From Williamsia faeni (GTDB taxonomy: Bacteria > Actinomycetota > Actinomycetes > Mycobacteriales > Mycobacteriaceae), in the NCBI GenBank assembly GCA_003202005.1, contig QJJF01000001.1:1147099-1211098 (forward strand): a stretch of 64,000 bases of DNA. Direction: 5' to 3'. The notes under the pieces are model-generated. The model was given only the letters and a program-made list of their open reading frames with translations. It was not told the origin of the DNA and made no database searches. This document shows, one piece after another, positions 1-64,000 of the stretch; within the stretch, counting starts at the first letter, position 1; each line of letters opens with the position of its first letter. The translations under genes and the position numbers were made by a program.

Positions 1-77
1 TCTACCTGCAGGTGCTCGACATGGCAGATCTGGCGCACATCGAATTCATCGCCGACAAGGTCATTCCGCAACTCTGA
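1..77 (+). CDS. C-terminal fragment of an LLM-class flavin-dependent oxidoreductase
   Basis: An open frame enters from the left edge and stops at a TGA, giving 24 residues that end DLAHIEFIADKVIPQL. This tail resembles the C-terminal helix of luciferase-like monooxygenases, which often finish with a D-[LH]-x-x-I-E/L-x-I-x-x-x-V-x-P-x-L pattern. The rest lies outside the window, so domains and active site cannot be checked. The assignment rests on the short tail only. Confidence 0.5.
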   Translation, partial: YLQVLDMADLAHIEFIADKVIPQL

Positions 78-172
78 CGGACGCCGGTCGGAGGGCCGGA
101 TCTCGCACCGATCAGTTTGTTGCGCTGAGCCGGTCTGTATTTCCGACACCGGCTGACGGAAGGCTTGGCGCG

Positions 173-736
173 ATGCGGAAACTGATCTACGGCATGAACC
201 TGACATTGGATGGCTACATCGCCGCGCCCGGCGACGACCTCGGGTGGAGCGAGCCGAGCGACGAGCTGTTTCAGTGGTGGCTCGACCAGGAGCTGGCGAT
301 CGGCCTGTTCCTGTACGGGCGCAAGTTGTGGGAGGCCATGAGTTCCCACTGGCCGACCGGCGACCAGCGGCCCGACGCCACCCCGGCGGAGATCGAGTTC
401 GCCCGGAATTGGCGGGACACACCGAAGGTGGTGTTCTCCTCGACGATCGAGAAGGTCGACTGGAACGCCCGCCTGTTCACCGGCGATGCGGTGGCGGAGA
501 TCACCCGGCTCAAGGCGCAGGACGGCGAGCCGATGAGGGTTTGTGGGGCAACGCTCGCCGGGGCGGCCATGCGGGCCGGGCTGATCGACGAGTACACGAT
601 CGTGACCCATCCGGTCCTGGTGGGCGGCGGCGCGCCGTTCTTCACCGCGCTGGATAGCAGGGTGAACCTGAACCTGGTGGAGACGCGGACGATTTCCGGC
701 GGGGTGGTTATGGCGAGGTACGAGACGAGGCGCTAG
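173..736 (+). CDS. dihydrofolate reductase family protein (RibD C-terminal domain)
   Basis: The 187-residue product begins MRKLIYGMNLTLDGYIA, the typical opening strand of stand-alone RibD_C/DHFR-like reductases (compare x-S-L-D-G-x-I/x). It carries the usual middle segment PKVVFSST followed later by GGGAPFF near residue 160. Such proteins are soluble NAD(P)H reductases of mostly unknown substrate, not the essential folate DHFR. The length matches the family (about 180-190 aa). The ATG lies 95 bp after the preceding stop and no strong Shine-Dalgarno is seen. It is convergent with the DUF4190 gene. Confidence 0.8.
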   Translation: MRKLIYGMNLTLDGYIAAPGDDLGWSEPSDELFQWWLDQELAIGLFLYGRKLWEAMSSHWPTGDQRPDATPAEIEFARNWRDTPKVVFSSTIEKVDWNARLFTGDAVAEITRLKAQDGEPMRVCGATLAGAAMRAGLIDEYTIVTHPVLVGGGAPFFTALDSRVNLNLVETRTISGGVVMARYETRR

Positions 737-746
737 GCGCGTCTTC

Positions 747-1478
747 CTAGCTGCCGGAACCAACGATGTAGAAATAACCGCCCAGGACGAGCACGGTGGC
801 CGCCAGATAGAGGTAGCCCACCCACAGTGCCGCGATGGCAAAGGCGTCGCCCTGCTCACCCGTGCGGCGGATCTGTGACCGCGCAACATGGCCGCACACG
901 ATCCCGATGATGAACGTCACGCCGATCACCGACAGGATCACCGCCACGACCGAGAGGGTATTGGTCTTGTTGGCCCGCGAGGTGGGTGCGGGGGTCATTT
1001 CTGCTCCGGATTCGTGGTCCTCGACGCGGTCCTCGAGGTAGGCGGCGGAGTAGTCGTCGTAATTGTCATTGCGACGATCTGCCGGGTCGGTCGTCTGTGA
1101 GTAGGCGTTGCCGTCTCCGGTGGCGAGGGCACCGATACCGGCGGCCGGGCCGCTCAGCGGGGCCGGTGAGGCGTTCGGCGGTTGCTGCCGCCGCGGAGGC
1201 TGCTGTGGGCCGGTCTGCCCTGGTCCCGGCACCGGCCGATAGGGCGAACCGGGCGCGGGTCCCGAACCTGCCACCGGCGGAGCGGGGCGGTTCGGGGCCG
1301 ACTGATAGCCGGGCGGAGGTCCTGGGCGAACAGCCTGCGTGGCAGGCCCCGTGCCGGGACGCGGGGTCTGCCGATAGCCGGCGGGCGGGGCACCCTGAGG
1401 TCCTCGCTGCTCCCATGCGGGCACGGGCGCACTGCGCCGCCGGTCTGGGTTCCCGTTCTCAACACTCACGGATGCCAC
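747..1478 (-). CDS. DUF4190 domain-containing membrane protein with Pro-rich N-terminal region
   Basis: The product has a long Pro/Gly/Gln-rich cytoplasmic region (about 150 residues), an acidic stretch, then two predicted membrane segments separated by ARSQIRRTGEQGD. That loop between two helices is the DUF4190 hallmark. The frame could be opened about 96 bp further upstream, but that would overlap the end of the cwsA-like gene by 77 bp and encode an Arg-rich sequence. A GTG at 1478 (or 1469) is therefore the better start. Function is unknown. Proteins of this kind are common in actinobacterial envelopes. Confidence 0.7.
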   Translation of the reverse strand: MASVSVENGNPDRRRSAPVPAWEQRGPQGAPPAGYRQTPRPGTGPATQAVRPGPPPGYQSAPNRPAPPVAGSGPAPGSPYRPVPGPGQTGPQQPPRRQQPPNASPAPLSGPAAGIGALATGDGNAYSQTTDPADRRNDNYDDYSAAYLEDRVEDHESGAEMTPAPTSRANKTNTLSVVAVILSVIGVTFIIGIVCGHVARSQIRRTGEQGDAFAIAALWVGYLYLAATVLVLGGYFYIVGSGS

Positions 1479-1497
1479 GGTACCCGTCTGCCCGATT

Positions 1498-2112
1498 TCA
1501 GCTTCCGGTCTGGCCGTTGGACGACGGTGATGCGGGCGCGGTAACCGGCGCCTCGTCCTCGGCCACCGGAACATCGGTCAGCCGGGGTGGAGCGGCCGCA
1601 ACCGACGGCGGGGCCGGGCGGCGACGACGCGAGATCGCGAAGACGGCGGCACCCGCGGCGACGACACCGACCGCGATGAGGGCGATCTTCAGACGACGAC
1701 GAGACGGCTTGATCGTCGCGACCTGCTCCGGCAGGGCGTCGGCAAGACCGGTGCGTTGCAGACCCGACACCACGGTCGGATTGCTGATCTGCAGGGGAAA
1801 GGCGTCGGCGGCGCGGTGACGGTATTCGTCGGTCAGCCGACGGGCGTCCGCGGCGAGTTCGACTTCCTTCGTATACGCCTGGCCACCAATCTTTTTCGCA
1901 CCGGACCAGGCGGCTGCACCGGTGCTGCGGGTGGCGTTGCCCGCAGTGTTGATGGTCTTGCGGATGCCGACACCACTGAGTCCGAGTGATCCCCGGGTGA
2001 CGTTCGACAGGCCTGCCAGGCTCTGCTGTGTACCCAGCCGAAGGCGCTGACCAGAGGTCAGTGCGATCGCCCTGTCACGTACTGCTTTCAGATCGGATTC
2101 GAGTGTGCTCAT
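1498..2112 (-). CDS. cwsA: CwsA-like cell wall synthesis / cell-shape protein
   Basis: The protein has 204 residues, with a soluble N-terminal region of about 140 residues and one C-terminal membrane helix (IALIAVGVVAAGAAVFAI, near residues 143-160) followed by basic residues and a Pro-rich tail. In M. tuberculosis the gene divergently adjoining ppiA is cwsA (Rv0008c), a single-pass protein that works with CrgA and Wag31 at poles and septa. Position, strand and topology all agree here. Sequence identity could not be measured, so the name rests mainly on synteny. A GGAGG-like sequence precedes the ATG. Confidence 0.65.
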   Translation of the reverse strand: MSTLESDLKAVRDRAIALTSGQRLRLGTQQSLAGLSNVTRGSLGLSGVGIRKTINTAGNATRSTGAAAWSGAKKIGGQAYTKEVELAADARRLTDEYRHRAADAFPLQISNPTVVSGLQRTGLADALPEQVATIKPSRRRLKIALIAVGVVAAGAAVFAISRRRRPAPPSVAAAPPRLTDVPVAEDEAPVTAPASPSSNGQTGS

Positions 2113-2215
2113 GAAACCTCCTCGGGTGAAACCAGCGCGATTGGGTCCACCCTAGTGCCTATCCGTCAGAGGATCTGGGCGGTTGCGTCCGTCGCCGGAA
2201 GGTCGAAGTGGCACC

Positions 2216-2752
2216 ATGGTGGGCGTGACCACAGCATTGAAAACCGCAACCGCGACCCTGCACACCAATAACGGTGACATCAAGATCGCCCTGTTCGGTA
2301 ACCACGCACCCAAGACGGTTGCGAACTTCACCGGCCTGGCAGATGGCTCCAAGGACTACTCGACGGCCAACGCGTCGGGTGGAGACAGCGGACCGTTCTA
2401 CGACGGCGCCGTCTTCCACCGGATCATCTCCGGCTTCATGCTCCAGGGCGGTGACCCGACCGGAACCGGCACGGGTGGCCCCGGCTACCAGTTCGAGGAC
2501 GAGTTCCACCCGGAGCTCACCTTCAACCAGCCGTACCTGCTGGCGATGGCCAACGCCGGACCGGGCACCAACGGTTCGCAGTTCTTCATCACCGTCGGCC
2601 CGACCCCGCACCTGAACCGCAAGCACACCATCTTCGGTGTCGTCGAGGACGAAGAGTCGAAGAAGGTTGTCGATGCGATCGGCGCCGTCGCCACCGATCG
2701 TCGGGATCGGCCGCTCGAGGATGTTGTCATCGAGCGGATCTCCATTTCCTGA
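2216..2752 (+). CDS. ppiA: peptidyl-prolyl cis-trans isomerase, cyclophilin type
   Basis: Cyclophilin-type prolyl isomerase, cytoplasmic. Recognisable blocks include [40 protein letters not shown] with the active-site [13 protein letters not shown], and [10 protein letters not shown]. These closely follow mycobacterial PpiA over the full length. An in-frame TTG lies further upstream, but the ATG used here has GGAAGG 13 bases before it. GTG at 2225 is another possible start. It is divergent from the cwsA-like gene and 6 bp from the rhomboid gene, so the two are probably co-transcribed. Confidence 0.95.
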
Positions 2753-2758
2753 CCTCTT

Positions 2759-3643
2759 GTGACATTCCAGCCCCCGTCCTCCCCATCGCCGTCGCCACCG
2801 ACACAGGTATGTGTGCGGCACCCCGATCGGCCGACGGGACTGGCGTGTAGCCGGTGCGGGCGTCCGGCCTGCCCCGATTGTCTGACCCCGGCCGCAGTCG
2901 GCCAACATTGCGTCGACTGCGTCCGGGCTTCCGGCCGGCAGGTTCCGACGGCCCGCACCATCGGTGCCAAGACCGCCTGGGCCACCTACGCACTCATCGC
3001 GATCAACAGCGCGCTGTTCCTGATCGTTGCGGCCCAGGCGCGCAGCATCACCGAGGTGCGTTCGTCCGAGGTGTTCGTCGACGGAGCCCTGTGGGGTCCG
3101 TTCATGGCCTCCGGCGAGTACTGGCGCCTGTTGACCGCCGGATTCCTGCACTTCTCGTTGATCCATGTCGGGGTCAACATGTTCTCGCTGTACATCCTGG
3201 GTCGCGACGTCGAGCTGACCTTGGGCACCGCCCGCTTCCTGGGGATCTACCTGACATCTCTGCTCGGCGGCAGTGCCATGGTGATGCTGCTCGGCGACCC
3301 GCTGGCAATCAACGCCGGTGCCTCGGGGGCGATCTTCGGTCTGATGGGCGCCACGCTGATCGTGGTGCTCAAAGCCAAGATCCCGGCATCTGGTGTGTAC
3401 GGCATCATCGGATTGAACGTCGTGCTCTCGTTCACGATCCCGGGCATCTCACTGTGGGCGCACCTCGGCGGTCTCGCGTTCGGCGCCGCAGCGGCCGCCG
3501 GCATCGTCGACGGCCCGCAGTTGCTGCCCGCCGATGCGCGCAATCCACGCAATGCGACCGCCGTCGGGTTCCTGGCGATGGGCGTGCTGATCGCGGTGGC
3601 ACTGGCCATCGGCATCGTCAAAGCCATGACACTGACCTTCTGA
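2759..3643 (+). CDS. rhomboid family intramembrane serine protease with N-terminal zinc-binding domain
   Basis: The 294-residue product starts with a Cys/His cluster (CxxH, CSRCGRPACPDC, HCVDC within residues 18-54) typical of a B-box-like zinc finger. Six or more membrane segments follow. The rhomboid signature is complete: HxxxN at 136-140, GASG with the nucleophile Ser189, and AHLGG with the catalytic His235. It should cleave membrane proteins within the bilayer; substrates are unknown. GTG start. In Mycobacterium this slot between ppiA and the PH-domain gene does not normally carry this gene. Confidence 0.92.
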   Translation: MTFQPPSSPSPSPPTQVCVRHPDRPTGLACSRCGRPACPDCLTPAAVGQHCVDCVRASGRQVPTARTIGAKTAWATYALIAINSALFLIVAAQARSITEVRSSEVFVDGALWGPFMASGEYWRLLTAGFLHFSLIHVGVNMFSLYILGRDVELTLGTARFLGIYLTSLLGGSAMVMLLGDPLAINAGASGAIFGLMGATLIVVLKAKIPASGVYGIIGLNVVLSFTIPGISLWAHLGGLAFGAAAAAGIVDGPQLLPADARNPRNATAVGFLAMGVLIAVALAIGIVKAMTLTF

Positions 3644-3666
3644 CCGGAGGCCCTGGCCCGGCAGGT

Positions 3667-4116
3667 CTAGCTGCGCTCTTCGACCGTCAGGCCGGCCGTC
3701 CGCAGCGCATCAGCCACATCAAGCGGGCTGGTGCCCAGATCCCAGCGTCCGTAGATGACCAGACGTTCCCCATCGTGGCCGCGCTCGTCGTCCAGATCGA
3801 ACTCCAGATGCGGTACCCGGCGCCCGAATCGGGGATAGGTGATCAGCTGTGCCCGGCGGACGTCGTCGAAGGAGTAGCTGCACGTGCCGCGAAAAAAGGT
3901 GCGGATGTGGATCCGCCGACCTTCGACGGCCAGTTTCGGTCGGACCCACAAACTCAGTCCACCGATCACCAGTAGCAGCACCGCGGCGATGAGCATCAGG
4001 AACATCCCCGCCGGATCCGTGCTCGACAGCAGTCCGGCACCGCCGAGGAATAGACCGCCGAGCACCATCAGGATGCCCATCGGGGTCGGCGAGGCCCATT
4101 CCAGGCGTGCGTTCAT
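3667..4116 (-). CDS. PH domain-containing membrane protein
   Basis: The 149-residue product has two closely spaced hydrophobic segments near residues 14-55 and a C-terminal bacterial PH-like domain (VEGRRIHIRTFFRGTCSYSF). This matches the Rv0010c-type protein found between ppiA and crgA in mycobacteria. The open frame extends 57 bp further but would run through the DnaA-box region, so ATG at MNARLEWASP is preferred. Function is unknown; the neighbours suggest a link to the division and envelope machinery. Confidence 0.8.
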   Translation of the reverse strand: MNARLEWASPTPMGILMVLGGLFLGGAGLLSSTDPAGMFLMLIAAVLLLVIGGLSLWVRPKLAVEGRRIHIRTFFRGTCSYSFDDVRRAQLITYPRFGRRVPHLEFDLDDERGHDGERLVIYGRWDLGTSPLDVADALRTAGLTVEERS

Positions 4117-4120
4117 AGAG

Positions 4121-4232
4121 TTATCCACAGGCCTTATCCACATTGAGGATGAATTACACACATGTTGTTCCACAGCTGTGAATCACTGAAAAAGCAGCTC
4201 AGCGTCCCATCACTCCACAGGGGTTATCCACA
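4121..4232. promoter_or_regulatory. cluster of three DnaA-box 9-mers
   Basis: The exact sequence TTATCCACA occurs at 4121-4129, 4134-4142 and 4224-4232, all on the plus strand, in the short gap between the PH-domain gene and crgA. TTATCCACA is the classical high-affinity DnaA box. Three exact copies in 112 bp of a high-GC genome are unlikely by chance. The site could bind DnaA as a titration or regulatory element; this is inference. Confidence 0.6.
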
Positions 4233-4270
4233 ATGGGGATGAATTACACACATGTTGTTCCACAGCTGTG
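4134..4270. repeat. 47-bp direct repeat, two copies 90 bp apart
   Basis: Positions 4134-4180 and 4224-4270 match at 45 of 47 bases. The last 34 bases are identical and include GAATTACACACATGTTG and a CACAGCTGTG palindrome. Each copy begins with a DnaA box. The second copy continues the palindrome to TCCACAGCTGTGGA. The repeat ends 18 bp before the crgA stop codon, so it lies between two convergent-to-tandem leftward genes. Confidence 0.85.
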
Positions 4271-4288
4271 GATCAAAATCGGTGCTGG

Positions 4289-4579
4289 TCAACGCCACTT
4301 CATCGTCATCAGGAGGCCGGCGACCATGAAGCCGAATCCGATCAGGAAGTTCCAGGCGCCGAGCTCGTACATCCAGTTGAGGGCCTTGCCCGGGGCACCG
4401 AGAGATTCGGGCGTGGCGACAAGGTAGAAAACGATCAACCAGGCCAGGCCGATGAGCATCAGGCCGAGCATCACCGAGACGAAGAGCGTGCCGGACGGAC
4501 CGGCCTTCACCTTCACCGGTGTGCGGCTGGCAGGGTTGATCGTGTAGTCGGTCTTCTTGCGGACCTTTGACTTGGGCAT
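4289..4579 (-). CDS. crgA: cell division protein CrgA
   Basis: The 96-residue protein has a basic N-terminus (MPKSKVRKK), two membrane helices (about residues 30-54 and 72-92) and the short C-terminus MTMKWR, the standard CrgA architecture. CrgA is an inner-membrane divisome protein that recruits PBPs, FtsI and CwsA to the septum. It keeps the expected order before trpG. The DUF881 gene found between crgA and trpG in M. tuberculosis is absent here. Confidence 0.95.
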
Positions 4580-4704
4580 GACTTCCTCGGTTCGCGGTCT
4601 CTAACGTTTCCCTATAACCTAACCCACCCGTCGCCGGTGCCACAGTTTCGTGGTTACCGGAAAGTGGCGTGAGCTCGCCGAATCGACCCAGGTAGCCTGA
4701 CGAC

Positions 4705-5364
4705 GTGAACTCCGGCGCTCCTGTGCAGATCCTGGTTGTCGACAACTACGACAGCTTCGTCTACAACCTTGTCCAATATCTCGGACAGCTCGGTGTGCAT
4801 GCCCAGGTCTGGCGCAACGACGATGCGCGGCTCGATGATCCCGCGGCCGCAGTCGCGCAGTTCGACGGCGTCTTGCTCTCGCCCGGTCCCGGCACCCCGC
4901 AACGTGCCGGCGCGACCATGCCGCTGGTGGGTGCCGCCGCCGCTGCCCGTACCCCGTTGCTCGGTGTCTGCCTGGGCCATCAGGCCATCGGCGCTGCCTT
5001 CGGCGCCACCGTCGACCGCGCACCCGAACTCCTGCACGGCAAGACCTCACTGGTGAACCACAACAACGAAGGTGTACTGGCCGGTCTGCCGAATCCGTTC
5101 ACCGCCACCAGGTATCACTCGCTCACGGTGCTGCCGGAGACCATTCCCGACGAGCTCATCGTCACCGCCCGCACCGACACCGGGATCGTGATGGCGATGC
5201 GCCACCGAGAACTCCCGATCCACGGGGTGCAGTTCCATCCGGAGAGCGTTCTCACCCAGGGTGGTCACCGGATGCTCGCCAACTGGCTGACGGTCTGCGG
5301 GATGGCGGTGCCGGACGGTCAGGTCAGCACCCTCGAAGCACAGGTCGCAGCGGCCCTCGGCTGA
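4705..5364 (+). CDS. pabA: aminodeoxychorismate / anthranilate synthase glutamine amidotransferase component
   Basis: Class I glutamine amidotransferase of 219 residues. It has the DNYDSFVYNL start, the oxyanion segment SPGPGTP, the nucleophile Cys89 in GVCLGHQ, and His178/Glu180 in HPES. It supplies ammonia to a chorismate-using partner for para-aminobenzoate or anthranilate; mycobacterial orthologues at this locus are called trpG or pabA. GTG start. It is divergent from crgA and is the last conserved core gene before the accessory block. Confidence 0.92.
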   Translation: MNSGAPVQILVVDNYDSFVYNLVQYLGQLGVHAQVWRNDDARLDDPAAAVAQFDGVLLSPGPGTPQRAGATMPLVGAAAAARTPLLGVCLGHQAIGAAFGATVDRAPELLHGKTSLVNHNNEGVLAGLPNPFTATRYHSLTVLPETIPDELIVTARTDTGIVMAMRHRELPIHGVQFHPESVLTQGGHRMLANWLTVCGMAVPDGQVSTLEAQVAAALG

Positions 5365-5385
5365 GCGACCTCAGCGAACCGGGGC

Positions 5386-6189
5386 TCAGATCCGTGAGCG
5401 CCGGCTCGTCTGGATGGCCTGCCGTGACATGGCCGCCGAAGCGTTGACGATCCGGTCGCCGAAGCGATCGAGCACGTACGCCTGGGTGGCGGCCAGATGT
5501 CCCCGGGCCAGGCGCTCGGCTTCCTCGGCTCGCCCGGCCGCGATCTCTTCGACGATCCGGCGGTGAGCGCAGACGGCTTCCGTCGCTTCGACGTCGGACG
5601 GGTACTCGCCGTGCCTCGCGCTGTGGTCGGCCCAGGCCTCCTCTTGAGCGGACCACAACGCGACATAGCTTCCCACCACGTACCGGATGGTCGCATTGGG
5701 CGTGAAGGACACGATGAGATCGTGGAAACTCCTCGCGGAATGGGTGAACGCCGATCCGTTCGAGAGGAGTTCTGCCGACTCGTGGACAGCATTCTCCAGG
5801 GCCGGAACGACCACATCCGCACGGTCTTCACGCTTCGCGCATTCGGCGGCGCACATCGGTTCGAGCATCTGCAGGCCGACCGATAGGTCAGTGAGGGTGA
5901 CTCGCGCCGCCTGCAGGGAGAGCCCGAGGTGATACGCCGCCGACATCTCGTCGGGCCGGTGAACCTCGGCTCCACCGACGTTGCCGCGGCGGACCGTGAC
6001 CAGACCCTCGGTCTCCAGGATCCGCAGGGCCTCCCGGATCGATGGATAACTGACACCGAAGTCTCTGACCAGCTGTTCCTGCGTGGGCAGCTGGTAGTCC
6101 TCGTTCTCCAGGATCTGGTCGCGAATTTCTGCGGCGACGGTTTCTGCGATCCGGCGCTGCGGGACCCGGCCGTTTCTGAGGACGGTCAT
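5386..6189 (-). CDS. FadR-subfamily GntR transcriptional regulator
   Basis: The 267-residue protein has an N-terminal winged helix (about residues 10-80) with the GntR pattern LPTQEQLVRDFGVSYPSIRE followed by RILETEGLV, and a helical FCD-type C-terminal domain with His residues in SFHDLI and AHRRI that could bind a metal or carboxylate ligand. Such regulators usually repress catabolic genes until a substrate or CoA intermediate binds. It lies at the edge of the catabolic block. Its upstream region carries one of three copies of the 18-bp palindrome, which suggests autoregulation and control of the whole block. Confidence 0.85.
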   Translation of the reverse strand: MTVLRNGRVPQRRIAETVAAEIRDQILENEDYQLPTQEQLVRDFGVSYPSIREALRILETEGLVTVRRGNVGGAEVHRPDEMSAAYHLGLSLQAARVTLTDLSVGLQMLEPMCAAECAKREDRADVVVPALENAVHESAELLSNGSAFTHSARSFHDLIVSFTPNATIRYVVGSYVALWSAQEEAWADHSARHGEYPSDVEATEAVCAHRRIVEEIAAGRAEEAERLARGHLAATQAYVLDRFGDRIVNASAAMSRQAIQTSRRSRI

Positions 6190-6253
6190 ACGGACCGCAT
6201 CTGGTACATGTTCAAGACCCTATTCGATATTGAGGCCGACCATACAAGTATTT

Positions 6254-6271
6254 CAATCCTTGTAAGGATTG
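6254..6271. promoter_or_regulatory. operator-like palindrome, copy 1
   Basis: CAATCCTTGTAAGGATTG is an inverted repeat with 8-bp arms around GT. It lies 65 bp upstream of the GntR start. A leftward TTGAAA (-35-like, 6256-6251) overlaps its end. Closely similar palindromes occur at 16284 and 26689. Confidence 0.7.
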
Positions 6272-6353
6272 CCTGGAACATGGACCGTTGCGGCTTGAAC
6301 GATCCTCTGACGTGCGGCCACGATGAACGGACCTGCGAACCCGGTCCCAGCCG

Positions 6354-7550
6354 CTATAGCGGCAGTTCGACCTCGGCGGTGCAGGTCACCAGGGTGGTGC
6401 CGTCCTGACTGGTGAGCTTGAGTTTGATCTGAACGAGCGGCACGCCCCATTCGGACTCGACCTTCTTGTCGACGACTTCGGCATCGAAGTAGGTGACGTC
6501 ACCCTCGAAGGCGGGCCCGCGGAAATCGGCTTTGGTGTGCCGGACCATACCGTCGTGGCCGGCCCAGTTCGCGAGATAGTCGGTGCACCAGGCACCCATC
6601 GTCGCGCCATAGCCGTAGGCGCGGGCCATACCGACCTCACCGGCCTTGTCGGCGTCGATGTGGCCGCGCGAGGGACCGACATACAACCCGTCACGCTTGC
6701 GCGGATCGATCTTGGCGCCCTCTTCGTCATACCCGAACCCATCGGTCCAACCCGGGTCCTGGTAGATCCAGGGATCGTCGACACCTTCGGGCGCAACCCA
6801 TTCGGATGTGCCCCAGATGTTGAAGACGAACGCCCGATACTCGGTGGTGAACGAGGCGATGCTGTGCGGGCCGATCACCCGGCGGTGGAGCTTGTCACCG
6901 ATGTTGACCTCATCGAAATGTGGTGAGATACCGAGTCGATTGGACATAAGCCACTGATGTCGCAGCTCTTCGACTTCGATCAGTTCGTCATTGGTCCACT
7001 TCTTGAGGGAGTCGACCTGGTTGTCGTACATGCCGCGCTTGGTGGCCTCGGCCGACAGATAGCGGATGGCGGTGGAACGCTCCTTGGCGACCAGCGAGCC
7101 ATGCTGGTTGGTGTGGACGGTATCGCCGTGGGAGAACATCGTCGGTCCGGCGAACTTCGTGTCGGTGACTTTGTAGCCGTGAAAGCGTCTCTCTTGGAAC
7201 AACTTGTCACCTGGCCGAACCGGTGTCCCGTAGAACCACCACTCTTCGCCGCCGAAGATCAGGTGACTTTCGGGAATGTATCCGACGCAGGCCGGTTGTG
7301 CACCATGACCGAAATCCAGACCCACTGCGATGGACTGTGGTGCGACGAGTCCGCCGAACTTGCTGTTGCGAGCGAACTCCTGGTCCCAGTGCAGGGGATT
7401 GGGATTGTCCATTGCCATCACCCATCGGCGGATGTCGGAGGTGCTGCAGGGATCCCAGAGTTGGCCGCCACCAACCAGTTCGCCGACGCGATGGTCGACG
7501 TCGGTCAGGTCGAGCTGGACAGTTTCAGGTTCGGTTTCACTGGTGGTCAT
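6354..7550 (-). CDS. FAS1-like (MaoC-type) double hot-dog acyl-CoA dehydratase/hydratase
   Basis: The 398-residue product has two hot-dog domains. The N-terminal one carries a hydratase-2-like motif MDNPNPLHWD (Asp48, His54) followed by FGGLVAPQ; the C-terminal one (about 240-398) contains the MGAWCTDYLANWAGH segment. The family hydrates or dehydrates enoyl-/3-hydroxyacyl-CoA. Spacing between Asp and NP-x-H differs by one residue from classical MaoC, as in other FAS1-like dehydratases. It is the last gene of the eight-gene leftward operon. Confidence 0.75.
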   Translation of the reverse strand: MTTSETEPETVQLDLTDVDHRVGELVGGGQLWDPCSTSDIRRWVMAMDNPNPLHWDQEFARNSKFGGLVAPQSIAVGLDFGHGAQPACVGYIPESHLIFGGEEWWFYGTPVRPGDKLFQERRFHGYKVTDTKFAGPTMFSHGDTVHTNQHGSLVAKERSTAIRYLSAEATKRGMYDNQVDSLKKWTNDELIEVEELRHQWLMSNRLGISPHFDEVNIGDKLHRRVIGPHSIASFTTEYRAFVFNIWGTSEWVAPEGVDDPWIYQDPGWTDGFGYDEEGAKIDPRKRDGLYVGPSRGHIDADKAGEVGMARAYGYGATMGAWCTDYLANWAGHDGMVRHTKADFRGPAFEGDVTYFDAEVVDKKVESEWGVPLVQIKLKLTSQDGTTLVTCTAEVELPL

Positions 7551-7640
7551 GTGCGCTCCTTGTTCAGCGGATGGGCGTCATTGATAGACGAATCTTGGTC
7601 TTGTTCTTTCGGATGGCTGCTCACCAATGGTTTGACAACT

Positions 7641-8567
7641 TCAACCGACGCGAGCGTCGCGCTCGGTGGCAATCGCGAAACTCTTGGTGATGTGATCCTT
7701 GTGGGCAGAGGGAACGGGCGGAAGAATCCATGGATTGTCAGTCGCGCGGATTGCATCGATCTGTTCGCCGATCTCGTCGATCGTCCATGAGGGCTGGTAC
7801 ACGCCCGGGGTCTCTGCGATGAATGCCCGGGCCACCCGGCCGGCGATCGATACGAGCATTTCCCCTGTGATCGAACAGGATTCGTGCGCGAGCCACCCCA
7901 CCGCAGGCGCCGCCAGTTCCGGGCCCATGGGTGGGTAGGCGGACGTGTCGATACCTTCGGCCAACCTGGTCACGGCCGCGGGAACGATGACGTTGGATGT
8001 GACGCCGTACTCGGCGCCCTCGAGGGCCGCCACATTGGAGAGCCCGATCACGCCCGCCTTCGAGGCGGCGTAGTTGGCGACCCGGTGATTGCCGTAGATG
8101 CCGCCAATGGACGAAGTCAGCACGACCCGGCCGTAACCGGCTTCGCACATCAGCGGAAATGCGGGCCGAACCACATGGAACGCGCCCCGGAGATGGACGT
8201 CGAGAACCGCGTCGAAGTCCTCGTACGTCATCTCCCTCAACGACCCATAGCGGCTATTGCCGGCATTGTGGATGAGGATGTCAAGGCGGCCGTAGCGATC
8301 GAGAGCGGTGTCGATGATCGCCTGGCCACCTTCGGCAGTTGCGACGGACTCGGTGCAGGCGACCGCATCGCCGCCGGCGGCCTTGATCTCTCGTACCACC
8401 TCTTCCGCGGGGCCCCGGTCGGCGGTTTCACCGTTGATGGCAACGCCCGCATCGTTGACGACGACCCTTGCACCCTTCGATGCCAGGAGCAGGGCGTAGG
8501 CACGCCCCAAACCCCTTCCTGCCCCGGTGATCACGGCGACGCGATCATCGAATCTGAGTTCAGGCAT
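7641..8567 (-). CDS. SDR family oxidoreductase, multifunctional-enzyme (HSD17B4) type
   Basis: Classical Rossmann SDR with cofactor motif TGAGRGLG, NAG at HNAGN, catalytic Ser in SSIGG and YAASK. It has about 308 residues and a C-terminal extension of about 60 residues (SWTIDEIGEQ...), as in the dehydrogenase part of peroxisomal multifunctional enzymes acting on 3-hydroxyacyl-CoA. The ATG overlaps the upstream monooxygenase stop by one base (TGATG), implying translational coupling. A GTG one codon earlier is possible. Pairing with the downstream dehydratase suggests beta-oxidation-like steps. Confidence 0.8.
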   Translation of the reverse strand: MPELRFDDRVAVITGAGRGLGRAYALLLASKGARVVVNDAGVAINGETADRGPAEEVVREIKAAGGDAVACTESVATAEGGQAIIDTALDRYGRLDILIHNAGNSRYGSLREMTYEDFDAVLDVHLRGAFHVVRPAFPLMCEAGYGRVVLTSSIGGIYGNHRVANYAASKAGVIGLSNVAALEGAEYGVTSNVIVPAAVTRLAEGIDTSAYPPMGPELAAPAVGWLAHESCSITGEMLVSIAGRVARAFIAETPGVYQPSWTIDEIGEQIDAIRATDNPWILPPVPSAHKDHITKSFAIATERDARVG

Positions 8568-10393
8568 CACTTGTCGAGCACCAGACCTTCCAGCTCGCCG
8601 GTGTCGCGCCAGGCCTGGAGCAGGTCGGACAGTTCATAGAATCCACCCCAGAAGGGCTCACCGAGGAACGACCGACCGTTCGGTTCGCCTTCGCTGTTGT
8701 AGTAGCCGGGCGTGCATTCGGACACGAAAGTGCTGTTGTCGACGGTGTTCTCCCGGATTGTCGAAATCCAGCCCTCTTCCGCTTCCGACGTCGGCTCGAC
8801 GAACGTGGCCCCGCGTTCCTGCGCCGCCTTGATGATGTACGCGATGTGGTCCGCTTGCTGTTCGAACATCAGTGTTGTCGATGCAGTGACACCGCCCTGG
8901 ATGAACCCGGTGGCGAAGTGGTTGGGGAAACCGTGCGCCATGATGCCATGCAAGGTACGAAAACCTTTGCCCCAGTGGTCGTATAGCGATGTACCTTCGC
9001 GACCGGCGAAGGGTTTGATGTCGAACTGGCGGTCGAGGGCGGTGGTGATCTCGAAGCCGCTGGCGAACACGATGCAGTCGAACTCGTGCTCGACGCCGCC
9101 GACGATGATGCCCTTCTCGGTGATGCGTTCGACGCCCTTTGTTTCCGATACGTCGACAAGCGTGACGTTGTCCCGGTTGAAGGTCGGCAGGTAGTCGTCG
9201 TTGAAGACCGGACGCTTACACATGTTGCGGTAGTAGGCCTTCAGGGTTTCCGCGGTCTCCGGGTCCTCGACGACCGCCTCGACGCGTTGGCGGAGGCGCT
9301 CCATCGCCCGATAGTCCTCGTCCTCCTTGAGCTCCATGAACCTCGCCGGATCGGCCAGCTCTGCCCAGGCACCTCTTTCCTCGATCTTTGCGGCCATGTT
9401 GCGGGCCACCTCGGTCCAGCCGTCGCAGATGAGATCGGGTTCGCCGGGGGAGTAGAACGAGAACGCGGCATTGTGGAAGTTGCGCTGCCTCGCAGCGCGC
9501 CAGCCCGGTTCGAGGCTCTTGACCCATTCGGGATCGGTCGTGGAATTGGCCCGCTCGAAGATGTACGACGGTGTCCGCTGGAAGACGGTCAGATGCTTCG
9601 CGCCTTTGGCCAGATGTGGGATCGCCTGGATCCCGCTCGATCCGGTGCCGATGACAGCGATCCTCTTGTCGGAGATCTTGTCGAGCCCGCCGTGCAGATC
9701 TCCGCCGGTGTAGTCGAAATCCCAACGGGCAGTGTGGAAGGTGTGGCCCTTGAACTCTGTGATCCCCGGGATGCCCGGAAGCTTCGGCCGGTTGTAGGGA
9801 CCCTGGGCCATGACCACGAAGCGGGCACGGATCTCGTCGCCCCGGTTGGTGCGGATTTGCCAGCGGTTGATGTCCTCATCCCATTGCAGCGACTGGATCA
9901 GGGTGTGGAAGATGGCGTTGTCGTAGAGACCGAAATGCTTTCCGATGCGCTGGGCGTGTTCGAAACACTCGTCGCCGTGGGAGAACTTCTCCTTCGGCAT
10001 GTAGCCGGTCTCTTCGAGCAGCGGAAGGTAGCAGTACGAATCCGAGTCGATCTGAATGCCGGGGTAGCGGTTCCAATACCAAACACCACCGAAGTCGCCG
10101 CCCAGTTCGATCATCCGAAAGTCGGTGACGCCGGCCTGCTGCAGTCGCTGCGCGGCAATGAGTCCACAGAAACCACCTCCGAGAATCACAACCTCGATGT
10201 CGGCAGTGATCGGTTCGCGGGGCTCGACCGGCATATGGGGGTCACCCTCATAGAACTGGGCGAAGTCGTTGTCGGCCTCCAGGTACTGCTGCTGTCCGTC
10301 GGGCCGGATGCGCTTGTCGCGCTCGAGCAGGTACTTCTCGCGAAGAGCTCGCTTGTCGACGTCGGGCGTCTGGGTGGGTGCACAGTTCTGCAT
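8567..10393 (-). CDS. Baeyer-Villiger type flavin monooxygenase
   Basis: The 608-residue product has an FAD motif GGGFCG (about 72-77), an NADPH motif GTGSSG (249-254), and between them the type I BVMO fingerprint FKGHTFHTARW (214-224). It inserts oxygen next to a ketone to give an ester or lactone, using NADPH and O2. It resembles the cyclohexanone/steroid monooxygenase branch with an extra N-terminal segment. The chosen ATG has AAAGGA at good spacing; a longer frame exists but lacks conserved sequence. The preceding gene is the Rieske oxygenase. Confidence 0.88.
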   Translation of the reverse strand: MQNCAPTQTPDVDKRALREKYLLERDKRIRPDGQQQYLEADNDFAQFYEGDPHMPVEPREPITADIEVVILGGGFCGLIAAQRLQQAGVTDFRMIELGGDFGGVWYWNRYPGIQIDSDSYCYLPLLEETGYMPKEKFSHGDECFEHAQRIGKHFGLYDNAIFHTLIQSLQWDEDINRWQIRTNRGDEIRARFVVMAQGPYNRPKLPGIPGITEFKGHTFHTARWDFDYTGGDLHGGLDKISDKRIAVIGTGSSGIQAIPHLAKGAKHLTVFQRTPSYIFERANSTTDPEWVKSLEPGWRAARQRNFHNAAFSFYSPGEPDLICDGWTEVARNMAAKIEERGAWAELADPARFMELKEDEDYRAMERLRQRVEAVVEDPETAETLKAYYRNMCKRPVFNDDYLPTFNRDNVTLVDVSETKGVERITEKGIIVGGVEHEFDCIVFASGFEITTALDRQFDIKPFAGREGTSLYDHWGKGFRTLHGIMAHGFPNHFATGFIQGGVTASTTLMFEQQADHIAYIIKAAQERGATFVEPTSEAEEGWISTIRENTVDNSTFVSECTPGYYNSEGEPNGRSFLGEPFWGGFYELSDLLQAWRDTGELEGLVLDK

Positions 10394-10449
10394 GGTGAGT
10401 CCTTTGGGGTCAGTGGTGGCGAAGTCTTGAAGTCGGGATGAGGTGTCGG

Positions 10450-11832
10450 TCAGCCGAGGTCTGTCGGCGCACCGGTACCCATGTACATCGCAAGGTTGTG
10501 GTGCAGATTCACGATGCTGCGCTCGCGATACGGATTCGGCTTGGGACCGGTGAAACCGCGTGCCTTCATGCCTTTCTGGACCGCAGACATGTTGTAGAAG
10601 TCTTGTGGCAGAACCGTTCTCCACGCCGCGTCATCTGCGGGGGTGTATTCCCATGTGGTCTCGGGCTCCTCGCCTTCCGGGAAGAGCTCGTAAACGGCGG
10701 CTTCGAAGATGCATTTGTCGGGGTCGTCGCCGTAGGGGCGGGCGCTGTAGCAGAGCATGTTGTTCAGCGCGTGTCCGATCTGGAAGTTGGGGAAGATCTG
10801 CCAGGCCGTGCCACTCTTGGCGATCACCTCGGGATCCACGGTTGGCCAGATCACGCCGCGGTTGGCATCGTCCTTCATGGCCGAATCGAGCCAGTGCCGC
10901 AGCACTTCTCCCGGCGGAGTCCCTTCGGGCAGTTCGTCGACCAGACGTGCGGCGGCGTCGACCAGCGTCCGGGTGGTGTTGGTATTCGCATTCTCCCACG
11001 TGAAGTTCTGCAACTCGGTGGTCGCGATCCGCACATCGGGACCGTCGGCGACGCGCAACTTCGCCTGATTTTCTTCCATACCCTTGGGTGCGTCATAACC
11101 GATGTTGCTGTGCCTGCCCTGGTATCGGGACCACCCGAGGAAACTGCCGAACTCCCGAAACTCGGGGTGTGTGTACGGCACGTGGTAGGTCTCCATGAAT
11201 GCTTCGAGAGCGACCTTCCAATTACAGTCGAAGACAAGCCATTTGCGCCACCGATAGCGCATGTTCTCGAGCTGGAACGGATCGAGGAGGCTCGCTGCGG
11301 GTTCGAGGTAACTCCGCAGCGGCTCGCAGTCGGGGTCCATGTTGATCCACACCCAGCCACCCCAGGTGTCGACCTGGACCGGCGTCAGTCGAGTCTTGTT
11401 CTCGGTCAAACCGGTTGGCCAGTCGGCCTTTTCGGCCGCCCAGGTGTTCTTGCCCTCGAGGTCGTAGGTCCATCCGTGGAATCCACAGACAAAGCTCCGG
11501 CAATTGCCACGGGCTTCATGTTCGCCGGGGGGTGTGTCGACCAGTCGCCGACCCCGGTGTGAGCAGACGTTGTGGTACGCGCTGATGCTGTCGGGTCCGG
11601 TGCGGGTGATGATGATCGAGTCATCAAGAATGTCGTAGGTGAGATAGTCGCCGACTTTGGCGATCTCTTCTACCCGGCCAACCTGTTGCCACACCTTGGA
11701 CCACAGCAATTCGCCTTCGGCTCGGGCATAGTCTTTCGAGATATACGCGTCGACGCCGATGGTGAGCGGGGTCGTAGCCGGCTCTCCTGTCGCATCAGGT
11801 GGTTTGTGGGCGCTTTCGACGGTGCTGGTCAT
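10450..11832 (-). CDS. Rieske non-heme iron ring-hydroxylating oxygenase, alpha subunit
   Basis: Rieske [2Fe-2S] ligands are C90-S-H92 and C116-G-F-H119. The catalytic domain has EAFMETYHVPYTHP with iron ligands His217 and His222. The length of 460 residues fits a terminal oxygenase large subunit. No small subunit, ferredoxin or reductase gene lies in the block, so electrons must come from elsewhere or the enzyme is an alpha-only type. The ATG has GGGAGA upstream. A longer frame is unlikely to be coding. Confidence 0.9.
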   Translation of the reverse strand: MTSTVESAHKPPDATGEPATTPLTIGVDAYISKDYARAEGELLWSKVWQQVGRVEEIAKVGDYLTYDILDDSIIITRTGPDSISAYHNVCSHRGRRLVDTPPGEHEARGNCRSFVCGFHGWTYDLEGKNTWAAEKADWPTGLTENKTRLTPVQVDTWGGWVWINMDPDCEPLRSYLEPAASLLDPFQLENMRYRWRKWLVFDCNWKVALEAFMETYHVPYTHPEFREFGSFLGWSRYQGRHSNIGYDAPKGMEENQAKLRVADGPDVRIATTELQNFTWENANTNTTRTLVDAAARLVDELPEGTPPGEVLRHWLDSAMKDDANRGVIWPTVDPEVIAKSGTAWQIFPNFQIGHALNNMLCYSARPYGDDPDKCIFEAAVYELFPEGEEPETTWEYTPADDAAWRTVLPQDFYNMSAVQKGMKARGFTGPKPNPYRERSIVNLHHNLAMYMGTGAPTDLG

Positions 11833-11922
11833 GGTAGTTCTCCCATGTGAAAAATGTTGCTCCAGTGGGTGATCAAGGCGCGGAACAGATTTGATGCCGA
11901 GGATTCGATGGTGGCGTGAGCA

Positions 11923-11955
11923 TCTTCGGGTCACACACAAGGCGTGACCCGAAGA
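11923..11955 (-). terminator. intra-operon hairpin with 12-bp perfect stem
   Basis: TCTTCGGGTCAC and GTGACCCGAAGA pair perfectly around a 9-base loop. It lies between the stop of the CMD-family gene and the Rieske gene on the leftward transcript. No U-tract follows. It may attenuate, partly terminate, or act as an RNA-processing/stabilising element inside the operon. Confidence 0.5.
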
Positions 11956-11966
11956 GCCTCGCCCTA

Positions 11967-12557
11967 CTACGCGCCCAACCGAATCTCGCCCTCGTCGAAG
12001 TGACTGAGAAGATCATCGTCGAGTTCGACCCCGAACGAGCGCAGCGCCATTGCAACCATCGCGTAGGTTCCGACAGTGAAGACGACGTCCATGAATTGCT
12101 TGTCATCGAACTCTGTGGAGAGCACTTTCCAGGTGCCATCCGTGATGATGCCGTTGTTGAGCAGCTCATCGGTCGCATCGAGGAGTGCGGATTCGAACGG
12201 TGACCACCCGGTTGCTGCGGATCCGAGCGCGATGTCGTCGATCTCTGAATCAGTGACTCCGGCCGAACGCGCCAGGAGAACATGCTGCGCATACTCATAC
12301 GCGCAGTTCCTCCGATTCGCGACCCGCAGGATCATGATCTCCCTATGCCGGATCGACAACGATGAACCGGCGAGCAGGTGTTGATTGAAGGTGATGAACG
12401 GCTTGGCCAGACCCGGGTATCGAGCCAGAGTGCCGAGTAGGTTGGCACCCTTGGGTCGGTCGTCGCTGTCGCTGGCCACCGACGAACGGAAGCCGGCGAA
12501 GAAGTCGGTGATCTCGGTGGACCATTCGTCGACGGGTAGCGGTGGAATTCGTGACAT
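11967..12557 (-). CDS. carboxymuconolactone decarboxylase / AhpD-like family protein
   Basis: The all-helical 196-residue protein has the CMD segment LSIRHREIMILRVANRRNCAYEYAQH (quoted here in two parts: LSIRHREIMILRVANR and NCAYEYAQH). The first Cys and the His of the usual CxxCxxH peroxidatic motif are present, but the second Cys position is not. It is therefore unlikely to be a classical AhpD peroxidase and may be a decarboxylase or structural family member. Its place in the catabolic operon points to substrate degradation. Confidence 0.75.
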   Translation of the reverse strand: MSRIPPLPVDEWSTEITDFFAGFRSSVASDSDDRPKGANLLGTLARYPGLAKPFITFNQHLLAGSSLSIRHREIMILRVANRRNCAYEYAQHVLLARSAGVTDSEIDDIALGSAATGWSPFESALLDATDELLNNGIITDGTWKVLSTEFDDKQFMDVVFTVGTYAMVAMALRSFGVELDDDLLSHFDEGEIRLGA

Positions 12558-12568
12558 GTCCTACCCTC

Positions 12569-13312
12569 CTAGGTGTTGCGTCCGCCGTTGACGCCGACCA
12601 GTTGTCCGGTGATGTAGCCCGCTTCGTCACTGGCCAAGAAGGAACACGCCGCGGCGATGTCCTCCGGAGTTCCGGCCCGACCCACCGGTGTCCGCTCGAT
12701 CTGCTGCTCCACAGATATCAGTCCCTGACTCTCGTGGTCCCGCATCATCGGAGTATCGATGAAGCCCGGTGGGATCGCGTTGACGGTTATCCCATACTTT
12801 GCGAACTCGAGCGCCAGCACCTTGGTCAGTCCGTTCACGGCTGACTTCGACGACACGTAAGCCGCCATTTGCGCCACACCACCATGCGTGCTCGACGAAG
12901 AGATGTTCACGATCCGGCCCCACCCGGCTTCGATCATGTGTGGAATGACGGCCTGGCAGCAGTCGAAGGTTCCGGTGAGATTGATCGCGTGCACCAGCTC
13001 CCACAAGTCCGGGGTCACCTCGAGGGTGGGTCCGGCGACGGTCTTCCCGGCACTGTTGACAAGAATCTGCGGTGCGCCGAGTCGGGTCTTCACCTCGTCG
13101 ATCCCCGCGTGGATTCCGGCTCGGTCGGTCACGTCGACCTGGACGCCGATTGCGCTTCCGCCGTCGGCCGTTATCTGTTCTGCAGCAGCTTTCGCGGATG
13201 CGCCGTCGCGATCAAAGAATGCGACAGCGTTACCGTCCGCGGCGAGACGACGCCCGATGGCGAGTCCGATGCCTGAACCGCCGCCCGTGACGACGGCAAC
13301 CCGCGGGCTCAT
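12569..13312 (-). CDS. SDR family oxidoreductase (FabG-like)
   Basis: The 247-residue classical SDR has TGGGSGIG, NSAG, catalytic Ser in NISSSSTHGG and YVSSK, and a VNGG end. It is likely an NAD(P)-dependent alcohol or 3-hydroxyacyl dehydrogenase. Its ATG overlaps the stop of a 25-codon ORF upstream (ATGA), and it lies 11 bp from the CMD-family gene, so it belongs to the same leftward operon. Confidence 0.85.
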   Translation of the reverse strand: MSPRVAVVTGGGSGIGLAIGRRLAADGNAVAFFDRDGASAKAAAEQITADGGSAIGVQVDVTDRAGIHAGIDEVKTRLGAPQILVNSAGKTVAGPTLEVTPDLWELVHAINLTGTFDCCQAVIPHMIEAGWGRIVNISSSSTHGGVAQMAAYVSSKSAVNGLTKVLALEFAKYGITVNAIPPGFIDTPMMRDHESQGLISVEQQIERTPVGRAGTPEDIAAACSFLASDEAGYITGQLVGVNGGRNT

Positions 13313-13386
13313 TTCGTGCCTCGGGCCGACGTGGACTGGCGGCGGGAACGGGTATCTGTGTGGTCGAACATCAGCGGCTCAGCCAT
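13309..13386 (-). CDS. possible 25-residue small ORF coupled to the SDR
   Basis: An ATG preceded by AGAGGAAA at 8-base spacing opens a 25-codon frame that ends in TGA overlapping the SDR ATG (ATGA). The peptide is MAEPLMFDHTDTRSRRQSTS followed by ARGTK. It is basic in its C-terminal half. Good ribosome-binding site and coupling support translation; it may be a leader that sets SDR expression or a real small protein. No family is recognised. Confidence 0.4.
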   Translation of the reverse strand: MAEPLMFDHTDTRSRRQSTSARGTK

Positions 13387-13445
13387 GGCTGGGGTTTCCT
13401 CTCGATTGCGGGTTGGGGTGCGTATCGCGTAAAAAACAGTCACTG

Positions 13446-15146
13446 TCAGCCTTCCGAGGCCCAGGTGGCGTATTCGGAATAGTTGGGCATCTCTTCGGAA
13501 TTGCCTTTCGGGTCGATCACCACGTGGATCACGCCGGGCCGGCCGCTCGCATATGCACGCTTGATGGCGGGACCGATCTCTTCTTCCTTTTCCACGTACT
13601 CGCCATAGCAGCCGAAGCCCTCTGCGACTTTGTCGAGACGGGTGTCTTGGCTCCAGTGACTGCCGGTCTCGCGCGAATCTTGGCCGAAGGTGCGTTTGTA
13701 GACGCCCACCTCCAGGCCCCAGGAGTAGTCGACTGCCACGACACAGACCAGCGGAAGGCCTAGGCGAGAGGCGGTTTCGAGTTCGGCGATGTGAAACAGG
13801 AATGCGGAATCACCGGTCACGAGCATCACGGGGCGCTTGCCGCCGTCGGCGACCGACGCACCGATCGCGTAGGGAAGACCGGTACCGAGGTGCCCGAAGT
13901 TCTGATTCCACATAACGTCGTGCGGCTTGGCCTGTGAATACGTCCAGCCGAAGATCGTGGTCGCACCACCGTCGCGGACCATGATGCCATCAGCGGGGAA
14001 TGCGCTTGTTGCTTCGACGCACAGACGTGCCGGATGTAAGGGGCTCTGGCCGGATGGAGCGGACTCGGCGAGTTCGGCGATCCGGGCGGCTTCGTCGGAG
14101 ATCCACTGTGTCAGTTCTTTTGTGGGTTTCCGCGGGGTGTCTTGGAGTGCATCGACGAGCTGCGGGACGATCGCCCGAAGGTCACCGACCAGCGGGACAT
14201 CGATCGGTCGGTTGACTCCGATTGCGGTCGGATCCTGTTCGACGAGAACCCATTTACGGTCGGCGTTATTCGCGGCCCAGTGCCGCCCGAGGCCGAAATG
14301 TACAGGCTCGCCGAGTTCGGTGCCGAGAGCCACGCACAGATCTGACCGGACAACGGCTTCGACCGAGGAGGGCGAGAACCCGTAAGGAAAGGTGCGGTCT
14401 TCAAGGCCCTCGATAAACGATGTGCCGCCGGAGGTTTGGATGACAGGACAAGCCATCAGGTCGGCAAGTGCGCGCACCGTGGCGGCCGCCCGAGCGGTGT
14501 GTACCCCATGGCCCACCAGCAGAACGGGGTTGTCAGCGGCACGGATCAGTTCCGCGGCCCTGGCGACCCCCTCGGCACTTGCCGCCTGGCCGACGATGCG
14601 GTAACTCTCGGGCGGGAGAGGTGCGGGAACATCCAGCTCTTCGAGAATCACGTTCGATGGGTACTCGATGTATACCGGACCTGGTGTACCGGAGACCGCT
14701 TTGCGTAGGGCCTCGCGGAAAATTTCGTCGGTCTGGTCGGCGTATTCGATGCTCGCGGCGTACTTGACGGAAGCTTCGACCAACGCAGTTTGCTGGACGA
14801 ACTGGATGCGGCCGCGACGAACACGTTGCTCGGTGATCCGGGCACGCTGTCCGCCGATGAAGACAACCGGCGAGTTCTCGACCTTCGCGCACATCATCGC
14901 GCCGGCCAGATTGGCGATGCCGGGGCCAAGAGTCCCGATGCACACCGCGGGCCGGCCGGTCATGCGCGACACGGCCTCGGCCATGAAACCGGCCGACTCT
15001 TCGTGGTGTGGCGCGACGACTTGCCATCCACGTTCTTCGGCGAGATGGAACATGTGGACGAAGTTGGGGTCCGGGATACCGAACAGTGTCCGGATGCCTT
15101 CGGCTTCGAGAAGATCGAGGATTCGTTCGTACACCTTCACTGACAT
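13446..15146 (-). CDS. thiamine pyrophosphate-dependent enzyme (acetolactate synthase / 2-hydroxyacyl-CoA lyase / decarboxylase family)
   Basis: The 566-residue protein has the N-terminal Pyr domain with conserved Glu49 in HHEESAGFMAEA, a middle TPP domain, and a C-terminal PP domain. The metal-binding motif reads GDSAF (445-449) and ends in AVDYSW rather than the usual GDG...NN, so the Asn ligand position appears as Asp. Reactions in this family break C-C bonds next to a carbonyl (2-oxoacids, 2-hydroxyacyl-CoA, cyclic 1,2-diones). The ATG has AAGGAAT upstream; an upstream frame of 15 codons is ignored. Confidence 0.8.
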   Translation of the reverse strand: MSVKVYERILDLLEAEGIRTLFGIPDPNFVHMFHLAEERGWQVVAPHHEESAGFMAEAVSRMTGRPAVCIGTLGPGIANLAGAMMCAKVENSPVVFIGGQRARITEQRVRRGRIQFVQQTALVEASVKYAASIEYADQTDEIFREALRKAVSGTPGPVYIEYPSNVILEELDVPAPLPPESYRIVGQAASAEGVARAAELIRAADNPVLLVGHGVHTARAAATVRALADLMACPVIQTSGGTSFIEGLEDRTFPYGFSPSSVEAVVRSDLCVALGTELGEPVHFGLGRHWAANNADRKWVLVEQDPTAIGVNRPIDVPLVGDLRAIVPQLVDALQDTPRKPTKELTQWISDEAARIAELAESAPSGQSPLHPARLCVEATSAFPADGIMVRDGGATTIFGWTYSQAKPHDVMWNQNFGHLGTGLPYAIGASVADGGKRPVMLVTGDSAFLFHIAELETASRLGLPLVCVVAVDYSWGLEVGVYKRTFGQDSRETGSHWSQDTRLDKVAEGFGCYGEYVEKEEEIGPAIKRAYASGRPGVIHVVIDPKGNSEEMPNYSEYATWASEG

Positions 15147-15198
15147 GGTAATTCCTTCATGTATCGACTTCTGGACCAGTTCCTTTGACATCCGGCGG

Positions 15199-16032
15199 TC
15201 AGCGAGTGATGGCAGCGCGGAACGACTCGTCCTTGAGGAACAGGGAAGTGTTGTCGGCGCCGAGGTGGTTCCACTTGAGATTCAGTCCACCGTCGACGAG
15301 CAGGGTCTGACCGGTGACGTAGGAAGACAGATCGGAGAGTAGGAACAGCGCTGCGCCGGCCTGCTCCTCCGGCCGAGCTTGGCGTCCGACGGTAATTGCG
15401 CGCCGGTCGCGATCGATGTCTTCGTCGACGTACGTGCCGGATGCCGGGGTTTCCGTGACACCAGGTGCGATGGCGTTGACCCGGATTCCATCAAGCGCGA
15501 GTTCCACCGCCATCGTGCGTGTGGCGGCGACGATGCCGGCCTTGGCAGTGCCGTAAGCGATATGAAAGGGCGCAGTGTTCATCCCGCTGATCGACGAGGT
15601 CGAGACGATTGAACCGGGCAGTCCCTGGGTCCGGAGCTCGGCAGCGACCGCCTGGCTCATGAAGAACATCGTTTCGAGGTTCTTGGCGAACAGCTCGCGC
15701 CAGGTCTCCCGGGTGACCCGCGTGGCGGGCATCCACGTTTCCGGGGCGGCACCACCGGCGACGTTCACGAGACCGTACAGGCGGCCCTCCGTGGTGGCCA
15801 CCTGGTCCATCACGACTGCGATGCCGTCGTCCGTGCCGATGTCAGACGACACCGGAACTACCGAAAGGCCTTCGGCCACCATGGGCTCGATGTAGGTATC
15901 GAGCTTCTCCTTGGATCGGCTCACGGCGATGACCGTGGCGCCGGCGCGGGCAACCGTACGGGTGACTGCGGTGCCGATTCCGCCGCCGGCCGCGCCGGCA
16001 ACGATGACGATTCGGCCGGTCAGGTCGATCAT
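15199..16032 (-). CDS. SDR family oxidoreductase
   Basis: The 277-residue SDR has GAAGGGIG at the cofactor loop, NVAGG, catalytic Ser in STSSISG and YGTAK. Tyr-x-x-x-Lys is intact. It is the first gene of the leftward catabolic operon, 250 bp downstream of operator copy 2. The frame extends 117 codons upstream, through the operator region, but those codons show no SDR sequence; the ATG at MIDLTGRIVIVAG is the family start. Confidence 0.82.
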   Translation of the reverse strand: MIDLTGRIVIVAGAAGGGIGTAVTRTVARAGATVIAVSRSKEKLDTYIEPMVAEGLSVVPVSSDIGTDDGIAVVMDQVATTEGRLYGLVNVAGGAAPETWMPATRVTRETWRELFAKNLETMFFMSQAVAAELRTQGLPGSIVSTSSISGMNTAPFHIAYGTAKAGIVAATRTMAVELALDGIRVNAIAPGVTETPASGTYVDEDIDRDRRAITVGRQARPEEQAGAALFLLSDLSSYVTGQTLLVDGGLNLKWNHLGADNTSLFLKDESFRAAITR

Positions 16033-16856
16033 GTTCTCGCTAATGGTCGGTCTCACTTTCCCAGGGGGCACAGTTCTGCGTTCACTTGCGCTTGGCAGAC
16101 AGTGCCTCTTTGCGATCCTGCGAACTCGCGGTGTGCGGTCCGCTGTTGCGTAATTCCGTTGCCACACAGGGCAATAGAAATGGCAGTTGGGGAACTGGCG
16201 TTCGAAATCAGGACGACGCGACCCGGAGTGTCCGTGTCTTGTCGACCGGTCGTGTATTCCGATGCGACGTTTCGACCGTATGTCAATCCTCACAAGGATT
16301 GCAAGGGTTGCTAATTTGCTTCCGATATGTGCAGAATGCATGTGATGGCGATCACCAAGCGAGATCTGACCGGGTTCCGTCACACGATAGGTGCGGTATC
16401 TCGGGCACTCCGGTTTCGCCTCGTTTTAGATGGTGCGGCTGGAGCCGGCCGTCTGAGTACGCCTGCTACATAACATCTTTAGGAGCGCCCAAGGACGATT
16501 TCGGCCTATTCACCCGGCGTTGAATGCGGCGCCGGTGGCCATCGGATAGACGGAACCGAGCTTGAGCTGGGCAACTCGACGCGGAATGCGCGGAGCGGGT
16601 TGTCTGTGAGGTATTGCGCTCATCCATCAAACGTCCGCCGACCCATTGTCGTGGACCGGGGAGCGCAGATACCTCGGCTGTTGGTGTCGAACCAGAATCG
16701 GTGTACGGGAACGTACTCGATCTGTCGCGCCACAGTGATCTACCTGGATAGGCACTCGGCCGCTCCGTGTGGGCGCGAGTGTGATTGCGGAGCGGGTCTG
16801 GATTGGTGCGAGCACATCGCAACCTGCCGACCGAAATGCAGACGATGGGAGAAAAA
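16033..16856. other. 824-bp divergent intergenic regulatory region
   Basis: No convincing gene is seen. It separates the leftward catabolic operon from the rightward ABC importer and holds operator copy 2 near its left third. The leftward leader is about 250 bases and the rightward leader about 550 bases, which is long. The frames crossing it have poor coding character. Confidence 0.6.
16284..16301. promoter_or_regulatory. operator-like palindrome, copy 2
   Basis: CAATCCTCACAAGGATTG has 7-bp arms and matches copy 1 at 15 of 18 bases. A leftward TTGACA (-35-like, 16286-16281) overlaps its left end and a rightward TTGCAA (16299-16304) overlaps its right end. A repressor bound here could block both directions. 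Confidence 0.7.
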
Positions 16857-18434
16857 GTGAAGGTAGCGAAGGTAAATGGACGCGCAGTCGTGTTGGCGCG
16901 GACGTTCGCCGCGCTCGGCGCGGTGTCACTGATGGTCGGTGCGTGCGGAGGACCAGCCGGAACGAGCGCAGAGTCCGGTGGAACGCCCCAGCAGGGCGGT
17001 GAAATCGTCATGGCGATCAACACCGAGGGCAAAACCATGGACCCCGCCTGGTGCGCGACGATGGCGCCGGACCGGTGCGCGCCAGTATTCGGAACACTGC
17101 TCCAATATGACTCTGAGACAGACAAATTCGTTCCTTCGATGGCAGAGTCCTTCGAATCTCAAGACGGACAGAATTGGACGCTGAAGCTTCGTGAAGGCGT
17201 GACTTTCACCGACGGCACGCCGTTCGACGCTGAAGCCGTCGCGTTCAACTGGGCGCGGCTGAAGGATCCGGCAACATTGTCCGCCGCCGCTCCCTATCTC
17301 GCCCCACTCACGTGGCGGGTAGTGGATCCACAAACACTCGAGGTGACGTCCGAACACCCGAACTTCAACCTCCCCGCGGCTCTGACAGCCCCGTTGGGAA
17401 TGATTGCCTCACCGACCGCGATCACCGAGAAAGGCGCGGACTTCGGGAACCAGCCGATCGGTGCCGGTCCGTTCGTCTTGGACAACTGGACCCGCAACGC
17501 ACAGGCGAAATTCACTGCAAATCCCAACTATTGGGGCGACGGTCCGTACATCGACAGCTTCGTGCTCAAGGTCGTCTCGGCTGACGATCAACGTATGAAT
17601 ACACTGCGTGCCGGCGAAGTCAACGTCGCCTGGTCACTGCAGTCAAAGGATGCGGCGGCGGCGAAAGCGGAAGGTTTCACGGTTCACGAGCTCCCACTCG
17701 TCGGCGGTACCGGAGTGAACTTCAACCTGTCCGATCCCATCATGCAAGACGAGCAGTTGCATACGGCACTGTTGCACGCGATCGACAGCAAACAAATAGT
17801 GGCTGCCGTGTATCCGGCCGATACCCCCGCGGATGCATTTCTGTTCAGCGACAGCCCTTTTCGAGATGATGCCCTGGGTGTCTATCCCGCAGCGAACGTC
17901 GCCGAGGCGCAGAAGTTGTTCGATGCATACCTGAAGAAGTCCGGGAAGTCCGACCTGACGATCACGCTCAGCACGTACGCCGGCATCCCCGACCTTGATC
18001 TGGTCAGCCAGCTGTTGCAGTCGCAACTTCAGGAAATCCACGGTCTCACCGTCAATATCGATGCGATGGATTTTGCCACTTTGGAAGGTAAGCGACAGGC
18101 CGGAACATTCGAGATGGCGTTGGGTGCTCAGCTCTCCCAGGACATAGACATGATGTATGACGTCTTCCACACCGGTGGTTCCAAGAACATCACCAAGTAC
18201 TCGAACCCGGATGTCGACAAAGCACTTGAAACCACCAGGGTCTCTCAGGATCCAGACGAGGTCTCCAAAGCATATGCACAGGTCAACGGCGCGGTGTCGA
18301 AAGACGGTCCGATGCGGACCTTCCGTTACCAACACGGATATATCTTCACCTCACCAAAGGTCCACGACCTGACCGTCGTTGGGTCGACAGCTGGTGCGGG
18401 CGTGCGACTCGACCGCGCCTGGATCGCGCAGTAG
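16857..18434 (+). CDS. ABC transporter substrate-binding lipoprotein (DppA/OppA family, SBP family 5)
   Basis: A signal peptide ending in a lipobox (LMVGAC, Cys30 from the GTG start) precedes a mature region of about 495 residues typical of cluster C binding proteins. Family 5 features include YDSETDKFVPSMAES, WTLKLREGVTFTDGTPFDAE and the late YAQVNG segment. GTG at 16857 has GGGAGA just upstream; ATG at 16845 is an alternative. It should capture the substrate outside the membrane. The ligand may be peptide-like or another small organic molecule, so peptide specificity should not be assumed. Confidence 0.88.
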   Translation: MKVAKVNGRAVVLARTFAALGAVSLMVGACGGPAGTSAESGGTPQQGGEIVMAINTEGKTMDPAWCATMAPDRCAPVFGTLLQYDSETDKFVPSMAESFESQDGQNWTLKLREGVTFTDGTPFDAEAVAFNWARLKDPATLSAAAPYLAPLTWRVVDPQTLEVTSEHPNFNLPAALTAPLGMIASPTAITEKGADFGNQPIGAGPFVLDNWTRNAQAKFTANPNYWGDGPYIDSFVLKVVSADDQRMNTLRAGEVNVAWSLQSKDAAAAKAEGFTVHELPLVGGTGVNFNLSDPIMQDEQLHTALLHAIDSKQIVAAVYPADTPADAFLFSDSPFRDDALGVYPAANVAEAQKLFDAYLKKSGKSDLTITLSTYAGIPDLDLVSQLLQSQLQEIHGLTVNIDAMDFATLEGKRQAGTFEMALGAQLSQDIDMMYDVFHTGGSKNITKYSNPDVDKALETTRVSQDPDEVSKAYAQVNGAVSKDGPMRTFRYQHGYIFTSPKVHDLTVVGSTAGAGVRLDRAWIAQ

Positions 18435-18465
18435 CGGCGATTTCGGCCAGGTAGGGGAGCACATC

Positions 18466-19428
18466 ATGCGTGGACAAGTACGTCGTTGGATAGTGCCGGT
18501 AGGGAGCTTCCTGATCCTCATCGCGCTCGTCACCATTGCGGTATTCCTACTGCTGGAACTGATCCCCGGTGATCCGGTGGACGGGTTGGTGCCCTCGGGG
18601 GCCAGTGAGGAGATGCGGCAGCACGCTCGAGTGCTGTACGGACTCGACCAACCACTGTACGAGCGTTACCTCACTTGGGTGGGCGGCATCATGCACGGGG
18701 ACTTCGGGCGCTCGTACACCACCGGGATGCCGGTGTTGACCGCGGTGGGCGAAAGAACCCCGGTGTCATTGGAACTGGCAGCCCTCGCCATGGTTGTCGC
18801 GTTGGTGATCTCGATCCCGGTGGCGGTGTGGTCGGCTTACCGGCCGCAGGGTGTCATCGATCGCATCGCGACGGCGCTGACGTCCGCGACACTTGCGGTC
18901 CCATCGTTTGTACTGGGGATTCTGCTGGTGTATGTCTTCGCGGTGAAGATGCATGTGCTCCCTGTCCTGGGGTGGGTGGCGTTTGCCGAGGACCCGGTAC
19001 AGCATTTCCAATACCTGATTCTGCCGGTGCTGACCCTGGCTGCCGGCGAATGTGTGCTGTTCACACGCCTTCTCAAAGGTGACATGCTGGCGACCCTGCA
19101 ACAGGACCATGTCATGTCGGCGCGGGCCCGGGGTCTGCCCACGCGGCGGATTCTCATCAGGCACTCGCTGAAGCAGTCGTCCTTCTCGTTGGTCACGGTG
19201 TCCGGAGTTGTGATCGGTCGACTCATCGGCGGCACCGTGATCGTCGAGTCGATCTTCGCGATCCCAGGCCTGGGCACGCTTGTCGTCACCTCGATCCAGT
19301 CCCGCGACTTCATCGTCGTCCAAGCCATAGTGCTGTTGAGTGCCCTGCTGTACCTGGTGCTCAACGGCCTCGTCGATGTCACCTATCCGTGGCTCGACCC
19401 CCGAGTGAGAAAGGTGCGCACGTCGTGA
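18466..19428 (+). CDS. ABC transporter permease (DppB-like)
   Basis: The 320-residue protein has six predicted membrane helices. It has the N-terminal helix and the IPGDP/YGLDQPLYERYLTW pattern of OppB/DppB permeases, and an EAA loop around ARARGLPTRRILIRHSLK that contacts the ATPases. The ATG has a GGGGAG ribosome-binding site. The frame opens 29 codons earlier inside the spacer. Its end overlaps the next gene by four bases (GTGA). Confidence 0.9.
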   Translation: MRGQVRRWIVPVGSFLILIALVTIAVFLLLELIPGDPVDGLVPSGASEEMRQHARVLYGLDQPLYERYLTWVGGIMHGDFGRSYTTGMPVLTAVGERTPVSLELAALAMVVALVISIPVAVWSAYRPQGVIDRIATALTSATLAVPSFVLGILLVYVFAVKMHVLPVLGWVAFAEDPVQHFQYLILPVLTLAAGECVLFTRLLKGDMLATLQQDHVMSARARGLPTRRILIRHSLKQSSFSLVTVSGVVIGRLIGGTVIVESIFAIPGLGTLVVTSIQSRDFIVVQAIVLLSALLYLVLNGLVDVTYPWLDPRVRKVRTS

Positions 19429-20330
19429 CCGAAACTATCGGGCAGAATTTGAGCGCAGTGGCGCCTATGGCGGTGCCCGCGGAACAGGCACCACAACGTC
19501 CATCCAAAAGACGTGGCCGCCGGCGTGCGGTCGGTGCGTGCGCGGGTGCGGTCTGGCTGGGTCTGATGATATTTGCGGCGATCACCGCCGATTTGCTGCC
19601 GCTGCCGGATCCGGCCAAGATCGGCGACGAGTTCAGCGCGGTGCCGTTCTCCTCCTGGGAGCACGTGCTGGGCACTGATTCGCTCGGACGGGATGTGTTG
19701 TCCCGCTGCATATATGGTGCGCGCGTGTCGATGATCGTGGCGATCGGCAGCACACTGATCGCCATGGTGATCGGTGTGACCTGTGGACTGGTCGCCGGCT
19801 ACTTCCGTGGTCCGGTCGATCGTGCTCTGTCCTTGGTCATAAATTTTCTGCTGTCTTTCCCGGCACTCATCTTTCTGATCGCTCTTGTCGCCGCGATGGG
19901 TCCGAGCCTGACGACATTGCTGATCGGTCTGTCCCTGCTCGGAATCCCGAACTTCGCCAGAGTGGCACGGGCGAACACAATTGCATTTGCCGATCGGGAG
20001 TTCGTCACCGCTGCAAAGGCTCTCGGCGCCGGACCATTTCGTGTCCTGCGTCGCGAATTGCTCGCCAACGTCATGCTGCCGGTGATGTCCCTCGCTCTGG
20101 TGGTCATGGCGACCCTGGTCGTCGCCGAGGGAAGCTTGAGCTTCCTCGGGCTCGGTATCCCGCCACCGACACCGAGTTGGGGTGGCATGCTCGCTGCCGG
20201 TCGCGAATCCCTCAGCACAGATCCCCATCTGATGTTCGTGCCCGCGGCGTTCTTTTTCCTCACGGTGTATTCCTTCAATGTCCTTGGCGACTGGGTGCGG
20301 GGTCGTATCGGAAGAGAGTCGGCCCTATGA
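19425..20330 (+). CDS. ABC transporter permease (DppC-like)
   Basis: The 301-residue protein has a Pro/Arg-rich N-terminus, one leading helix, the LGTDSLGRDVLSRCIYGARVS block of OppC/DppC permeases, and an EAA loop at AKALGAGPFRVLRRELLANV. It pairs with the DppB-like permease to form the membrane channel. GTG start with AAAGGTG upstream overlapping the previous stop; its own stop overlaps the next start (ATGA). Confidence 0.9.
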   Translation: MTETIGQNLSAVAPMAVPAEQAPQRPSKRRGRRRAVGACAGAVWLGLMIFAAITADLLPLPDPAKIGDEFSAVPFSSWEHVLGTDSLGRDVLSRCIYGARVSMIVAIGSTLIAMVIGVTCGLVAGYFRGPVDRALSLVINFLLSFPALIFLIALVAAMGPSLTTLLIGLSLLGIPNFARVARANTIAFADREFVTAAKALGAGPFRVLRRELLANVMLPVMSLALVVMATLVVAEGSLSFLGLGIPPPTPSWGGMLAAGRESLSTDPHLMFVPAAFFFLTVYSFNVLGDWVRGRIGRESAL

Positions 20331-21439
20331 GTATCGAGACAGTGGCCCCGAAGGCCGCAGACAACAGGATGATCGTCGGTACACCCCTGCTCGAGGTCCG
20401 GAATCTTCAGGTCTGGTTCGACACTCCGCGCGGCGATGTCCGCGCGGTCGGGGGAGTGGATCTCGACATCGAGGCCGGACGCGCTGTTGGCATCGTGGGG
20501 GAGTCCGGATCCGGAAAGTCGGTGCTCTCACGCGCGATCATGAGAATCCTGGCCCGCAATGCGAACGTTCTGCCCGGGAGTGAGATCCGTTTCAATGGAA
20601 TGGATCTCACCAAGGTCTCACCGAAGAAGAATAAGCACCTATGGGGCGTGGACCTTGCCATGGTGTTCCAGGATCCGATGACGTCGCTGACCCCGGTGTT
20701 GACAATTGGTTCGCAGCTGACCGAAACCCTTCGCTACCACCTGCACTTGAGCAGAGCTGCTGCGAAGGAAGAGGCAATCCGACTGCTGGGACTCGTCGGG
20801 ATCCCGGAGCCGGCGACCCGTTTCGATCAGTATCCGCACAACCTGTCGGGTGGTATGCGCCAGCGTGTGACCATCGCCCTCGCAATATCGTGCTCACCGA
20901 AACTGCTGATCGCCGACGAGCCCACAACTGCGCTCGATGTCACCGTTCAACAGCAGATCCTCGACCTCCTCTCCGATCTGCAGAGAAAGTCCGGAATGGG
21001 TCTGATGCTCATCACCCACGACCTGGGTGTGGTCGCCGGCCGCACTGACACGGTTGCTGTGATGTACGCGGGGCGGATCGTCGAAAAGGCGCCGACCCCC
21101 GAACTTTTCGAACGTATGCGGCACCCGTACACGCGGGCGCTGGTCGACGCGATCCCCAGATTGTCTCATCCGGGTCAGATGGATCTGCCTGCTCTTCCGG
21201 GTCGTCCACCGGTGGTGATCGACCCGCCGCCAGGCTGCGCGTTCGCACCGCGTTGTCCATCAGCGCAGCCGAAGTGTCTGGTTCAGACGCCGGTCCTGGA
21301 ATCGACGCCCGGTACCGATCATTCGGTGGCGTGCTTCTTCCCGCTCGGTACGCCTGCCGGAGATGCTGCGCGTCAGGCGAACGCGGCCGCCGGAACCACC
21401 GCGGCCGGAACTGTCTTCTACACAACGGATGTGATCTGA
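20327..21439 (+). CDS. ABC transporter ATP-binding protein (DppD-like)
   Basis: The 370-residue ATPase has Walker A GESGSGKS, a Q-loop at [10 protein letters not shown], signature LSGGMRQR, Walker B LLIADEPT and an H-loop His. The C-terminal oligopeptide/dipeptide domain carries [14 protein letters not shown], a Cys pattern seen in Dpp/Opp ATPases. It powers the importer with the following DppF-like subunit. Translationally coupled to the permease. Confidence 0.92.
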
Positions 21440-22456
21440 ATGGCCGGCAGTGGAACCGCGCACCTGCGCGCTGACGACGATGTGATACTCGGTGTCCGAA
21501 ACCTCACCGTGGAGTACCGAGGAAAGGGTGACGAACGCGTCTACGCCGTCTCTGACATCAGCTTCGACGCCCGGCGCGGTGAGACCGTGGGTCTGGTCGG
21601 CGAGTCCGGCTGCGGCAAATCCAGTGCGGCGAAGTCGATCATGCAGCTCCCGCCACCCACCTCCGGCTCGGTGCAAGTGGATGGAGTCGAGATCGTCGGG
21701 TTGCGTGGCAGTGAGATGCGCCGGCAACGTAGCAAGCTGCAAATGATCTTCCAGGACCCGATATCCTCGCTAAACCCGTTGAGACGGGTCGAGGATATCG
21801 TCGCCGAGGGGCTGCGTATCCAGGGCGATCTGAGCAAGGCAGAGATCATCACACGGACTCGCGCGATGATCGAACGTGTCGGACTCGATCCGGAGACGGC
21901 TTCCGACCGTCGCCCACACGAGTTCTCCGGAGGGCAATGCCAGCGCATCTCGATCGCGCGGGCAATGGTGTTGGACCCGGAGCTTGTCATCTGTGACGAA
22001 CCGGTGTCGGCACTCGATGTCTTGGTTCAAGCCCAGATCATCAACCTCCTCAAGGAGATGAAACAGCGATATCAGCTCACACTGGTGTTCATCGCACACG
22101 ATCTCGCGGTGGTCAAAAATCTCAGTGACCGCGTTGTTGTGATGTACCTCGGAAAGGTGTGCGAGGTGGCGGCCACCGAGGAGCTGTTCTCATCTCCCGT
22201 CCATCCGTACACCCGCGCGTTGATCGACTCGGTGCCCGAACCCGACCCCACTGCGGTGGTTTCCCAGGCGCAACTGGAAGGTGACCTACCTTCGCCGATG
22301 AACCCGCCCAGCGGCTGCCGTTTCCGGACGCGTTGTCCGTCGGCCCAGGAGCGTTGTGCGCTCGAAGAACCGGAGATCCGGGAGATTCGGCCCGGACACT
22401 TCGCTGCTTGTCATTTCCCGCTTGTCGATGGTCCCGTGGATAAGGTCCTCGTCTAG
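21440..22456 (+). CDS. ABC transporter ATP-binding protein (DppF-like)
   Basis: The 338-residue ATPase has Walker A GESGCGKS, Q-loop FQDPISSLNP, signature FSGGQCQRI (Cys where most have an amino acid such as R/K), Walker B LVICDEPVSALD and a C-terminal oligo_HPY domain with CRFRTRCPSAQERC. It starts directly after the previous stop. It completes a five-gene import operon that ends at a strong hairpin. Confidence 0.92.
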   Translation: MAGSGTAHLRADDDVILGVRNLTVEYRGKGDERVYAVSDISFDARRGETVGLVGESGCGKSSAAKSIMQLPPPTSGSVQVDGVEIVGLRGSEMRRQRSKLQMIFQDPISSLNPLRRVEDIVAEGLRIQGDLSKAEIITRTRAMIERVGLDPETASDRRPHEFSGGQCQRISIARAMVLDPELVICDEPVSALDVLVQAQIINLLKEMKQRYQLTLVFIAHDLAVVKNLSDRVVVMYLGKVCEVAATEELFSSPVHPYTRALIDSVPEPDPTAVVSQAQLEGDLPSPMNPPSGCRFRTRCPSAQERCALEEPEIREIRPGHFAACHFPLVDGPVDKVLV

Positions 22457-22475
22457 GACCACTGAGCCCGGCAGA

Positions 22476-22502
22476 GGCACCACCGTGATCGACGGTGGTG
22501 CC
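22476..22502. terminator. bidirectional hairpin terminator
   Basis: GGCACCACCGT and ACGGTGGTGCC form an 11-bp perfect stem with a GATCG loop, followed by TTT. It lies between the convergent ATPase and CoA-transferase genes. Confidence 0.85.
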
Positions 22503-22521
22503 TTTGCCGCGTCAGGACGGG

Positions 22522-23772
22522 TCAGATGATGCCGGCCGCGTGAAGTGCTTCGCGTTCAGCGGTACCGAGCCCGAGCAGGCCGCCGTAAACGCTGTCGTTG
22601 TGCTCACCGAGTGCGGGACCGAGGGACCGGATGCCTCCCGGGGTCCCCGAAAGGTGGGGCACGACATTCTGCATCGGAAACTCACCGAGCTGATCATGAA
22701 GCAGTCGCACGATGGCGCCGCGCGCCTTGAAGTGCGCGTCGCCGAGCATGTCTGCGGCCGTGTAGATCCGGCCGGCGGGGATCCCCGCCTCATGTAGCGC
22801 TTCGAGGAGTTCGGCCGACTGCCGTCCGGCAGTCCATTCTCCGATGAGTTTGTCGAGTTCCTCAGAGTTCTGACCGCGCGCTTGATGTGAGTGGTAACGC
22901 GCGTCAGCCGCGATCTCATCGCGTTCCATCACGTCGCACAGACGGTTGAAAATCGTGTCCCGGTTGGCCGCGATCAGGATTTCGGCACCATCGGCGGTGG
23001 GGTAGACGTTGCTGGGTGCGACGCCGGGAAGTACCGACCCGGTGCGTTCGCGCCTGGAGCCGGCGATGGTCCATTCCGGAATCACGGCTTCCATCATCGC
23101 CAGAACGGCTTCGTAGATCGCGGAGTCGACGACCTGCCCGCGCCCGCTGCGTTCGCGCGACAGTAGTGCCATGACCGCACCGAATGCGGCGAACATCCCG
23201 GTCAACGAGTCACCGAGCGAGATGCCGGTGCGGGCCGGAGGCCGATCCGAGTTTCCGGTGGTATAGCGGATTCCGCCCATCGCTTCACCGATGGAGCCGA
23301 ATCCGGCGCGGGTCGAGTACGGACCGTCCTGCCCGTACCCGGTGACGCGGACCATCACGATCCGCGGATTGATCTGCGAGAGTGTGTCGTAGCCGAGATT
23401 CCAGCGCTCCAGCGTGCCGGGTCGGAAGTTCTCGACCAGCACATCGGCTTCGGCGACCAGAGCTCGTACCAGCTCCTGGCCCCGGGCCTCCCGCAAATTG
23501 CACGTGATGGACCTCTTGTTTCGCGCGATGATCGGCCAGGTGAGCGAGATGCCGCCTTCTGAGCGACTTCCCCACTGGCGCATCGGATCCCCATGCTCGG
23601 GGTCCTCGATCTTGATGACTTCTGCCCCAAAGTCTCCCAGCAGCTGACCGCAGAAGGGCCCGGCGATCAGCGAACCCAACTCGAGGACCCGGTAGCCGGC
23701 CAGCGGGCCCTGAAGGCGGTTGTCTGGCGCCGCCGAATCTGCCTGTGGGCGGTCGTCTTCTGAGCCGTTCAT
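22522..23772 (-). CDS. CaiB/BaiF family (class III) CoA-transferase
   Basis: The 416-residue protein has the family start YRVLELGSLIAGPFCGQLLGDFGAEVIKIE, quoted as two parts: VLELGSLIAGPFCGQLLG and DFGAEVIKIE. It is followed by NKRSITCNLR and ENFRPGT. It likely moves CoA onto a carboxylate substrate, so it may replace a CoA ligase, which the block lacks. In the segment usually reading RPGFD the sequence is RAGFGS (Gly159), so the canonical catalytic Asp is not at that place. ATG start with GAGATGG-type spacing. It is last in a leftward three-gene set. Confidence 0.85.
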   Translation of the reverse strand: MNGSEDDRPQADSAAPDNRLQGPLAGYRVLELGSLIAGPFCGQLLGDFGAEVIKIEDPEHGDPMRQWGSRSEGGISLTWPIIARNKRSITCNLREARGQELVRALVAEADVLVENFRPGTLERWNLGYDTLSQINPRIVMVRVTGYGQDGPYSTRAGFGSIGEAMGGIRYTTGNSDRPPARTGISLGDSLTGMFAAFGAVMALLSRERSGRGQVVDSAIYEAVLAMMEAVIPEWTIAGSRRERTGSVLPGVAPSNVYPTADGAEILIAANRDTIFNRLCDVMERDEIAADARYHSHQARGQNSEELDKLIGEWTAGRQSAELLEALHEAGIPAGRIYTAADMLGDAHFKARGAIVRLLHDQLGEFPMQNVVPHLSGTPGGIRSLGPALGEHNDSVYGGLLGLGTAEREALHAAGII

Positions 23773-23822
23773 CTCACCATCTCTGCTGTTGGTTCGGTTG
23801 TGTGTGGGTCTTGTCGGTGGGA

Positions 23823-25817
23823 TCACAGGTTGCGGGCAGCCTGCTCGCCTTCCCAGATGGCGTTGAAGATTCGCCGCGGCGCGTGCGCATCTCCGACCAG
23901 CTGAACATCGACGCCGCTGCCATCGAGTTCGCGGGCCAGTGAATCGTTCGCGGTATTGCCGAGAACGAGTACGACGGCATCGACGTCGGTGAGCGTCGAT
24001 AGTTCTTGTGTATAGACATCTTTCAGGGTCACGGTGTCGCCGTCGATCTCGGTGATCTCAGTACCGGCGGTGAATGTCACTCCCGCCCTGCGCAGTTGAC
24101 CGAACGCGAACGGAAGGTCGTGGGCATCCGCGAACGCGTGCCCGAGCTGTGGGTATTGCGAGACGATATGCACCGGATGGCGTCGGCCGACCAGATACTC
24201 GGCGGTGACGAATGCTTGCCGGTCACCGGTGTCGTCGACGATCAGGACCCGATGAGGGATGTCGGCGCGTCCGGTGAGTATCTCCGCCGGTGTATAGACA
24301 TTCCACTGGTCTGAGCCGGGCAGGGGCGCGCCGGCAACCCACCGGTCGGGGTGGCGCGAGGTCCAGCCGTGCCGAATCGGCGTCGATCCGGTGGCGATCA
24401 CCACCGCGTCGAATTGCCCGATGAGATCATCCGCAGTCGCTCGGTGCCCGAGTGCAATCTTGACGTTACTCGCGACGAGTTGTGTTGTGAGCCAGTCGGT
24501 GACGCCCGACCACTCACCGTACGAGTCGGCCATCGCGATCAGACCGACCTGTCCGCCCAGCTCGGACTCCTGCTCGAAGAGCGTGACCTCGTGCCCGAGT
24601 TCGGATGCCGTCAGTGCCGCACGCAGACCAGCCGGTCCGCCGCCGACAACCGCGACCGTGCGCGACCGTCGTGTCCGGGTGTCGTCGTCGTGGAACGCTC
24701 GCTCCCGGCCGACTTTCGGATTGTGAATACAGGCCAGTGGACCTCGGGCGAACGAGGCAACACACCAATTGGAGCCGACGCAGGGTCGAATGGTGTCAGC
24801 ATGCCCATGCTGGGCCTTCTCCGGCCACCTCGGATCTGCGATGAGCTGGCGGGCCATGCCGACAAACTGTGCTTTGCCCGATGCCAGGATGTCTTCGGCC
24901 ATCTCTGGGGTGGTGATTCGACCGACCGCGACCACCGGCACCGAAACTGCACGGGTGATTGCGGTGGTGTCGGCGATCTCGTATCCGGCGGGCCGGGCAC
25001 CGGAGGTTCCGTAGATTTGCATGCGGTCCAGATAAGTACCCTGACTGGTCGAGATGTAATCGATGGCGCCCCAGCTCTCGACTTCAACGGCGATTTGTAC
25101 CCAGTCGGTATTGGTCAGCCCGTTTTCGGCATCACCGTCGCTGCTGTTGAGCCGAATTCCCAGAATTCGGTCCGCGGGTACGAGCTGTCGTATATCGTCG
25201 ACGATCCGCCGAACGATGCGCATCCGATTCTCGAAAGAGCCACCGTACTCGTCGGTGCGGTGATTGGTTGCCGGCGAGAGGAATTGACCGAGCAGATAGC
25301 CGTGGGCCAGCCCATGGACTTCGATCCCGTCGACCCCACCCTCGATCGCATACTCGGCCGCCCGCACGTAATGCGCTACCAGTTCATCGATCTCGCCGTG
25401 CGTCATCTCGTGTGGGATCTCGCGGTAGACCGTGTCGGGCACAGCACTCGGTGCCCAGGTCGGCAGGCGACTGATGATCCCGTCGGTCTGCCTTCCCCGA
25501 TGCCACAGTTGTGCGAGCAGGAGAGTCCCGTGTGGATGGACGGCTTCTGCCACGGTGCGGTAGCTGTCGACCACGGCCGGGTCGTACGCCAGGATGACAC
25601 CCCGACGTGGTTGGGTCGTCGGATGAACTGCCATGGCCTCCATGGTGATAACGGCTACGCCGCCGCGAGCTCGTTCCGCATAGTAGTCGGCGCTGGCATC
25701 CGCAAAGGTGCCGTCGGTGGAGAATTCCGTGGCGTGCGCCGTCATCCAGACCCGGTTTTTTGCAGTGCGTGGTCCGAGGGTGATCGGCGAGAACAACGTG
25801 GGGTAATCGTGTGGCAT
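23823..25817 (-). CDS. NADH:flavin oxidoreductase / 2,4-dienoyl-CoA reductase-like Fe-S flavoenzyme
   Basis: The 664-residue protein has an old-yellow-enzyme FMN barrel (about 1-340) with the HGLAHGYLLGQFLSP signature, an Fe-S segment, then FAD/NAD Rossmann domains starting VAVVGGGPAGLRAA. This is the architecture of dienoyl-CoA reductase and trimethylamine dehydrogenase. The Fe-S ligands read C346-x2-S349-x2-C352-x10-C363, with Ser where the family has the second Cys. ATG 25817 has GGAG at seven bases and is preferred to ATG 25829. Likely reduces an enone or dienoyl-CoA intermediate. Confidence 0.85.
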   Translation of the reverse strand: MPHDYPTLFSPITLGPRTAKNRVWMTAHATEFSTDGTFADASADYYAERARGGVAVITMEAMAVHPTTQPRRGVILAYDPAVVDSYRTVAEAVHPHGTLLLAQLWHRGRQTDGIISRLPTWAPSAVPDTVYREIPHEMTHGEIDELVAHYVRAAEYAIEGGVDGIEVHGLAHGYLLGQFLSPATNHRTDEYGGSFENRMRIVRRIVDDIRQLVPADRILGIRLNSSDGDAENGLTNTDWVQIAVEVESWGAIDYISTSQGTYLDRMQIYGTSGARPAGYEIADTTAITRAVSVPVVAVGRITTPEMAEDILASGKAQFVGMARQLIADPRWPEKAQHGHADTIRPCVGSNWCVASFARGPLACIHNPKVGRERAFHDDDTRTRRSRTVAVVGGGPAGLRAALTASELGHEVTLFEQESELGGQVGLIAMADSYGEWSGVTDWLTTQLVASNVKIALGHRATADDLIGQFDAVVIATGSTPIRHGWTSRHPDRWVAGAPLPGSDQWNVYTPAEILTGRADIPHRVLIVDDTGDRQAFVTAEYLVGRRHPVHIVSQYPQLGHAFADAHDLPFAFGQLRRAGVTFTAGTEITEIDGDTVTLKDVYTQELSTLTDVDAVVLVLGNTANDSLARELDGSGVDVQLVGDAHAPRRIFNAIWEGEQAARNL

Positions 25818-25861
25818 ATGAGGCTCCATCGCAGGGCAGAACAAGGACGAATGTCGGGAGG

Positions 25862-26617
25862 TCAGTGCTGCGCGAGCAGTTGTCCGAATCCCTCGAACTG
25901 ATCGGTGATCCCGTTGCTGCGCAATGCATGCCAGTAGGTGGCGGTATTGACCGCTATGACCGGGAGGCCAAGCTGCTGCTCGGCCTCGGCGGCGATGCGG
26001 CCGGCGCACATGTTGGCACCGAATTGAACAATGGCACGCGGTCGGTTCTCGGCGAGCTTGGTGAAACCCTGCTGCACGGTTTCCCTTGTGGTGTGGGCGA
26101 TTTGGACTGCGCTCGGGCATCGCAGGTGGATGGCGTCCTGCAATTGGTAGCCGCAGCTCTCGACGAACGTCCGCAAGTGACCCTCGGACACCGGCTGGTA
26201 AGGGGTCAGCAGCGCTATCGGGCCGTCCTCGACGCCGCTGGCACGCAGTGCGGCCGGAATCGCATCGCCCGCATGGACAAGCCGGAGTTTGTCACCGAAC
26301 TTCGCGCGCAGTCGTTGCTGGATTCCCTCACCGGCTTCGGGGTCGCCGTATACGGCTTCGATGGACACTCCGAGGACGATGCAGTCCGGCTCGCAGGTCA
26401 GGACCCGCTCGACGGCCTCGTCGAGACCGCGGTCGATATCGCGAACCAGCAGTTCGAAGTCGTTGTCGTTGTTGGTGATCCGGTCGGGGATGTGAATACG
26501 CCCGATGTGGTTGGTGACGCCTCGTGGTCGCATGTCGTCGTATTCGGGTTGTACGACGGTGTTCACCGAGGGGGTGACGACTCCCAGCTTCAGTCTCCAG
26601 CCCAGCGCGTCGGTCAT
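25862..26617 (-). CDS. Asp/Glu racemase superfamily protein (maleate isomerase / arylmalonate decarboxylase-like)
   Basis: The 251-residue protein opens with LGVVTPSVNTVVQPEYDDM, characteristic of maleate isomerase-like members. The second catalytic Cys region is present as FGANMC (Cys204), but the first site reads LGVSIE (Val84) instead of a Cys. A one-Cys arrangement is known in arylmalonate decarboxylase, which keeps only one of the pair. It may thus be a decarboxylase or isomerase. AAGGAGAT precedes the ATG. First gene of the leftward set under operator copy 3. Confidence 0.75.
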   Translation of the reverse strand: MTDALGWRLKLGVVTPSVNTVVQPEYDDMRPRGVTNHIGRIHIPDRITNNDNDFELLVRDIDRGLDEAVERVLTCEPDCIVLGVSIEAVYGDPEAGEGIQQRLRAKFGDKLRLVHAGDAIPAALRASGVEDGPIALLTPYQPVSEGHLRTFVESCGYQLQDAIHLRCPSAVQIAHTTRETVQQGFTKLAENRPRAIVQFGANMCAGRIAAEAEQQLGLPVIAVNTATYWHALRSNGITDQFEGFGQLLAQH

Positions 26618-26688
26618 CGGATCTCCTTGAATCGTTGTAGTTCGTGGTTGGTTACACCATCTCTCTCTATTGCTACACCGTTTTCTCG

Positions 26689-26706
26689 TTATCCTCATAA
26701 GGATTG
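26689..26706. promoter_or_regulatory. operator-like palindrome, copy 3
   Basis: TTATCCTCATAAGGATTG keeps the ATCCT/AAGGAT core of copies 1 and 2. It lies between the divergent racemase and TauD genes, and its right end overlaps the -35 of the rightward promoter. Confidence 0.7.
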
Positions 26707-26732
26707 CAAGAATTGATAGGACGGCATATATT
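26704..26732 (+). promoter_or_regulatory. sigma-70-type promoter for the TauD gene
   Basis: TTGCAA (26704-26709) and TATATT (26727-26732) are separated by 17 bp. The -35 hexamer lies in the last bases of operator copy 3, so binding there should repress it. The predicted start is about 55 bp before the ATG. Confidence 0.6.
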
Positions 26733-26794
26733 CCAAAACGGATCCGTTCGTGACGAGGCGGCCTTGCTGCCGCACTGCTAAAAGGGAGAGCGAG

Positions 26795-27625
26795 ATGGCC
26801 ACAACACTGACCACCCGAAAACTGACCGAAGGCGTGGGCGCCGAACTGGTCGACGTCGACATCGACCGCCTGCGCAACGATGAAGAGTTGCCCGAGGCGT
26901 TCATGTCAGCGCTCGAAGAATTCGGTGTCCTGCTCCTGCGCGGTCTACCGATCGATGACGAGGTGCAGGTCGAGTTCATTCGGAAGATGGGCGACATCGT
27001 GCAATTTCCCAACTACCCGAACCCCGATGTCATGGAGATCAGCTTCGATCCGTCGAATCCGAACGTGCGCTACTTCTCGAGCAATGATCATTGGCACTTC
27101 GACGGGTCGATGGACGAAACACCTGCGAAAGCCGTGGCGTTGACCGCCCATGTGCTCGCCAGCGACGGCGGTGAGACAGAGTTCAGCAGTAGTTATGCCG
27201 CCTACGACCTCTTGACCGATGAAGAGAAGGAAAAGTTCGCAAAGCTTCGGGTGTTGCACAAATTCGAGGCCATCCAGCGCCGAAGCTATTCGGACCCGAC
27301 ACCAGAGCAGTTGGAGGACTGGGCGACGTGGCCGGAACGCGAACACCCGTTGGTATGGGAACACCGGTCAGGGCGACGGTCGTTGGTCATCGGTCACAGT
27401 GCATCGCACATCGTGGGAATGGATTTCGACGAGGGCCGGGCCCTGCTGGCCGATCTGGAGAAGCGCGCCACCTCCCCGGACCGGGTACTGCGGCACGACT
27501 GGCAGGTCGGTGACATGGTCATCTGGGACAACCTCGGCCTCTTGCACCGAGCCTGCCCTTTCAATCGAACCGAGCCGCGTCGGATGCACCGCACCACTCT
27601 CGCAGGCACAGAGCCGATCACGTGA
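26795..27625 (+). CDS. TauD/TfdA family Fe(II)/2-oxoglutarate dioxygenase
   Basis: The 276-residue protein has the iron triad His101-x-Asp103 in HWHFDGS and His251 in LLHRAC, with Arg residues at 262-266 placed to bind 2-oxoglutarate. It hydroxylates or cleaves a small substrate such as a sulfonate, phenoxyacid or other carboxylate, with 2-oxoglutarate and O2. Start ATG has AAGGGAG upstream. It lies directly behind the operator-linked promoter and is followed 51 bp later by an SDR. Confidence 0.88.
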   Translation: MATTLTTRKLTEGVGAELVDVDIDRLRNDEELPEAFMSALEEFGVLLLRGLPIDDEVQVEFIRKMGDIVQFPNYPNPDVMEISFDPSNPNVRYFSSNDHWHFDGSMDETPAKAVALTAHVLASDGGETEFSSSYAAYDLLTDEEKEKFAKLRVLHKFEAIQRRSYSDPTPEQLEDWATWPEREHPLVWEHRSGRRSLVIGHSASHIVGMDFDEGRALLADLEKRATSPDRVLRHDWQVGDMVIWDNLGLLHRACPFNRTEPRRMHRTTLAGTEPIT

Positions 27626-27676
27626 TGTCCGCGATGACCAAATCGGACAATCCCGCCGACCTCAGAAGGAATTGAA

Positions 27677-28465
27677 ATGCAGTTGAAGGGCAAGGTTGCC
27701 GTGGTCACCGGGGCAGGTTCCGGGATAGGCAAGTCGATCGCACACCTGTTCGCTGCGGAGGGGGCAAACGTCGTGTGCGCGAGCGTGACCGGACGGGCCA
27801 TCGACGTGGCCGCGGAGATCGGTGACGGTGCTGTCGGAATCAAGGCGGACATCAGCAACGAGGATGATGTCCGGCGCATGATCGCGACCGCGGAAGAATC
27901 GTTCGGCAGGGTTGACATTCTGGTCAACAATGCCGGGTTCGGCGGCAAGATGATGCCATTGCATGAGCAGACCACCGAGGACTGGGACCGCGTCCATGAT
28001 GTAAATCTGCGGGGCGTATTTCTGTGCATGAAGTACGGCATCCTGTCGATGCGCAAAACGGGTGGTGGCTCCATCGTCAACATCTCTTCGATGACGGCGA
28101 TGGTCGGCTTCAAACACCATGGCGTCTACGGGGCGGCCAAAGCCGGAGTCAATCAGCTGACGAAGACCGGGGCGCTCGATTACGTGGACGAGAACATCCG
28201 GATCAATGCGGTGTGCCCGGGTTCGGTCTGGACCGGCTTGGTCGCGATGTCCAAAGACCATCCGGAGCCGCCACCCGAAGCACCTCGGATACCGGGAATC
28301 CCCATGGATCGCTGGGGTATGCCGGACGAAATCGCCTCGGCAGCACTATTTTTCGCCAGCGATGCGTCGTCGTACATCACCGGTGTCCTGATGCCGGCCG
28401 ACGGTGGATACTCGGTGGGGTTCTCGGGTATGGGTGCCGAGAAGTCCGGGAAGTCGACTCTTTGA
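27677..28465 (+). CDS. SDR family oxidoreductase
   Basis: The 262-residue classical SDR has TGAGSGIG, NNAG, catalytic Ser in NISSMTAM and Tyr-x-x-x-Lys in YGAAK, with an ADGGYSVG end. It probably oxidises the hydroxylated product of the neighbouring dioxygenase; this is inference from co-orientation. AAGGAATTG precedes the ATG. Convergent with the MFS gene. Confidence 0.85.
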   Translation: MQLKGKVAVVTGAGSGIGKSIAHLFAAEGANVVCASVTGRAIDVAAEIGDGAVGIKADISNEDDVRRMIATAEESFGRVDILVNNAGFGGKMMPLHEQTTEDWDRVHDVNLRGVFLCMKYGILSMRKTGGGSIVNISSMTAMVGFKHHGVYGAAKAGVNQLTKTGALDYVDENIRINAVCPGSVWTGLVAMSKDHPEPPPEAPRIPGIPMDRWGMPDEIASAALFFASDASSYITGVLMPADGGYSVGFSGMGAEKSGKSTL

Positions 28466-28515
28466 CACGCCCGACACCTCATGGGAACCCGATGCCCGCT
28501 TCGGGCGGAGCGGTG

Positions 28516-30006
28516 TCAGCCGGCCGAGGACAGGGAGTCCTCGTCGAGGTCGCTCTTGTGCGGGTCTGTTCCATTCGCCTCGAGGTCGGCTGACGCCGCT
28601 CCGAACTTGGGGATGAACCAGGCGATCCCGAAGGCGACGAGTGCGGCGCCGGCACCGGATGCCATGACGATTCGGAATGCGTTTTCGGTGGGAACGGTCA
28701 CCGAACCCAGCGACATCGTCATCTGGGCCAGGATCACCCCGGCGATGGCGCTTGCGGAAGATGTTCCGAGCGAACGCATCAACGTGTTGAAGCTGTTGGC
28801 GGCCCCGGTCTCCGACGTCGGCACCGCACCCATGATCAAGGCGGGCATGGCGCCGTAGGCCAGCCCGACGCCGACGCCGATGATCATCGAGATCAGCACC
28901 AGTTGCCAGAGCGAATGCATGAACAGGACGCCGCCTCCATAGCCGACGGCGATGACAACCGCTCCACACATCAGCGTCGTCTTCGGACCCCGGGCAGTGG
29001 TGATCCGTGCCGACACCGGCGAGATCATCATCATCATGATGCCGGAGGGTGCCATCGCCAGACCCGCTACGAGCATCGACTTCTCGAGTCCGTATCCGGT
29101 CGCGGCGGGCAGCTGCAGAACCTGTGGGAAGACCAGACTCATCGCGAACATGGCGAAACCGATGACAATCGACGCCATGTTGGTGAAGAGGACCTGAGGC
29201 CGGGTACTGACCCGGAGATCGACGAGTGGCCCCGGAACACGAAGTTCCCACCAGACCCAGACGACAAAGGCCAGCACGAACACCATCGCCAGGACCATGG
29301 TCGTCGAAGACGTCCAGCCCCAGCTGCCGCCCTTGGAGATCACCAGAAGCAACGTGATCAAAGTGACGGACAGAGAGAGGGCGCCACCAAAGTCGAATGT
29401 GCCGCCGGTGCGGATCGTCGATTCGGGGACAACAAGAATCACCAGCCCGGCGGCGACGATGCCGAGGGCACCCGAGGTCCAGAACAGGACATGCCAACTG
29501 GAGTACTCGGCGATCAGGGCGGCAATGGGCAAACCCAGTGCCCCGCCGACACCGAGTGAGCTGCTCATCGTCGCGACGGCACCGGGAAGCTTCTTCGACG
29601 GCAACACATCTCGCATGATGCTGATGCCGAGCGGGATGACTCCGGCCGACAAACCCTGCAGTGACCGGCCGACGATCAGCGTGAGGACGTCCGTGGCCAC
29701 TGCGCAGACGAACGAGCCGGCCACCAGCAGTGCAAAGCAGACCAGGAGCATGCGGCGTTTGCCGAACATGTCCCCTAGGCGGCCCATCATCGGAACGGAC
29801 ACGGCGGCAGCCAGCAGGGTGGCGGTGATCGCCCAGGCGGTGTCGGCCGCCGATGCGTTCAGCAGTCCGGGCAGCTGCGGGATCACCGGGATGATCACGG
29901 TGTGCATCAGGGCGGCGACGACGCCGGAGAACGCGAGGACCGCGACGATGACAGTGGGGTTTGCATCAATCTGTCGGTCGGTGCCGGAATCGTCGGCGGT
30001 TGCCAT
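28516..30006 (-). CDS. MFS transporter, DHA2 (14-helix) type
   Basis: The 496-residue membrane protein has about 14 hydrophobic segments, the motif A-like GRLGDMFGKRR after helix 2 and a motif C-like GGALGLP. The family exports drugs or hydrophobic metabolites by proton antiport. It is divergent from a TetR regulator, the usual arrangement for an inducible pump. It closes the accessory block and may export a substrate or a toxic intermediate. Confidence 0.88.
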   Translation of the reverse strand: MATADDSGTDRQIDANPTVIVAVLAFSGVVAALMHTVIIPVIPQLPGLLNASAADTAWAITATLLAAAVSVPMMGRLGDMFGKRRMLLVCFALLVAGSFVCAVATDVLTLIVGRSLQGLSAGVIPLGISIMRDVLPSKKLPGAVATMSSSLGVGGALGLPIAALIAEYSSWHVLFWTSGALGIVAAGLVILVVPESTIRTGGTFDFGGALSLSVTLITLLLVISKGGSWGWTSSTTMVLAMVFVLAFVVWVWWELRVPGPLVDLRVSTRPQVLFTNMASIVIGFAMFAMSLVFPQVLQLPAATGYGLEKSMLVAGLAMAPSGIMMMMISPVSARITTARGPKTTLMCGAVVIAVGYGGGVLFMHSLWQLVLISMIIGVGVGLAYGAMPALIMGAVPTSETGAANSFNTLMRSLGTSSASAIAGVILAQMTMSLGSVTVPTENAFRIVMASGAGAALVAFGIAWFIPKFGAASADLEANGTDPHKSDLDEDSLSSAG

Positions 30007-30050
30007 GGGCAGACTCCATCACGCGAGTGTCGACTACATCAATCAATCAA

Positions 30051-30094
30051 TTGACTTACTCAAGTTAGATGTCCGGAGTGATTCAGTCAACTGA
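30051..30094 (-). promoter_or_regulatory. MFS promoter with two TetR-type inverted repeats
   Basis: On the minus strand TTGACT (30090-30085) and TAACTT (30067-30062) are spaced by 17 bp. TCAGTCAACTGA (30083-30094) overlaps the -35, and TTGACTTACTCAA (30051-30063) overlaps the -10 end. Both are inverted repeats, fitting repression by the divergent TetR protein. Confidence 0.55.
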
Positions 30095-30259
30095 CCCAAT
30101 GTCGAGGTGATCCGTGGCATTGTTCCCACAAGTGCCTACGCGGCGGCGTGTTGCTAAAGCAACTGATTGACCGGGCGGTCGAATGGCGGTTGAATGGCGT
30201 CAGGAACCGGGCCCGCCACCTCTCGTGGCCTGTCCTGAAACAAAGGTGGGTTTGGGTCG

Positions 30260-30910
30260 ATGACTGCGACGGCTGGATCACGATCGACGCGTGCGGTTGC
30301 GACGCGGGAGCTCATCCTCAGCGCTGCCGAACGGCTCTTTGCCGAGCAGGGCGTGTTCGCGATTTCGAATCGTCAGGTCAGCGAGGCCGCGGGGCAGGGC
30401 AACAATGCGGCCGTCGGCTACCACTTCGGTACCAAAAATGACCTCATCCTCGCCATCGTCAACAAGCACTCCTTGAGGATCGAAGAGTCGCGCGCGAAGG
30501 TGCTTTCGGAAGTCATGGGTTCCACCGACGTCCGCGAGTGGATCACCTGTCTGGTGCGGCCGGCGACGTTGCATATGGCCGAGCTCGGTACCCCGAGCTG
30601 GTACGCCCGCTTCAACGCGCAGGTGGCGACCGATCCGACCCTGCGAGTGCTCGCCTACCAGGAGACCGAACGGGTGTCGCCCTCGCTGTCCCCGATGGTG
30701 AAGGGCCTCGGCCAGGCGGTGGCACATCTGCCACCTGACATCCGGACGGCCCGCGGCGCAATGGGCCGGCTTCTGATGACCCACATGTGTGCCGAACGCG
30801 AGCTCCAACTCGCCTCCGATGACACTGCCGAGGCCACGAGCTGGGACGACTTCGGTACGGATCTGATCGATGCCATCGCGGGTCTGTGGACGGCACCTGT
30901 GACCCGCTGA
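30260..30910 (+). CDS. TetR/AcrR family transcriptional regulator
   Basis: The 216-residue protein has an N-terminal helix-turn-helix (about 10-60) including ILSAAERLFAEQGVFAISNRQVSEAAGQGN, cited as ILSAAERLFAEQG and ISNRQVSEAAGQ, followed by VGYHFGTKNDLI. The C-terminal ligand domain is variable. It is divergent from the MFS pump and likely represses it and itself. The ATG follows a weak AAAGGTG. Confidence 0.85.
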   Translation: MTATAGSRSTRAVATRELILSAAERLFAEQGVFAISNRQVSEAAGQGNNAAVGYHFGTKNDLILAIVNKHSLRIEESRAKVLSEVMGSTDVREWITCLVRPATLHMAELGTPSWYARFNAQVATDPTLRVLAYQETERVSPSLSPMVKGLGQAVAHLPPDIRTARGAMGRLLMTHMCAERELQLASDDTAEATSWDDFGTDLIDAIAGLWTAPVTR

Positions 30911-30924
30911 GAACCGAATACGAC

Positions 30925-30966
30925 ACAGGCCGGCGACCCCGAGGAGGGTTCGCCGGCCTGTTTGTT
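30925..30966. terminator. bidirectional terminator
   Basis: ACAGGCCGGCGA and TCGCCGGCCTGT form a 12-bp stem with a 13-base loop, followed by TTGTTTTG. It separates the convergent TetR and DoxX genes. Confidence 0.85.
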
Positions 30967-30976
30967 TTGTGCCGAG

Positions 30977-31492
30977 TTACTTGGCCACCGGCCGGTGGAA
31001 GGTGGCGAGCTGTGCGCCGGCTGCCACCAGTCCCACACCCACAGCCAGGGCGGCACCCTGGTTGGGGCTGAGCTTGCTGTCGAGTCCCAATGCGCGGTCG
31101 ACGCTGAAGCGACCGGGTCCGATCGCGGCGAGGGCCACGGCGGCGACGGCGAGGTTGGCGACGTACTCCCAGCCCTCCGAGGTGATGAAGAAGCCGTTTT
31201 CCTGATGCACCGAGCGGGCGGCCACGGCCATCGTGGCGACCACGGCACTGGCGGCGAGCGGGGTTGCCGCACCGGCGACAATTGCGGTTCCGGCTCCGAC
31301 CTCGACCACGGCAGATGCCTTCGCCTGCAGTTTCGGCTGGCGGAAGCCGATCGATCCGAACCAGCCGGCGGTGCCCTCGAGGCTGCGGCCGTGCTTCACG
31401 CCATGGGCGATCATCGTTCCACCGATGGCGGCACGAAGCAGCAACTGGACGGCGGTGCTGTCGGATTTAGGTGCGCGGAACAGGCTTGTCAT
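30977..31492 (-). CDS. DoxX family membrane protein
   Basis: The 171-residue protein has four predicted helices and the DoxX-like start LLLRAAIGGTMIAHGVKH. Family members form quinone- or thiol-linked membrane redox complexes, but many are uncharacterised. It sits just beyond the pknB terminator and may mark the right edge of the accessory block or a core gene. Start is ATG. Confidence 0.8.
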   Translation of the reverse strand: MTSLFRAPKSDSTAVQLLLRAAIGGTMIAHGVKHGRSLEGTAGWFGSIGFRQPKLQAKASAVVEVGAGTAIVAGAATPLAASAVVATMAVAARSVHQENGFFITSEGWEYVANLAVAAVALAAIGPGRFSVDRALGLDSKLSPNQGAALAVGVGLVAAGAQLATFHRPVAK

Positions 31493-31555
31493 CGGTTCGG
31501 TGACCCTTCATTTGTGGCGGTGTTCGGCAAAATCTCGCTCCTGAAGGGTCTACCA

Positions 31556-31583
31556 CCTCGCCGCACCATCCGGCGCGGCGAGG
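31556..31583 (-). terminator. probable terminator of the pknB operon
   Basis: CCTCGCCG and CGGCGAGG pair 18 bp past the pknB stop. There is no U-tract, as is common in high-GC actinobacteria. Confidence 0.45.
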
Positions 31584-31600
31584 GGGCGAACGGCCGGTTG

Positions 31601-33511
31601 CTACGGCAGGAGACTGGCCCGTCCGACGGTGATCGTGATGGCGCCGTCTCTGCGTGCGAGTTCCCCGGGAGCGGGTGACTGATCGAGGATCTTGCCGTCG
31701 TCAGGACTGCCGAGTGGGACATTTCGGGGGACCGTGGTGATGGTTCCGCCTTCCCACCCGGCGGTCGTCAGCTGGGTCTCGGCCTGGCTCGGGGTCTTCC
31801 CACGCAGGTCGGGCACCACGAACATGTTGCCGCGACTGACGGTGACCTGGACGATGCTGCCCTCATCGACCACTTCGCCGGCGTTCGGTGAGGTGCTGAT
31901 GACGGTGCCCGCCGGTAGGTCGGAATCGGCCTCGATCGGAGAGATCTCGAGCTTGAGCTGAGTCAGGTTGGTCCGTGCCTGTTCCAGTTTCTGTCCGGTC
32001 AGGTCGGGCACGGTGACCCGGCGCGGACCCGTTCCGACCTGGATGGTGATCTGGGTCGTCACCGGCTGGGTGCTCTGGGCCGGCGGATTGGTGCCGACCA
32101 CTTTGCCCTTGAGGTCGGTGGTGGAGGTGACCTCGACCGATCTGACGTTGCCGAACCCGAGGCTGTTGAGTTCAGTGGTCGCCGCGTCGAGGGTGAGGCC
32201 CTTGACATCGGGTACCTGCTGGCGCTGTGGGCCGGCCGAGATGTACAGCGTCACCGTGGAACCCTTGTCGGCCGACACGCCCTCACCGGGTGTGGTGCGG
32301 GTCGGGCTGCCCTCGGCCACGGTGGCGCTGGGTTCCTCGAGCTGACTGACCCGGAAACCCAAGGTCTCGAGTTCGGCGCGGGCATCCGCGGCCGACATGT
32401 CCGAGACCCGCGGGATCGAGATCTGCGGCGTCTCGTCCGAAGCCCACGGCCGGACGAGCAGGAGCGTGACCGCCACGATGGCCAACAGTGCGAGCGCGCT
32501 GAACGCGGCGTACTTGAGTGCGGTACGACTCTTCGGCGGTGTGTCGTCGTCATCCCCGCCGCGATGTTGCGAACCGGTCGCGGCACCGATCCGGCTGACC
32601 CGTGCTCGTGGTCCGGTGTCGATCATGGCGGAACGATCCTCATCGCTCATCACCATCGGCGCACTGGGTTTGCCGCCGGCGAGGACCTTGATCAGATCGG
32701 AGCGCATCTCGGCCGCCGACTGGTAGCGGTTCGCCGGGTTCTTGCTCATGGCCTTGAGCACCACGGAGTCGAGTTCGGCAGGAACACCCGGACGGACCGA
32801 CGACGGCGTGGGCGGATCTTCCCGCACATGCTGGTACGCCACCGCCACTGGCGAGTCGCCGGTGAACGGAGGCTCTCCGGTGAGCAACTCGAACAGCACG
32901 CAACCGAGCGAGTAGACGTCGCTGCGGGCGTCGACACTCTCGCCGCGCGCCTGTTCCGGCGACAGGTACTGGGCGGTGCCGATGACCGCGGCCGTCTGGG
33001 TCATCGAATTACCGGTATCCGCCATGGCGCGGGCGATACCGAAGTCCATCACCTTGACGGCGCCGGACTTGTCGATCATCACGTTGGCCGGCTTCATGTC
33101 GCGATGGACGATGCCGTTCTGGTGTGAAAAGTGCAGGGCCGCAGCAACATCAGCGACCCAGGTCATCGCCTGACGGGGACTGACATGACCTTCGGCACGC
33201 AGCACGTCGCGGAGGGTCTCGCCGTCGACGAACTCCATCACGATGAAGGGCAACGGCCCCTCGGGTGTCTCGGCCTCGCCGGTGTCGAACACCGACACGA
33301 TGGTCGGATGGTTCAGTGCCGCGGCGTTCTGGGCCTCGCGCCGGAAGCGGAGATAGAACGTGGGGTCGCGCGCGAGGTCGGCGCGCAGCACCTTGATCGC
33401 GACGTCGCGGTGGAGCAGCAGATCGCGGGCGAGGTGTACCTCGGACATGCCACCGAAACCAAGCGTCTCGCCCAGTTCATAGCGCTCTGAAACCTGCCGG
33501 GGGCCTGCCAT
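31601..33511 (-). CDS. pknB: serine/threonine protein kinase PknB with PASTA domains
   Basis: The 636-residue protein has a kinase domain (about 10-275) with Lys40, HRDMKPAN (Asp138), DFG (156-158) and activation-loop Thr171/Thr173, a juxtamembrane segment, one membrane helix (about 345-365) and four extracellular PASTA repeats. It senses muropeptides and phosphorylates growth and division proteins. ATG overlaps the pknA stop (TGATG); a TTG one codon earlier is possible. It is last in the fhaB-pknB operon. Confidence 0.97.
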   Translation of the reverse strand: MAGPRQVSERYELGETLGFGGMSEVHLARDLLLHRDVAIKVLRADLARDPTFYLRFRREAQNAAALNHPTIVSVFDTGEAETPEGPLPFIVMEFVDGETLRDVLRAEGHVSPRQAMTWVADVAAALHFSHQNGIVHRDMKPANVMIDKSGAVKVMDFGIARAMADTGNSMTQTAAVIGTAQYLSPEQARGESVDARSDVYSLGCVLFELLTGEPPFTGDSPVAVAYQHVREDPPTPSSVRPGVPAELDSVVLKAMSKNPANRYQSAAEMRSDLIKVLAGGKPSAPMVMSDEDRSAMIDTGPRARVSRIGAATGSQHRGGDDDDTPPKSRTALKYAAFSALALLAIVAVTLLLVRPWASDETPQISIPRVSDMSAADARAELETLGFRVSQLEEPSATVAEGSPTRTTPGEGVSADKGSTVTLYISAGPQRQQVPDVKGLTLDAATTELNSLGFGNVRSVEVTSTTDLKGKVVGTNPPAQSTQPVTTQITIQVGTGPRRVTVPDLTGQKLEQARTNLTQLKLEISPIEADSDLPAGTVISTSPNAGEVVDEGSIVQVTVSRGNMFVVPDLRGKTPSQAETQLTTAGWEGGTITTVPRNVPLGSPDDGKILDQSPAPGELARRDGAITITVGRASLLP

Positions 33512-34875
33512 CAACCACCGGTCCCGGAGTCGGGGGCCGCGGATGTCGACGCGGATTCAGAGGACGCGTGCGCGGGTTCCTGACGTGCCGGTAGCCCGGG
33601 GATCGAGATGGTCGGGAACGGGAAGATCGGGTTGCGCGCGGTGGTCGTGGTGGTCTCGACCGGCGGCGGCGGCGTGGTCGTTGTTGTGGTGGTGGTGGTC
33701 GTTGTTGTCGAGCGGGTCGTGGTGGTGGTGGTCTCCTCGGTCGTCTCTGGCGTCTCGGTGGTGGTTGTCGTGGTGGACGGAGGCTTCGATGAGCTCGGGG
33801 AAGGGGTGTCGGAATTGTCGCTGGACGACATCAGCAGGTAGCCGACCGTGATCAGCGCTCCGAGGAGCAGCAGCACCGCCACTGCGGCAAGTGCTTTCTG
33901 CCCGCCGGACCAACCGTCCTGCGACGCCGGTGTCGGAGTAAGAGGTGTGGCCCGGACGGCGTTGGTCGTCGGCGGGATCATCGAGGTGGCCGCACCGACG
34001 GTTGCCGTGCCGGGCAGCGGTGGGCGACGACCGGCACGTACCGCTGCGACGGCATTCGCGAACTCGCCACCATCGGAATAGCGCTGGTGGGGCTCCTTGG
34101 CCATCGTGATCTCGATGAGTTCACGAACGTTGTCCGGCAGTTCCGTGGGCAGCGGCGGGGCCTCTTCGCGGATGTGTTTCATCGCGACGGTGATGGCGCC
34201 GTCCCCGAGGAACGGACGTCGTCCGGAGATCGCCTCGTAGCCGACAACACCGAGCGAGTACACGTCGGACGCCGCGGTTGCGTCTTGGCCCAGCGCCTGC
34301 TCGGGCGAGATGTATTGCGCGGTACCCATGACCATGCCGGTCTGGGTGACGGGTGCGGCATCGACGGCTTTGGCGATGCCGAAGTCGGTGATCTTCACCT
34401 GCCCGGTGGGCGTGATCAGGATGTTGCCGGGCTTGACGTCACGGTGAACCAGTCCGGCGTCGTGCGCGGCCTTGAGCGCCCGTCCGGTCTGCTCGAGCAT
34501 GTCCAGTGTGTTGTGCAGGGACAGCCGGCCGACCCGTGACAACACCGCGTTCAGCGGCTCGCCGTTGACCAGTTCCATCACCAGGTAGGCGACGGAGCCG
34601 GCACCGGGGTCCTGCGCTTCGCCGTAGTCGAAGACGTTGGCGATGCCCGGATGGTTCAGCTGGGCGGTGGTGCGGGCCTCGGTGCGGAAACGCTCGAGGA
34701 ACTCGGGATCGTCGGAGAACTCTGCCTTGAGCACCTTCACGGCGACACGCCGGCCCAGCCGGGTGTCCATGGTTTCCCACACCTGGCCCATGCCGCCGGT
34801 CGCGATCAGCCGCATCAGCCGATAACGGCCGGCGATGGTCGTACCACCTTGCAAAGTCACGCGGTCACCTCTCAC
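33511..34875 (-). CDS. pknA: serine/threonine protein kinase PknA
   Basis: The 454-residue protein has a kinase domain (about 15-280) with AVK47, HRDVKPGN and DFG, then a membrane helix (about 340-360) and a Ser/Thr/Pro-rich extracellular tail. The domain order matches PknA, which acts with PknB on cell shape and division. The tail is longer and far more Thr-rich than in M. tuberculosis PknA. GTG start overlaps the pbpA end by 11 bases. Confidence 0.96.
33640..33775 (-). repeat. low-complexity triplet tract encoding a Thr-rich stalk in PknA
   Basis: The plus strand shows repeated GTGGTGGTC/GTTGTT runs. On the coding strand they give runs of up to 12 consecutive Thr separated by Glu/Pro. Such triplet tracts are prone to length change by slippage. 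Confidence 0.85.
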
Positions 34876-36364
34876 CTACGAGCGCGTTGATGACTGCACG
34901 CCCGACCGGAGCGGCCGACGAGCCGCCCGTTGCCTGTAGTCCTCCATCGCCGTTTTCGACGATCACCGCAACCGCGACCTGAGCATTGGCCGACGGCCCG
35001 AACGCGATGTACCAGGCGAACGGGGTCTCGTCGGCCCCCTGGGTGTCGGAATGTTCGGCTGTACCCGTCTTCGATGCAATCGAAACCGGTCCACCGGAGC
35101 CGGTGGTGTTGCGCTCTGAATCGACCATCATCGCGGTCAGCGTGGCCGCCGTCTGCGCGGAGATCGGTTCATTGAGCGAATTCGGTCGTGTGGTGTTCAG
35201 TGTCTTGAGGTCTGGACCTTGGAGTTTATCCACGAGATAGGGCTGCATGCGAACCCCGCCGTTGGCGATGGTGGCCGCGATCATCGCATTCTGGATCGGT
35301 GTGAATCGGACATCCCGCTGACCGATCGAGCTCTGGCCGAGCGCGGCGAGGTCCGGGACCGGGCCCATCGTCGACTCGGAGACGGGAAGAGGGGTGTCGG
35401 GCAGTTTGGTGTCGACGCCGAACGCGTTGGCCTGACTCTTGACCGTCTCGATCGGATTCTGCAATTTCGACGTCGACAGATCGACGAACGCCGTATTGCA
35501 CGAATGCTCCAGCGCCTGGTGCAGGGTGACGGTGCCACCGCTCGAGTCGGGGCAGGTCTGGTTGCCGTAGTTGGTCAGGGACGTCTGGGTCTGGGGCAGG
35601 ACGATGCTGTTGTCGGCGGTCAGCCGGACGTTCGGGTCGACGCCCTGCTCGAGCGCTGCCGCCGCGGTGATCACCTTGAACGTCGAACCGGGAGGGTAGG
35701 TCTCGTTCAGCGCGCGGTTGAGCATCGGCTGGAAGCCGGTGGTGTCGGTGGGATTCCAGGCGGCCCAGGCGTCCTGACGAACGGTGGAATCGTGGCTGGC
35801 CAGCAGGTTGGGGTCGTAGCTGGGAGTGGAGACCATCGCCAGGATCGCGCCGGTACTCGGTGCGATGGCGACCACCGCACCCCGGCAGCCACCGTTGCAA
35901 CCGGACATCATCTGCTCGTAGGCGACCTGCTGTGCGTGCGCGTTGATGGTGGTGATGACGTTGCCGCCGCTGGGGTCGCGGCCGGAGAACATGTCGGCGA
36001 ATCGTTGTCCGAACAAGCGGTCGTCGTTGCCGTTGAGGATCGCGTCCTCGGCCTGCTCGAGTCCGGAACTGGCGTACTGGAACGAGTAGAAACCGGTGAC
36101 GGGCGCAAACGCGGGTGCCCACGGGTTCGGGTACGTACGCAGGTACTTGAGCCGGTCGTCGGTGGGGATGGACTGGGCGATGACGTCGTTGCCGGCGGTG
36201 ATCTGGCCACGCTGGCGTGAATACTCGTCGAGCAGGACCCGCTGATTGCGGGGGTCGGCCCGGAGCTTGTCCGCCTTGAAGACCTGCACGTAGGTGGCGT
36301 TGACGAGCAGCGCAAGGACGATCACCATGACCGCTGTCACCACGCGGCGGATGGGAATGTTCAT
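34865..36364 (-). CDS. pbpA: penicillin-binding protein PbpA (class B transpeptidase)
   Basis: The 499-residue protein has an N-terminal membrane anchor (about 8-28), a PBP dimer domain and a transpeptidase domain with STFK (Ser227, Lys230), SCN (288-290) and KTG (432-434). It cross-links peptidoglycan and partners with RodA. ATG overlaps the rodA stop by four bases (ATGA). Confidence 0.97.
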
Positions 36365-37821
36365 GAGCGCTTCACCATCTGAGTGGGTGCTTCGGCGATC
36401 GGCGTCGACTTCTTCTTCGTCGGGTCGGGCTCGCGCGCGGCGTTGGACACGCGGAGCAGCAAGGCCACCAGGATGTAGTTCGCCAGCAGCGACGAGCCGC
36501 CGTAGGACATGAACGGTGTGGTCAGACCGGTCAGCGGGATCAGTTTGGTGACACCGCCGACGACCACGAAGACCTGCATCACGATCGTGAACGACAGGCC
36601 GGTGGCCAGAAGTTTGCCGAAGCTGTCGCGGACCATGATCCCGGTCCGCAGACCACGGGTGACCAGGATCAGATAGAGCAACAGGATCGCGGCGAGTCCG
36701 GCGAGCCCGAGCTCCTCACCGATCGTCGCGACGATGAAGTCGGTGTTTGCGAACGGCACGATGTTCGGCCGGCCCGAACCCAGACCGGTCCCGAACACAC
36801 CACCGGTCGCCAGGCCGAACAAACCCTGGCCGACTTGATATCCCTGACCGTAGAAGTCGCTGAACGGGTCCTGCCAGACACTGACGCGGACCTGGAGATG
36901 CGAGAACAGCTGGTAGGCGACGATCGCTCCGAGCGCGAACAGACTGATGCCGATGATGAGCCAGCTGACCCGTTCGGTCGCCACGTAGAGCATCACGAGC
37001 ATCGTGGTGAAGATCAGCAGCGAGGTACCCAGATCCGACTCGAAGGCCAGGACGCCGATGGAGATGACCCAGGCGGCCAGCAGCGGACCGAGGTCGCGGG
37101 CCCGGGGCAGGTCCATGCCGAGGAAGTGCTTGCCGGCGGTGGTGAACAGGTCGCGTTTCGAGACCAGCAGCGACGCGGTGAAGATGATGATCAGGATCTT
37201 CGAGAACTCACCGGGCTGGATGTTGAACAGCGGTGTGCGGATCCAGATCTTCGAGCCGTTGATCTCCGACATCGACGACGGGAGGATCGCCGGGAGGGCC
37301 AGGAAGATCAGGCCGCCCAGGCCGAGGATGTAGCTGTACCGCGACAACGTGCGGTGGTCGCGGATCAGGATCAGGACCGCGACGAACGCGACGATGCCCA
37401 GGACGGCCCACAGCACCTGCTGGTCGGCGTCGTGGGTGCGGTCGATGGGGCTGGCGGTCTCACCGTTCTGTCCGGTGCCGAGGTCGAGGCGGTGGATGAT
37501 CACCAGACCCAGTCCGTTGAGTGTTGCCACCAGCGGCAGGATCACCGGATCCGCATACGGCGCAAACCGGCGGACCACCAGGTGCGCGAACCCGAAGAGT
37601 AGCATGTAGGCGGCCATGTACTTTGCGAGATCCCAAGTGAGACTTTGGGATTGGGCGACCTGAACGAGGATCAGGGCGGCGAAGACGATGACCGTGGACA
37701 GGCCGAGCAGCGCCAGCTCGAAGTTGCGGCCGGTGTAGGCCCGGGAGCCCGGTGGCGGGGTCTGGGTGACGGAGGCGGAGCGGAGCGGAGCTCGACCAGG
37801 GTTGTCGGCGGCCTGTGACAT
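36361..37821 (-). CDS. rodA: SEDS family glycosyltransferase RodA/FtsW
   Basis: The 486-residue protein has about 12 membrane helices and the SEDS regions around [14 protein letters not shown] and [17 protein letters not shown], the latter near the C-terminus. It polymerises glycan strands with PbpA. A much longer upstream frame is antisense-like to pstP and lacks SEDS features; the ATG at [10 protein letters not shown] overlaps the pstP stop (TGATG). Confidence 0.95.
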
Positions 37822-39293
37822 CAGCGGCCCCGACAGTTCCCCGGCGGTGGGGCCGGCGTCGTCGACAGTGGCGGCATAGTGCTGGCCGAGCCCGATTGCG
37901 GGGCAACGGTTGTGGAAGGCGACGGTTCGCCCGTCTGCGGCGCCGGTGACGGAGCCGGTGTCGCCGGCAGCGGCGTGATCGCCTCGGTGGCGGCCGAGGT
38001 TTCCTCGGGGCACAGCGGCAGCAGGTTGTCCATCAGGTCGTTGACCTGTGTCTCGGCATCGTCGAGCGATACCGGGTCGCGTCCGTCGAGGGAGGCGGGT
38101 GCGGTCCCGGTCAGGTCGGCGACCTCCAGCGGCACGCAGTCGGCGGGCCGGTTGTCGTAGTCGGCCAGCGTGACGGTGGGGTCGGCACTGTCCATGTTGT
38201 GGGTACAGGTGATCTTGCTCAGCTCGTGCAGGCTCATCCCGAGGACCGATCCCGGCAAACCGCGGTAGACCACGACCTGGCCGTCGGATTGGCCCACGTA
38301 GTAGTTGGACCGGACGATCGCGCGGCCGACGAACAGCCCGCCGATCACCAGGGCGATGATCGCGACGCCGATGCCGGCGACGATCCATTTGCGGCGCGGG
38401 TGGGCCCGGCGGGGCTCGGGCTCGGGCTCGGGTGTACCGATCGTCGGGCGGCGCGGGGTCTGGGCAGGTGGCCGAAGCGCGGCGGCGCGTCCGGCCGACG
38501 TGCTCGGATCGGGGACGTACTCCTCGTCGTCGCCGCCGGCGGCGCCACCGACGATCGGTTGGCTGTCGCCGTAGTCCACATCCGCGACATCGGCGATCAC
38601 CACGGTGACGTTGTCGGGACCGCCGCCGCGCAGTGCGAGTTCGATGAGCCGGTCGGCGCAGTCCTTGTGGTTCTCCACGGTCGACATCGTGTCGCGGATG
38701 GTCTCTTCACTGACCACGTCGGACAGGCCGTCGCTGCAGAGCAGATAGCGGTCTCCGGCGCGGGCTTCGCGCACGGTGAGGGTCGGCTCGACCTCGGTGC
38801 CGGTGAGCGCCCGCATGATCAGGGAGCGCTGTGGATGCGTGTGGGCTTCCTCGGCCGTGATCCGGCCTTCTTCGACGAGCGTCTGGACAAACGTGTCGTC
38901 CCGGGTGATCTGGTTCAGCTGGCCGTCGCGCAACAGGTATCCGCGTGAATCGCCGATGTGACAGAGACCGAGGCGGGAGCCGGCGAACAGGATCGCGGTG
39001 AGCGTGGTCCCCATGCCGTCGAGTTCGGGGGCTTCGGCGACCTGATCGGCGATCGCCTGATTGCCACGGCGGGTGGCGGTGTCGAGTTTGGCGAGCAGGT
39101 CACCGCCGGGCTCGTCGTCGTCGAGCGGACGCAGCGCCTGGATGACGAGTTGGCTGGCCACCTCACCGGCCGCGTGGCCGCCCATTCCGTCGGCGAGGGC
39201 CAGAAGTCGGGCACCGGCGTAGACGGAGTCTTCGTTGTTGGCACGGACCAGTCCACGGTCGCTCCGCGCGATATAGCGCAACACCAGTGTCAC
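37821..39293 (-). CDS. pstP: PP2C-family serine/threonine phosphatase PstP
   Basis: The 490-residue protein has a PP2C catalytic domain (about 1-235) with [32 protein letters not shown] and [10 protein letters not shown], which supply the metal-binding aspartates. A membrane helix (about 302-325) and an extracellular Pro/Thr-rich tail follow. It reverses PknA/PknB signalling. GTG start overlaps the fhaB stop (GTGA). Confidence 0.96.
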
Positions 39294-39748
39294 GGGCGCA
39301 ACTCAATCACGGTTTTGCCCACGCGTACCGGAGTTGCGATGGGGACCCGCACTGCGGTGGTGACTTTCGACCGATCGAGGTACGTGCCGTTGGTGGATCC
39401 GAGGTCTTCGACGTACCAGTCGTCGCCGCGGCGGATCAGGCGGGCGTGACGTTCGGAGGCGTATTCGTCGGTGAGTACAAGGGTCGAATCGTCAGCCCGT
39501 CCGAGGAGGACGGGCTGGGTACCCAGGGTGATGCGGGTGTTGGCCAGCGCGCCGTGGGTGACCACCAGGTACCGGGCGGCGCCCTTGACCCGGGCCGGGC
39601 CGGGGGTCCGGCGTTCGAACCGGGTAGGTGGTCGCTGGCCCGTAGCCGCATAGACATCGTTTCGGATGACTCGTAGCACCGCCCAGATCATCAGCCACAG
39701 GAGCAACAGGAAACCGACACGCGTCAGCTGCAGCACGATGCCTTGCAC
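39290..39748 (-). CDS. fhaB: FHA domain protein FhaB (FipA)
   Basis: The 152-residue protein has an N-terminal membrane helix (about 8-28) and a C-terminal FHA domain with LLGRADDSTLVL, ERHARLI and STNGTYLD, the phosphothreonine-binding loops. It links kinase signalling to the divisome. GTG start with a strong AGGAGGTGAG site. First gene of the overlapping six-gene operon. Confidence 0.95.
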   Translation of the reverse strand: MQGIVLQLTRVGFLLLLWLMIWAVLRVIRNDVYAATGQRPPTRFERRTPGPARVKGAARYLVVTHGALANTRITLGTQPVLLGRADDSTLVLTDEYASERHARLIRRGDDWYVEDLGSTNGTYLDRSKVTTAVRVPIATPVRVGKTVIELRP

Positions 39749-39905
39749 GTTTTCTCACCTCCTGGGCCAGCCATCAAAGTCCAGTGCATCTTATGGCCCA
39801 GTGGCCTCCCCGTAGGTACTCGGATGTGTTACTTGTGCAAAGAATGTGGGTCGGGTCATACCGGGATCAGCGGCCGGAGCCCCCGCGCCCGTCGGTTGGG
39901 TTCGT

Positions 39906-41318
39906 CTACTGGAAGCGAACGGTGATGTCCGAATGCCCGACGCGAATCCGGTCACCGTCGGCCAGTTCCCAGCTGCTGACCTGGACATCGTTGACCGTGG
40001 TGCCGTTGGTGGAGTTCAGATCGTTGAGCAATGCACTCGATCCGTCCCAGCGGATTTCCACATGGCGACGCGAGACACCGGTGTCCGGCAGCCGGAACTG
40101 GGCGTCCTGGCCACGGCCGATCACATTCGAACCGTTACGCAATTGAAAGGTGCGGTTGCTGCCGTCTTCGAGCAGAAGGGTGATCGAGCTCGGCGCGTAA
40201 CCGGCTGGTGCCGCATAGCCCTGCCCGGCGTAACCACCCTGCTGGTCTGCCGGAGGGTAGCCACCCTGGTCCGCGGCATAAGCCTGCTGGTCGCCGTAGC
40301 CCTGGTCGTAGCCGCCCTGTTGGTAGCCCTGGTCGTAGCCGGGTTGTGCGTAGCCCTGCTGGCCGTAGGCGGGCTGCTGGTCGTAGCCGCGCTCGTAGCC
40401 ACCCTGGTCGTATCCGGGTTGTGCGTAGGCGCCCTGGTCCGCGGCGTAGCCGCCCTGGTCGTAGCCGCCCTGGTCGTAGCCGCGCTGGTCGTAACCCTGC
40501 TGATCCGGTGCGGCGGCACCCTGCTGCTCGCCGGCGTAGGCGGCGGGGTCGTAGCCGCCCTGCTGGTAGCCCTGGCCGTATCCGGGCTGCTGCGGTGGGT
40601 AGCCGGGCTGGGGTGCGTAGCCACCCTGTGGGTAACCCTGCTGGTCATAGCCACCCTGCTCGTAGCCGCGCTGATCGTAATCATCCTGCTGGCTGTACGC
40701 CTGCGGGGCGGGGTCGCGCTGGTCACCGGGCTGGTACGGCTGCTGGCCGTAGCCAGGAGGCGTATAGGAGCCCTGTTCGTAACCTCCGCGCTGGTCATAT
40801 CCGGAGTTCTTGGTCATGGGAACGGCTCCTACTTGTGGGGTTCGGTGTGGTCCTGCGGGTTGCGGCCCTGCCTGTGGACCGGGCGGGGGCGGCCCGGGTG
40901 GGCCTACCGGTTGGTCACCGGGTGAGGGTACGGGCATCGGTCGGGCATCGGGGTTGACTGCACCCCGAGCCCGGAACTGACCCGTGTGCAGGGTGGGTGA
41001 GTGGGCAAACTCAACAACCACTTCGCCATACGTCTGCCACCCATTGTCTCGAATGAAGTTATCGAGATGTTTGGAAAAGGTCTTGCGATTGAGCTCGTAT
41101 TCCGCAGCCATCTCCTGGTGGTCGGTCGAACTGACCACCAGGGTGTAGGCGTTGGGCGCCAGTTTGCCGCCGTCGCCGAGGTCCTCGAGGTTGTCCTCGG
41201 CCTCCCGCTGAAGTGCGTTCTCAACCTCCTGCGGTGCGACTTTCCCACCGAAGACCCGGGCGAAGCCGTCATCGACAACACCTTCGAGCTTGCGTTCGAT
41301 TCTCTGCAGAATCCCCAT
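39906..41318 (-). CDS. fhaA: FHA domain protein FhaA
   Basis: The 470-residue protein has an N-terminal DUF3662 domain (about 1-120), a long low-complexity middle (about 150-385) of YDQGGY/GYDQQ-type repeats, and a C-terminal FHA domain with [19 protein letters not shown] and STNGTTVND. It binds phosphorylated PknB/CwlM-type partners and controls peptidoglycan synthesis. GGGAGG precedes the ATG. It is separated from fhaB by 157 bp, so it may have its own promoter. Confidence 0.95.
40207..40800 (-). repeat. degenerate tandem repeats in fhaA coding YDQGGY-type units
   Basis: The plus strand repeats GTAGCCGCCCTGGTC and GTAGCCCTGCTGGTC-type units many times. They encode Tyr/Gln/Gly-rich tandem units in the linker of FhaA. 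Copy number is likely variable between strains. Confidence 0.85.
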
Positions 41319-41822
41319 AACGACGACCTCCCTCCGAATTGCCAGCGTGTCGGCGTGCCAATCGTGCTTTTTGATGATAGCGACTCAACACTCGCATGGG
41401 CACTCCAGGGAGAACATCTGCACCGTCTGCCACAGATGTCCCATGTCGGTTCGCCGAACGGGGCATTGCGGTGCCTGCCGATGTACCGGTGTTCGCGCAG
41501 CTCAGATGGTGGTCCAGAACCGATAGACACATTTGCAGTGAGACCTTGGCGATCTCTGCGGCAACGTCGACGACGTCTCGCGGGGTCTGAGGGGCTATCG
41601 TGCCGCACGATCTGGGTGGAATCCCCGGGGACTGTGAGGGGACGTTCTCGTTATAGAGGTGTCGCGTTGCAGGTATGAGAGACACTCCAAGGCGGTGTTC
41701 TCCGGATGAGGCGTGGCCCGGAACCACCAAAATGGACCACAGAACAGCGGATTTCTGTCCGAGCGGTCAGTCGTGTTAACGTCTCGTAGTCCTTTTCGGA
41801 GAGATTCGACAAGGACAGCCAC
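41319..41822. other. 504-bp divergent intergenic region (fhaA / tRNA-Leu)
   Basis: No supported gene is seen. It should hold the leftward fhaA promoter and the rightward tRNA promoter; a TTAACG -10-like element lies about 45 bp before the tRNA. Frames crossing it look non-coding. Confidence 0.5.
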
Positions 41823-41905
41823 GGGCGAGTGGCGGAATGGCAGACGCGCTGGCTTCAGGTGCCAGTGTCCTTCGGGACGTGAGGGTTCAAGTCCCTTTTC
41901 GCCCA
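41823..41905 (+). tRNA. leuT: tRNA-Leu (CAG)
   Basis: The sequence folds as a class II tRNA. The acceptor GGGCGAG pairs with TTCGCCC, the anticodon arm CTGGC-TTCAGGT-GCCAG gives anticodon CAG (41856-41858), a long variable arm GTGTCCTTCGGGACGT is present, and the T-arm is GAGGG-TTCAAGT-CCCTT. No CCA is encoded. In M. tuberculosis a tRNA-Leu also follows fhaA. Confidence 0.95.
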
Positions 41906-41934
41906 CAGAGAAGTTCAGTTCAGCTGAACAGCAG

Positions 41935-41967
41935 AGGTCAGATCGCAGAAATGTGGTCTGACCTTTT
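41935..41967 (+). terminator. terminator after tRNA-Leu
   Basis: AGGTCAGA and TCTGACCT form an 8-bp stem followed by TTT, about 30 bases after the tRNA. Confidence 0.75.
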
Positions 41968-42158
41968 GCTTTGTGAGTCAGGGCTGTAGCTTCAGCTGGT
42001 CGCGACCGCCATGCGACGAGGACTATTGCGGACCTACCCGGTCGAGCACACTGTGAAATTGTCAAAGGTCGTGCAGTACACAGCTGTTGCTGTGTTGCTT
42101 GGGGTACTTGGAATATGTCGTCGTAGGTTGGTGGTCTTGCGGTTCCGGCTTCGCCTGG

Positions 42159-43445
42159 TTATGCGGCGGCGAGGTCGGACGTCATGGTCCTGCGGGCGTG
42201 GGATCGCAGAGGCGTTTTGGTGGCGTCGTCAGGGTTGATGAACCAGGGATGCCCGTCGGTACCGATGAAGACTTCCCAACGCATGTGATGGATGTACCGG
42301 TGGTGGCGCCGGCACAGGAGAACGGTGTTGGTCAGGCTGGTGACCCCGCCTTGACTCCACTGCACGATGTGGTGGGCGTCCGTCCGCCCGGGCGGGCAAC
42401 CGCACCCTGGGTACGCACATCCCTGGTCCCGGGCGATGAGAGCTTTACGAATTGCTGGTGTCACGGTCCGGTGGTCACGACCGACGTCGAGCGGGACCAT
42501 GTTGTTGTCGACCAGGATTTTCGTGATGACCGAGTCGCAGGCCACCATCTGGGCTGTCGATGCGGAGGCGGGTCCGGTCCATTCAAACGAGGCTGCCAAC
42601 TCGGGCGGCTTCACACCACCCAACCCACGCAGTTGTACTGCCTGTAGATGTTCGGGTGACACCGTCAGGTTGACGTGGGGTTTCGCGCCCCCGCGGGTGG
42701 GTCGGTCTTCCTGATCGAGGTAGGAATCCAACAGTTGCTCCAGCGCGTCCGCGCGCACTTGAGCACTCGTGCGACTGTCGGGTGAACCGTCCGGTTCGGG
42801 TACTGGCTTCGACAACGGATCAAGCGCTACCCGCAGTTTCTCGCCGAGGAGGTTGTCCAGGTCCAATGTGCCGTGACTGCGTCCGTCGTCACCGGTCCCG
42901 AGCGAGAACTCGTTGAGCTCGTGATTCTCGGCGTCGGGGATCGGCTTGTCCGGTGGCGACAGGGCTATCGCCAGATGCCGTGCCCGAGCCGCTACCGCCG
43001 ACGGACTGGTGGTCAACGCTTCGGCCAGTAAGCCACGTACACAATCAGTCCGATCTGAATCGGGCAGCTCTGGGTTGCGTCGCTCAATATGGTGGAGGCC
43101 CTTCACTATCGAGTCGATGTGCTCGCCCGAGAGAGTTCCGTCCACCCCGTACGACGCGACCGATGGAATGTCCTTGAGCGCTTTGCCTACTCGCACGTAT
43201 CGATGCGCTACCGCCGGCGCCATCCCTGCCTGCTGCAACAACCGTGCTGTTGAACCTTCCCCCGACTTTTTGGCGACTCCACGTACCTCGAGTTCGCCGA
43301 CCAGTCGGAAAAGTAGTTGTTTCACAACATGATTGAGTCGAATAACCGCCACCGTACGCGAAGACACCTCAGTGTCATCACCGGCAACCAAAGCCGCATC
43401 CCCGGCCAGATCTGAAAGTCTGGCGAACATTCCCCCGAAGTCCAT
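42159..43445 (-). CDS. DUF222 / HNH endonuclease domain protein (REP13E12 family)
   Basis: The 428-residue protein has an N-terminal DUF222 helical region and a C-terminal HNH domain with CAYPGCGCPPGRTDAHHIVQW, given in part as CAYPGCGCPP and DAHHIVQW, followed by LCRRHHRYIHH. This is the 13E12-type family, often multicopy and mobile-like in Mycobacteriales. ATG at MDFGGMFARL is preferred over a longer frame. An SOS-box-like site lies 17 bp upstream. It is next to tRNA-Leu. Confidence 0.88.
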   Translation of the reverse strand: MDFGGMFARLSDLAGDAALVAGDDTEVSSRTVAVIRLNHVVKQLLFRLVGELEVRGVAKKSGEGSTARLLQQAGMAPAVAHRYVRVGKALKDIPSVASYGVDGTLSGEHIDSIVKGLHHIERRNPELPDSDRTDCVRGLLAEALTTSPSAVAARARHLAIALSPPDKPIPDAENHELNEFSLGTGDDGRSHGTLDLDNLLGEKLRVALDPLSKPVPEPDGSPDSRTSAQVRADALEQLLDSYLDQEDRPTRGGAKPHVNLTVSPEHLQAVQLRGLGGVKPPELAASFEWTGPASASTAQMVACDSVITKILVDNNMVPLDVGRDHRTVTPAIRKALIARDQGCAYPGCGCPPGRTDAHHIVQWSQGGVTSLTNTVLLCRRHHRYIHHMRWEVFIGTDGHPWFINPDDATKTPLRSHARRTMTSDLAAA

Positions 43446-43461
43446 GACTACAAGGTACCCG

Positions 43462-43475
43462 CGAATCCTCGTTCG
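43462..43475 (-). promoter_or_regulatory. LexA (SOS) box-like site
   Basis: CGAAT-CCTC-GTTCG differs by one base from the actinobacterial SOS box CGAAC-N4-GTTCG. It is just upstream of the DUF222-HNH start. Several M. tuberculosis 13E12 genes are known LexA targets. Confidence 0.6.
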
Positions 43476-43607
43476 CACAAGTGTTCTAGAGCACAATTTC
43501 TGTTGTGCTGCAATCATTTTCACCCACGTTGGCGTGCCAAACCCGTCATGCTACCAAGACGGTCGGACATTGAGCGCCGAGTCGTCCTCGAGCCCACCGC
43601 AGTGCAA

Positions 43608-43626
43608 AAGCTACATGGTGTAGCTT
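43608..43626. promoter_or_regulatory. TetR-type operator upstream of the TetR/GDSL operon
   Basis: AAGCTACA-TGG-TGTAGCTT is an 8-3-8 perfect inverted repeat 58 bp before the TetR ATG, next to a TATTAC/TATTAG -10-like stretch. Autoregulation is the simplest reading. Confidence 0.6.
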
Positions 43627-43641
43627 ATTACCTATTAGGGT

Positions 43642-43672
43642 TCGAGAGGATGAGGACTCGAGAGGATGAGGA
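43642..43672 (+). repeat. 15-bp tandem duplication in the TetR leader
   Basis: TCGAGAGGATGAGGA is present at 43642-43656 and again at 43658-43672, separated by one base. It contains purine-rich RBS-like sequence just before the TetR start. Confidence 0.8.
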
Positions 43673-43684
43673 AGGGACAGCGTG

Positions 43685-44254
43685 ATGACTCGTGTAGGTC
43701 TGACGGCCGACCGTCTCACCTCGGCGGGCGCAGAGTTGGCTGATGAAGTCGGTTTTGAACACGTCACCCTCACCGCCCTGGCCCGTCGATTCGGCGTCAA
43801 ATCCGCGAGCCTGTATTCGCATGTCCAGAGCACTGATGACCTGAAAACCCGAATAGCTCTTCTTGCTCTCGATGAACTCGCGACGCAGGCGTCGGAGGCG
43901 TTGGCGGGTCGTGCGGGTGGAGATGCGCTGATTGCGCTGGGCAGTACCTACCGCACGTACGCTCGAGAACACCCGGGTCGATTTGCTGCGGCCAACCACC
44001 GGGTCGATCCGCAAACCGCAGTCACGAGCGCCGGCCCGCAACACAGCCAGATGATGCATGCGATCCTGCGTGGGTACGGGGTACCGGACGAGGATTTCAC
44101 GCACGCGGTGCGGCTGCTCGGGAGTGTGTTCCAGGGATACGTGACCCTGGAGTTGGCGGGCAGTTTCGACCACAGCGCCCCCGGTCCCGATGAGTCCTGG
44201 ACCCGGATTCTGGACGTGCTCGACGCGCTGCTGCGGCACTGGCCGACTCCATAG
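43685..44254 (+). CDS. TetR/AcrR family regulator with WHG-type C-terminal domain
   Basis: The 189-residue protein has the N-terminal helix-turn-helix VTLTALARRFGVKSASLYSHV and a C-terminal ligand domain starting ALGSTYRTYAREHPGRFAA, the WHG/TetR_C_33 pattern. A perfect inverted repeat upstream is its likely operator. It is 33 bp from the GDSL hydrolase and probably co-transcribed. ATG is preferred; an overlapping GTG one codon earlier is possible. Confidence 0.88.
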   Translation: MTRVGLTADRLTSAGAELADEVGFEHVTLTALARRFGVKSASLYSHVQSTDDLKTRIALLALDELATQASEALAGRAGGDALIALGSTYRTYAREHPGRFAAANHRVDPQTAVTSAGPQHSQMMHAILRGYGVPDEDFTHAVRLLGSVFQGYVTLELAGSFDHSAPGPDESWTRILDVLDALLRHWPTP

Positions 44255-44287
44255 ATCATCGACGTTCACCACAATGAAAGCAGAGTC

Positions 44288-45490
44288 ATGTCCCTCTCGA
44301 ACGTAGGCTTCACCACTCCGATCACCTCGGACATTGTCCGAGGCGCGATTGAATTGGAACGGACAGCGGGCGGCGGCACCCTCTTTCACCGCCTTCCGGC
44401 GTGGGCTCGTGCTCAAGGCGCTGATTCACAACTGACGATGGCGGAGGCCCAGCCATCGGGCGTGCGACTTGCCTTTCGGACCAGCGCGACGGTGATCGAG
44501 CTCATTGCTCTTCGATCGAGAGTCGTCTACGAGGGCCTGCCGCCGCGTCCTGATGGCGTGATCGAACTCCTCATCGACGGTGTGTTCGTGAGTCGCGCGA
44601 CCACCAGCGGTGGCGTCTCGAATACCGTCAACATGGCGACGGGTTCCGTTGAGAACCAACAGGGTCCGGCCTGCACGATCACGTTCTCGGATCTCCCGGC
44701 CGATGACAAAATGGTCGAAATATGGTTGCCGCACAACGAGGTGATCGAACTGATCTCGCTGCACTCCGACGCACCACTGGATGCCCTGACTTCGCGTGAA
44801 AATCCGGTGTGGCTACATCACGGAAGCTCGATCAGCCAGGGCTCGAATGCGGTGTACCCCACGGACATCTGGCCGGCGGTAGCGGCCCGCGCCGGCACTG
44901 TGGAACTGATCAACCTGGGTTTCGGCGGCAGCGCACTCCTCGACCCGTTCACTGCGCGCACCATGCGGGATACCCCCGCGGACCTGATCAGTCTCAAACT
45001 CGGCATCAACATCGTGAACACCGACGTGATGCGTCTTCGCGCCTTCGTACCGGCCGTGCATGGATTCCTCGACTCCATCCGCGAAAAGCACGCTGACACT
45101 CCACTTCTCGTGGTCTCGCCGATCTATTGCCCGATCCACGAGAACACTCCCGGCCCGGCGTCCTTCGACGTCGATGCTCTCGCCAAAGGATTGGTCCACT
45201 TCGTCGCCACGGGACGCCCCGACGAAGTGGCTCAAGGCAAACTGACTCTCGGCGTCATCCGCGACGAACTCGAGCGCCTCGTTCGGCAACGGCAACAAAC
45301 TGATCCGAACCTGTGGTATCTCGATGGGCGCGCGCTATATGGAGAGACGGATTCACAGGAACACCCACTTCCGGACAATCTGCATCCGGATTCGTTCATC
45401 CATTCGCTCATAGCCGAGCGTTTCAACGCCCTCGCCTTTGGCGCAGGCGCACCACTCGATCCGAGTCAGGTCTCACAGCCGAGTACATAG
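44288..45490 (+). CDS. SGNH/GDSL-type hydrolase with N-terminal beta-sandwich (SsfX3-like)
   Basis: The 400-residue protein has an N-terminal beta-rich domain (about 1-170) and a C-terminal SGNH hydrolase domain with block I HHGSSISQGS (nucleophile Ser), Gly in GFGGSALLDP, Asn in LGIN and the late catalytic DNLHPD. No signal peptide is seen. It probably hydrolyses an ester such as an acyl or acetyl group. Control by the adjacent TetR is likely. Confidence 0.85.
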   Translation: MSLSNVGFTTPITSDIVRGAIELERTAGGGTLFHRLPAWARAQGADSQLTMAEAQPSGVRLAFRTSATVIELIALRSRVVYEGLPPRPDGVIELLIDGVFVSRATTSGGVSNTVNMATGSVENQQGPACTITFSDLPADDKMVEIWLPHNEVIELISLHSDAPLDALTSRENPVWLHHGSSISQGSNAVYPTDIWPAVAARAGTVELINLGFGGSALLDPFTARTMRDTPADLISLKLGINIVNTDVMRLRAFVPAVHGFLDSIREKHADTPLLVVSPIYCPIHENTPGPASFDVDALAKGLVHFVATGRPDEVAQGKLTLGVIRDELERLVRQRQQTDPNLWYLDGRALYGETDSQEHPLPDNLHPDSFIHSLIAERFNALAFGAGAPLDPSQVSQPST

Positions 45491-45507
45491 CCGGGACCTG
45501 ACACGGG

Positions 45508-45861
45508 TCAGGATGACAATTCGTCGACTGTCAATCGTGGCGGTAGAGAGCCGTGTGGAATCGATGGTCCGACGGCCAGACGGCTGCCCGGTGTGCGCCC
45601 GTTGCCCCAGCCGAGTTCTGCTCGGTAGGAGCCGACTTCGGCATCGAGCAATACAGACCGGTCTTGCAAGGGCGTGGACTCCGGCCATACGTACAGCGCG
45701 TCGGTAGGGCAGTACGCCTCACACATGAAGCATGTTTGGCAGTCACTCTGGCGCGCGATCTGCGGAATGCCATCGGGGCCACGGTCGAACACGTCGGTCG
45801 GGCAGGCGTCGATGCATTTGTCGCATCCGATGCAGGCCTGCGCCAGTACTAGTTCGATCAT
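45508..45861 (-). CDS. 2[4Fe-4S] ferredoxin, AprB-like
   Basis: The 117-residue protein has two clusters, CIGCDKCIDACP and CQTCFMCEAYCP, giving two [4Fe-4S] centres, then a C-terminal extension of about 50 residues. Its ATG overlaps the stop of the flavoprotein gene by four bases. The order flavoprotein-ferredoxin matches the AprA/AprB type arrangement, so it likely carries electrons to or from that flavoprotein. Confidence 0.85.
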   Translation of the reverse strand: MIELVLAQACIGCDKCIDACPTDVFDRGPDGIPQIARQSDCQTCFMCEAYCPTDALYVWPESTPLQDRSVLLDAEVGSYRAELGWGNGRTPGSRLAVGPSIPHGSLPPRLTVDELSS

Positions 45862-47456
45862 GAGGCTTGTGCCAATGCAGCCGAGTCGGCCGGGCTCGTT
45901 GACGTCCACACGCTATCGAGCCCACCCGTGAGGATGTGGTGATGCTGATGCGGATCCAGTCCGGGGTGGTCGTCGCGTTTGCTCATCCCTCGAGATTCTG
46001 TGCGGGACAGCGCAGAACGGTACATCCATCGTCCGACTGCGGTGATCGCCGCGGCCTGCCGGGAACGAATGCGCTCGATTCCGTCCGTGGGCGCCAGCCC
46101 GGACGAGAGGTCGATCCAGAGCCGGTCCAGTTGGTCCGCCGCATCGACCATCCGATCGCCGTGGCGCAGGTAGTTCTTGTCGAACGGGAGAAGTTGGGAC
46201 TGGGCCGCGTTGATCACCTCATCTGCCTGCAGGGTTCGCTTCCCGGAGGGATGCAGTCCGGCACGGCCGGCGCCAAGGACATCGGCGGTGGCAACCTTTC
46301 TGGTTTGGCGGAGTGCATGGGCGGCCGCACCGGCGCCGGCCCATGTTCCCGACGACATCGCCCACGCCGAGTTGTGGCTGCCCCCACCGGTGAAGCCGCC
46401 ACAGATGCGTTCCCGGGTGGCCGCGTCGCCGGCCGCGTACAGCCCCGGAACCGTGGTGGCGCAGGAGTCGTCTATGACGTTGATGCCGCCGGTGCCGCGG
46501 ACCGTACCCTCGGCGAGCAGGTCGACCTCGAAACGGTCGGTGAACGGATTGATCCCCTGGCGATCGAACTGCAGGAAGAAGTTGGGCTGACCCCGTCGCA
46601 TCTTCTGCTGGACGTCCTCGTTGGCCCGGTCCAGTTGCGCAAAGACCTTTTCTTGCAACAGGGTTTCGGCGATCACCGATCGCCCGTTGAGCGACCCGGC
46701 CCCCTCGATCACCCGGCCGTCGCCGTGGAAGAAGGTGGCATAGCCGTAGTACGCCGTCTTGGTCACGGTCGATCCGGCGGCGGCAATCCCGTACGCGTTC
46801 GAGAACTCCATCCCGGACAGTTCGGCCCCCACCTCTGCGGCCATGAGTGCACCGTCGCCGGTGTTCACATTGGTGCCGAGAGCTCTGGACAAGAACGCAC
46901 AACCGCCGCTTGCGAGAACCACTGCACCGGCGAGGATGGTGTAGTCGCGGTTCTCGTGGCGCTGGTATCCGGCCGCGCCACGAACCGAACCATCAGTTTC
47001 GACCAGCAGTTCCAAGGCTGGGGAATGGTCGAAAATCCGGACTCCCGCACGCTGGATCCAGGCCCGCATGCGACGCATGTACTCCGGTCCCTGGAGTCCG
47101 GAGCGGTCCGGCGCGCCGGTGTTCGGGTCGATGGGGAAGGGGTACCGACCCTCGGTTCCGATTCGCTTCATGTTCGTGAAAGTCTGTGCCAGAACGCGAT
47201 CCATCCAGTGATGAGAGGCGAGGTGGCCACCGAGCGCTTCGCGGCCGGCCTTCGCGGCGCTGCGCAAGTCGGGGTCCGGGGCGACGTACCAGACGCCGGT
47301 CCCGGCCGGCGCGGTCGCACCACTTGTTCCGCAATAACCCTTGTCCACCAGGATCACCCCGGCACCGCTCTCACGGGCGTGCAGCGCGGCCCAGGTGGCG
47401 GCCGGACCGCCTCCGATCACGAGCACATCGGTGGACAACTCCAATGGTGTGGACAT
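45858..47456 (-). CDS. FAD-dependent oxidoreductase of the fumarate/adenylylsulfate reductase flavoprotein family
   Basis: The 532-residue protein has the N-terminal FAD motif VLVIGGGPAATWAALHA, the VDKGYCGTSGA segment, a substrate-cap region and the C-terminal RTESRGMSKRDDHP motif of the SdhA/FrdA/AprA family. There is no accompanying sulfate-activation gene, so adenylylsulfate reduction is not shown. It forms an overlapping gene pair with the ferredoxin. Substrate unknown. Confidence 0.82.
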   Translation of the reverse strand: MSTPLELSTDVLVIGGGPAATWAALHARESGAGVILVDKGYCGTSGATAPAGTGVWYVAPDPDLRSAAKAGREALGGHLASHHWMDRVLAQTFTNMKRIGTEGRYPFPIDPNTGAPDRSGLQGPEYMRRMRAWIQRAGVRIFDHSPALELLVETDGSVRGAAGYQRHENRDYTILAGAVVLASGGCAFLSRALGTNVNTGDGALMAAEVGAELSGMEFSNAYGIAAAGSTVTKTAYYGYATFFHGDGRVIEGAGSLNGRSVIAETLLQEKVFAQLDRANEDVQQKMRRGQPNFFLQFDRQGINPFTDRFEVDLLAEGTVRGTGGINVIDDSCATTVPGLYAAGDAATRERICGGFTGGGSHNSAWAMSSGTWAGAGAAAHALRQTRKVATADVLGAGRAGLHPSGKRTLQADEVINAAQSQLLPFDKNYLRHGDRMVDAADQLDRLWIDLSSGLAPTDGIERIRSRQAAAITAVGRWMYRSALSRTESRGMSKRDDHPGLDPHQHHHILTGGLDSVWTSTSPADSAALAQAS

Positions 47457-47654
47457 GTATCTCCTGACAAAGGCCGGCTCACCTGATCGGCGACATGGGG
47501 TGTGTGGGGAATACTAGGACCGGGATTGCGATGCGGGGATGGTTGTGGTCAGGGTGATTCTGTTGGACCGAGCGCCGGACTCGCGATCGAATCAATTACC
47601 GCACAGAGGTTTTAAGGCTGGTACTAGCGGTGGTATTTGGCAGCATGGTTCACC

Positions 47655-48479
47655 ATGAGCCTTCAATCGATCGAGCTAGCCGCCGGCACGAGCATCCCGC
47701 AGCTGGGACTGGGCGTTTTCCAGGTGGTACCAGAAGTGACCGAGTCGACTGTCGAGAAGGCGCTGCGCGCCGGATATCGGCATATCGATACGGCGGCGAT
47801 CTACGGCAACGAAGCCGAAGTGGGCAAGGCTGTCGCCGGATCGGATCTCGACCGCTCGGACATCTTCGTGACAACCAAGCTGTGGAACAGCGAGCAAGGC
47901 TTTGAGACCACGCTGGCGGCGTTCGAGAAGAGCCGAGCCGCGCTGGGGCTTGACGTGATCGATCTCTACCTCATCCACTGGCCGACGCCGGAACGCGACA
48001 AGTTCGTCGACAGCTGGCGCGCGCTCGAGAAGTTGCAGGCCGACGGCGCTGTGCGAGCGATCGGTGTATCGAACTTCCGCGTCGTGGATCTGCAGCGGTT
48101 GCTCGATGAGGGGCTGTCGACGCCGTCGATCAACCAGATCGAGTTGCATCCCTACCTAGCGCAGCCGGAACTGCGCGAGTTCCACCGGAAGCACGGGATC
48201 GTCACCGAAGCCTGGAGTCCGCTGGGCCGGGGCGGCGCGATTCTCACCGACCCCGTTGTCACGAGTATCGCCGCGGAGCTCGATGCCAGTGCGGCGCAGG
48301 TGTTGATCGCGTGGCAGCTGGCAATCGGGAATGTCGTCATCCCGCGATCCACCAACGTCTCACGGATTTCCGAGAACCTCGCTGCAGCTGAAATCACCTT
48401 GACGGCAGACCAATTGAATCTCTTGAACAGCTTGGACCGGGCTGAGCGGATTGGGCCGGACCCCGCCGACCTCAACTGA
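47655..48479 (+). CDS. aldo/keto reductase
   Basis: The 274-residue TIM-barrel reductase has DTAAIYGNE (catalytic Asp and Tyr), the Lys in VTTKLWN and the His in LIHWPTP, and ends with the NADPH-binding IPRSTNVSRI. It reduces aldehydes or ketones with NADPH. ATG at MSLQSIELAAG is preferred over an upstream TTG. Its stop overlaps the convergent SDR by 8 bp. Confidence 0.9.
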   Translation: MSLQSIELAAGTSIPQLGLGVFQVVPEVTESTVEKALRAGYRHIDTAAIYGNEAEVGKAVAGSDLDRSDIFVTTKLWNSEQGFETTLAAFEKSRAALGLDVIDLYLIHWPTPERDKFVDSWRALEKLQADGAVRAIGVSNFRVVDLQRLLDEGLSTPSINQIELHPYLAQPELREFHRKHGIVTEAWSPLGRGGAILTDPVVTSIAAELDASAAQVLIAWQLAIGNVVIPRSTNVSRISENLAAAEITLTADQLNLLNSLDRAERIGPDPADLN

Positions 48480-49377
48480 GGGCGTCAGGTCCGCCGGGTG
48501 GCACGACGCCGGTCGCCAGGTTCCGTGCGCTGGTGAATCGGCCGAGTGCTGCTGTCTCCCGGTCCATCAGCGGAAGGGTCGTCGGTACCGTCTCGGCGAG
48601 TTGACGACCGACGGCGGCGGATGAGAATGCAGGCTTGAACCAACGCATCAGGCCGACCCAGCGTGGCACGTAAACACGGCGCTTGCGCCGTTCGATCCCG
48701 CGAACAAATGCGCCGGCACAGTCTTCCACCGGCACCAGCTTGCTCAGCGGCCCGGGCAAAGAGTCGAGCATCTCGGTGAACGTGGACAGATCTCGCTGAG
48801 AGTCACGCACCAGCGGGGTATCGATCCACGACATGTGGGCGCTGCCCACCGCAACACCCTGATGTGCGACTTCTAGCCGCAGGGCGTTGGCAAAGTTCTC
48901 GACCCCGGCTTTGCTGGCGGCGTAGGCGGCCATCCCCGGCCCCGCTACGTAGGCGGCCATCGATGACACCACCAGCACGTAGCCCTGTCGTGCGATCAGG
49001 TGTGGCAGGGCTGCCCGGACCGTATGGAAAACCCCGGTGACGTTGATGTCGATCACGCGGCGAAACGTCACCGGATCGACGTGCAGCACCGACCCGTAGC
49101 TCGCGATACCGGCGTTGGCCAGGACCGCATCGATCCCTCCGAAAGCATTCACGCCGGTGTCTACGGCGGCCTGCATTGCGGCCAGATCGGTCACGTCCGC
49201 GACCGCGGAGATGGCGGTTTTCGGTCCGAGTTCGTCAGCCAGTTGACGTAGCGAGTTCTCATCGACGTCGACGAGGATCACCTTCGCGCCACGAGCGGCC
49301 AGCGCGCGGGCTGTTGCCGCGCCGATACCGCTTCCGGCCCCGGTGATGAAAACGACCTTGTTGCGCAGTGTCGCCAT
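48472..49377 (-). CDS. SDR family oxidoreductase
   Basis: The 301-residue SDR has TGAGSGIG, NAG in ANAGI, catalytic Ser in VVSSMAAY and YAASK. The C-terminal extension of about 60 residues (KRRVYVPRWVGLMRW) is seen in membrane-associated SDRs of Mycobacteriales. ATG is at MATLRNKVVFITG; an upstream frame of 51 codons is disregarded. Divergent from the next gene. Confidence 0.85.
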   Translation of the reverse strand: MATLRNKVVFITGAGSGIGAATARALAARGAKVILVDVDENSLRQLADELGPKTAISAVADVTDLAAMQAAVDTGVNAFGGIDAVLANAGIASYGSVLHVDPVTFRRVIDINVTGVFHTVRAALPHLIARQGYVLVVSSMAAYVAGPGMAAYAASKAGVENFANALRLEVAHQGVAVGSAHMSWIDTPLVRDSQRDLSTFTEMLDSLPGPLSKLVPVEDCAGAFVRGIERRKRRVYVPRWVGLMRWFKPAFSSAAVGRQLAETVPTTLPLMDRETAALGRFTSARNLATGVVPPGGPDALS

Positions 49378-49501
49378 GGCTGCATCCTTTGCCGAGGTGG
49401 GGGCGATCCCTTGCAGGTGTGGACAGCTAGATCCTAGTAGCCCGCCGGGGTCGGAAAACAGGGAAAACGTCGCAGATCGGTAGATCCGGCATCCTGTAGA
49501 G

Positions 49502-50194
49502 GTGGATGCGTTTTTCGAGTTCGTTGGCAACTACTTCTGGCTGGTGTTTGTGTTCGGTGGCGCCATCGGTGGTGGTCTCAAAGCGATCGGTGCGGCCAAT
49601 GAGCGTCGCGCCGAGCGCAGACAGGAGCGGTACCGCCTCAAACAGCAGACGAAGCTTGCGGAACTCGAGGCGTCCGGTCAACGGCGGGTGGACGCCGAAG
49701 CTGTGCGACGGGACATCGCGAAGAGTCTCGATCAGCACAACCAGACCGATGTGCGCTGGTTCGCCTACGAACTCGATGCGGCGACCTTGCTCGACTTCCC
49801 GATGATGATCGACCTGCGTGAACCGCTCACCATCGAGTTCCACCGGGCGAAACGCAAGACCGATTTGTTGCGGCCGGACAGCGTCGATGACCTCGTCGAC
49901 GACAGTGATCGGCGGCGTGAATATCGCGACGCTGTGCACGCGTACGCCACCGCCTTCGACGTGGCCGAGACCGAAGCGAAACGCCGTCGCCGGTCGGGGT
50001 TCAGTGACGAGGAGCAGCAGCGTTTGCAGCGGGCGCAACGACTGCTCCAACTGGCTCAGGATGCCGGCGCGAGCCCGGAGGAACGGCGCAGTGCCTATGC
50101 GAGAGCCCGCAAAGAACTCGACGGGCTGATCGTGTTGCCGGCGGCAACCACGCAACAGCTCGAGCAGCGGGTGGCAGGTCAGCTCGAGCGGTGA
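49502..50194 (+). CDS. hypothetical membrane-anchored coiled-coil protein
   Basis: The 230-residue protein has one N-terminal membrane helix (FFEFVGNYFWLVFVFGGAIG) and then a long charged helix rich in Arg/Glu/Gln (about residues 35-60 and 150-230). No catalytic motif is recognised. GTG start. Function unknown; the topology suggests a cytoplasmic scaffold anchored in the membrane. Confidence 0.7.
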   Translation: MDAFFEFVGNYFWLVFVFGGAIGGGLKAIGAANERRAERRQERYRLKQQTKLAELEASGQRRVDAEAVRRDIAKSLDQHNQTDVRWFAYELDAATLLDFPMMIDLREPLTIEFHRAKRKTDLLRPDSVDDLVDDSDRRREYRDAVHAYATAFDVAETEAKRRRRSGFSDEEQQRLQRAQRLLQLAQDAGASPEERRSAYARARKELDGLIVLPAATTQQLEQRVAGQLER

Positions 50195-50204
50195 GGTCCG
50201 CCGA

Positions 50205-51575
50205 TCACGATGCGGTGGTCGGGACGCGTTTGCTCAGGAGCCAGGCACCGATGCCCACGGCAGCAAAAACCACGGACACCGTGATGAGGGTCAACACGAA
50301 CCCTTGGTCGCCGCCACCGTAGACGGCCATCAGGGCAACGCTGACCGCGCTTCCCACGGTGAATCCCAGGTACCGGAGCACCAAGTTGAAAGCCATTGCG
50401 CTGCCGGTCTCTTCGCTGGGAATGTGCGGAATGATCAGCACCGCCAGCGAAGAGAAGCTGAATCCGCTTCCCAGACCGCCGATGGTCATCCAGAGCACTG
50501 CCCAGGCGACGTGGTTGTGAGCCACGGCCAGACCCACGGTAGAGCACATGAAGATCGCGCAGCCCAACGGCAGCACCAGGTCTGGGCCGAATCTGTTCAC
50601 CGCAGCCAGCGACAACCGACTGCCGACAACGCTCATCAGAGAGTAGGGCGTCAGCATCAGTCCGGCGACGGCGAGTGATTTGTCCAGCCCCCAGTCAGGG
50701 TTTTGGACGAGCACGATGACAAGCGTCAGCAGCGTGTACATCGCGATACCACCGCCCGCTGCAACAAGGTTCGGTGCCGCAACCCCGGGCCGGACCGCGA
50801 GCCGCAGGTCGACCAGCGGCTGGTCACAGCGCAGTGACCACACGATCCACAGCGTGAACGCGGCGACACCGACGACGGCCAGACCGAGCGTGCGAGCGGA
50901 CAGCCATCCCCAGGTCTCGCCATGGCTGACAGCGAGCAAGAAGGTGCCGGTACCGCTCGACAACAGCAGCGCGCCAATCCAATCCACCGGCATCCGGGTG
51001 GAAGCACGCGATGAGGGAATGTATCGGAGGGCCAAGATCAGTGTTATCAGGCTGAGAGATGCACCGAGCCAGTAGGCGGTATGCAAACCCCACAGGTCTG
51101 CGACGGTTGCGGTGATCGGGTAGCCGAGTCCGGCTCCGGCAACCCCGGCCACCGACAATATTGCGATTGCCGGGGCCAACCGCGACACCGCAAACGATTC
51201 ACGGGCAACTGCCATCGCAAGGGGTACCAGCGCCATGCCGACCCCCTGGAACGTCCGGCCGATCACCAAGGCCACGAAACCCAGTGGCAGAGCGGACAAG
51301 ACGCAGCCGGCGGTCACGATGAGAAGTCCGACAAGAATCGTCGGACGTCGCCATGAACCGCCACCCAGCCGGCCGAGGACCGGTGTCGAGATGGCTGCCA
51401 TGAGCAATGTCGCAGTCAGCGTCCACTGGGCCTGGGTGATCTCGATGTCGAACTCGGTGGAAATCTTCGGGACCAGGGGCGCGCCGAGACTGCTGACGAT
51501 GGACGTGATCGTGGTGACCAGGCTCAGGGTGAACAGCAGGACGCCGTACCGGGGCGGTTGGCTGTTCGCGGTCAT
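50205..51575 (-). CDS. MFS transporter
   Basis: The 456-residue protein has about 12-14 hydrophobic segments, with GRLGGGSWRRP in the motif A position and an N-terminal GVLLFTLSLVTTI segment. It probably exports a drug or metabolite. The ATG lies 25 bp after the hydrolase gene, which is in the same orientation, so the pair may be co-transcribed. Confidence 0.85.
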   Translation of the reverse strand: MTANSQPPRYGVLLFTLSLVTTITSIVSSLGAPLVPKISTEFDIEITQAQWTLTATLLMAAISTPVLGRLGGGSWRRPTILVGLLIVTAGCVLSALPLGFVALVIGRTFQGVGMALVPLAMAVARESFAVSRLAPAIAILSVAGVAGAGLGYPITATVADLWGLHTAYWLGASLSLITLILALRYIPSSRASTRMPVDWIGALLLSSGTGTFLLAVSHGETWGWLSARTLGLAVVGVAAFTLWIVWSLRCDQPLVDLRLAVRPGVAAPNLVAAGGGIAMYTLLTLVIVLVQNPDWGLDKSLAVAGLMLTPYSLMSVVGSRLSLAAVNRFGPDLVLPLGCAIFMCSTVGLAVAHNHVAWAVLWMTIGGLGSGFSFSSLAVLIIPHIPSEETGSAMAFNLVLRYLGFTVGSAVSVALMAVYGGGDQGFVLTLITVSVVFAAVGIGAWLLSKRVPTTAS

Positions 51576-51600
51576 CAGTGAACGGGACCCACCGAAAGTG

Positions 51601-52497
51601 TCACCGTGCTGAGTCCCACTGCGCCAAGACCGTTCGCAGAATTGCCACCAGCGGCAGCGGCTGATCAAACATCGGGTGATGACCGGCATCCGGGAGGTCG
51701 ACCACGGTGGCCGGGTTCGCGAACAGGCCGGCGATTTCCTGGGCCATTTCGGGACTGACCATGCCCAGCTCGCACCGGATGTACAGCGACGGGGTCACGA
51801 TTTGGGTGAGCAGTTCGCGCAGATTCACCATGCGGCCGGCTTCGTGCCGTTTGCGGAACATCTCCGGATCGAACTTCCACACCCACCCGGCCTCGGTCTC
51901 TTTCACCGATTCTTCGGCGACGTGCCGGGCCACGTAGGGCAACAGGGTGTCCTGCCGTGGCTCGGTCCGGAACCGGACGCAGATCTCCTCCTTGTTCGGG
52001 TGCGCCTTCGGGACGCGCGCGAGCTGCCGGATGATGATCTCCTCCGGCGGTTCGTCGAACAGGGGTGAGTCGATGATGACCAGGCCTGCCGCGGCATCGT
52101 TGTGAGTTGCGCCGAGTATCGCGGTCACCCATCCGCCCATGCTGTGCCCGACCACGTAGGGCTTGCCGGAAATCCCGCCGGCCTTGGCCACCTCGATGAC
52201 CTCGCTCGTCCACTGGTCCATCGGGTACTGCTCGCGGATCTCGCTGTCTCCGTGGCCGGAGAGGTCAATTGCGACGACTCGATGCGACGACGCGAGGAGC
52301 GGGGCGATGTGGTCCCACCAACCGGAATGGGCCGAGCCGCCGTGGACCAGAACGACACCGGGCCTGCCTTCGTCGCCCCAACAGCGCAGGTGCACGCGCG
52401 AGCCGTTGATCTGCACATCGCGGTGTTCGGGCTTGTTGGCCAGCGCGGCGGCAAACCAACGCGGCTCCGTGATCGGGCTGGATGTTTCGGCCGTCAT
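51601..52497 (-). CDS. alpha/beta hydrolase
   Basis: The 298-residue protein has the oxyanion HGG in VLVHGGSAHSGWWDH, the nucleophile elbow GHSMGGW and the catalytic His in AGHHPMFD. The family hydrolyses esters, lactones or C-C bonds. It is divergent from the DUF6328 gene and precedes an MFS gene. Specific substrate unknown. Confidence 0.88.
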   Translation of the reverse strand: MTAETSSPITEPRWFAAALANKPEHRDVQINGSRVHLRCWGDEGRPGVVLVHGGSAHSGWWDHIAPLLASSHRVVAIDLSGHGDSEIREQYPMDQWTSEVIEVAKAGGISGKPYVVGHSMGGWVTAILGATHNDAAAGLVIIDSPLFDEPPEEIIIRQLARVPKAHPNKEEICVRFRTEPRQDTLLPYVARHVAEESVKETEAGWVWKFDPEMFRKRHEAGRMVNLRELLTQIVTPSLYIRCELGMVSPEMAQEIAGLFANPATVVDLPDAGHHPMFDQPLPLVAILRTVLAQWDSAR

Positions 52498-52618
52498 CAG
52501 TTACTCCTTCGCCACGCAAATGTTCCCTCAGCCTATCGACCAGCGGAAACCGGTTGTTTGTCGGGACGCAACTTCTTGAATGGTTGCCTCCGGACTCAGC
52601 TGCGCCCACGATTGATCG

Positions 52619-53110
52619 ATGGCGAGTGATCTCGACAACGACGAGTGGGATGACAAGGAACGCAACGAGACCCCGACCGAGCGACTCGACCGCAACTGGT
52701 CGAGCCTGCTGCAGGAATTGCGTGTGGTGCAGACGGGTATCCAGGTACTCACCGGCTTTCTCTTCACGATTCCGTTCCAGAGCCTCTTCTACGATCAGGA
52801 CAATTTCTTCCGGACCGTCTACCTAGTGACGCTGTCGGCATCTGTCGGCGCAACCGTGCTGCTGCTGGCGCCGGCCTCGATGCACCGCATCCTTTTTCGC
52901 AGGCACCGGTTGGCGGAACTGGTGCAGTCCGCGCAACGCTTTGCGCTCGGTGGCCTGATCCTCATCGGAGTGGCGATGACCGGGGTGGTCATGATGGTGT
53001 TCGAGCTGGTGGTGGGGCGGATCGCAGGGTCGGTGGCAGGTGGGGTGGCGGCGCTGTCGTTTGTCTACTTCTGGTTTCTCTTTCCGTGGCGGTACCGCCA
53101 CATCGACTAG
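52619..53110 (+). CDS. DUF6328 family membrane protein
   Basis: The 163-residue protein opens with an acidic stretch, then the family block RNETPTERLDRNWSSLLQEL, followed by four hydrophobic segments. This N-terminal signature is typical of DUF6328 proteins of actinobacteria. Function unknown; probably an integral membrane protein. Confidence 0.8.
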   Translation: MASDLDNDEWDDKERNETPTERLDRNWSSLLQELRVVQTGIQVLTGFLFTIPFQSLFYDQDNFFRTVYLVTLSASVGATVLLLAPASMHRILFRRHRLAELVQSAQRFALGGLILIGVAMTGVVMMVFELVVGRIAGSVAGGVAALSFVYFWFLFPWRYRHID

Positions 53111-53116
53111 TTTTGA

Positions 53117-53131
53117 TCATGACGGTCATGA
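53117..53131. promoter_or_regulatory. inverted repeat upstream of the SCO6745-like gene
   Basis: TCATGAC-G-GTCATGA is a perfect 7-1-7 inverted repeat 50 bp before the SCO6745-family ATG. It may be an operator. Confidence 0.4.
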
Positions 53132-53180
53132 ACCCGCCGAATCCTGGTGAGTGTCACGACCCCGGTGGCATGCTCGATTC

Positions 53181-54050
53181 ATGGCCATCGACTTGCCCAC
53201 GGCTCGACGACTATGGCGGCTCCTCGAACCTGTGCATGCCGTCACCTACTTCTCCGACGAAACCCGTGAGGCGCTCTCCGCGGCCGGGTACCGCGGATTC
53301 TGGATGGGCTACTTCGCTGCCCGGGCCGCACCACTCGGACCGGTGGGTCCGGAGATCGTCACGGCGCTGTTCTACAACTTCGCGCCGTCCCACGTAGCGC
53401 GGGCCATCCCGGACGCGTGGGATTTCGCGCCTCCGGAGACGGCATTGAAGGTCCGCCAGGATGCCGCGGTGGCGACGCTGTCGCGCATGCTCGGCGACGG
53501 GGCCGCCGATGCCGTCGATCGGGCGGTCGCGGTGCTGTACCCGGTGGCGCAGAACGCGGACCTCGGCGGGCGGGCACTGTTTGCCGCCAACGCGGCGTTG
53601 CCCTGGCCTGCCGATCGGATCGGTGCCCTTTGGCATGCGGCGACCCTGTTGCGCGAACACCGGGGTGACGGGCATGTGGCAGCTCTGACCACGGCGGGGA
53701 TCACCGGCCGGGAAGCCGGTGTCCTGCATGCCACCGCGACGGCGATCCCACGGTCGGTTCTCGAAACCAGCCGCCACTACACCGAGGAGGAATGGGAGTC
53801 GGTGACGGCGAGGCTGGCGGAGCGGGGTCTCCTCGACCGCTCCGGCGCCATCACACCCGCGGGCCGCGCGCTCAAGGCGGAGATAGAGAACACCACGGAC
53901 CGGCTCGCTGCACCCGCGTACGCGCGACTGACCGACAGCGACGTCGACGATCTGACGACGTCGTTGATGGAACTCACCACAGCGGTGGTGGCAAGCGGTG
54001 AGATCCCGTCGGTGACCCCGATCGGTCGTGGACTAGACGAGGTGGGGTGA
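53181..54050 (+). CDS. SCO6745 family protein (helix-turn-helix-like)
   Basis: The 289-residue protein starts with RRLWRLLEPVHAVTYFSDE, followed by GFWMGYFAARAAPLG, both hallmarks of the SCO6745 family, and has a C-terminal winged-helix-like region (WESVTARLAERGLLDRSG). Its role is unknown; a regulatory function is plausible. ATG is used instead of an upstream GTG that adds ten weak residues. Confidence 0.82.
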   Translation: MAIDLPTARRLWRLLEPVHAVTYFSDETREALSAAGYRGFWMGYFAARAAPLGPVGPEIVTALFYNFAPSHVARAIPDAWDFAPPETALKVRQDAAVATLSRMLGDGAADAVDRAVAVLYPVAQNADLGGRALFAANAALPWPADRIGALWHAATLLREHRGDGHVAALTTAGITGREAGVLHATATAIPRSVLETSRHYTEEEWESVTARLAERGLLDRSGAITPAGRALKAEIENTTDRLAAPAYARLTDSDVDDLTTSLMELTTAVVASGEIPSVTPIGRGLDEVG

Positions 54051-54071
54051 TCACCACTTACACTCGGCACC

Positions 54072-54473
54072 ATGGGTTTCAATGACGACATCATCGCCGA
54101 ATTCCGGACCAACGACGGCAAAGTCGGTGGCAACTTCGAAGGCGCGCCACTGCTGCTGCTGCACCACAAAGGCGTCAAGAGCGGCAAGGCCTACGTAACG
54201 CCGCTCGTGTATCAGGCGGGGGAGGGCGTCAATTACATCTTCGCCAGCTACGCCGGGCACGAGGAGGATCCGCAGTGGTTCCGCAACCTGAAGGCCAACC
54301 CGGACACCACCATCGAGATCGGTGGCGACACTGTCGCGGTGACCGCCTCCGAGGTCACCGGTCCTGACCGCGATCGTATCTATGCACAGCAGTCGACGGT
54401 GATGCCCGGCTTCGCGGACTACGAGAAGAAGACCACCCGGGTGATCCCGGTGGTCGCGCTGACCCCGGCCTGA
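54072..54473 (+). CDS. F420-dependent (FDOR-A / Ddn-like) nitroreductase family protein
   Basis: The 133-residue protein has the split beta-barrel pattern with LLLLHHKGVKSGKAYVTPL and GHEEDPQWFRNLKANP, typical of deazaflavin (F420)-binding Ddn-like proteins. Members reduce quinones, nitroimidazoles or other activated double bonds with F420H2. It lies 21 bp after the SCO6745-like gene and is probably co-transcribed. Confidence 0.9.
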   Translation: MGFNDDIIAEFRTNDGKVGGNFEGAPLLLLHHKGVKSGKAYVTPLVYQAGEGVNYIFASYAGHEEDPQWFRNLKANPDTTIEIGGDTVAVTASEVTGPDRDRIYAQQSTVMPGFADYEKKTTRVIPVVALTPA

Positions 54474-54502
54474 GGCCTGGCGTTTGTAGGGGCCGGAGGT
54501 CG

Positions 54503-54922
54503 TCAGGCGGCTGCTTTATATGGCGGGACCAGGGCGCCGCGGTCGGTGTCGACGATCTCCGCACCGAGCGGGAGCAGGGAGACCGGGATCATCTTGAAGC
54601 TGGCGATACCCAGCGGGATGCCGATGATGGTGCAGCACAGAAGGATCCCGAAGAAGATGTGCCCGATGGCCAGCCAGATGCCGGCGAAGATGAGCCAGAT
54701 GACGTTGCCGATCGCTGATCCGATACCGGCGGTGGATTTGCGAACAACTGTCCGTCCGAACGGCCACAGGGCATAGGCAGCGATCCGGAACGACGCGATT
54801 CCGAAGGGGATGGTGATGATCAGGATGCAGCAGATGATGCCGGCGGCGATGTATCCCAACGCCATCCAGAATCCGCAGAGCACGAGCCAGATGACGTTCA
54901 GAATGGTCTTCACTGGGTTCAT
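54503..54922 (-). CDS. YccF domain-containing membrane protein
   Basis: The 139-residue protein contains two copies of the YccF unit, NVIWLVLCGFWMALGYIAAG and NVIWLIFAGIWLAIGHIFFG, each with two membrane helices and a short loop ending GIASF. Function unknown. ATG start. Confidence 0.92.
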   Translation of the reverse strand: MNPVKTILNVIWLVLCGFWMALGYIAAGIICCILIITIPFGIASFRIAAYALWPFGRTVVRKSTAGIGSAIGNVIWLIFAGIWLAIGHIFFGILLCCTIIGIPLGIASFKMIPVSLLPLGAEIVDTDRGALVPPYKAAA

Positions 54923-54994
54923 TGTGCCAAAGTTCCCTGAGTTCTGTTCGGGTGAATAATTTTTCGGGAGTGGGGCGATGAGCCGGGCGGGGGT

Positions 54995-55639
54995 TCAGAC
55001 GCCGAGGTAGGCGAGGACAGCCAGTACCCGACGGTTGTCGTCGGCGGAGACCGGCAGGTCGAGTTTGGTGAAGATGCTGTTGGAGTGTTTGCTCACGGCC
55101 TTTTCGGTCACGAACATGGCGTCGGCGATCGCCGCGTTCGACCGGCCCTCGGCCATCAGCGACAAAACTTCTCGTTCGCGCGTCGACAGCCGATCGAGGG
55201 GTCCGTTGGAGTGCTGGCCGGTCAGCAGCTGGGACACCACTTCGGGGTCGAGGACCGTGCCGCCGCCATAGACCTGACGGACCGCGTCGATGAACCCGGC
55301 TACGTTGGCAACGCGGTCCTTCAGCAGATATCCGACCGCACCTTCACCGCTTTCCAGCAACTCACGAGCGTAGAGCTGCTCGACGTATTGGGACAGCACC
55401 AGCACCGGGAAACCGGGGCGCTGACGGCGAATCTTGATGGCGGCCCGCAAGCCCTCGTCTGTGAAAGTCGGGGGCATCCGGACATCGAGGACAGCGAGGT
55501 CGACGGATTCGTCGGCGAGTGCGGCATCGAGTTCGGTGGCATTGTCCACGGCGGCAACAACATCCATCTGGTGAGCGGCGAGGATGCGCGACAGTCCATC
55601 CCGCAACAGGGCGTGGTCTTCGCCGATCACGACGCGCAT
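54995..55639 (-). CDS. NarL/LuxR-type response regulator
   Basis: The 214-residue protein has a receiver domain with Asp in VLDVRMP as the phospho-acceptor, acidic Glu/Asp at GEDH, and Lys in LLKDR, then a LuxR helix-turn-helix (LSTREREVLSLMAEGRSN). It overlaps the end of the sensor kinase gene by 13 bases, so the pair is co-expressed and likely cognate. Confidence 0.95.
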   Translation of the reverse strand: MRVVIGEDHALLRDGLSRILAAHQMDVVAAVDNATELDAALADESVDLAVLDVRMPPTFTDEGLRAAIKIRRQRPGFPVLVLSQYVEQLYARELLESGEGAVGYLLKDRVANVAGFIDAVRQVYGGGTVLDPEVVSQLLTGQHSNGPLDRLSTREREVLSLMAEGRSNAAIADAMFVTEKAVSKHSNSIFTKLDLPVSADDNRRVLAVLAYLGV

Positions 55640-56748
55640 GGCACCTCCATGGAGACGATCGTCGGACCACCGACCGGACTGTGCACATACAGCGAGCCGT
55701 CGAGGGCCTTCAACCGCTGGGTGACACCGTGCAATCCCGATCCCGTGGCCACGGCCCCGCCGATTCCGTCGTCACCCACCTCGACTCTGAGCACACCCTC
55801 GAAGATACCCATGGAGATCCAGGCGTTCCGGGCGCGGGAGTGTTTGCCGATGTTGGCCAGGGCCTCGGCGACCGCGAAGTACACCGCGTTCTCCATCGCG
55901 GCCGGAAGACGTTCATGGACAGCAAGATTCAGGGTGATCGCCATTGGCATGTCGAGCGCGAGGGCTTCGACGGCGGGGCCCACCCCACGATCGGCGAGTA
56001 CCGGTGGATGGATTCCGCGGACCACCGACCGCAGATCGCCCAGTGCGGCGATCGCAGAAGCCCTGGCCTCCGCCATCAGTTGTTTGGCGGCGTCGGGATC
56101 TTTGTCGAGCTGACTCTCGGCCAGGCCGATGGTCATGCCCAGCGCCGCGAGCCGGGCCTGGGCCCCGTCATGCAGGTCCCGCTCGACGCGGCGTAGCTCT
56201 TCGGCTGCCGAATCGACTGTCGCAGCACGGGATTCGGTCACCTCGTGGACCCGGGCCTCCAAGACCTCGGCGCGGCTACGGTTCAAGATTCCCAGATCCA
56301 TGGCGGCCCGGGCCTTCATCAGCGGTTCGACAAACGGCAGCAGGACCAGGGTGGCGGCGAAGATCACGCCGACGAGCGAGATCGCGAAACCGACCGTCGA
56401 TGCCAGCGCGAGCCATCCGAGATCCCGCCAGCGCAGTGAGTCCGAACTCCACACCGACAGCAGGTGAAAGATCCCGCGGCGGTTGTGGAGAGGCTTGTAG
56501 TCGCCAGGCCGCCACGGACGATCCAGTACGCCGGCCGAGATCCGGCGATGGAGGTTGCAGAAGGCACCGACGATCGGAACCTCGACGTACAGGACCAGGG
56601 CACCCACGGAGATCAGTACCAGCGGGATGGCGACGATCTGCACGATGAACAGCACCAACGCGACCGGGGCCAGCAGGGTGGTGATCAGGGCGAACATCGC
56701 CGCCCGCAACCACCGGACCACAAGCGTTGGTTCCTCGTGGGCGTTCAC
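55627..56748 (-). CDS. sensor histidine kinase with multi-helix sensor domain
   Basis: The 373-residue protein has about four membrane helices with a conserved sensor-domain pattern (LHRRISAGVLDRPWRPGD), a HisKA_3 dimerisation motif with the phospho-His in RDLHDGAQARLAAL, and a HATPase with GDDGIGG and GSGLHG. The GTG start has GGAGAGGA at good spacing; ORF extensions upstream are rejected. It probably phosphorylates the adjacent NarL-type regulator. The divergent MMPL transporter is a plausible target. Confidence 0.9.
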   Translation of the reverse strand: MNAHEEPTLVVRWLRAAMFALITTLLAPVALVLFIVQIVAIPLVLISVGALVLYVEVPIVGAFCNLHRRISAGVLDRPWRPGDYKPLHNRRGIFHLLSVWSSDSLRWRDLGWLALASTVGFAISLVGVIFAATLVLLPFVEPLMKARAAMDLGILNRSRAEVLEARVHEVTESRAATVDSAAEELRRVERDLHDGAQARLAALGMTIGLAESQLDKDPDAAKQLMAEARASAIAALGDLRSVVRGIHPPVLADRGVGPAVEALALDMPMAITLNLAVHERLPAAMENAVYFAVAEALANIGKHSRARNAWISMGIFEGVLRVEVGDDGIGGAVATGSGLHGVTQRLKALDGSLYVHSPVGGPTIVSMEVPCAS

Positions 56749-56997
56749 GGTGTCCTCTCCGACCTCGGCGCTGGTGCCGTGCATCTGGTGTTGCTGTGGT
56801 GCAAGAACTCCATGGTGCAGGGCTCCGCGGCAGAAAGCAGTAGTGCTGGGTCTACCTCCATGGTGGACAATTTCGCCGCCGCCCGGGGGCTTATCGCTCC
56901 TGACCTGGCCGGCCGCAGCGAACAGGGTGGTAGTTGCCCGGTGCCCGCCGGGAAATTCCATCCCGAGGCAGATGCCTCACAGCATCAGGAGCTCGAC

Positions 56998-59148
56998 ATG
57001 AGACAGATGACGCGAGGGCCACAGGCGGTGGCCCGGTGGAGTGCGCACAATCCTTGGCGCGCAATCGGACTCTGGCTGGCACTGGTGGTGGTCGCAGTGG
57101 CGCTCAGTGCGCTGATCCCCACCCAGGAAACCGACGACGCCGACTACCGCGTCGGTCAGTCCGGGACCGCCGACCAGATGATCCATGACGCCGGCCTGGC
57201 CGCGCCCGACACCGAGTTCGTGTTGATCACGGGTGATCAGAACGACGCGGTGCTCGCGGCGGCAGAGCTACACGAGTACCTGGCAGGTTCGACGGAGGTC
57301 CAGGAGGTGACCGGTCCGGTGCAGTCGCCCGACGGCACGACCCAGCTCGTGTCGATCTCCCTTCGGGCGCCGCCGGGCGACGAGAAACCGACCATCGCCG
57401 ACATCAACGCAGCGGTGTCGTCGGTCAGTGCACGGCATCAGAACCTGCAGTTCGGGCAGACCGGCGACGTCACCCTCGACAAGGCGGTCAGTGAGCGCGT
57501 TGCCGACGATCTCGCTTCGGCCGAGGCCATCAGCATCCCGATCACGCTGGGCATCATGCTCTTTGTGTTCGGCGCCCTGATCGCTGCCGGCATTCCGGTG
57601 TTGCTGGCCATCACATCCGTGGTCGCGACCATCGGCATCTACGCGCCGATCTCGTATCTGGTGCCCTCCGAAGAGACCGCATCGTCGATGGTGCTGCTGA
57701 TCGGAATGGCTGTGGGCGTGGACTATTCGCTGTTCTACCTGAAACGAGAACGGGAGGAACGGCGCAAGGGACACGGGACGCTCGACGCGGTCGGTATCGC
57801 CGCGGCGACCTCGGGGCACTCGATTCTCGTGTCCGGTGCGGCGGTCATCGCCTCGCTCGCCGGTGTGTACGTGCTCGGAAGCGCGACCTTCAATTCCCTG
57901 GCGACCGCCGCCATCATCGTCGTCGCCGTCGCGGTGGTCGGTTCGCTCACGGTGTTGCCGGCCCTGCTGGTCAAGTTCGGTCGGTGGGTCGATCGTCCAC
58001 GGGTACCGCTGCTCTGGCGTCTCAACGCGCGCATCGGTGAGGGTGGGATCAGCTCCCGCATCATCGGGCCGGTTGTCACCAGGCCGGTGGTCGCCCTGGT
58101 CGCCGGCCTGGCGGTGATGCTGGCCCTGGCTGTTCCGGCGCTGACGATGAACTTGCGCAGCGCCGGTTTGGAGACGCTGCCGCAGGACATCCCGGCAGTT
58201 GCGGTCGCACAGCAGTTGGACGCCGACTTCCCGTCCGAAGGTTCATCCGCCAACGTCGTTGTCTCCGGCGGTGATCCGGCTGCGATGTCCGCGGCACTGA
58301 CCGAAGTGGGTGAGGAAGCGACCGGGAGCGGTGCCTGGACCGTCACACAGGAGCCGGTGACCTCGGTATCCGGGACCACCGCGGAACTGCGGCTTGCCAG
58401 TACCTTCGAGCAGAACGACGCCCGCGCCGACGACGCGATGCTCGAACTGCGGGACAGTGTGGTTCCCGACAAGGTCGACGGCATCTCCGGTGCCGAGTAT
58501 GCGGTCGGTGGTCAGATCGCCGAACAGTACGACAGCACCAAGGCGCTGTCGGACGGACTGCCGGTGGTGGTCGCGGTGATCCTGATCCTGACGATGGTGA
58601 TGCTGGTCGTCACCTTCCGGAGCCCGGTGATCGCATTGGTCTCCACAATCCTGAACCTGTTGTCGGTGGGCGCGGCGTTCGGTGTGCTGGCGCTGGTGTT
58701 CCAGCACACCTGGGCCGAGGATCTGCTCGACTTCACATCCAACGGGACCGTCGTCGAGTGGATCCCGATGTTCATGCTGGCGGTGCTCGTCGGGCTGTCC
58801 ATGGACTACCACGTGTTCGTGCTCGGCCGGATCCGTGAGGGCATCGACAAGGGCCTGCCGCCGAAGGTTGCGGTGCGGGCCGGGGTCACCCAGACGGCCG
58901 GCGTCGTCACCAGTGCCGCGCTGGTCATGGTGTCGGTGTTCGCATTGTTCGCTGCGCAGAGCCTGGTCGAGATGAAGCAGATGGGTGTCGGACTGGCAGT
59001 GGCCATCCTCCTCGACGCCACCGTGGTTCGGCTGGTGTTGCTGCCGTCGATGCTGGTGCTTCTCGGCAACCGCGCCTGGTGGCCACGTCGTACCCGGACC
59101 GAGCAGCCGGTGATACCAAATCGGGCGGTCGTACCTGCGACGATGTGA
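56998..59148 (+). CDS. MMPL/RND family membrane transporter
   Basis: The 716-residue protein has an N-terminal helix, two extracytoplasmic loops and two sets of membrane helices, with MMPL segments LIGMAVGVDYSLFYLKREREE and VLVGLSMDYHVFVLGRIREG, the latter holding the GxxxDY proton-relay pattern. Such proteins export lipids, drugs or signalling molecules. ATG with AGGAG upstream is chosen; a long upstream frame lacks MMPL character and overlaps regulatory DNA. Confidence 0.92.
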   Translation: MRQMTRGPQAVARWSAHNPWRAIGLWLALVVVAVALSALIPTQETDDADYRVGQSGTADQMIHDAGLAAPDTEFVLITGDQNDAVLAAAELHEYLAGSTEVQEVTGPVQSPDGTTQLVSISLRAPPGDEKPTIADINAAVSSVSARHQNLQFGQTGDVTLDKAVSERVADDLASAEAISIPITLGIMLFVFGALIAAGIPVLLAITSVVATIGIYAPISYLVPSEETASSMVLLIGMAVGVDYSLFYLKREREERRKGHGTLDAVGIAAATSGHSILVSGAAVIASLAGVYVLGSATFNSLATAAIIVVAVAVVGSLTVLPALLVKFGRWVDRPRVPLLWRLNARIGEGGISSRIIGPVVTRPVVALVAGLAVMLALAVPALTMNLRSAGLETLPQDIPAVAVAQQLDADFPSEGSSANVVVSGGDPAAMSAALTEVGEEATGSGAWTVTQEPVTSVSGTTAELRLASTFEQNDARADDAMLELRDSVVPDKVDGISGAEYAVGGQIAEQYDSTKALSDGLPVVVAVILILTMVMLVVTFRSPVIALVSTILNLLSVGAAFGVLALVFQHTWAEDLLDFTSNGTVVEWIPMFMLAVLVGLSMDYHVFVLGRIREGIDKGLPPKVAVRAGVTQTAGVVTSAALVMVSVFALFAAQSLVEMKQMGVGLAVAILLDATVVRLVLLPSMLVLLGNRAWWPRRTRTEQPVIPNRAVVPATM

Positions 59149-59203
59149 CGTGGTGCACAATTGAGGGAGTCGGGGCGGTATCGACCGAAACGGAGGTGAC
59201 GCG

Positions 59204-60529
59204 GTGGGTGAGTTGCAGGCACCTGCGCGCGACTTCTGGACCGCACTGGAACCAGGCGAAGATAAGGCCACCAGGCTGAAACAGGTTCGCCGGGCCCACG
59301 AACTCTTTGTGCAAACCGGGACGTTGTCCCCGGCCACCGGCCCCACCTCGGTGCGGTCGGTGGTTCGGGATTCGTGGATGCGTTCTGCCAAAGGTGGCGT
59401 CAACCCCTCGGGGATGACGGATGACAGCAGCATGTCGTGGAACGACTTCCTCGAGTACCGCAACGGCCATCCGATGGCCGCCGCGTACCCGCTGGTCCGT
59501 TCGCTCATGCTCGACGAAGTGTCCGACTCAGGTGTTGTGGTGGCTCTCACCGATGACGTGGGTCGGCTGTTGTGGGTAGAGGGTGACCACAAAGCGAGAG
59601 ACCAGGCCTGCGACATCAACTTTGTCGAAGGGGCGTTGTGGGCGGAGCAGGTTGCCGGCACCAACGCCCCGGGTCTGGCTCTTGAGGTGGACCACGGGGT
59701 GCAGATCTTCGGGGCAGAACATTTTGCGGTGCGGGTGCAGGACTGGAACTGTGTGGCAGCGCCGGTGCACGACCCGGTGACGGGTGCGGTGATCGGCGTC
59801 ATCGATGTGACCGGTGGCGAGCGGGTGGCCACACCGTTTGCCTTGTCGATGGTGAAGTCGGTGGTCGCCGCGGTGGAGGGTGAACTGCGGATCCGTTCAC
59901 TCACCGGTGAGTTACCCCGGGCGGCGGCGCCACCGTCCGGTCCGGGCCTGACCGTGCTCGACGGTGATCGGTACTTCTGGCGGCCGGTTGGTGGTGGCCC
60001 GTCGATGCGACTGTCGCGTCGCCATGCCGAGATCCTGGTGCTCCTCGGTGAATATCCCGGGGGACTGGGTACCGAGCAGGTCGCGACGATGCTCGCCGAA
60101 GACGGCATCGATCCGGTGACGGTACGTGCAGAGATCTCCCGGCTGCGCCGCGACGTCGGGGCCGATATCGTTGCGTCCCGGCCATACCGGTTGACCATGC
60201 CCATCGACTCCGACATCGGTCAGGTGCGCCGCATGCTGCGTATCGGCGAGATCGCCCGTGCCATCGAGAAATTCGGTCGCGGTGGACTGCTCAGTGCGTC
60301 GATGGCGCCCGGTATCGCCGAGGTCTTCGAGGAACTCAAAGAGGATGTCCGATCGGCTGTCCTGACCTCCGGCAACCCGGAGTTCCTGCGGGCCTGGACC
60401 GCGTCGGTACACGGACGCGAAGATCTGTCCGCCTGGCGCCGGTGGGGTCAATCGTTGCCCCCGGGCCATCGGGACGAAGCCCTCGTCCATGGGCGTCTGC
60501 GTCTGCTCGATCGCCGCTTCGGTATGTGA
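59204..60529 (+). CDS. GAF-domain transcriptional regulator
   Basis: The 441-residue protein has an N-terminal GAF-like region (about 80-215; VVALTDDVGRLLWVEG, then VAAPVHDPVTGAVIGVIDV) and a C-terminal DNA-binding region with a helical segment RRHAEILVLLGEYPGGL and VTVRAEISRLRRDV. It resembles AcoR-like activators that lack the AAA+ domain. GTG start with GGAGG seven bases before. It lies 55 bp after the MMPL gene. Confidence 0.78.
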   Translation: MGELQAPARDFWTALEPGEDKATRLKQVRRAHELFVQTGTLSPATGPTSVRSVVRDSWMRSAKGGVNPSGMTDDSSMSWNDFLEYRNGHPMAAAYPLVRSLMLDEVSDSGVVVALTDDVGRLLWVEGDHKARDQACDINFVEGALWAEQVAGTNAPGLALEVDHGVQIFGAEHFAVRVQDWNCVAAPVHDPVTGAVIGVIDVTGGERVATPFALSMVKSVVAAVEGELRIRSLTGELPRAAAPPSGPGLTVLDGDRYFWRPVGGGPSMRLSRRHAEILVLLGEYPGGLGTEQVATMLAEDGIDPVTVRAEISRLRRDVGADIVASRPYRLTMPIDSDIGQVRRMLRIGEIARAIEKFGRGGLLSASMAPGIAEVFEELKEDVRSAVLTSGNPEFLRAWTASVHGREDLSAWRRWGQSLPPGHRDEALVHGRLRLLDRRFGM

Positions 60530-60783
60530 ACCGACCCCGATCGGGCGTTTCAAAAGTGTTGTGAACAACGGATTTCGACTTCGGTTGTGCCTTTCGTCCT
60601 ATTTCGAACCGATGTTCATCGGGCCGTTGGTGAGTGTTCGTGTCGAGTTGTCCGACGGCTGCCCAATTCGGCGTTTACTTCTTCTCGCACCCAGTGTGTC
60701 GCCAGATATGTTGGCGGGCACTCAAACACGCACGTTTCGAGTTCTGGCCCGCGCCGGAGCTGACCCGAGGGGAACACACCGCT

Positions 60784-61446
60784 ATGAAGTTCAGGAACAG
60801 GCTCGTCGCCGTATCGGTGATGGTGGTCGCATCGATGAGTGTGGCGCTGGGCGCCGCGTACGCCGACCCGGCTCCGGCACCGACCGAGGGCGCCAATTGG
60901 CAAGCGGTCCGCGATGGATCGTCGGTGATCATCACCACCGACAACGGATCGCTCTCCAAAGAAGGCAATCAACTCGTTCTGCATGACAGGCAGGGCGCGG
61001 TGGTCGAGTCCGTACCGCTGACCCTGGCCATCGACGACTTCCAGCGGCCGGTCAACGCGAAGGTGACGCCTGCCTCGGCGACACTGTCGGTGGACGCGAA
61101 CCCGTTGGCCTTGACCTTTGCTCCGGTCAAACACAATGTGGACCTGGCAGCAGCGGTGGCGAGCGTGAAAGACAACATCACGCTCACCGCTGCGGTCGGT
61201 GGATTCCTCGGTGCGGCAACCGGATTGGTCGGCGGATGCCTCTTGGGTGCAGTTGCTGCCGGCGTCGTTTCCGCGCCCGTTGCCCTGCTGTTCGGTGCCG
61301 GGCCGCTGGCCGGATGCATCGGCGGCGCGATCCTGCTCGGATCGACTTTCTCACTCGCCGGCACGGCCATCGGCGGGCTCGGTGCGGTCGCAGCCAACGT
61401 GGGACCGTTCATCCAGCTGCTCAACGCGCCACCGAAGGCAAAGTAG
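60784..61446 (+). CDS. hypothetical secreted protein
   Basis: A clear Sec signal peptide (LVAVSVMVVASMSVALGAAYA, cleaved before DPAPAP) precedes a beta-rich region and a C-terminal Gly/Ala-rich hydrophobic region with two possible membrane helices (about 135-200). GAGGGGAA precedes the ATG. No family is recognised with confidence; the context gives no clear role. Confidence 0.65.
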   Translation: MKFRNRLVAVSVMVVASMSVALGAAYADPAPAPTEGANWQAVRDGSSVIITTDNGSLSKEGNQLVLHDRQGAVVESVPLTLAIDDFQRPVNAKVTPASATLSVDANPLALTFAPVKHNVDLAAAVASVKDNITLTAAVGGFLGAATGLVGGCLLGAVAAGVVSAPVALLFGAGPLAGCIGGAILLGSTFSLAGTAIGGLGAVAANVGPFIQLLNAPPKAK

Positions 61447-61480
61447 GCGACCCCTCACACCTGGTTTGCCCTTTCCCGTC

Positions 61481-61508
61481 AGGTCCGTCCGGAACACCGG
61501 GCGGGCCT
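61481..61508. terminator. probable bidirectional terminator
   Basis: AGGTCCGTCC and GGGCGGGCCT pair (two G-U) around an 8-base loop, between the convergent secreted-protein and hydrolase genes. Confidence 0.55.
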
Positions 61509-61531
61509 GGCCTCGTTTGTGCAGCGCGTGA

Positions 61532-62194
61532 TCAAGCTGCGATCCACGTCGCGACCTCGGAGGCGAGTGCCAGCGTCGCCGGATCGTCGGTCGCAACGTA
61601 GCGATCGGCTGCGGCGTCGTAGGCGGCACCGGCGATCGATCCGTGGTCGGCGCCGAGTTCGATCAGTTCGACCGGCCAGCCGTTCCGCTCGAGCGTCAAG
61701 GCGAAATCGCGACTCGCGGTGGGCGGAACAACATCGTCACGCAAGCCATGGATCAGTGTGAAGGACGACCGATGTGCGGCGTCGGGTAATTGCTCGGGTA
61801 GGTGTTGACCGGTGATCGGATCGGTCGCCATGAACGCACCGGCGAGACAGATCGTACGAAGAACGCGAATGCCGAAGTCGTCGGCGTGGAGGGTCAAACC
61901 GGCCGCTGCCAGACCTCCGAGGGACCAGCCGACGAGGATGAGGTCGGCCGGCCCGCCGGGCTTGTCGGCAGCGAAGTGCGCCGACGCGAGCAGGTCGGCT
62001 TTGCCGCCGTCGGCGGCGTGCGAGTTCCAGTCGGGTGCGACGACATGGAAATCCTGATCTGCCACACGTGCCGCCAGCGGCCGCACCGCAGCGCGGGCGT
62101 CGGTCTGCATCCCGTGCCAGAGCAACACGGTCTGATCGCGTGGGTCGCCGAATACGTCCGCCGCGCGGCCCGGAGCATATTCGGTGGTCTTCAT
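61532..62194 (-). CDS. alpha/beta hydrolase
   Basis: The 220-residue protein has HG in LLWHGMQTDA, the nucleophile elbow GWSLGG and a His in LGADHGSIAG, plus DD in GLRDDVVPP. It is shorter than most lipases and resembles dienelactone-hydrolase-like or small alpha/beta hydrolases. ATG at MKTTEYAPGR follows a near-perfect palindrome on the other side of the promoter; a long upstream frame overlaps the SDR gene and is rejected. Confidence 0.8.
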   Translation of the reverse strand: MKTTEYAPGRAADVFGDPRDQTVLLWHGMQTDARAAVRPLAARVADQDFHVVAPDWNSHAADGGKADLLASAHFAADKPGGPADLILVGWSLGGLAAAGLTLHADDFGIRVLRTICLAGAFMATDPITGQHLPEQLPDAAHRSSFTLIHGLRDDVVPPTASRDFALTLERNGWPVELIELGADHGSIAGAAYDAAADRYVATDDPATLALASEVATWIAA

Positions 62195-62237
62195 GTCCCG
62201 AGTCTGCCTGACAACCAAGAGAACTGAACTCCGAAAA

Positions 62238-62256
62238 GTCAGAATGATATTCTGAC
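62238..62256. promoter_or_regulatory. perfect 8-3-8 palindrome in a divergent promoter
   Basis: GTCAGAAT-GAT-ATTCTGAC lies between the hydrolase and SDR starts (44 and 30 bp away). The length and symmetry are typical of a TetR-family operator. No regulator gene lies beside it. Confidence 0.7.
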
Positions 62257-62285
62257 CGAACCTGAGGCGACTGGTGGGAGTGCAC

Positions 62286-63059
62286 ATGAATGCTGCGGTA
62301 GAAACCCTGACCGGGCGTCGAATCATCGTGACAGGCGGTGCCAGTGGGATGGGTGCCGGACTGGTACGTGCGTTGCCGAAACTCGGTGCGTCGGTGGTGT
62401 CGTTGGACAGCGCGGCGGAGGCCGGAAGTGTGGTCGCCGCCGACGCGGGAGTGAAGTTCATCGAATGCGATGTCAGCAACCCGGTCGAGGTGAACGCTTC
62501 GGTGGCGGCTGCCGTCGATCATCTCGGCGGTCTCGATGTCCTGGTCCATTCAGCGGGTATTGCTCCGGGCGCGCCCGCCGGTGAATTGCCGATCGAGCAG
62601 TGGAACGCCGCGATGGCCGTCAATGCGACGGGCACCTTCCTCATCAACCAGGCCGTGCTCCCCGCGTTGATCGAAGCCGGCGGCGGCCGGATCATCAACT
62701 TCGCATCGGCGGCCGGGATCACCGGCTATCCGGGCAAGGCCGCCTATGCCGCATCCAAGGGCGCAGTGGTGGCCTGGACCCGCACGGTTGCACTCGAATG
62801 GGCCACCTACGGGATAACGGTCAATGCCATCGCGCCCGCAATCTGGACGCCGATGTATGACCGCACCCGGGCGTCGATGACTCCAGAACAGCTGGTGGCG
62901 CACGACGCGAGCATGGCCAAGACGGTTCCGCTCGGTGGCCGGCTCGGTGATATCGACCGTGACCTGGTGCCGGTGGTCGCGTTCCTGGCCGGTCCGGGTT
63001 CAGGCTTCATGACAGGTCAGGTCTATTCGGTGGACGGTGGCAAACTGATGCTGCGCTGA
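62286..63059 (+). CDS. SDR family oxidoreductase
   Basis: The 257-residue SDR has TGGASGMG, HSAG, catalytic Ser in FASAAG and YAASK, and a SVDGG end. GGGAG precedes the ATG. It shares a divergent palindrome with the alpha/beta hydrolase, which suggests that the pair is regulated together, for example to oxidise the alcohol released by the hydrolase. Confidence 0.88.
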   Translation: MNAAVETLTGRRIIVTGGASGMGAGLVRALPKLGASVVSLDSAAEAGSVVAADAGVKFIECDVSNPVEVNASVAAAVDHLGGLDVLVHSAGIAPGAPAGELPIEQWNAAMAVNATGTFLINQAVLPALIEAGGGRIINFASAAGITGYPGKAAYAASKGAVVAWTRTVALEWATYGITVNAIAPAIWTPMYDRTRASMTPEQLVAHDASMAKTVPLGGRLGDIDRDLVPVVAFLAGPGSGFMTGQVYSVDGGKLMLR

Positions 63060-63100
63060 CCGCCGATCGGTGGTTACGCGACTGACGCCGACCTCGGAGG

Positions 63101-63877
63101 TCAGGTCAGCAGCAGCATGGTGACGTCGACGGCGGCGATGGCGATGGCGCCGTAGAAGGGGGCTCGGCCGGATCGGCGCATCGTTGTCAGTGCGATGACA
63201 ATTACCACGCCCAGGCCGATCCAGAGCCACATCACCTGCGAGTTCGCGACGACAGCGATGGCAGTGGCGCCGATGAGCAGGCCGGCCGCGACGCCCGGAA
63301 TCCGCCGCGCACCCAGCCGGTGAGGAAGTCCCGTGATGCCGGTGGCGGCGTCATCGTCGAGGTCGGGCATCACGTTGAGCAGGTGTGCGCCGACGCCGAG
63401 CAGTCCGCTGACCGCGATCATCCAGGCCGGCGGCAGGTATGTCGGGTCCGCCGTGAGCGTGACGACCAGCGGCAGCGAACCAAATGCGACAAAGTAGGGA
63501 AGCCAGGACAGGTAGGTCGACTTGAGCCCGGCGTTATACGCAAGGGCAGAACCGATGCCGAGCACCAGATGTACCGCCGCGGCGGCCAGGCCGCACGCCA
63601 GTGACGCCACTACGCAGACAACACCGGCGACCGCGACGGCGACCACTGCGGTCGTCGGGCTCAGGTCGCCGGACGCCAGCGGCTTGTCGGTCCGTCCCAC
63701 CTGACGATCCCGCTCTCGGTCGATCAGGTCATTGGTCCAGCCGACGACGAGCTGGCCGCTGAACACGGCGACCATGAGTATGGCAATCGAGCCGACATCC
63801 AGATCTTCGGCGACGCCGACCGCTGCGGTCAGCAGCGTCACCGCAACCGCCGGGATCGTGTGCCCGGCAACCAGCAA
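63101..63877 (-). CDS. UbiA family prenyltransferase
   Basis: The product has about 258 residues and 8-9 membrane helices. It has the first Asp-rich motif NDLIDRERDRQVGRTDKPLASG and a second Asp-rich stretch DLDDD in MPDLDDDAATGI. It joins a prenyl chain to an acceptor in the membrane. The start is unsure: a TTG is used here and the frame remains open upstream with SPLKAAVG just before it. Related EboC proteins occur in ebo clusters. Confidence 0.82.
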   Translation of the reverse strand: MLVAGHTIPAVAVTLLTAAVGVAEDLDVGSIAILMVAVFSGQLVVGWTNDLIDRERDRQVGRTDKPLASGDLSPTTAVVAVAVAGVVCVVASLACGLAAAAVHLVLGIGSALAYNAGLKSTYLSWLPYFVAFGSLPLVVTLTADPTYLPPAWMIAVSGLLGVGAHLLNVMPDLDDDAATGITGLPHRLGARRIPGVAAGLLIGATAIAVVANSQVMWLWIGLGVVIVIALTTMRRSGRAPFYGAIAIAAVDVTMLLLT

Positions 63878-63891
63878 TCCGACGGCGGCCT

Positions 63892-64000
63892 TCAGCGGAG
63901 ACCGCGGATCACGATTGCGGGAACGAGTTGTTCGGCACTGTCCCAGGAACCGTGATTGCCGACGAGTGTGGACTCGAGTGGCTCGGCCACCGAGCGGATC
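63892..64000 (-). CDS. C-terminal fragment, alkaline phosphatase/nucleotide pyrophosphatase family
   Basis: A 35-residue frame from the right edge ends in TGA, with GNHGSWDSAEQLVPAIVIRG. The xHGSxxxxEQLVP pattern is typical of the C-terminus of alkaline-phosphatase-superfamily phosphodiesterases. The rest lies outside. It precedes the UbiA gene on the same strand, as EboF/EboC-type genes may. Confidence 0.45.
   Translation of the reverse strand, partial: IRSVAEPLESTLVGNHGSWDSAEQLVPAIVIRGLR

Follow-up and report, generated by a model that had tools for sequence, protein, structure and literature searches.

Large catabolic clusters for steroid breakdown in actinobacteria are governed by short palindromes in the KstR and KstR2 regulons, whose regulators belong to the TetR family. 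FadR-subfamily regulators, such as E. coli FadR, PdhR and LldR, consist of a GntR winged helix-turn-helix (HTH) and an FCD-type helical effector domain, and their palindromic operators are located near their own and catabolic genes. A carboxylate-type effector typically changes their DNA binding. PMC4494728 gives TKGT/ACMA as the subfamily consensus, with a gap between GT and AC of mostly 3 nt and, in several groups, 2 nt. The same paper describes extra weaker half-sites beside the palindromes of the FadR-like family, and BioR as a FadR-subfamily member with the non-consensus site TTATMKATAA (PMC4494728). PMC8012715 presents NanR as an FCD protein of which three dimers bind a multi-repeat operator cooperatively.

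The locus studied here lies in a window of 64,000 nt (the whole stretch of DNA that was analyzed) and likewise combines a GntR/FCD regulator gene with palindromic sites near that gene and catabolic genes. Its enzyme classes are similar to those of the KstR/KstR2 regulons, but the regulator is a GntR/FCD and not a TetR protein. Compared with the consensus in PMC4494728, the site reads ATCCT-N4-AGGAT without GT/AC boxes; a sequence-only reading of the window had regarded the motif as unlike that of FadR, which agrees with the missing TKGT/ACMA boxes. Whereas the extra half-sites described there are weaker, the third half-site found here directly adjoins the palindrome and shows strong conservation. 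BioR shares the off-consensus character, but its site differs from the present one and its pathway differs by gene content. The NanR operator consists of GGTATA direct repeats, (GGTATA)3 (PMC8012715), whereas one inverted and one everted half-site are found here. The features are as follows.

5386..6189, minus strand: GntR-family regulator of 267 aa with GntR HTH and FCD domain (Pfam, structure), predicted binder of the three operators
6245..6271, minus strand: operator 1, half-sites CAATCCTTA, CAAGGATTG and AAATACTTG, 55 bp upstream of the GntR start; predicted autoregulatory site
6354..16032, minus strand: eight-gene catabolic operon encoding an SDR (15199-16032), a TPP enzyme (13446-15191), an SDR, a CMD-family protein, a Rieske oxygenase, a Baeyer-Villiger-type flavin monooxygenase, an SDR and a MaoC/FAS1-type dehydratase
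16275..16304, minus strand: predicted promoter of the eight-gene operon, -35 TTGCAA at 16304-16299, palindrome filling the 18-bp spacer, -10 TACGGT at 16280-16275
16284..16310, plus strand: operator 2, half-sites CAATCCTCA, CAAGGATTG and CAAGGGTTG, in the gap from which the eight-gene leftward operon and the ABC importer diverge
16785..22456, plus strand: ABC importer of oligopeptide type with a substrate-binding protein, two permeases and two ATPases; its first gene has an uncertain start codon
22522..26617, minus strand: racemase-like set of an AMDase-family protein (25862-26617), an OYE/FadH-type oxidoreductase (23823-26120 as called) and a class III CoA-transferase (22522-23826)
26689..26715, plus strand: operator 3, half-sites TTATCCTCA, TAAGGATTG and CAAGAATTG, in the gap from which the AMDase/OYE/CoA-transferase set and TauD-SDR diverge
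26704..26732, plus strand: predicted TauD promoter, -35 TTGCAA at 26704-26709 overlapping the operator, 17-bp spacer, -10 TATATT at 26727-26732
26795..28465, plus strand: TauD-family dioxygenase (26795-27625) and SDR (27677-28465)
5386..30006, no strand: approximate extent of the insertion, between a glutamine-amidotransferase gene (ends 5364) and a TetR gene (30260-30910)
C1:553452, C1:573558 and C1:582899: second-cluster sites from the genome-wide motif scan

All three palindromes that had been read at 6254, 16284 and 26689 are present, and their gene context (the GntR/FCD gene, the eight-gene block, the ABC importer, the racemase-like set and the TauD pair) had been described correctly. With up to 3 mismatches, YWATCCTYRYAAGGATTG matched only these three places in the window (6 matches over both strands), in line with the claim of no further copy, while 100 shuffles averaged 0.09 matches and never exceeded 2. 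When the search was relaxed to the core ATCCTNNNAAGGAT, allowing 2 mismatches, there were 10 window matches, 4 of them elsewhere, against a chance mean of 7.7; these extra matches are at chance level. In the whole genome there are six sites rather than three, the others belonging to a second cluster at a distance of about 0.57 Mb. A 15-base pattern spanning the full element matched exactly six places without mismatch and eight further places with 2-3 mismatches, and its backwards control gave 2 matches. With 0.09 expected in the window and six full elements in the genome, a chance origin of the three palindromes was rejected. A dissimilar core match at C1:1084402 (L004) lies in an apparent coding region, lacks the rest of the element and was taken as chance. 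The three-site set was thus real but covered only half of the genome's sites, and all six are confined to two related clusters instead of being spread over many unrelated loci.

Each of the two clusters encodes a GntR of this type. The paralogue in the second cluster is about 79% identical to the window regulator, with 36 of 37 residues the same at positions 34-70, and the closest GntR relatives after it in this genome share 26-40% identity. Because this second GntR has a nearly identical HTH/wing region, regulation by a single regulator, as had been proposed, is doubtful.

The inverted pair of the 18-bp palindrome is real, but the element extends further than had been noticed. About 27 bp are conserved as three abutting 9-bp half-sites, CAATCCTYA, YAAGGATWG and an everted third one, CAATACTTG; AANNNTTG directly follows the palindrome in all six sites. 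All nine positions of the third half-site are conserved (0.7-2.0 bits), six of them upstream of the -35 element, in a logo built after orienting the sites by this half-site. The site matrix, oriented in the same way, used 73 of the 79 distinct sites, and one column-shuffled null gave 0 matches. The half-site spacing test is the only one free of that orientation. Using 80 sites chosen regardless of the third half-site, the mean half-site score was +4.0 at zero spacing, compared with -18 to -29 at spacings 1-21 and -26.2 (sd 1.5) at spacings 22-49. Among the six sites, matrix scores are lowest for operators 2 and 3 (37.5 and 37.8), whose third half-sites have the centres GGG and GAA. Site 1 is oriented by its third half-site to the minus strand.

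Where a gene starts on one side, the palindrome occupies the 18-bp spacer of a TTGCWA/TANNNT promoter. Of the 79 sites with such a gene, 71 have TANNNT at precisely this spacing, compared with 5 of 14 without one (p 3e-5, from rows that are not independent owing to common descent). These 93 rows comprised the window, the second cluster and 64 of the 71 orthologue loci (L072, L073 and L075-L079 were left out), and were selected with two core patterns, 7 or more of 11 positions having to match the third half-site. At least one, probably three, of the five cases without a gene stand in the wrong column: the leftward operon start at window 16286 (true start near 16032) escaped the gene caller, as did probably, judging by position, genes at L036 and L017. 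The first SDR of that operon likely starts with the ATG at 16032, whereas the ORF caller extended it to 16383. On the AMDase side of operator 3 the -10 element is missing (GAAAAC). Operator 1 has no good -10 element toward GntR; on its other side there is neither a -10 element nor a gene start. The poor -10 toward GntR, the missing one on the AMDase side and the low scores of operators 2 and 3 count against the explanation we favor below.

To compare motif and regulator, 42 regulator-positive and 38 regulator-negative genomes (no match at E<=1e-80) were chosen from the same genera out of 401. The motif was present in 32 of the 42 and none of the 38 (Fisher p 9e-14). The ten regulator-positive genomes missing the pattern also count against that explanation; five of them are of the Nocardia carnea type, and drifted forms would explain some of the ten. 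One genome outside the set of 80 (G230) has the motif and a regulator in pieces. In 45 of 71 orthologue loci, 74 exact cores ATCCTNNNNAGGAT were found and none with the reversed control; conservation across these loci partly reflects common descent. The site lies upstream of the regulator gene in many orthologue loci, and elsewhere it is found in front of related operons of the same kinds (ABC importer, AMDase/TauD, Rieske/TPP and acyl-CoA dehydrogenase). The palindrome also stands before the AMDase/TauD pair on contigs separate from the regulator and before an ABC importer on a Rhodococcus plasmid. The GntR gene of the USK13 plasmid has no exact core upstream, a further point against. Related clusters with the regulator occur in Williamsia, Gordonia, Nocardia, Rhodococcus, Aldersonia, Amycolatopsis, Actinomadura and Mycobacterium relatives, and the same predicted regulator-operator pair is common to many soil actinobacteria. 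The comparison (32/42 against 0/38, and sites before the regulator and related operons) strongly supports the earlier suggestion that the adjacent GntR binds the palindrome, which is its predicted operator and would govern the surrounding catabolic operons.

In the regulator, Pfam searches identified an N-terminal GntR winged HTH (PF00392, E 4.7e-13, 49 bits, cut-off 27) and a C-terminal FCD domain (PF07729, E 4.4e-13, 50.2 bits, cut-off 24.3). The AlphaFold model has a mean pLDDT of 81 and an all-helical C-terminal domain, and its Foldseek matches include NanR, CGL2915, VanR and FadR. FCD domains of the FadR group have seven helices and those of the VanR group six. Seven helices were counted in the model at residues 81-243, together with a low-confidence terminal helix, and the first may be counted as a linker depending on definition. 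E. coli NanR was the only PDB sequence match at E<=1e-5, with 23% identity in the fold search, and the score against the NCBIfam NanR model was 68 bits, below the cut-off of 260. As read from the alignment, the base-contacting Arg59 and Arg69 of NanR correspond to Glu38 and Tyr48 of the window GntR, and an HTH without these two arginines fits a site without GT/AC boxes. L074 was left out of the GntR tree, L041 and L077 had no called GntR, and the alignment used 34 of the 71 loci.

The block, which spans about 25 kb, is inserted between pknB and a TrpG/PabA-like gene. In four of eight congeners, a relative of the TetR gene at 30260-30910 is found between pknB and the amidotransferase gene, and therefore the TetR gene is probably resident and not part of the insertion. 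Searches of the cluster proteins against Pfam, NCBIfam and PDB yielded enzyme classes only for the identity of the substrate. The TPP enzyme was similarly close to PDB structures of acetolactate synthase and of oxalyl-CoA decarboxylase/2-hydroxyacyl-CoA lyase, and at a stricter cut-off the PDB search gave 0 matches. The substrate is probably a bulky polycyclic terpenoid- or steroid-like acid.

Sites, conservation, predicted-promoter overlap, regulator co-occurrence, paralogy and insertion are readings of the DNA itself; binding, repression over activation, cooperativity, effector and substrate are what we infer. It is very likely that the gene at 5386-6189 encodes an autoregulated FadR-subfamily GntR repressor, and that the palindromes are operators overlapping the promoters it would block. 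The unliganded dimer would read the inverted half-site pair CAATCCT/AGGATTG, and a second protomer or dimer the abutting everted CAATACTTG, which would make binding cooperative and the site directional. At the catabolic promoters, bound GntR would lie over the spacer between -35 and -10, or over the -35 region, and exclude RNA polymerase; at site 1 it would repress its own gene. A pathway acid or CoA-thioester, e.g., the cargo of the ABC importer, may enter the FCD pocket and cause release from DNA, switching on the import, ring-opening and beta-oxidation genes together. Since the HTH and wing of the paralogue are almost the same, both GntRs should bind all six sites, which would couple the two clusters.

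Palindrome binding is common in the TetR family. The TetR gene at 30260 adjoins the block, so another regulator such as this one could bind the palindrome with gntR merely nearby. However, TetR relatives (E<=1e-50) occur in 13 of 32 motif-positive and 15 of 48 motif-negative genomes and therefore show no association with the motif; in the four congeners mentioned above the TetR gene is present with the block missing, and none of the 20 proteins scanned (28 ORFs) in the second cluster, which has three sites, is a TetR. This candidate was rejected as very improbable. It is equally hard to credit that the element is a small mobile repeat or acts as an RNA hairpin, be it in attenuation or in RNA stability. 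RNA folding against shuffles gave a z of -4.5 for site 1 and weaker values of -2.1 and -0.9 for the other two, but no T-run follows any of the three window sites, the third half-site lies outside the predicted hairpin at sites 1 and 3, the position relative to the predicted promoters is fixed, and there are just six copies, all in two clusters. The copy number and the folding results led us to reject it.

The GntR site could also be the 18-bp palindrome alone, followed by the -35 region and an unrelated element, which we regard as rather unlikely. The TTG of the third half-site is part of the TTGCWA -35 element; the third half-site is missing from the AMDase/TauD sites in G145 and G230 (in G276 the AMDase locus lacks a site altogether), and mycobacterial orthologues in genomes other than the ten pattern-negative ones have the palindrome with a different third segment. 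Against this, the nine conserved positions include the six upstream of the -35 element, the half-site matrix matched only at zero spacing, and the third half-site is retained at propeller-gene sites without a gene on the -10 side (L015-L018, L020 and L030). E. coli FadR is able to both repress and activate. GntR may likewise activate, or act in both ways, with the third half-site as an activator position: it abuts the -35 element on the upstream side in the spacer-type promoters, and at TauD the palindrome lies just upstream of the -35 element and overlaps it. The palindrome between -35 and -10 in the spacer-type promoters suits occlusion instead, and we regard activation as unlikely.

Among the matches listed from the open-licence literature, judged by titles and abstract openings, none described the cluster, regulator or regulon, and six spelled-out motif strings had 0 occurrences in that literature, an absence that is weak evidence. 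The regulator-operator pair is apparently undescribed. It is possible, at slightly below an even chance, that it represents a new FadR-subfamily operator class, i.e., a directional, promoter-embedded element of three half-sites read by an HTH with the two base-reading arginines of NanR changed to Glu and Tyr, on a self-contained island. The island's regulator would then also control the resident paralogous cluster, and acquisition of the island would rewire both. The island and the paralogous cluster offer a test case for regulatory cross-talk after gene-cluster acquisition. One binding assay could annotate many genomes across the genera sharing the pair, and the motif flags operons of the regulon, including unlinked ones, which helps to find the pathway substrate. 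Seven mycobacterial relatives of the regulator (47-50% identical) had no motif match, and the six of them that were compared have the recognition helix SLVSLREA rather than SYPS[IV]REA, which supports the favored explanation. This natural contrast, the motif with SYPS[IV]REA and none with SLVSLREA, is material for studying site choice by FadR-type helices beyond the GT/AC code.

All three palindromes that the sequence-only reading had placed at 6254, 16284 and 26689 were confirmed at these coordinates, and a pattern search of the window returned only these three places (0.09 expected). The surrounding genes were also as it had described them, namely a GntR/FCD gene, an eight-gene block, an ABC importer, a racemase-like set and a TauD pair:

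5386-6189 (-), GntR/FCD regulator
6354-16032, leftward, eight-gene block: MaoC/FAS1-type dehydratase, SDR, BVMO-type flavin monooxygenase, Rieske oxygenase, CMD-family protein, SDR, TPP enzyme, SDR
16785-22456 (+), ABC importer
22522-26617 (-), class III CoA-transferase, OYE/FadH-type enzyme, AMDase-family protein
26795-28465 (+), TauD and SDR

Seven copies of the core ATCCTNNNNAGGAT are present in the 5.52-Mb genome: three in the window, three at C1:553452, 573558 and 582899 (contig positions), and one in apparent coding sequence; the backwards core had no copy in the genome. When a 15-base pattern spanning the longer element was searched with up to 3 mismatches, exactly the six copies other than the apparent coding one matched at 0 mismatches and eight further places at 2-3, against 2 genomic matches for the backwards pattern. 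The proposed count of three sites held for the window; the genome has six, in two related clusters. The three sites outside the window all lie in the second cluster, which has its own GntR (about 78-79% identical to that of the window) and encodes proteins related to the Rieske, TPP, flavin monooxygenase, SDR, MaoC and TauD proteins, MaoC being assigned by sequence similarity alone. After this paralogue, the best GntR matches in the genome share 26-40% identity, covering part or most of their length.

To associate the motif with the regulator, related loci and genomes were searched. Exact cores numbered 74 in 45 of 71 orthologue loci, and the reversed core was absent from the 1.33 Mb of these loci. 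Among the 26 loci without an exact core, five have a one-base variant (L031, L043, L062, L065 and L070), 14 come from a Nocardia carnea-type clade in which the site has drifted, and the remaining seven, 47-50%-identical mycobacterial loci, gave no motif match. The regulator was found at E ≤ 1e-80 in 42 of 401 family genomes, and the motif pattern was present in 32 of these 42 versus none of 38 regulator-negative genomes chosen from the same genera (p = 9e-14); the backwards motif was found in 0 of the 80. The palindromes are therefore very probably operators of the GntR regulator. The neighbouring TetR was considered as the palindrome's partner and rejected for lack of such a link: 13 of the 32 motif-positive genomes have a relative of it, as do 15 of the 48 motif-negative ones. 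No description of the regulator or the motif was found among the open-licence papers searched.

Conservation extends beyond the palindrome. The Williamsia genome and the 71 orthologue loci together provided 80 sites, 79 of them distinct, and their alignment gave three abutting blocks, CAATCCTYA, YAAGGATWG and CAATACTTG, the third resembling the left half-site and everted relative to the right one; its conservation is somewhat inflated, as the sites were oriented by it. In a test free of this bias, 80 sites were picked by ATCCTNNNNAGGAT alone and their flanking 9-mers scored with the half-site matrix, taking the better flank per site. The mean was +4.0 at zero spacing versus -18 to -29 at spacings 1-21 and -26.2 (sd 1.5) at spacings 22-49, while true palindrome arms average 15.7. 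A published study describes additional half-sites close to GntR palindromes; these are weaker boxes located 7-12 nt from the centre of the site (PMC4494728). The third half-site is probably functional for the GntR regulator that is predicted to read the palindrome.

On the opposite strand, the oriented site reads TTGCWA, 18 bp, TANNNT, a sigma-70-like promoter whose spacer is occupied by the palindrome. Where a gene starts on that side, the full TANNNT was found at 71 of 79 sites; where none does, it was found at 5 of 14 (p = 3e-5). The box is shifted by one base in some misses (L015, L030, L063, L080 and one L053 site). Of the five positives without a gene, some are gene-calling errors. Site 2 (16284) has TACGGT at this position toward the eight-gene operon; site 1 (6254), with no gene on that side, lacks TANNNT; and site 3 (26689) lacks it on the AMDase side (GAAAAC) and carries TTGCAA-17-TATATT toward TauD. 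The spacer location of the predicted operators would suit repression by occlusion, and repression is quite likely the main mode of the predicted control.

Variant sites were observed in other genomes. In the N. carnea-type clade (L038, L046, L047, L050, L051, L054-L061, L066), the regulator N-terminus is altered (QHRVAQ, REAIRILE), the autoregulatory site has drifted, its best-kept part being mostly ATTGCAAT, and, in the three genomes inspected (G096, G243, G305), the propeller gene is preceded by [CG]TATCCTTACAAAGATTGCAATACTT. In mycobacterial orthologues L064 and L067-L069, the palindrome CAATCCTTATAAGGATTG is perfect or almost so and stands directly before the start codon, with a differing third segment (CTAGTATTG or CTAGCATTG). 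Genomes G145 and G230 carry the palindrome in the AMDase-TauD gap, with no third half-site, and encode the regulator on a different contig. The regulator of G230, a fragmented, 75%-complete assembly, had no match at E ≤ 1e-80; with a looser threshold it was recovered as three fragments in different reading frames (G230:C61:20522-21314). The AMDase-TauD module at L141:10606 and L143:8935, on contigs that lack the regulator, has the palindrome and a differing third segment (ATGTATRG), and G276 has an AMDase with no site at its locus. In the cluster of the 599-kb linear plasmid pUSK13_1 of Rhodococcus sp. USK13 (L147, L148; NZ_CP069241.1), cores precede the ABC importer and the propeller gene and lie between the acyl-CoA-dehydrogenase and MDR genes, a one-base variant is ahead of a second importer, and no exact core is ahead of gntR. 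Annotated transposases flank this cluster, an oligopeptide-type importer and several palindrome copies on both sides.

For FadR-subfamily sites, PMC4494728 gives TKGT/ACMA boxes, in which an Arg at HTH position 28 favours a G/C pair; the predicted site here is unusual for the subfamily. NanR was the sole PDB sequence match at E ≤ 1e-5, and its likely base contacts, as given in PMC8012715, are Arg59, Arg69, Arg73 and Asn89. In our reading of the sequence alignment, these correspond to Glu38, Tyr48, Arg52 and Arg68 of the regulator, respectively. In the AlphaFold model (mean pLDDT 81.3; below 50 at wing tip 69-72), the second helix has its start at Glu38 and the recognition helix at Tyr48; Foldseek matches of the model include NanR, CGL2915, VanR and FadR. 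In the NanR alignment, A152 seemingly replaces a metal-site aspartate of NanR, and H156, H209 and H231 are retained. Six of the seven motif-free mycobacterial relatives differ at the base-contact region (LPPQAVL, SLVSLREA). The Williamsia paralogues share 36 of 37 residues over 34-70 and 145 of 188 in the effector part, so common operators are expected for the two, with effectors that may differ; judged from sequence, there is good reason to expect that each would bind the other's predicted operators.

The nearest solved relative of the BVMO-type enzyme by sequence is 5mq6, a polycyclic-ketone monooxygenase, and one second-cluster acyl-CoA dehydrogenase is closest to 4x28 and Tcur3483, steroid-type dehydrogenases. 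Taken with the MaoC-, OYE- and CoA-transferase-type enzymes, these make a terpenoid- or steroid-like acid, bulky and polycyclic, a tentative candidate for the substrate.

The distance from the glutamine-amidotransferase gene to pknB is 66-708 bp in eight other genus members versus 26.2 kb here. In the four of these whose gap measures 672-708 bp, it is occupied by a relative of the window TetR. The inserted segment itself is therefore probably the amidotransferase-to-TetR stretch of about 25 kb; compared with these four genomes, the DoxX gene between TetR and pknB is additional here. Within 5365-31600, the catabolic block lies between a TrpG/PabA-like amidotransferase gene adjoining crgA and the pknB-pknA-pbpA region. 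Of the 401 family genomes, 6 have an AMDase relative at E ≤ 1e-60; the Williamsia genome is one of them, and none of the eight congeners is. In the regulator tree, both paralogues fall in a single clade with Williamsia and Gordonia (100/98), with an unsettled inner order (94/34). The window copy is an insertion that carries its own regulator and may have arisen by duplication or by transfer. The lower third-position GC of the catabolic genes is in line with, though not proof of, foreign origin; it is mostly 0.70-0.78 over 5386-28465 (GntR 0.81), and about 0.79-0.89 in most neighbours (FhaA 0.74).
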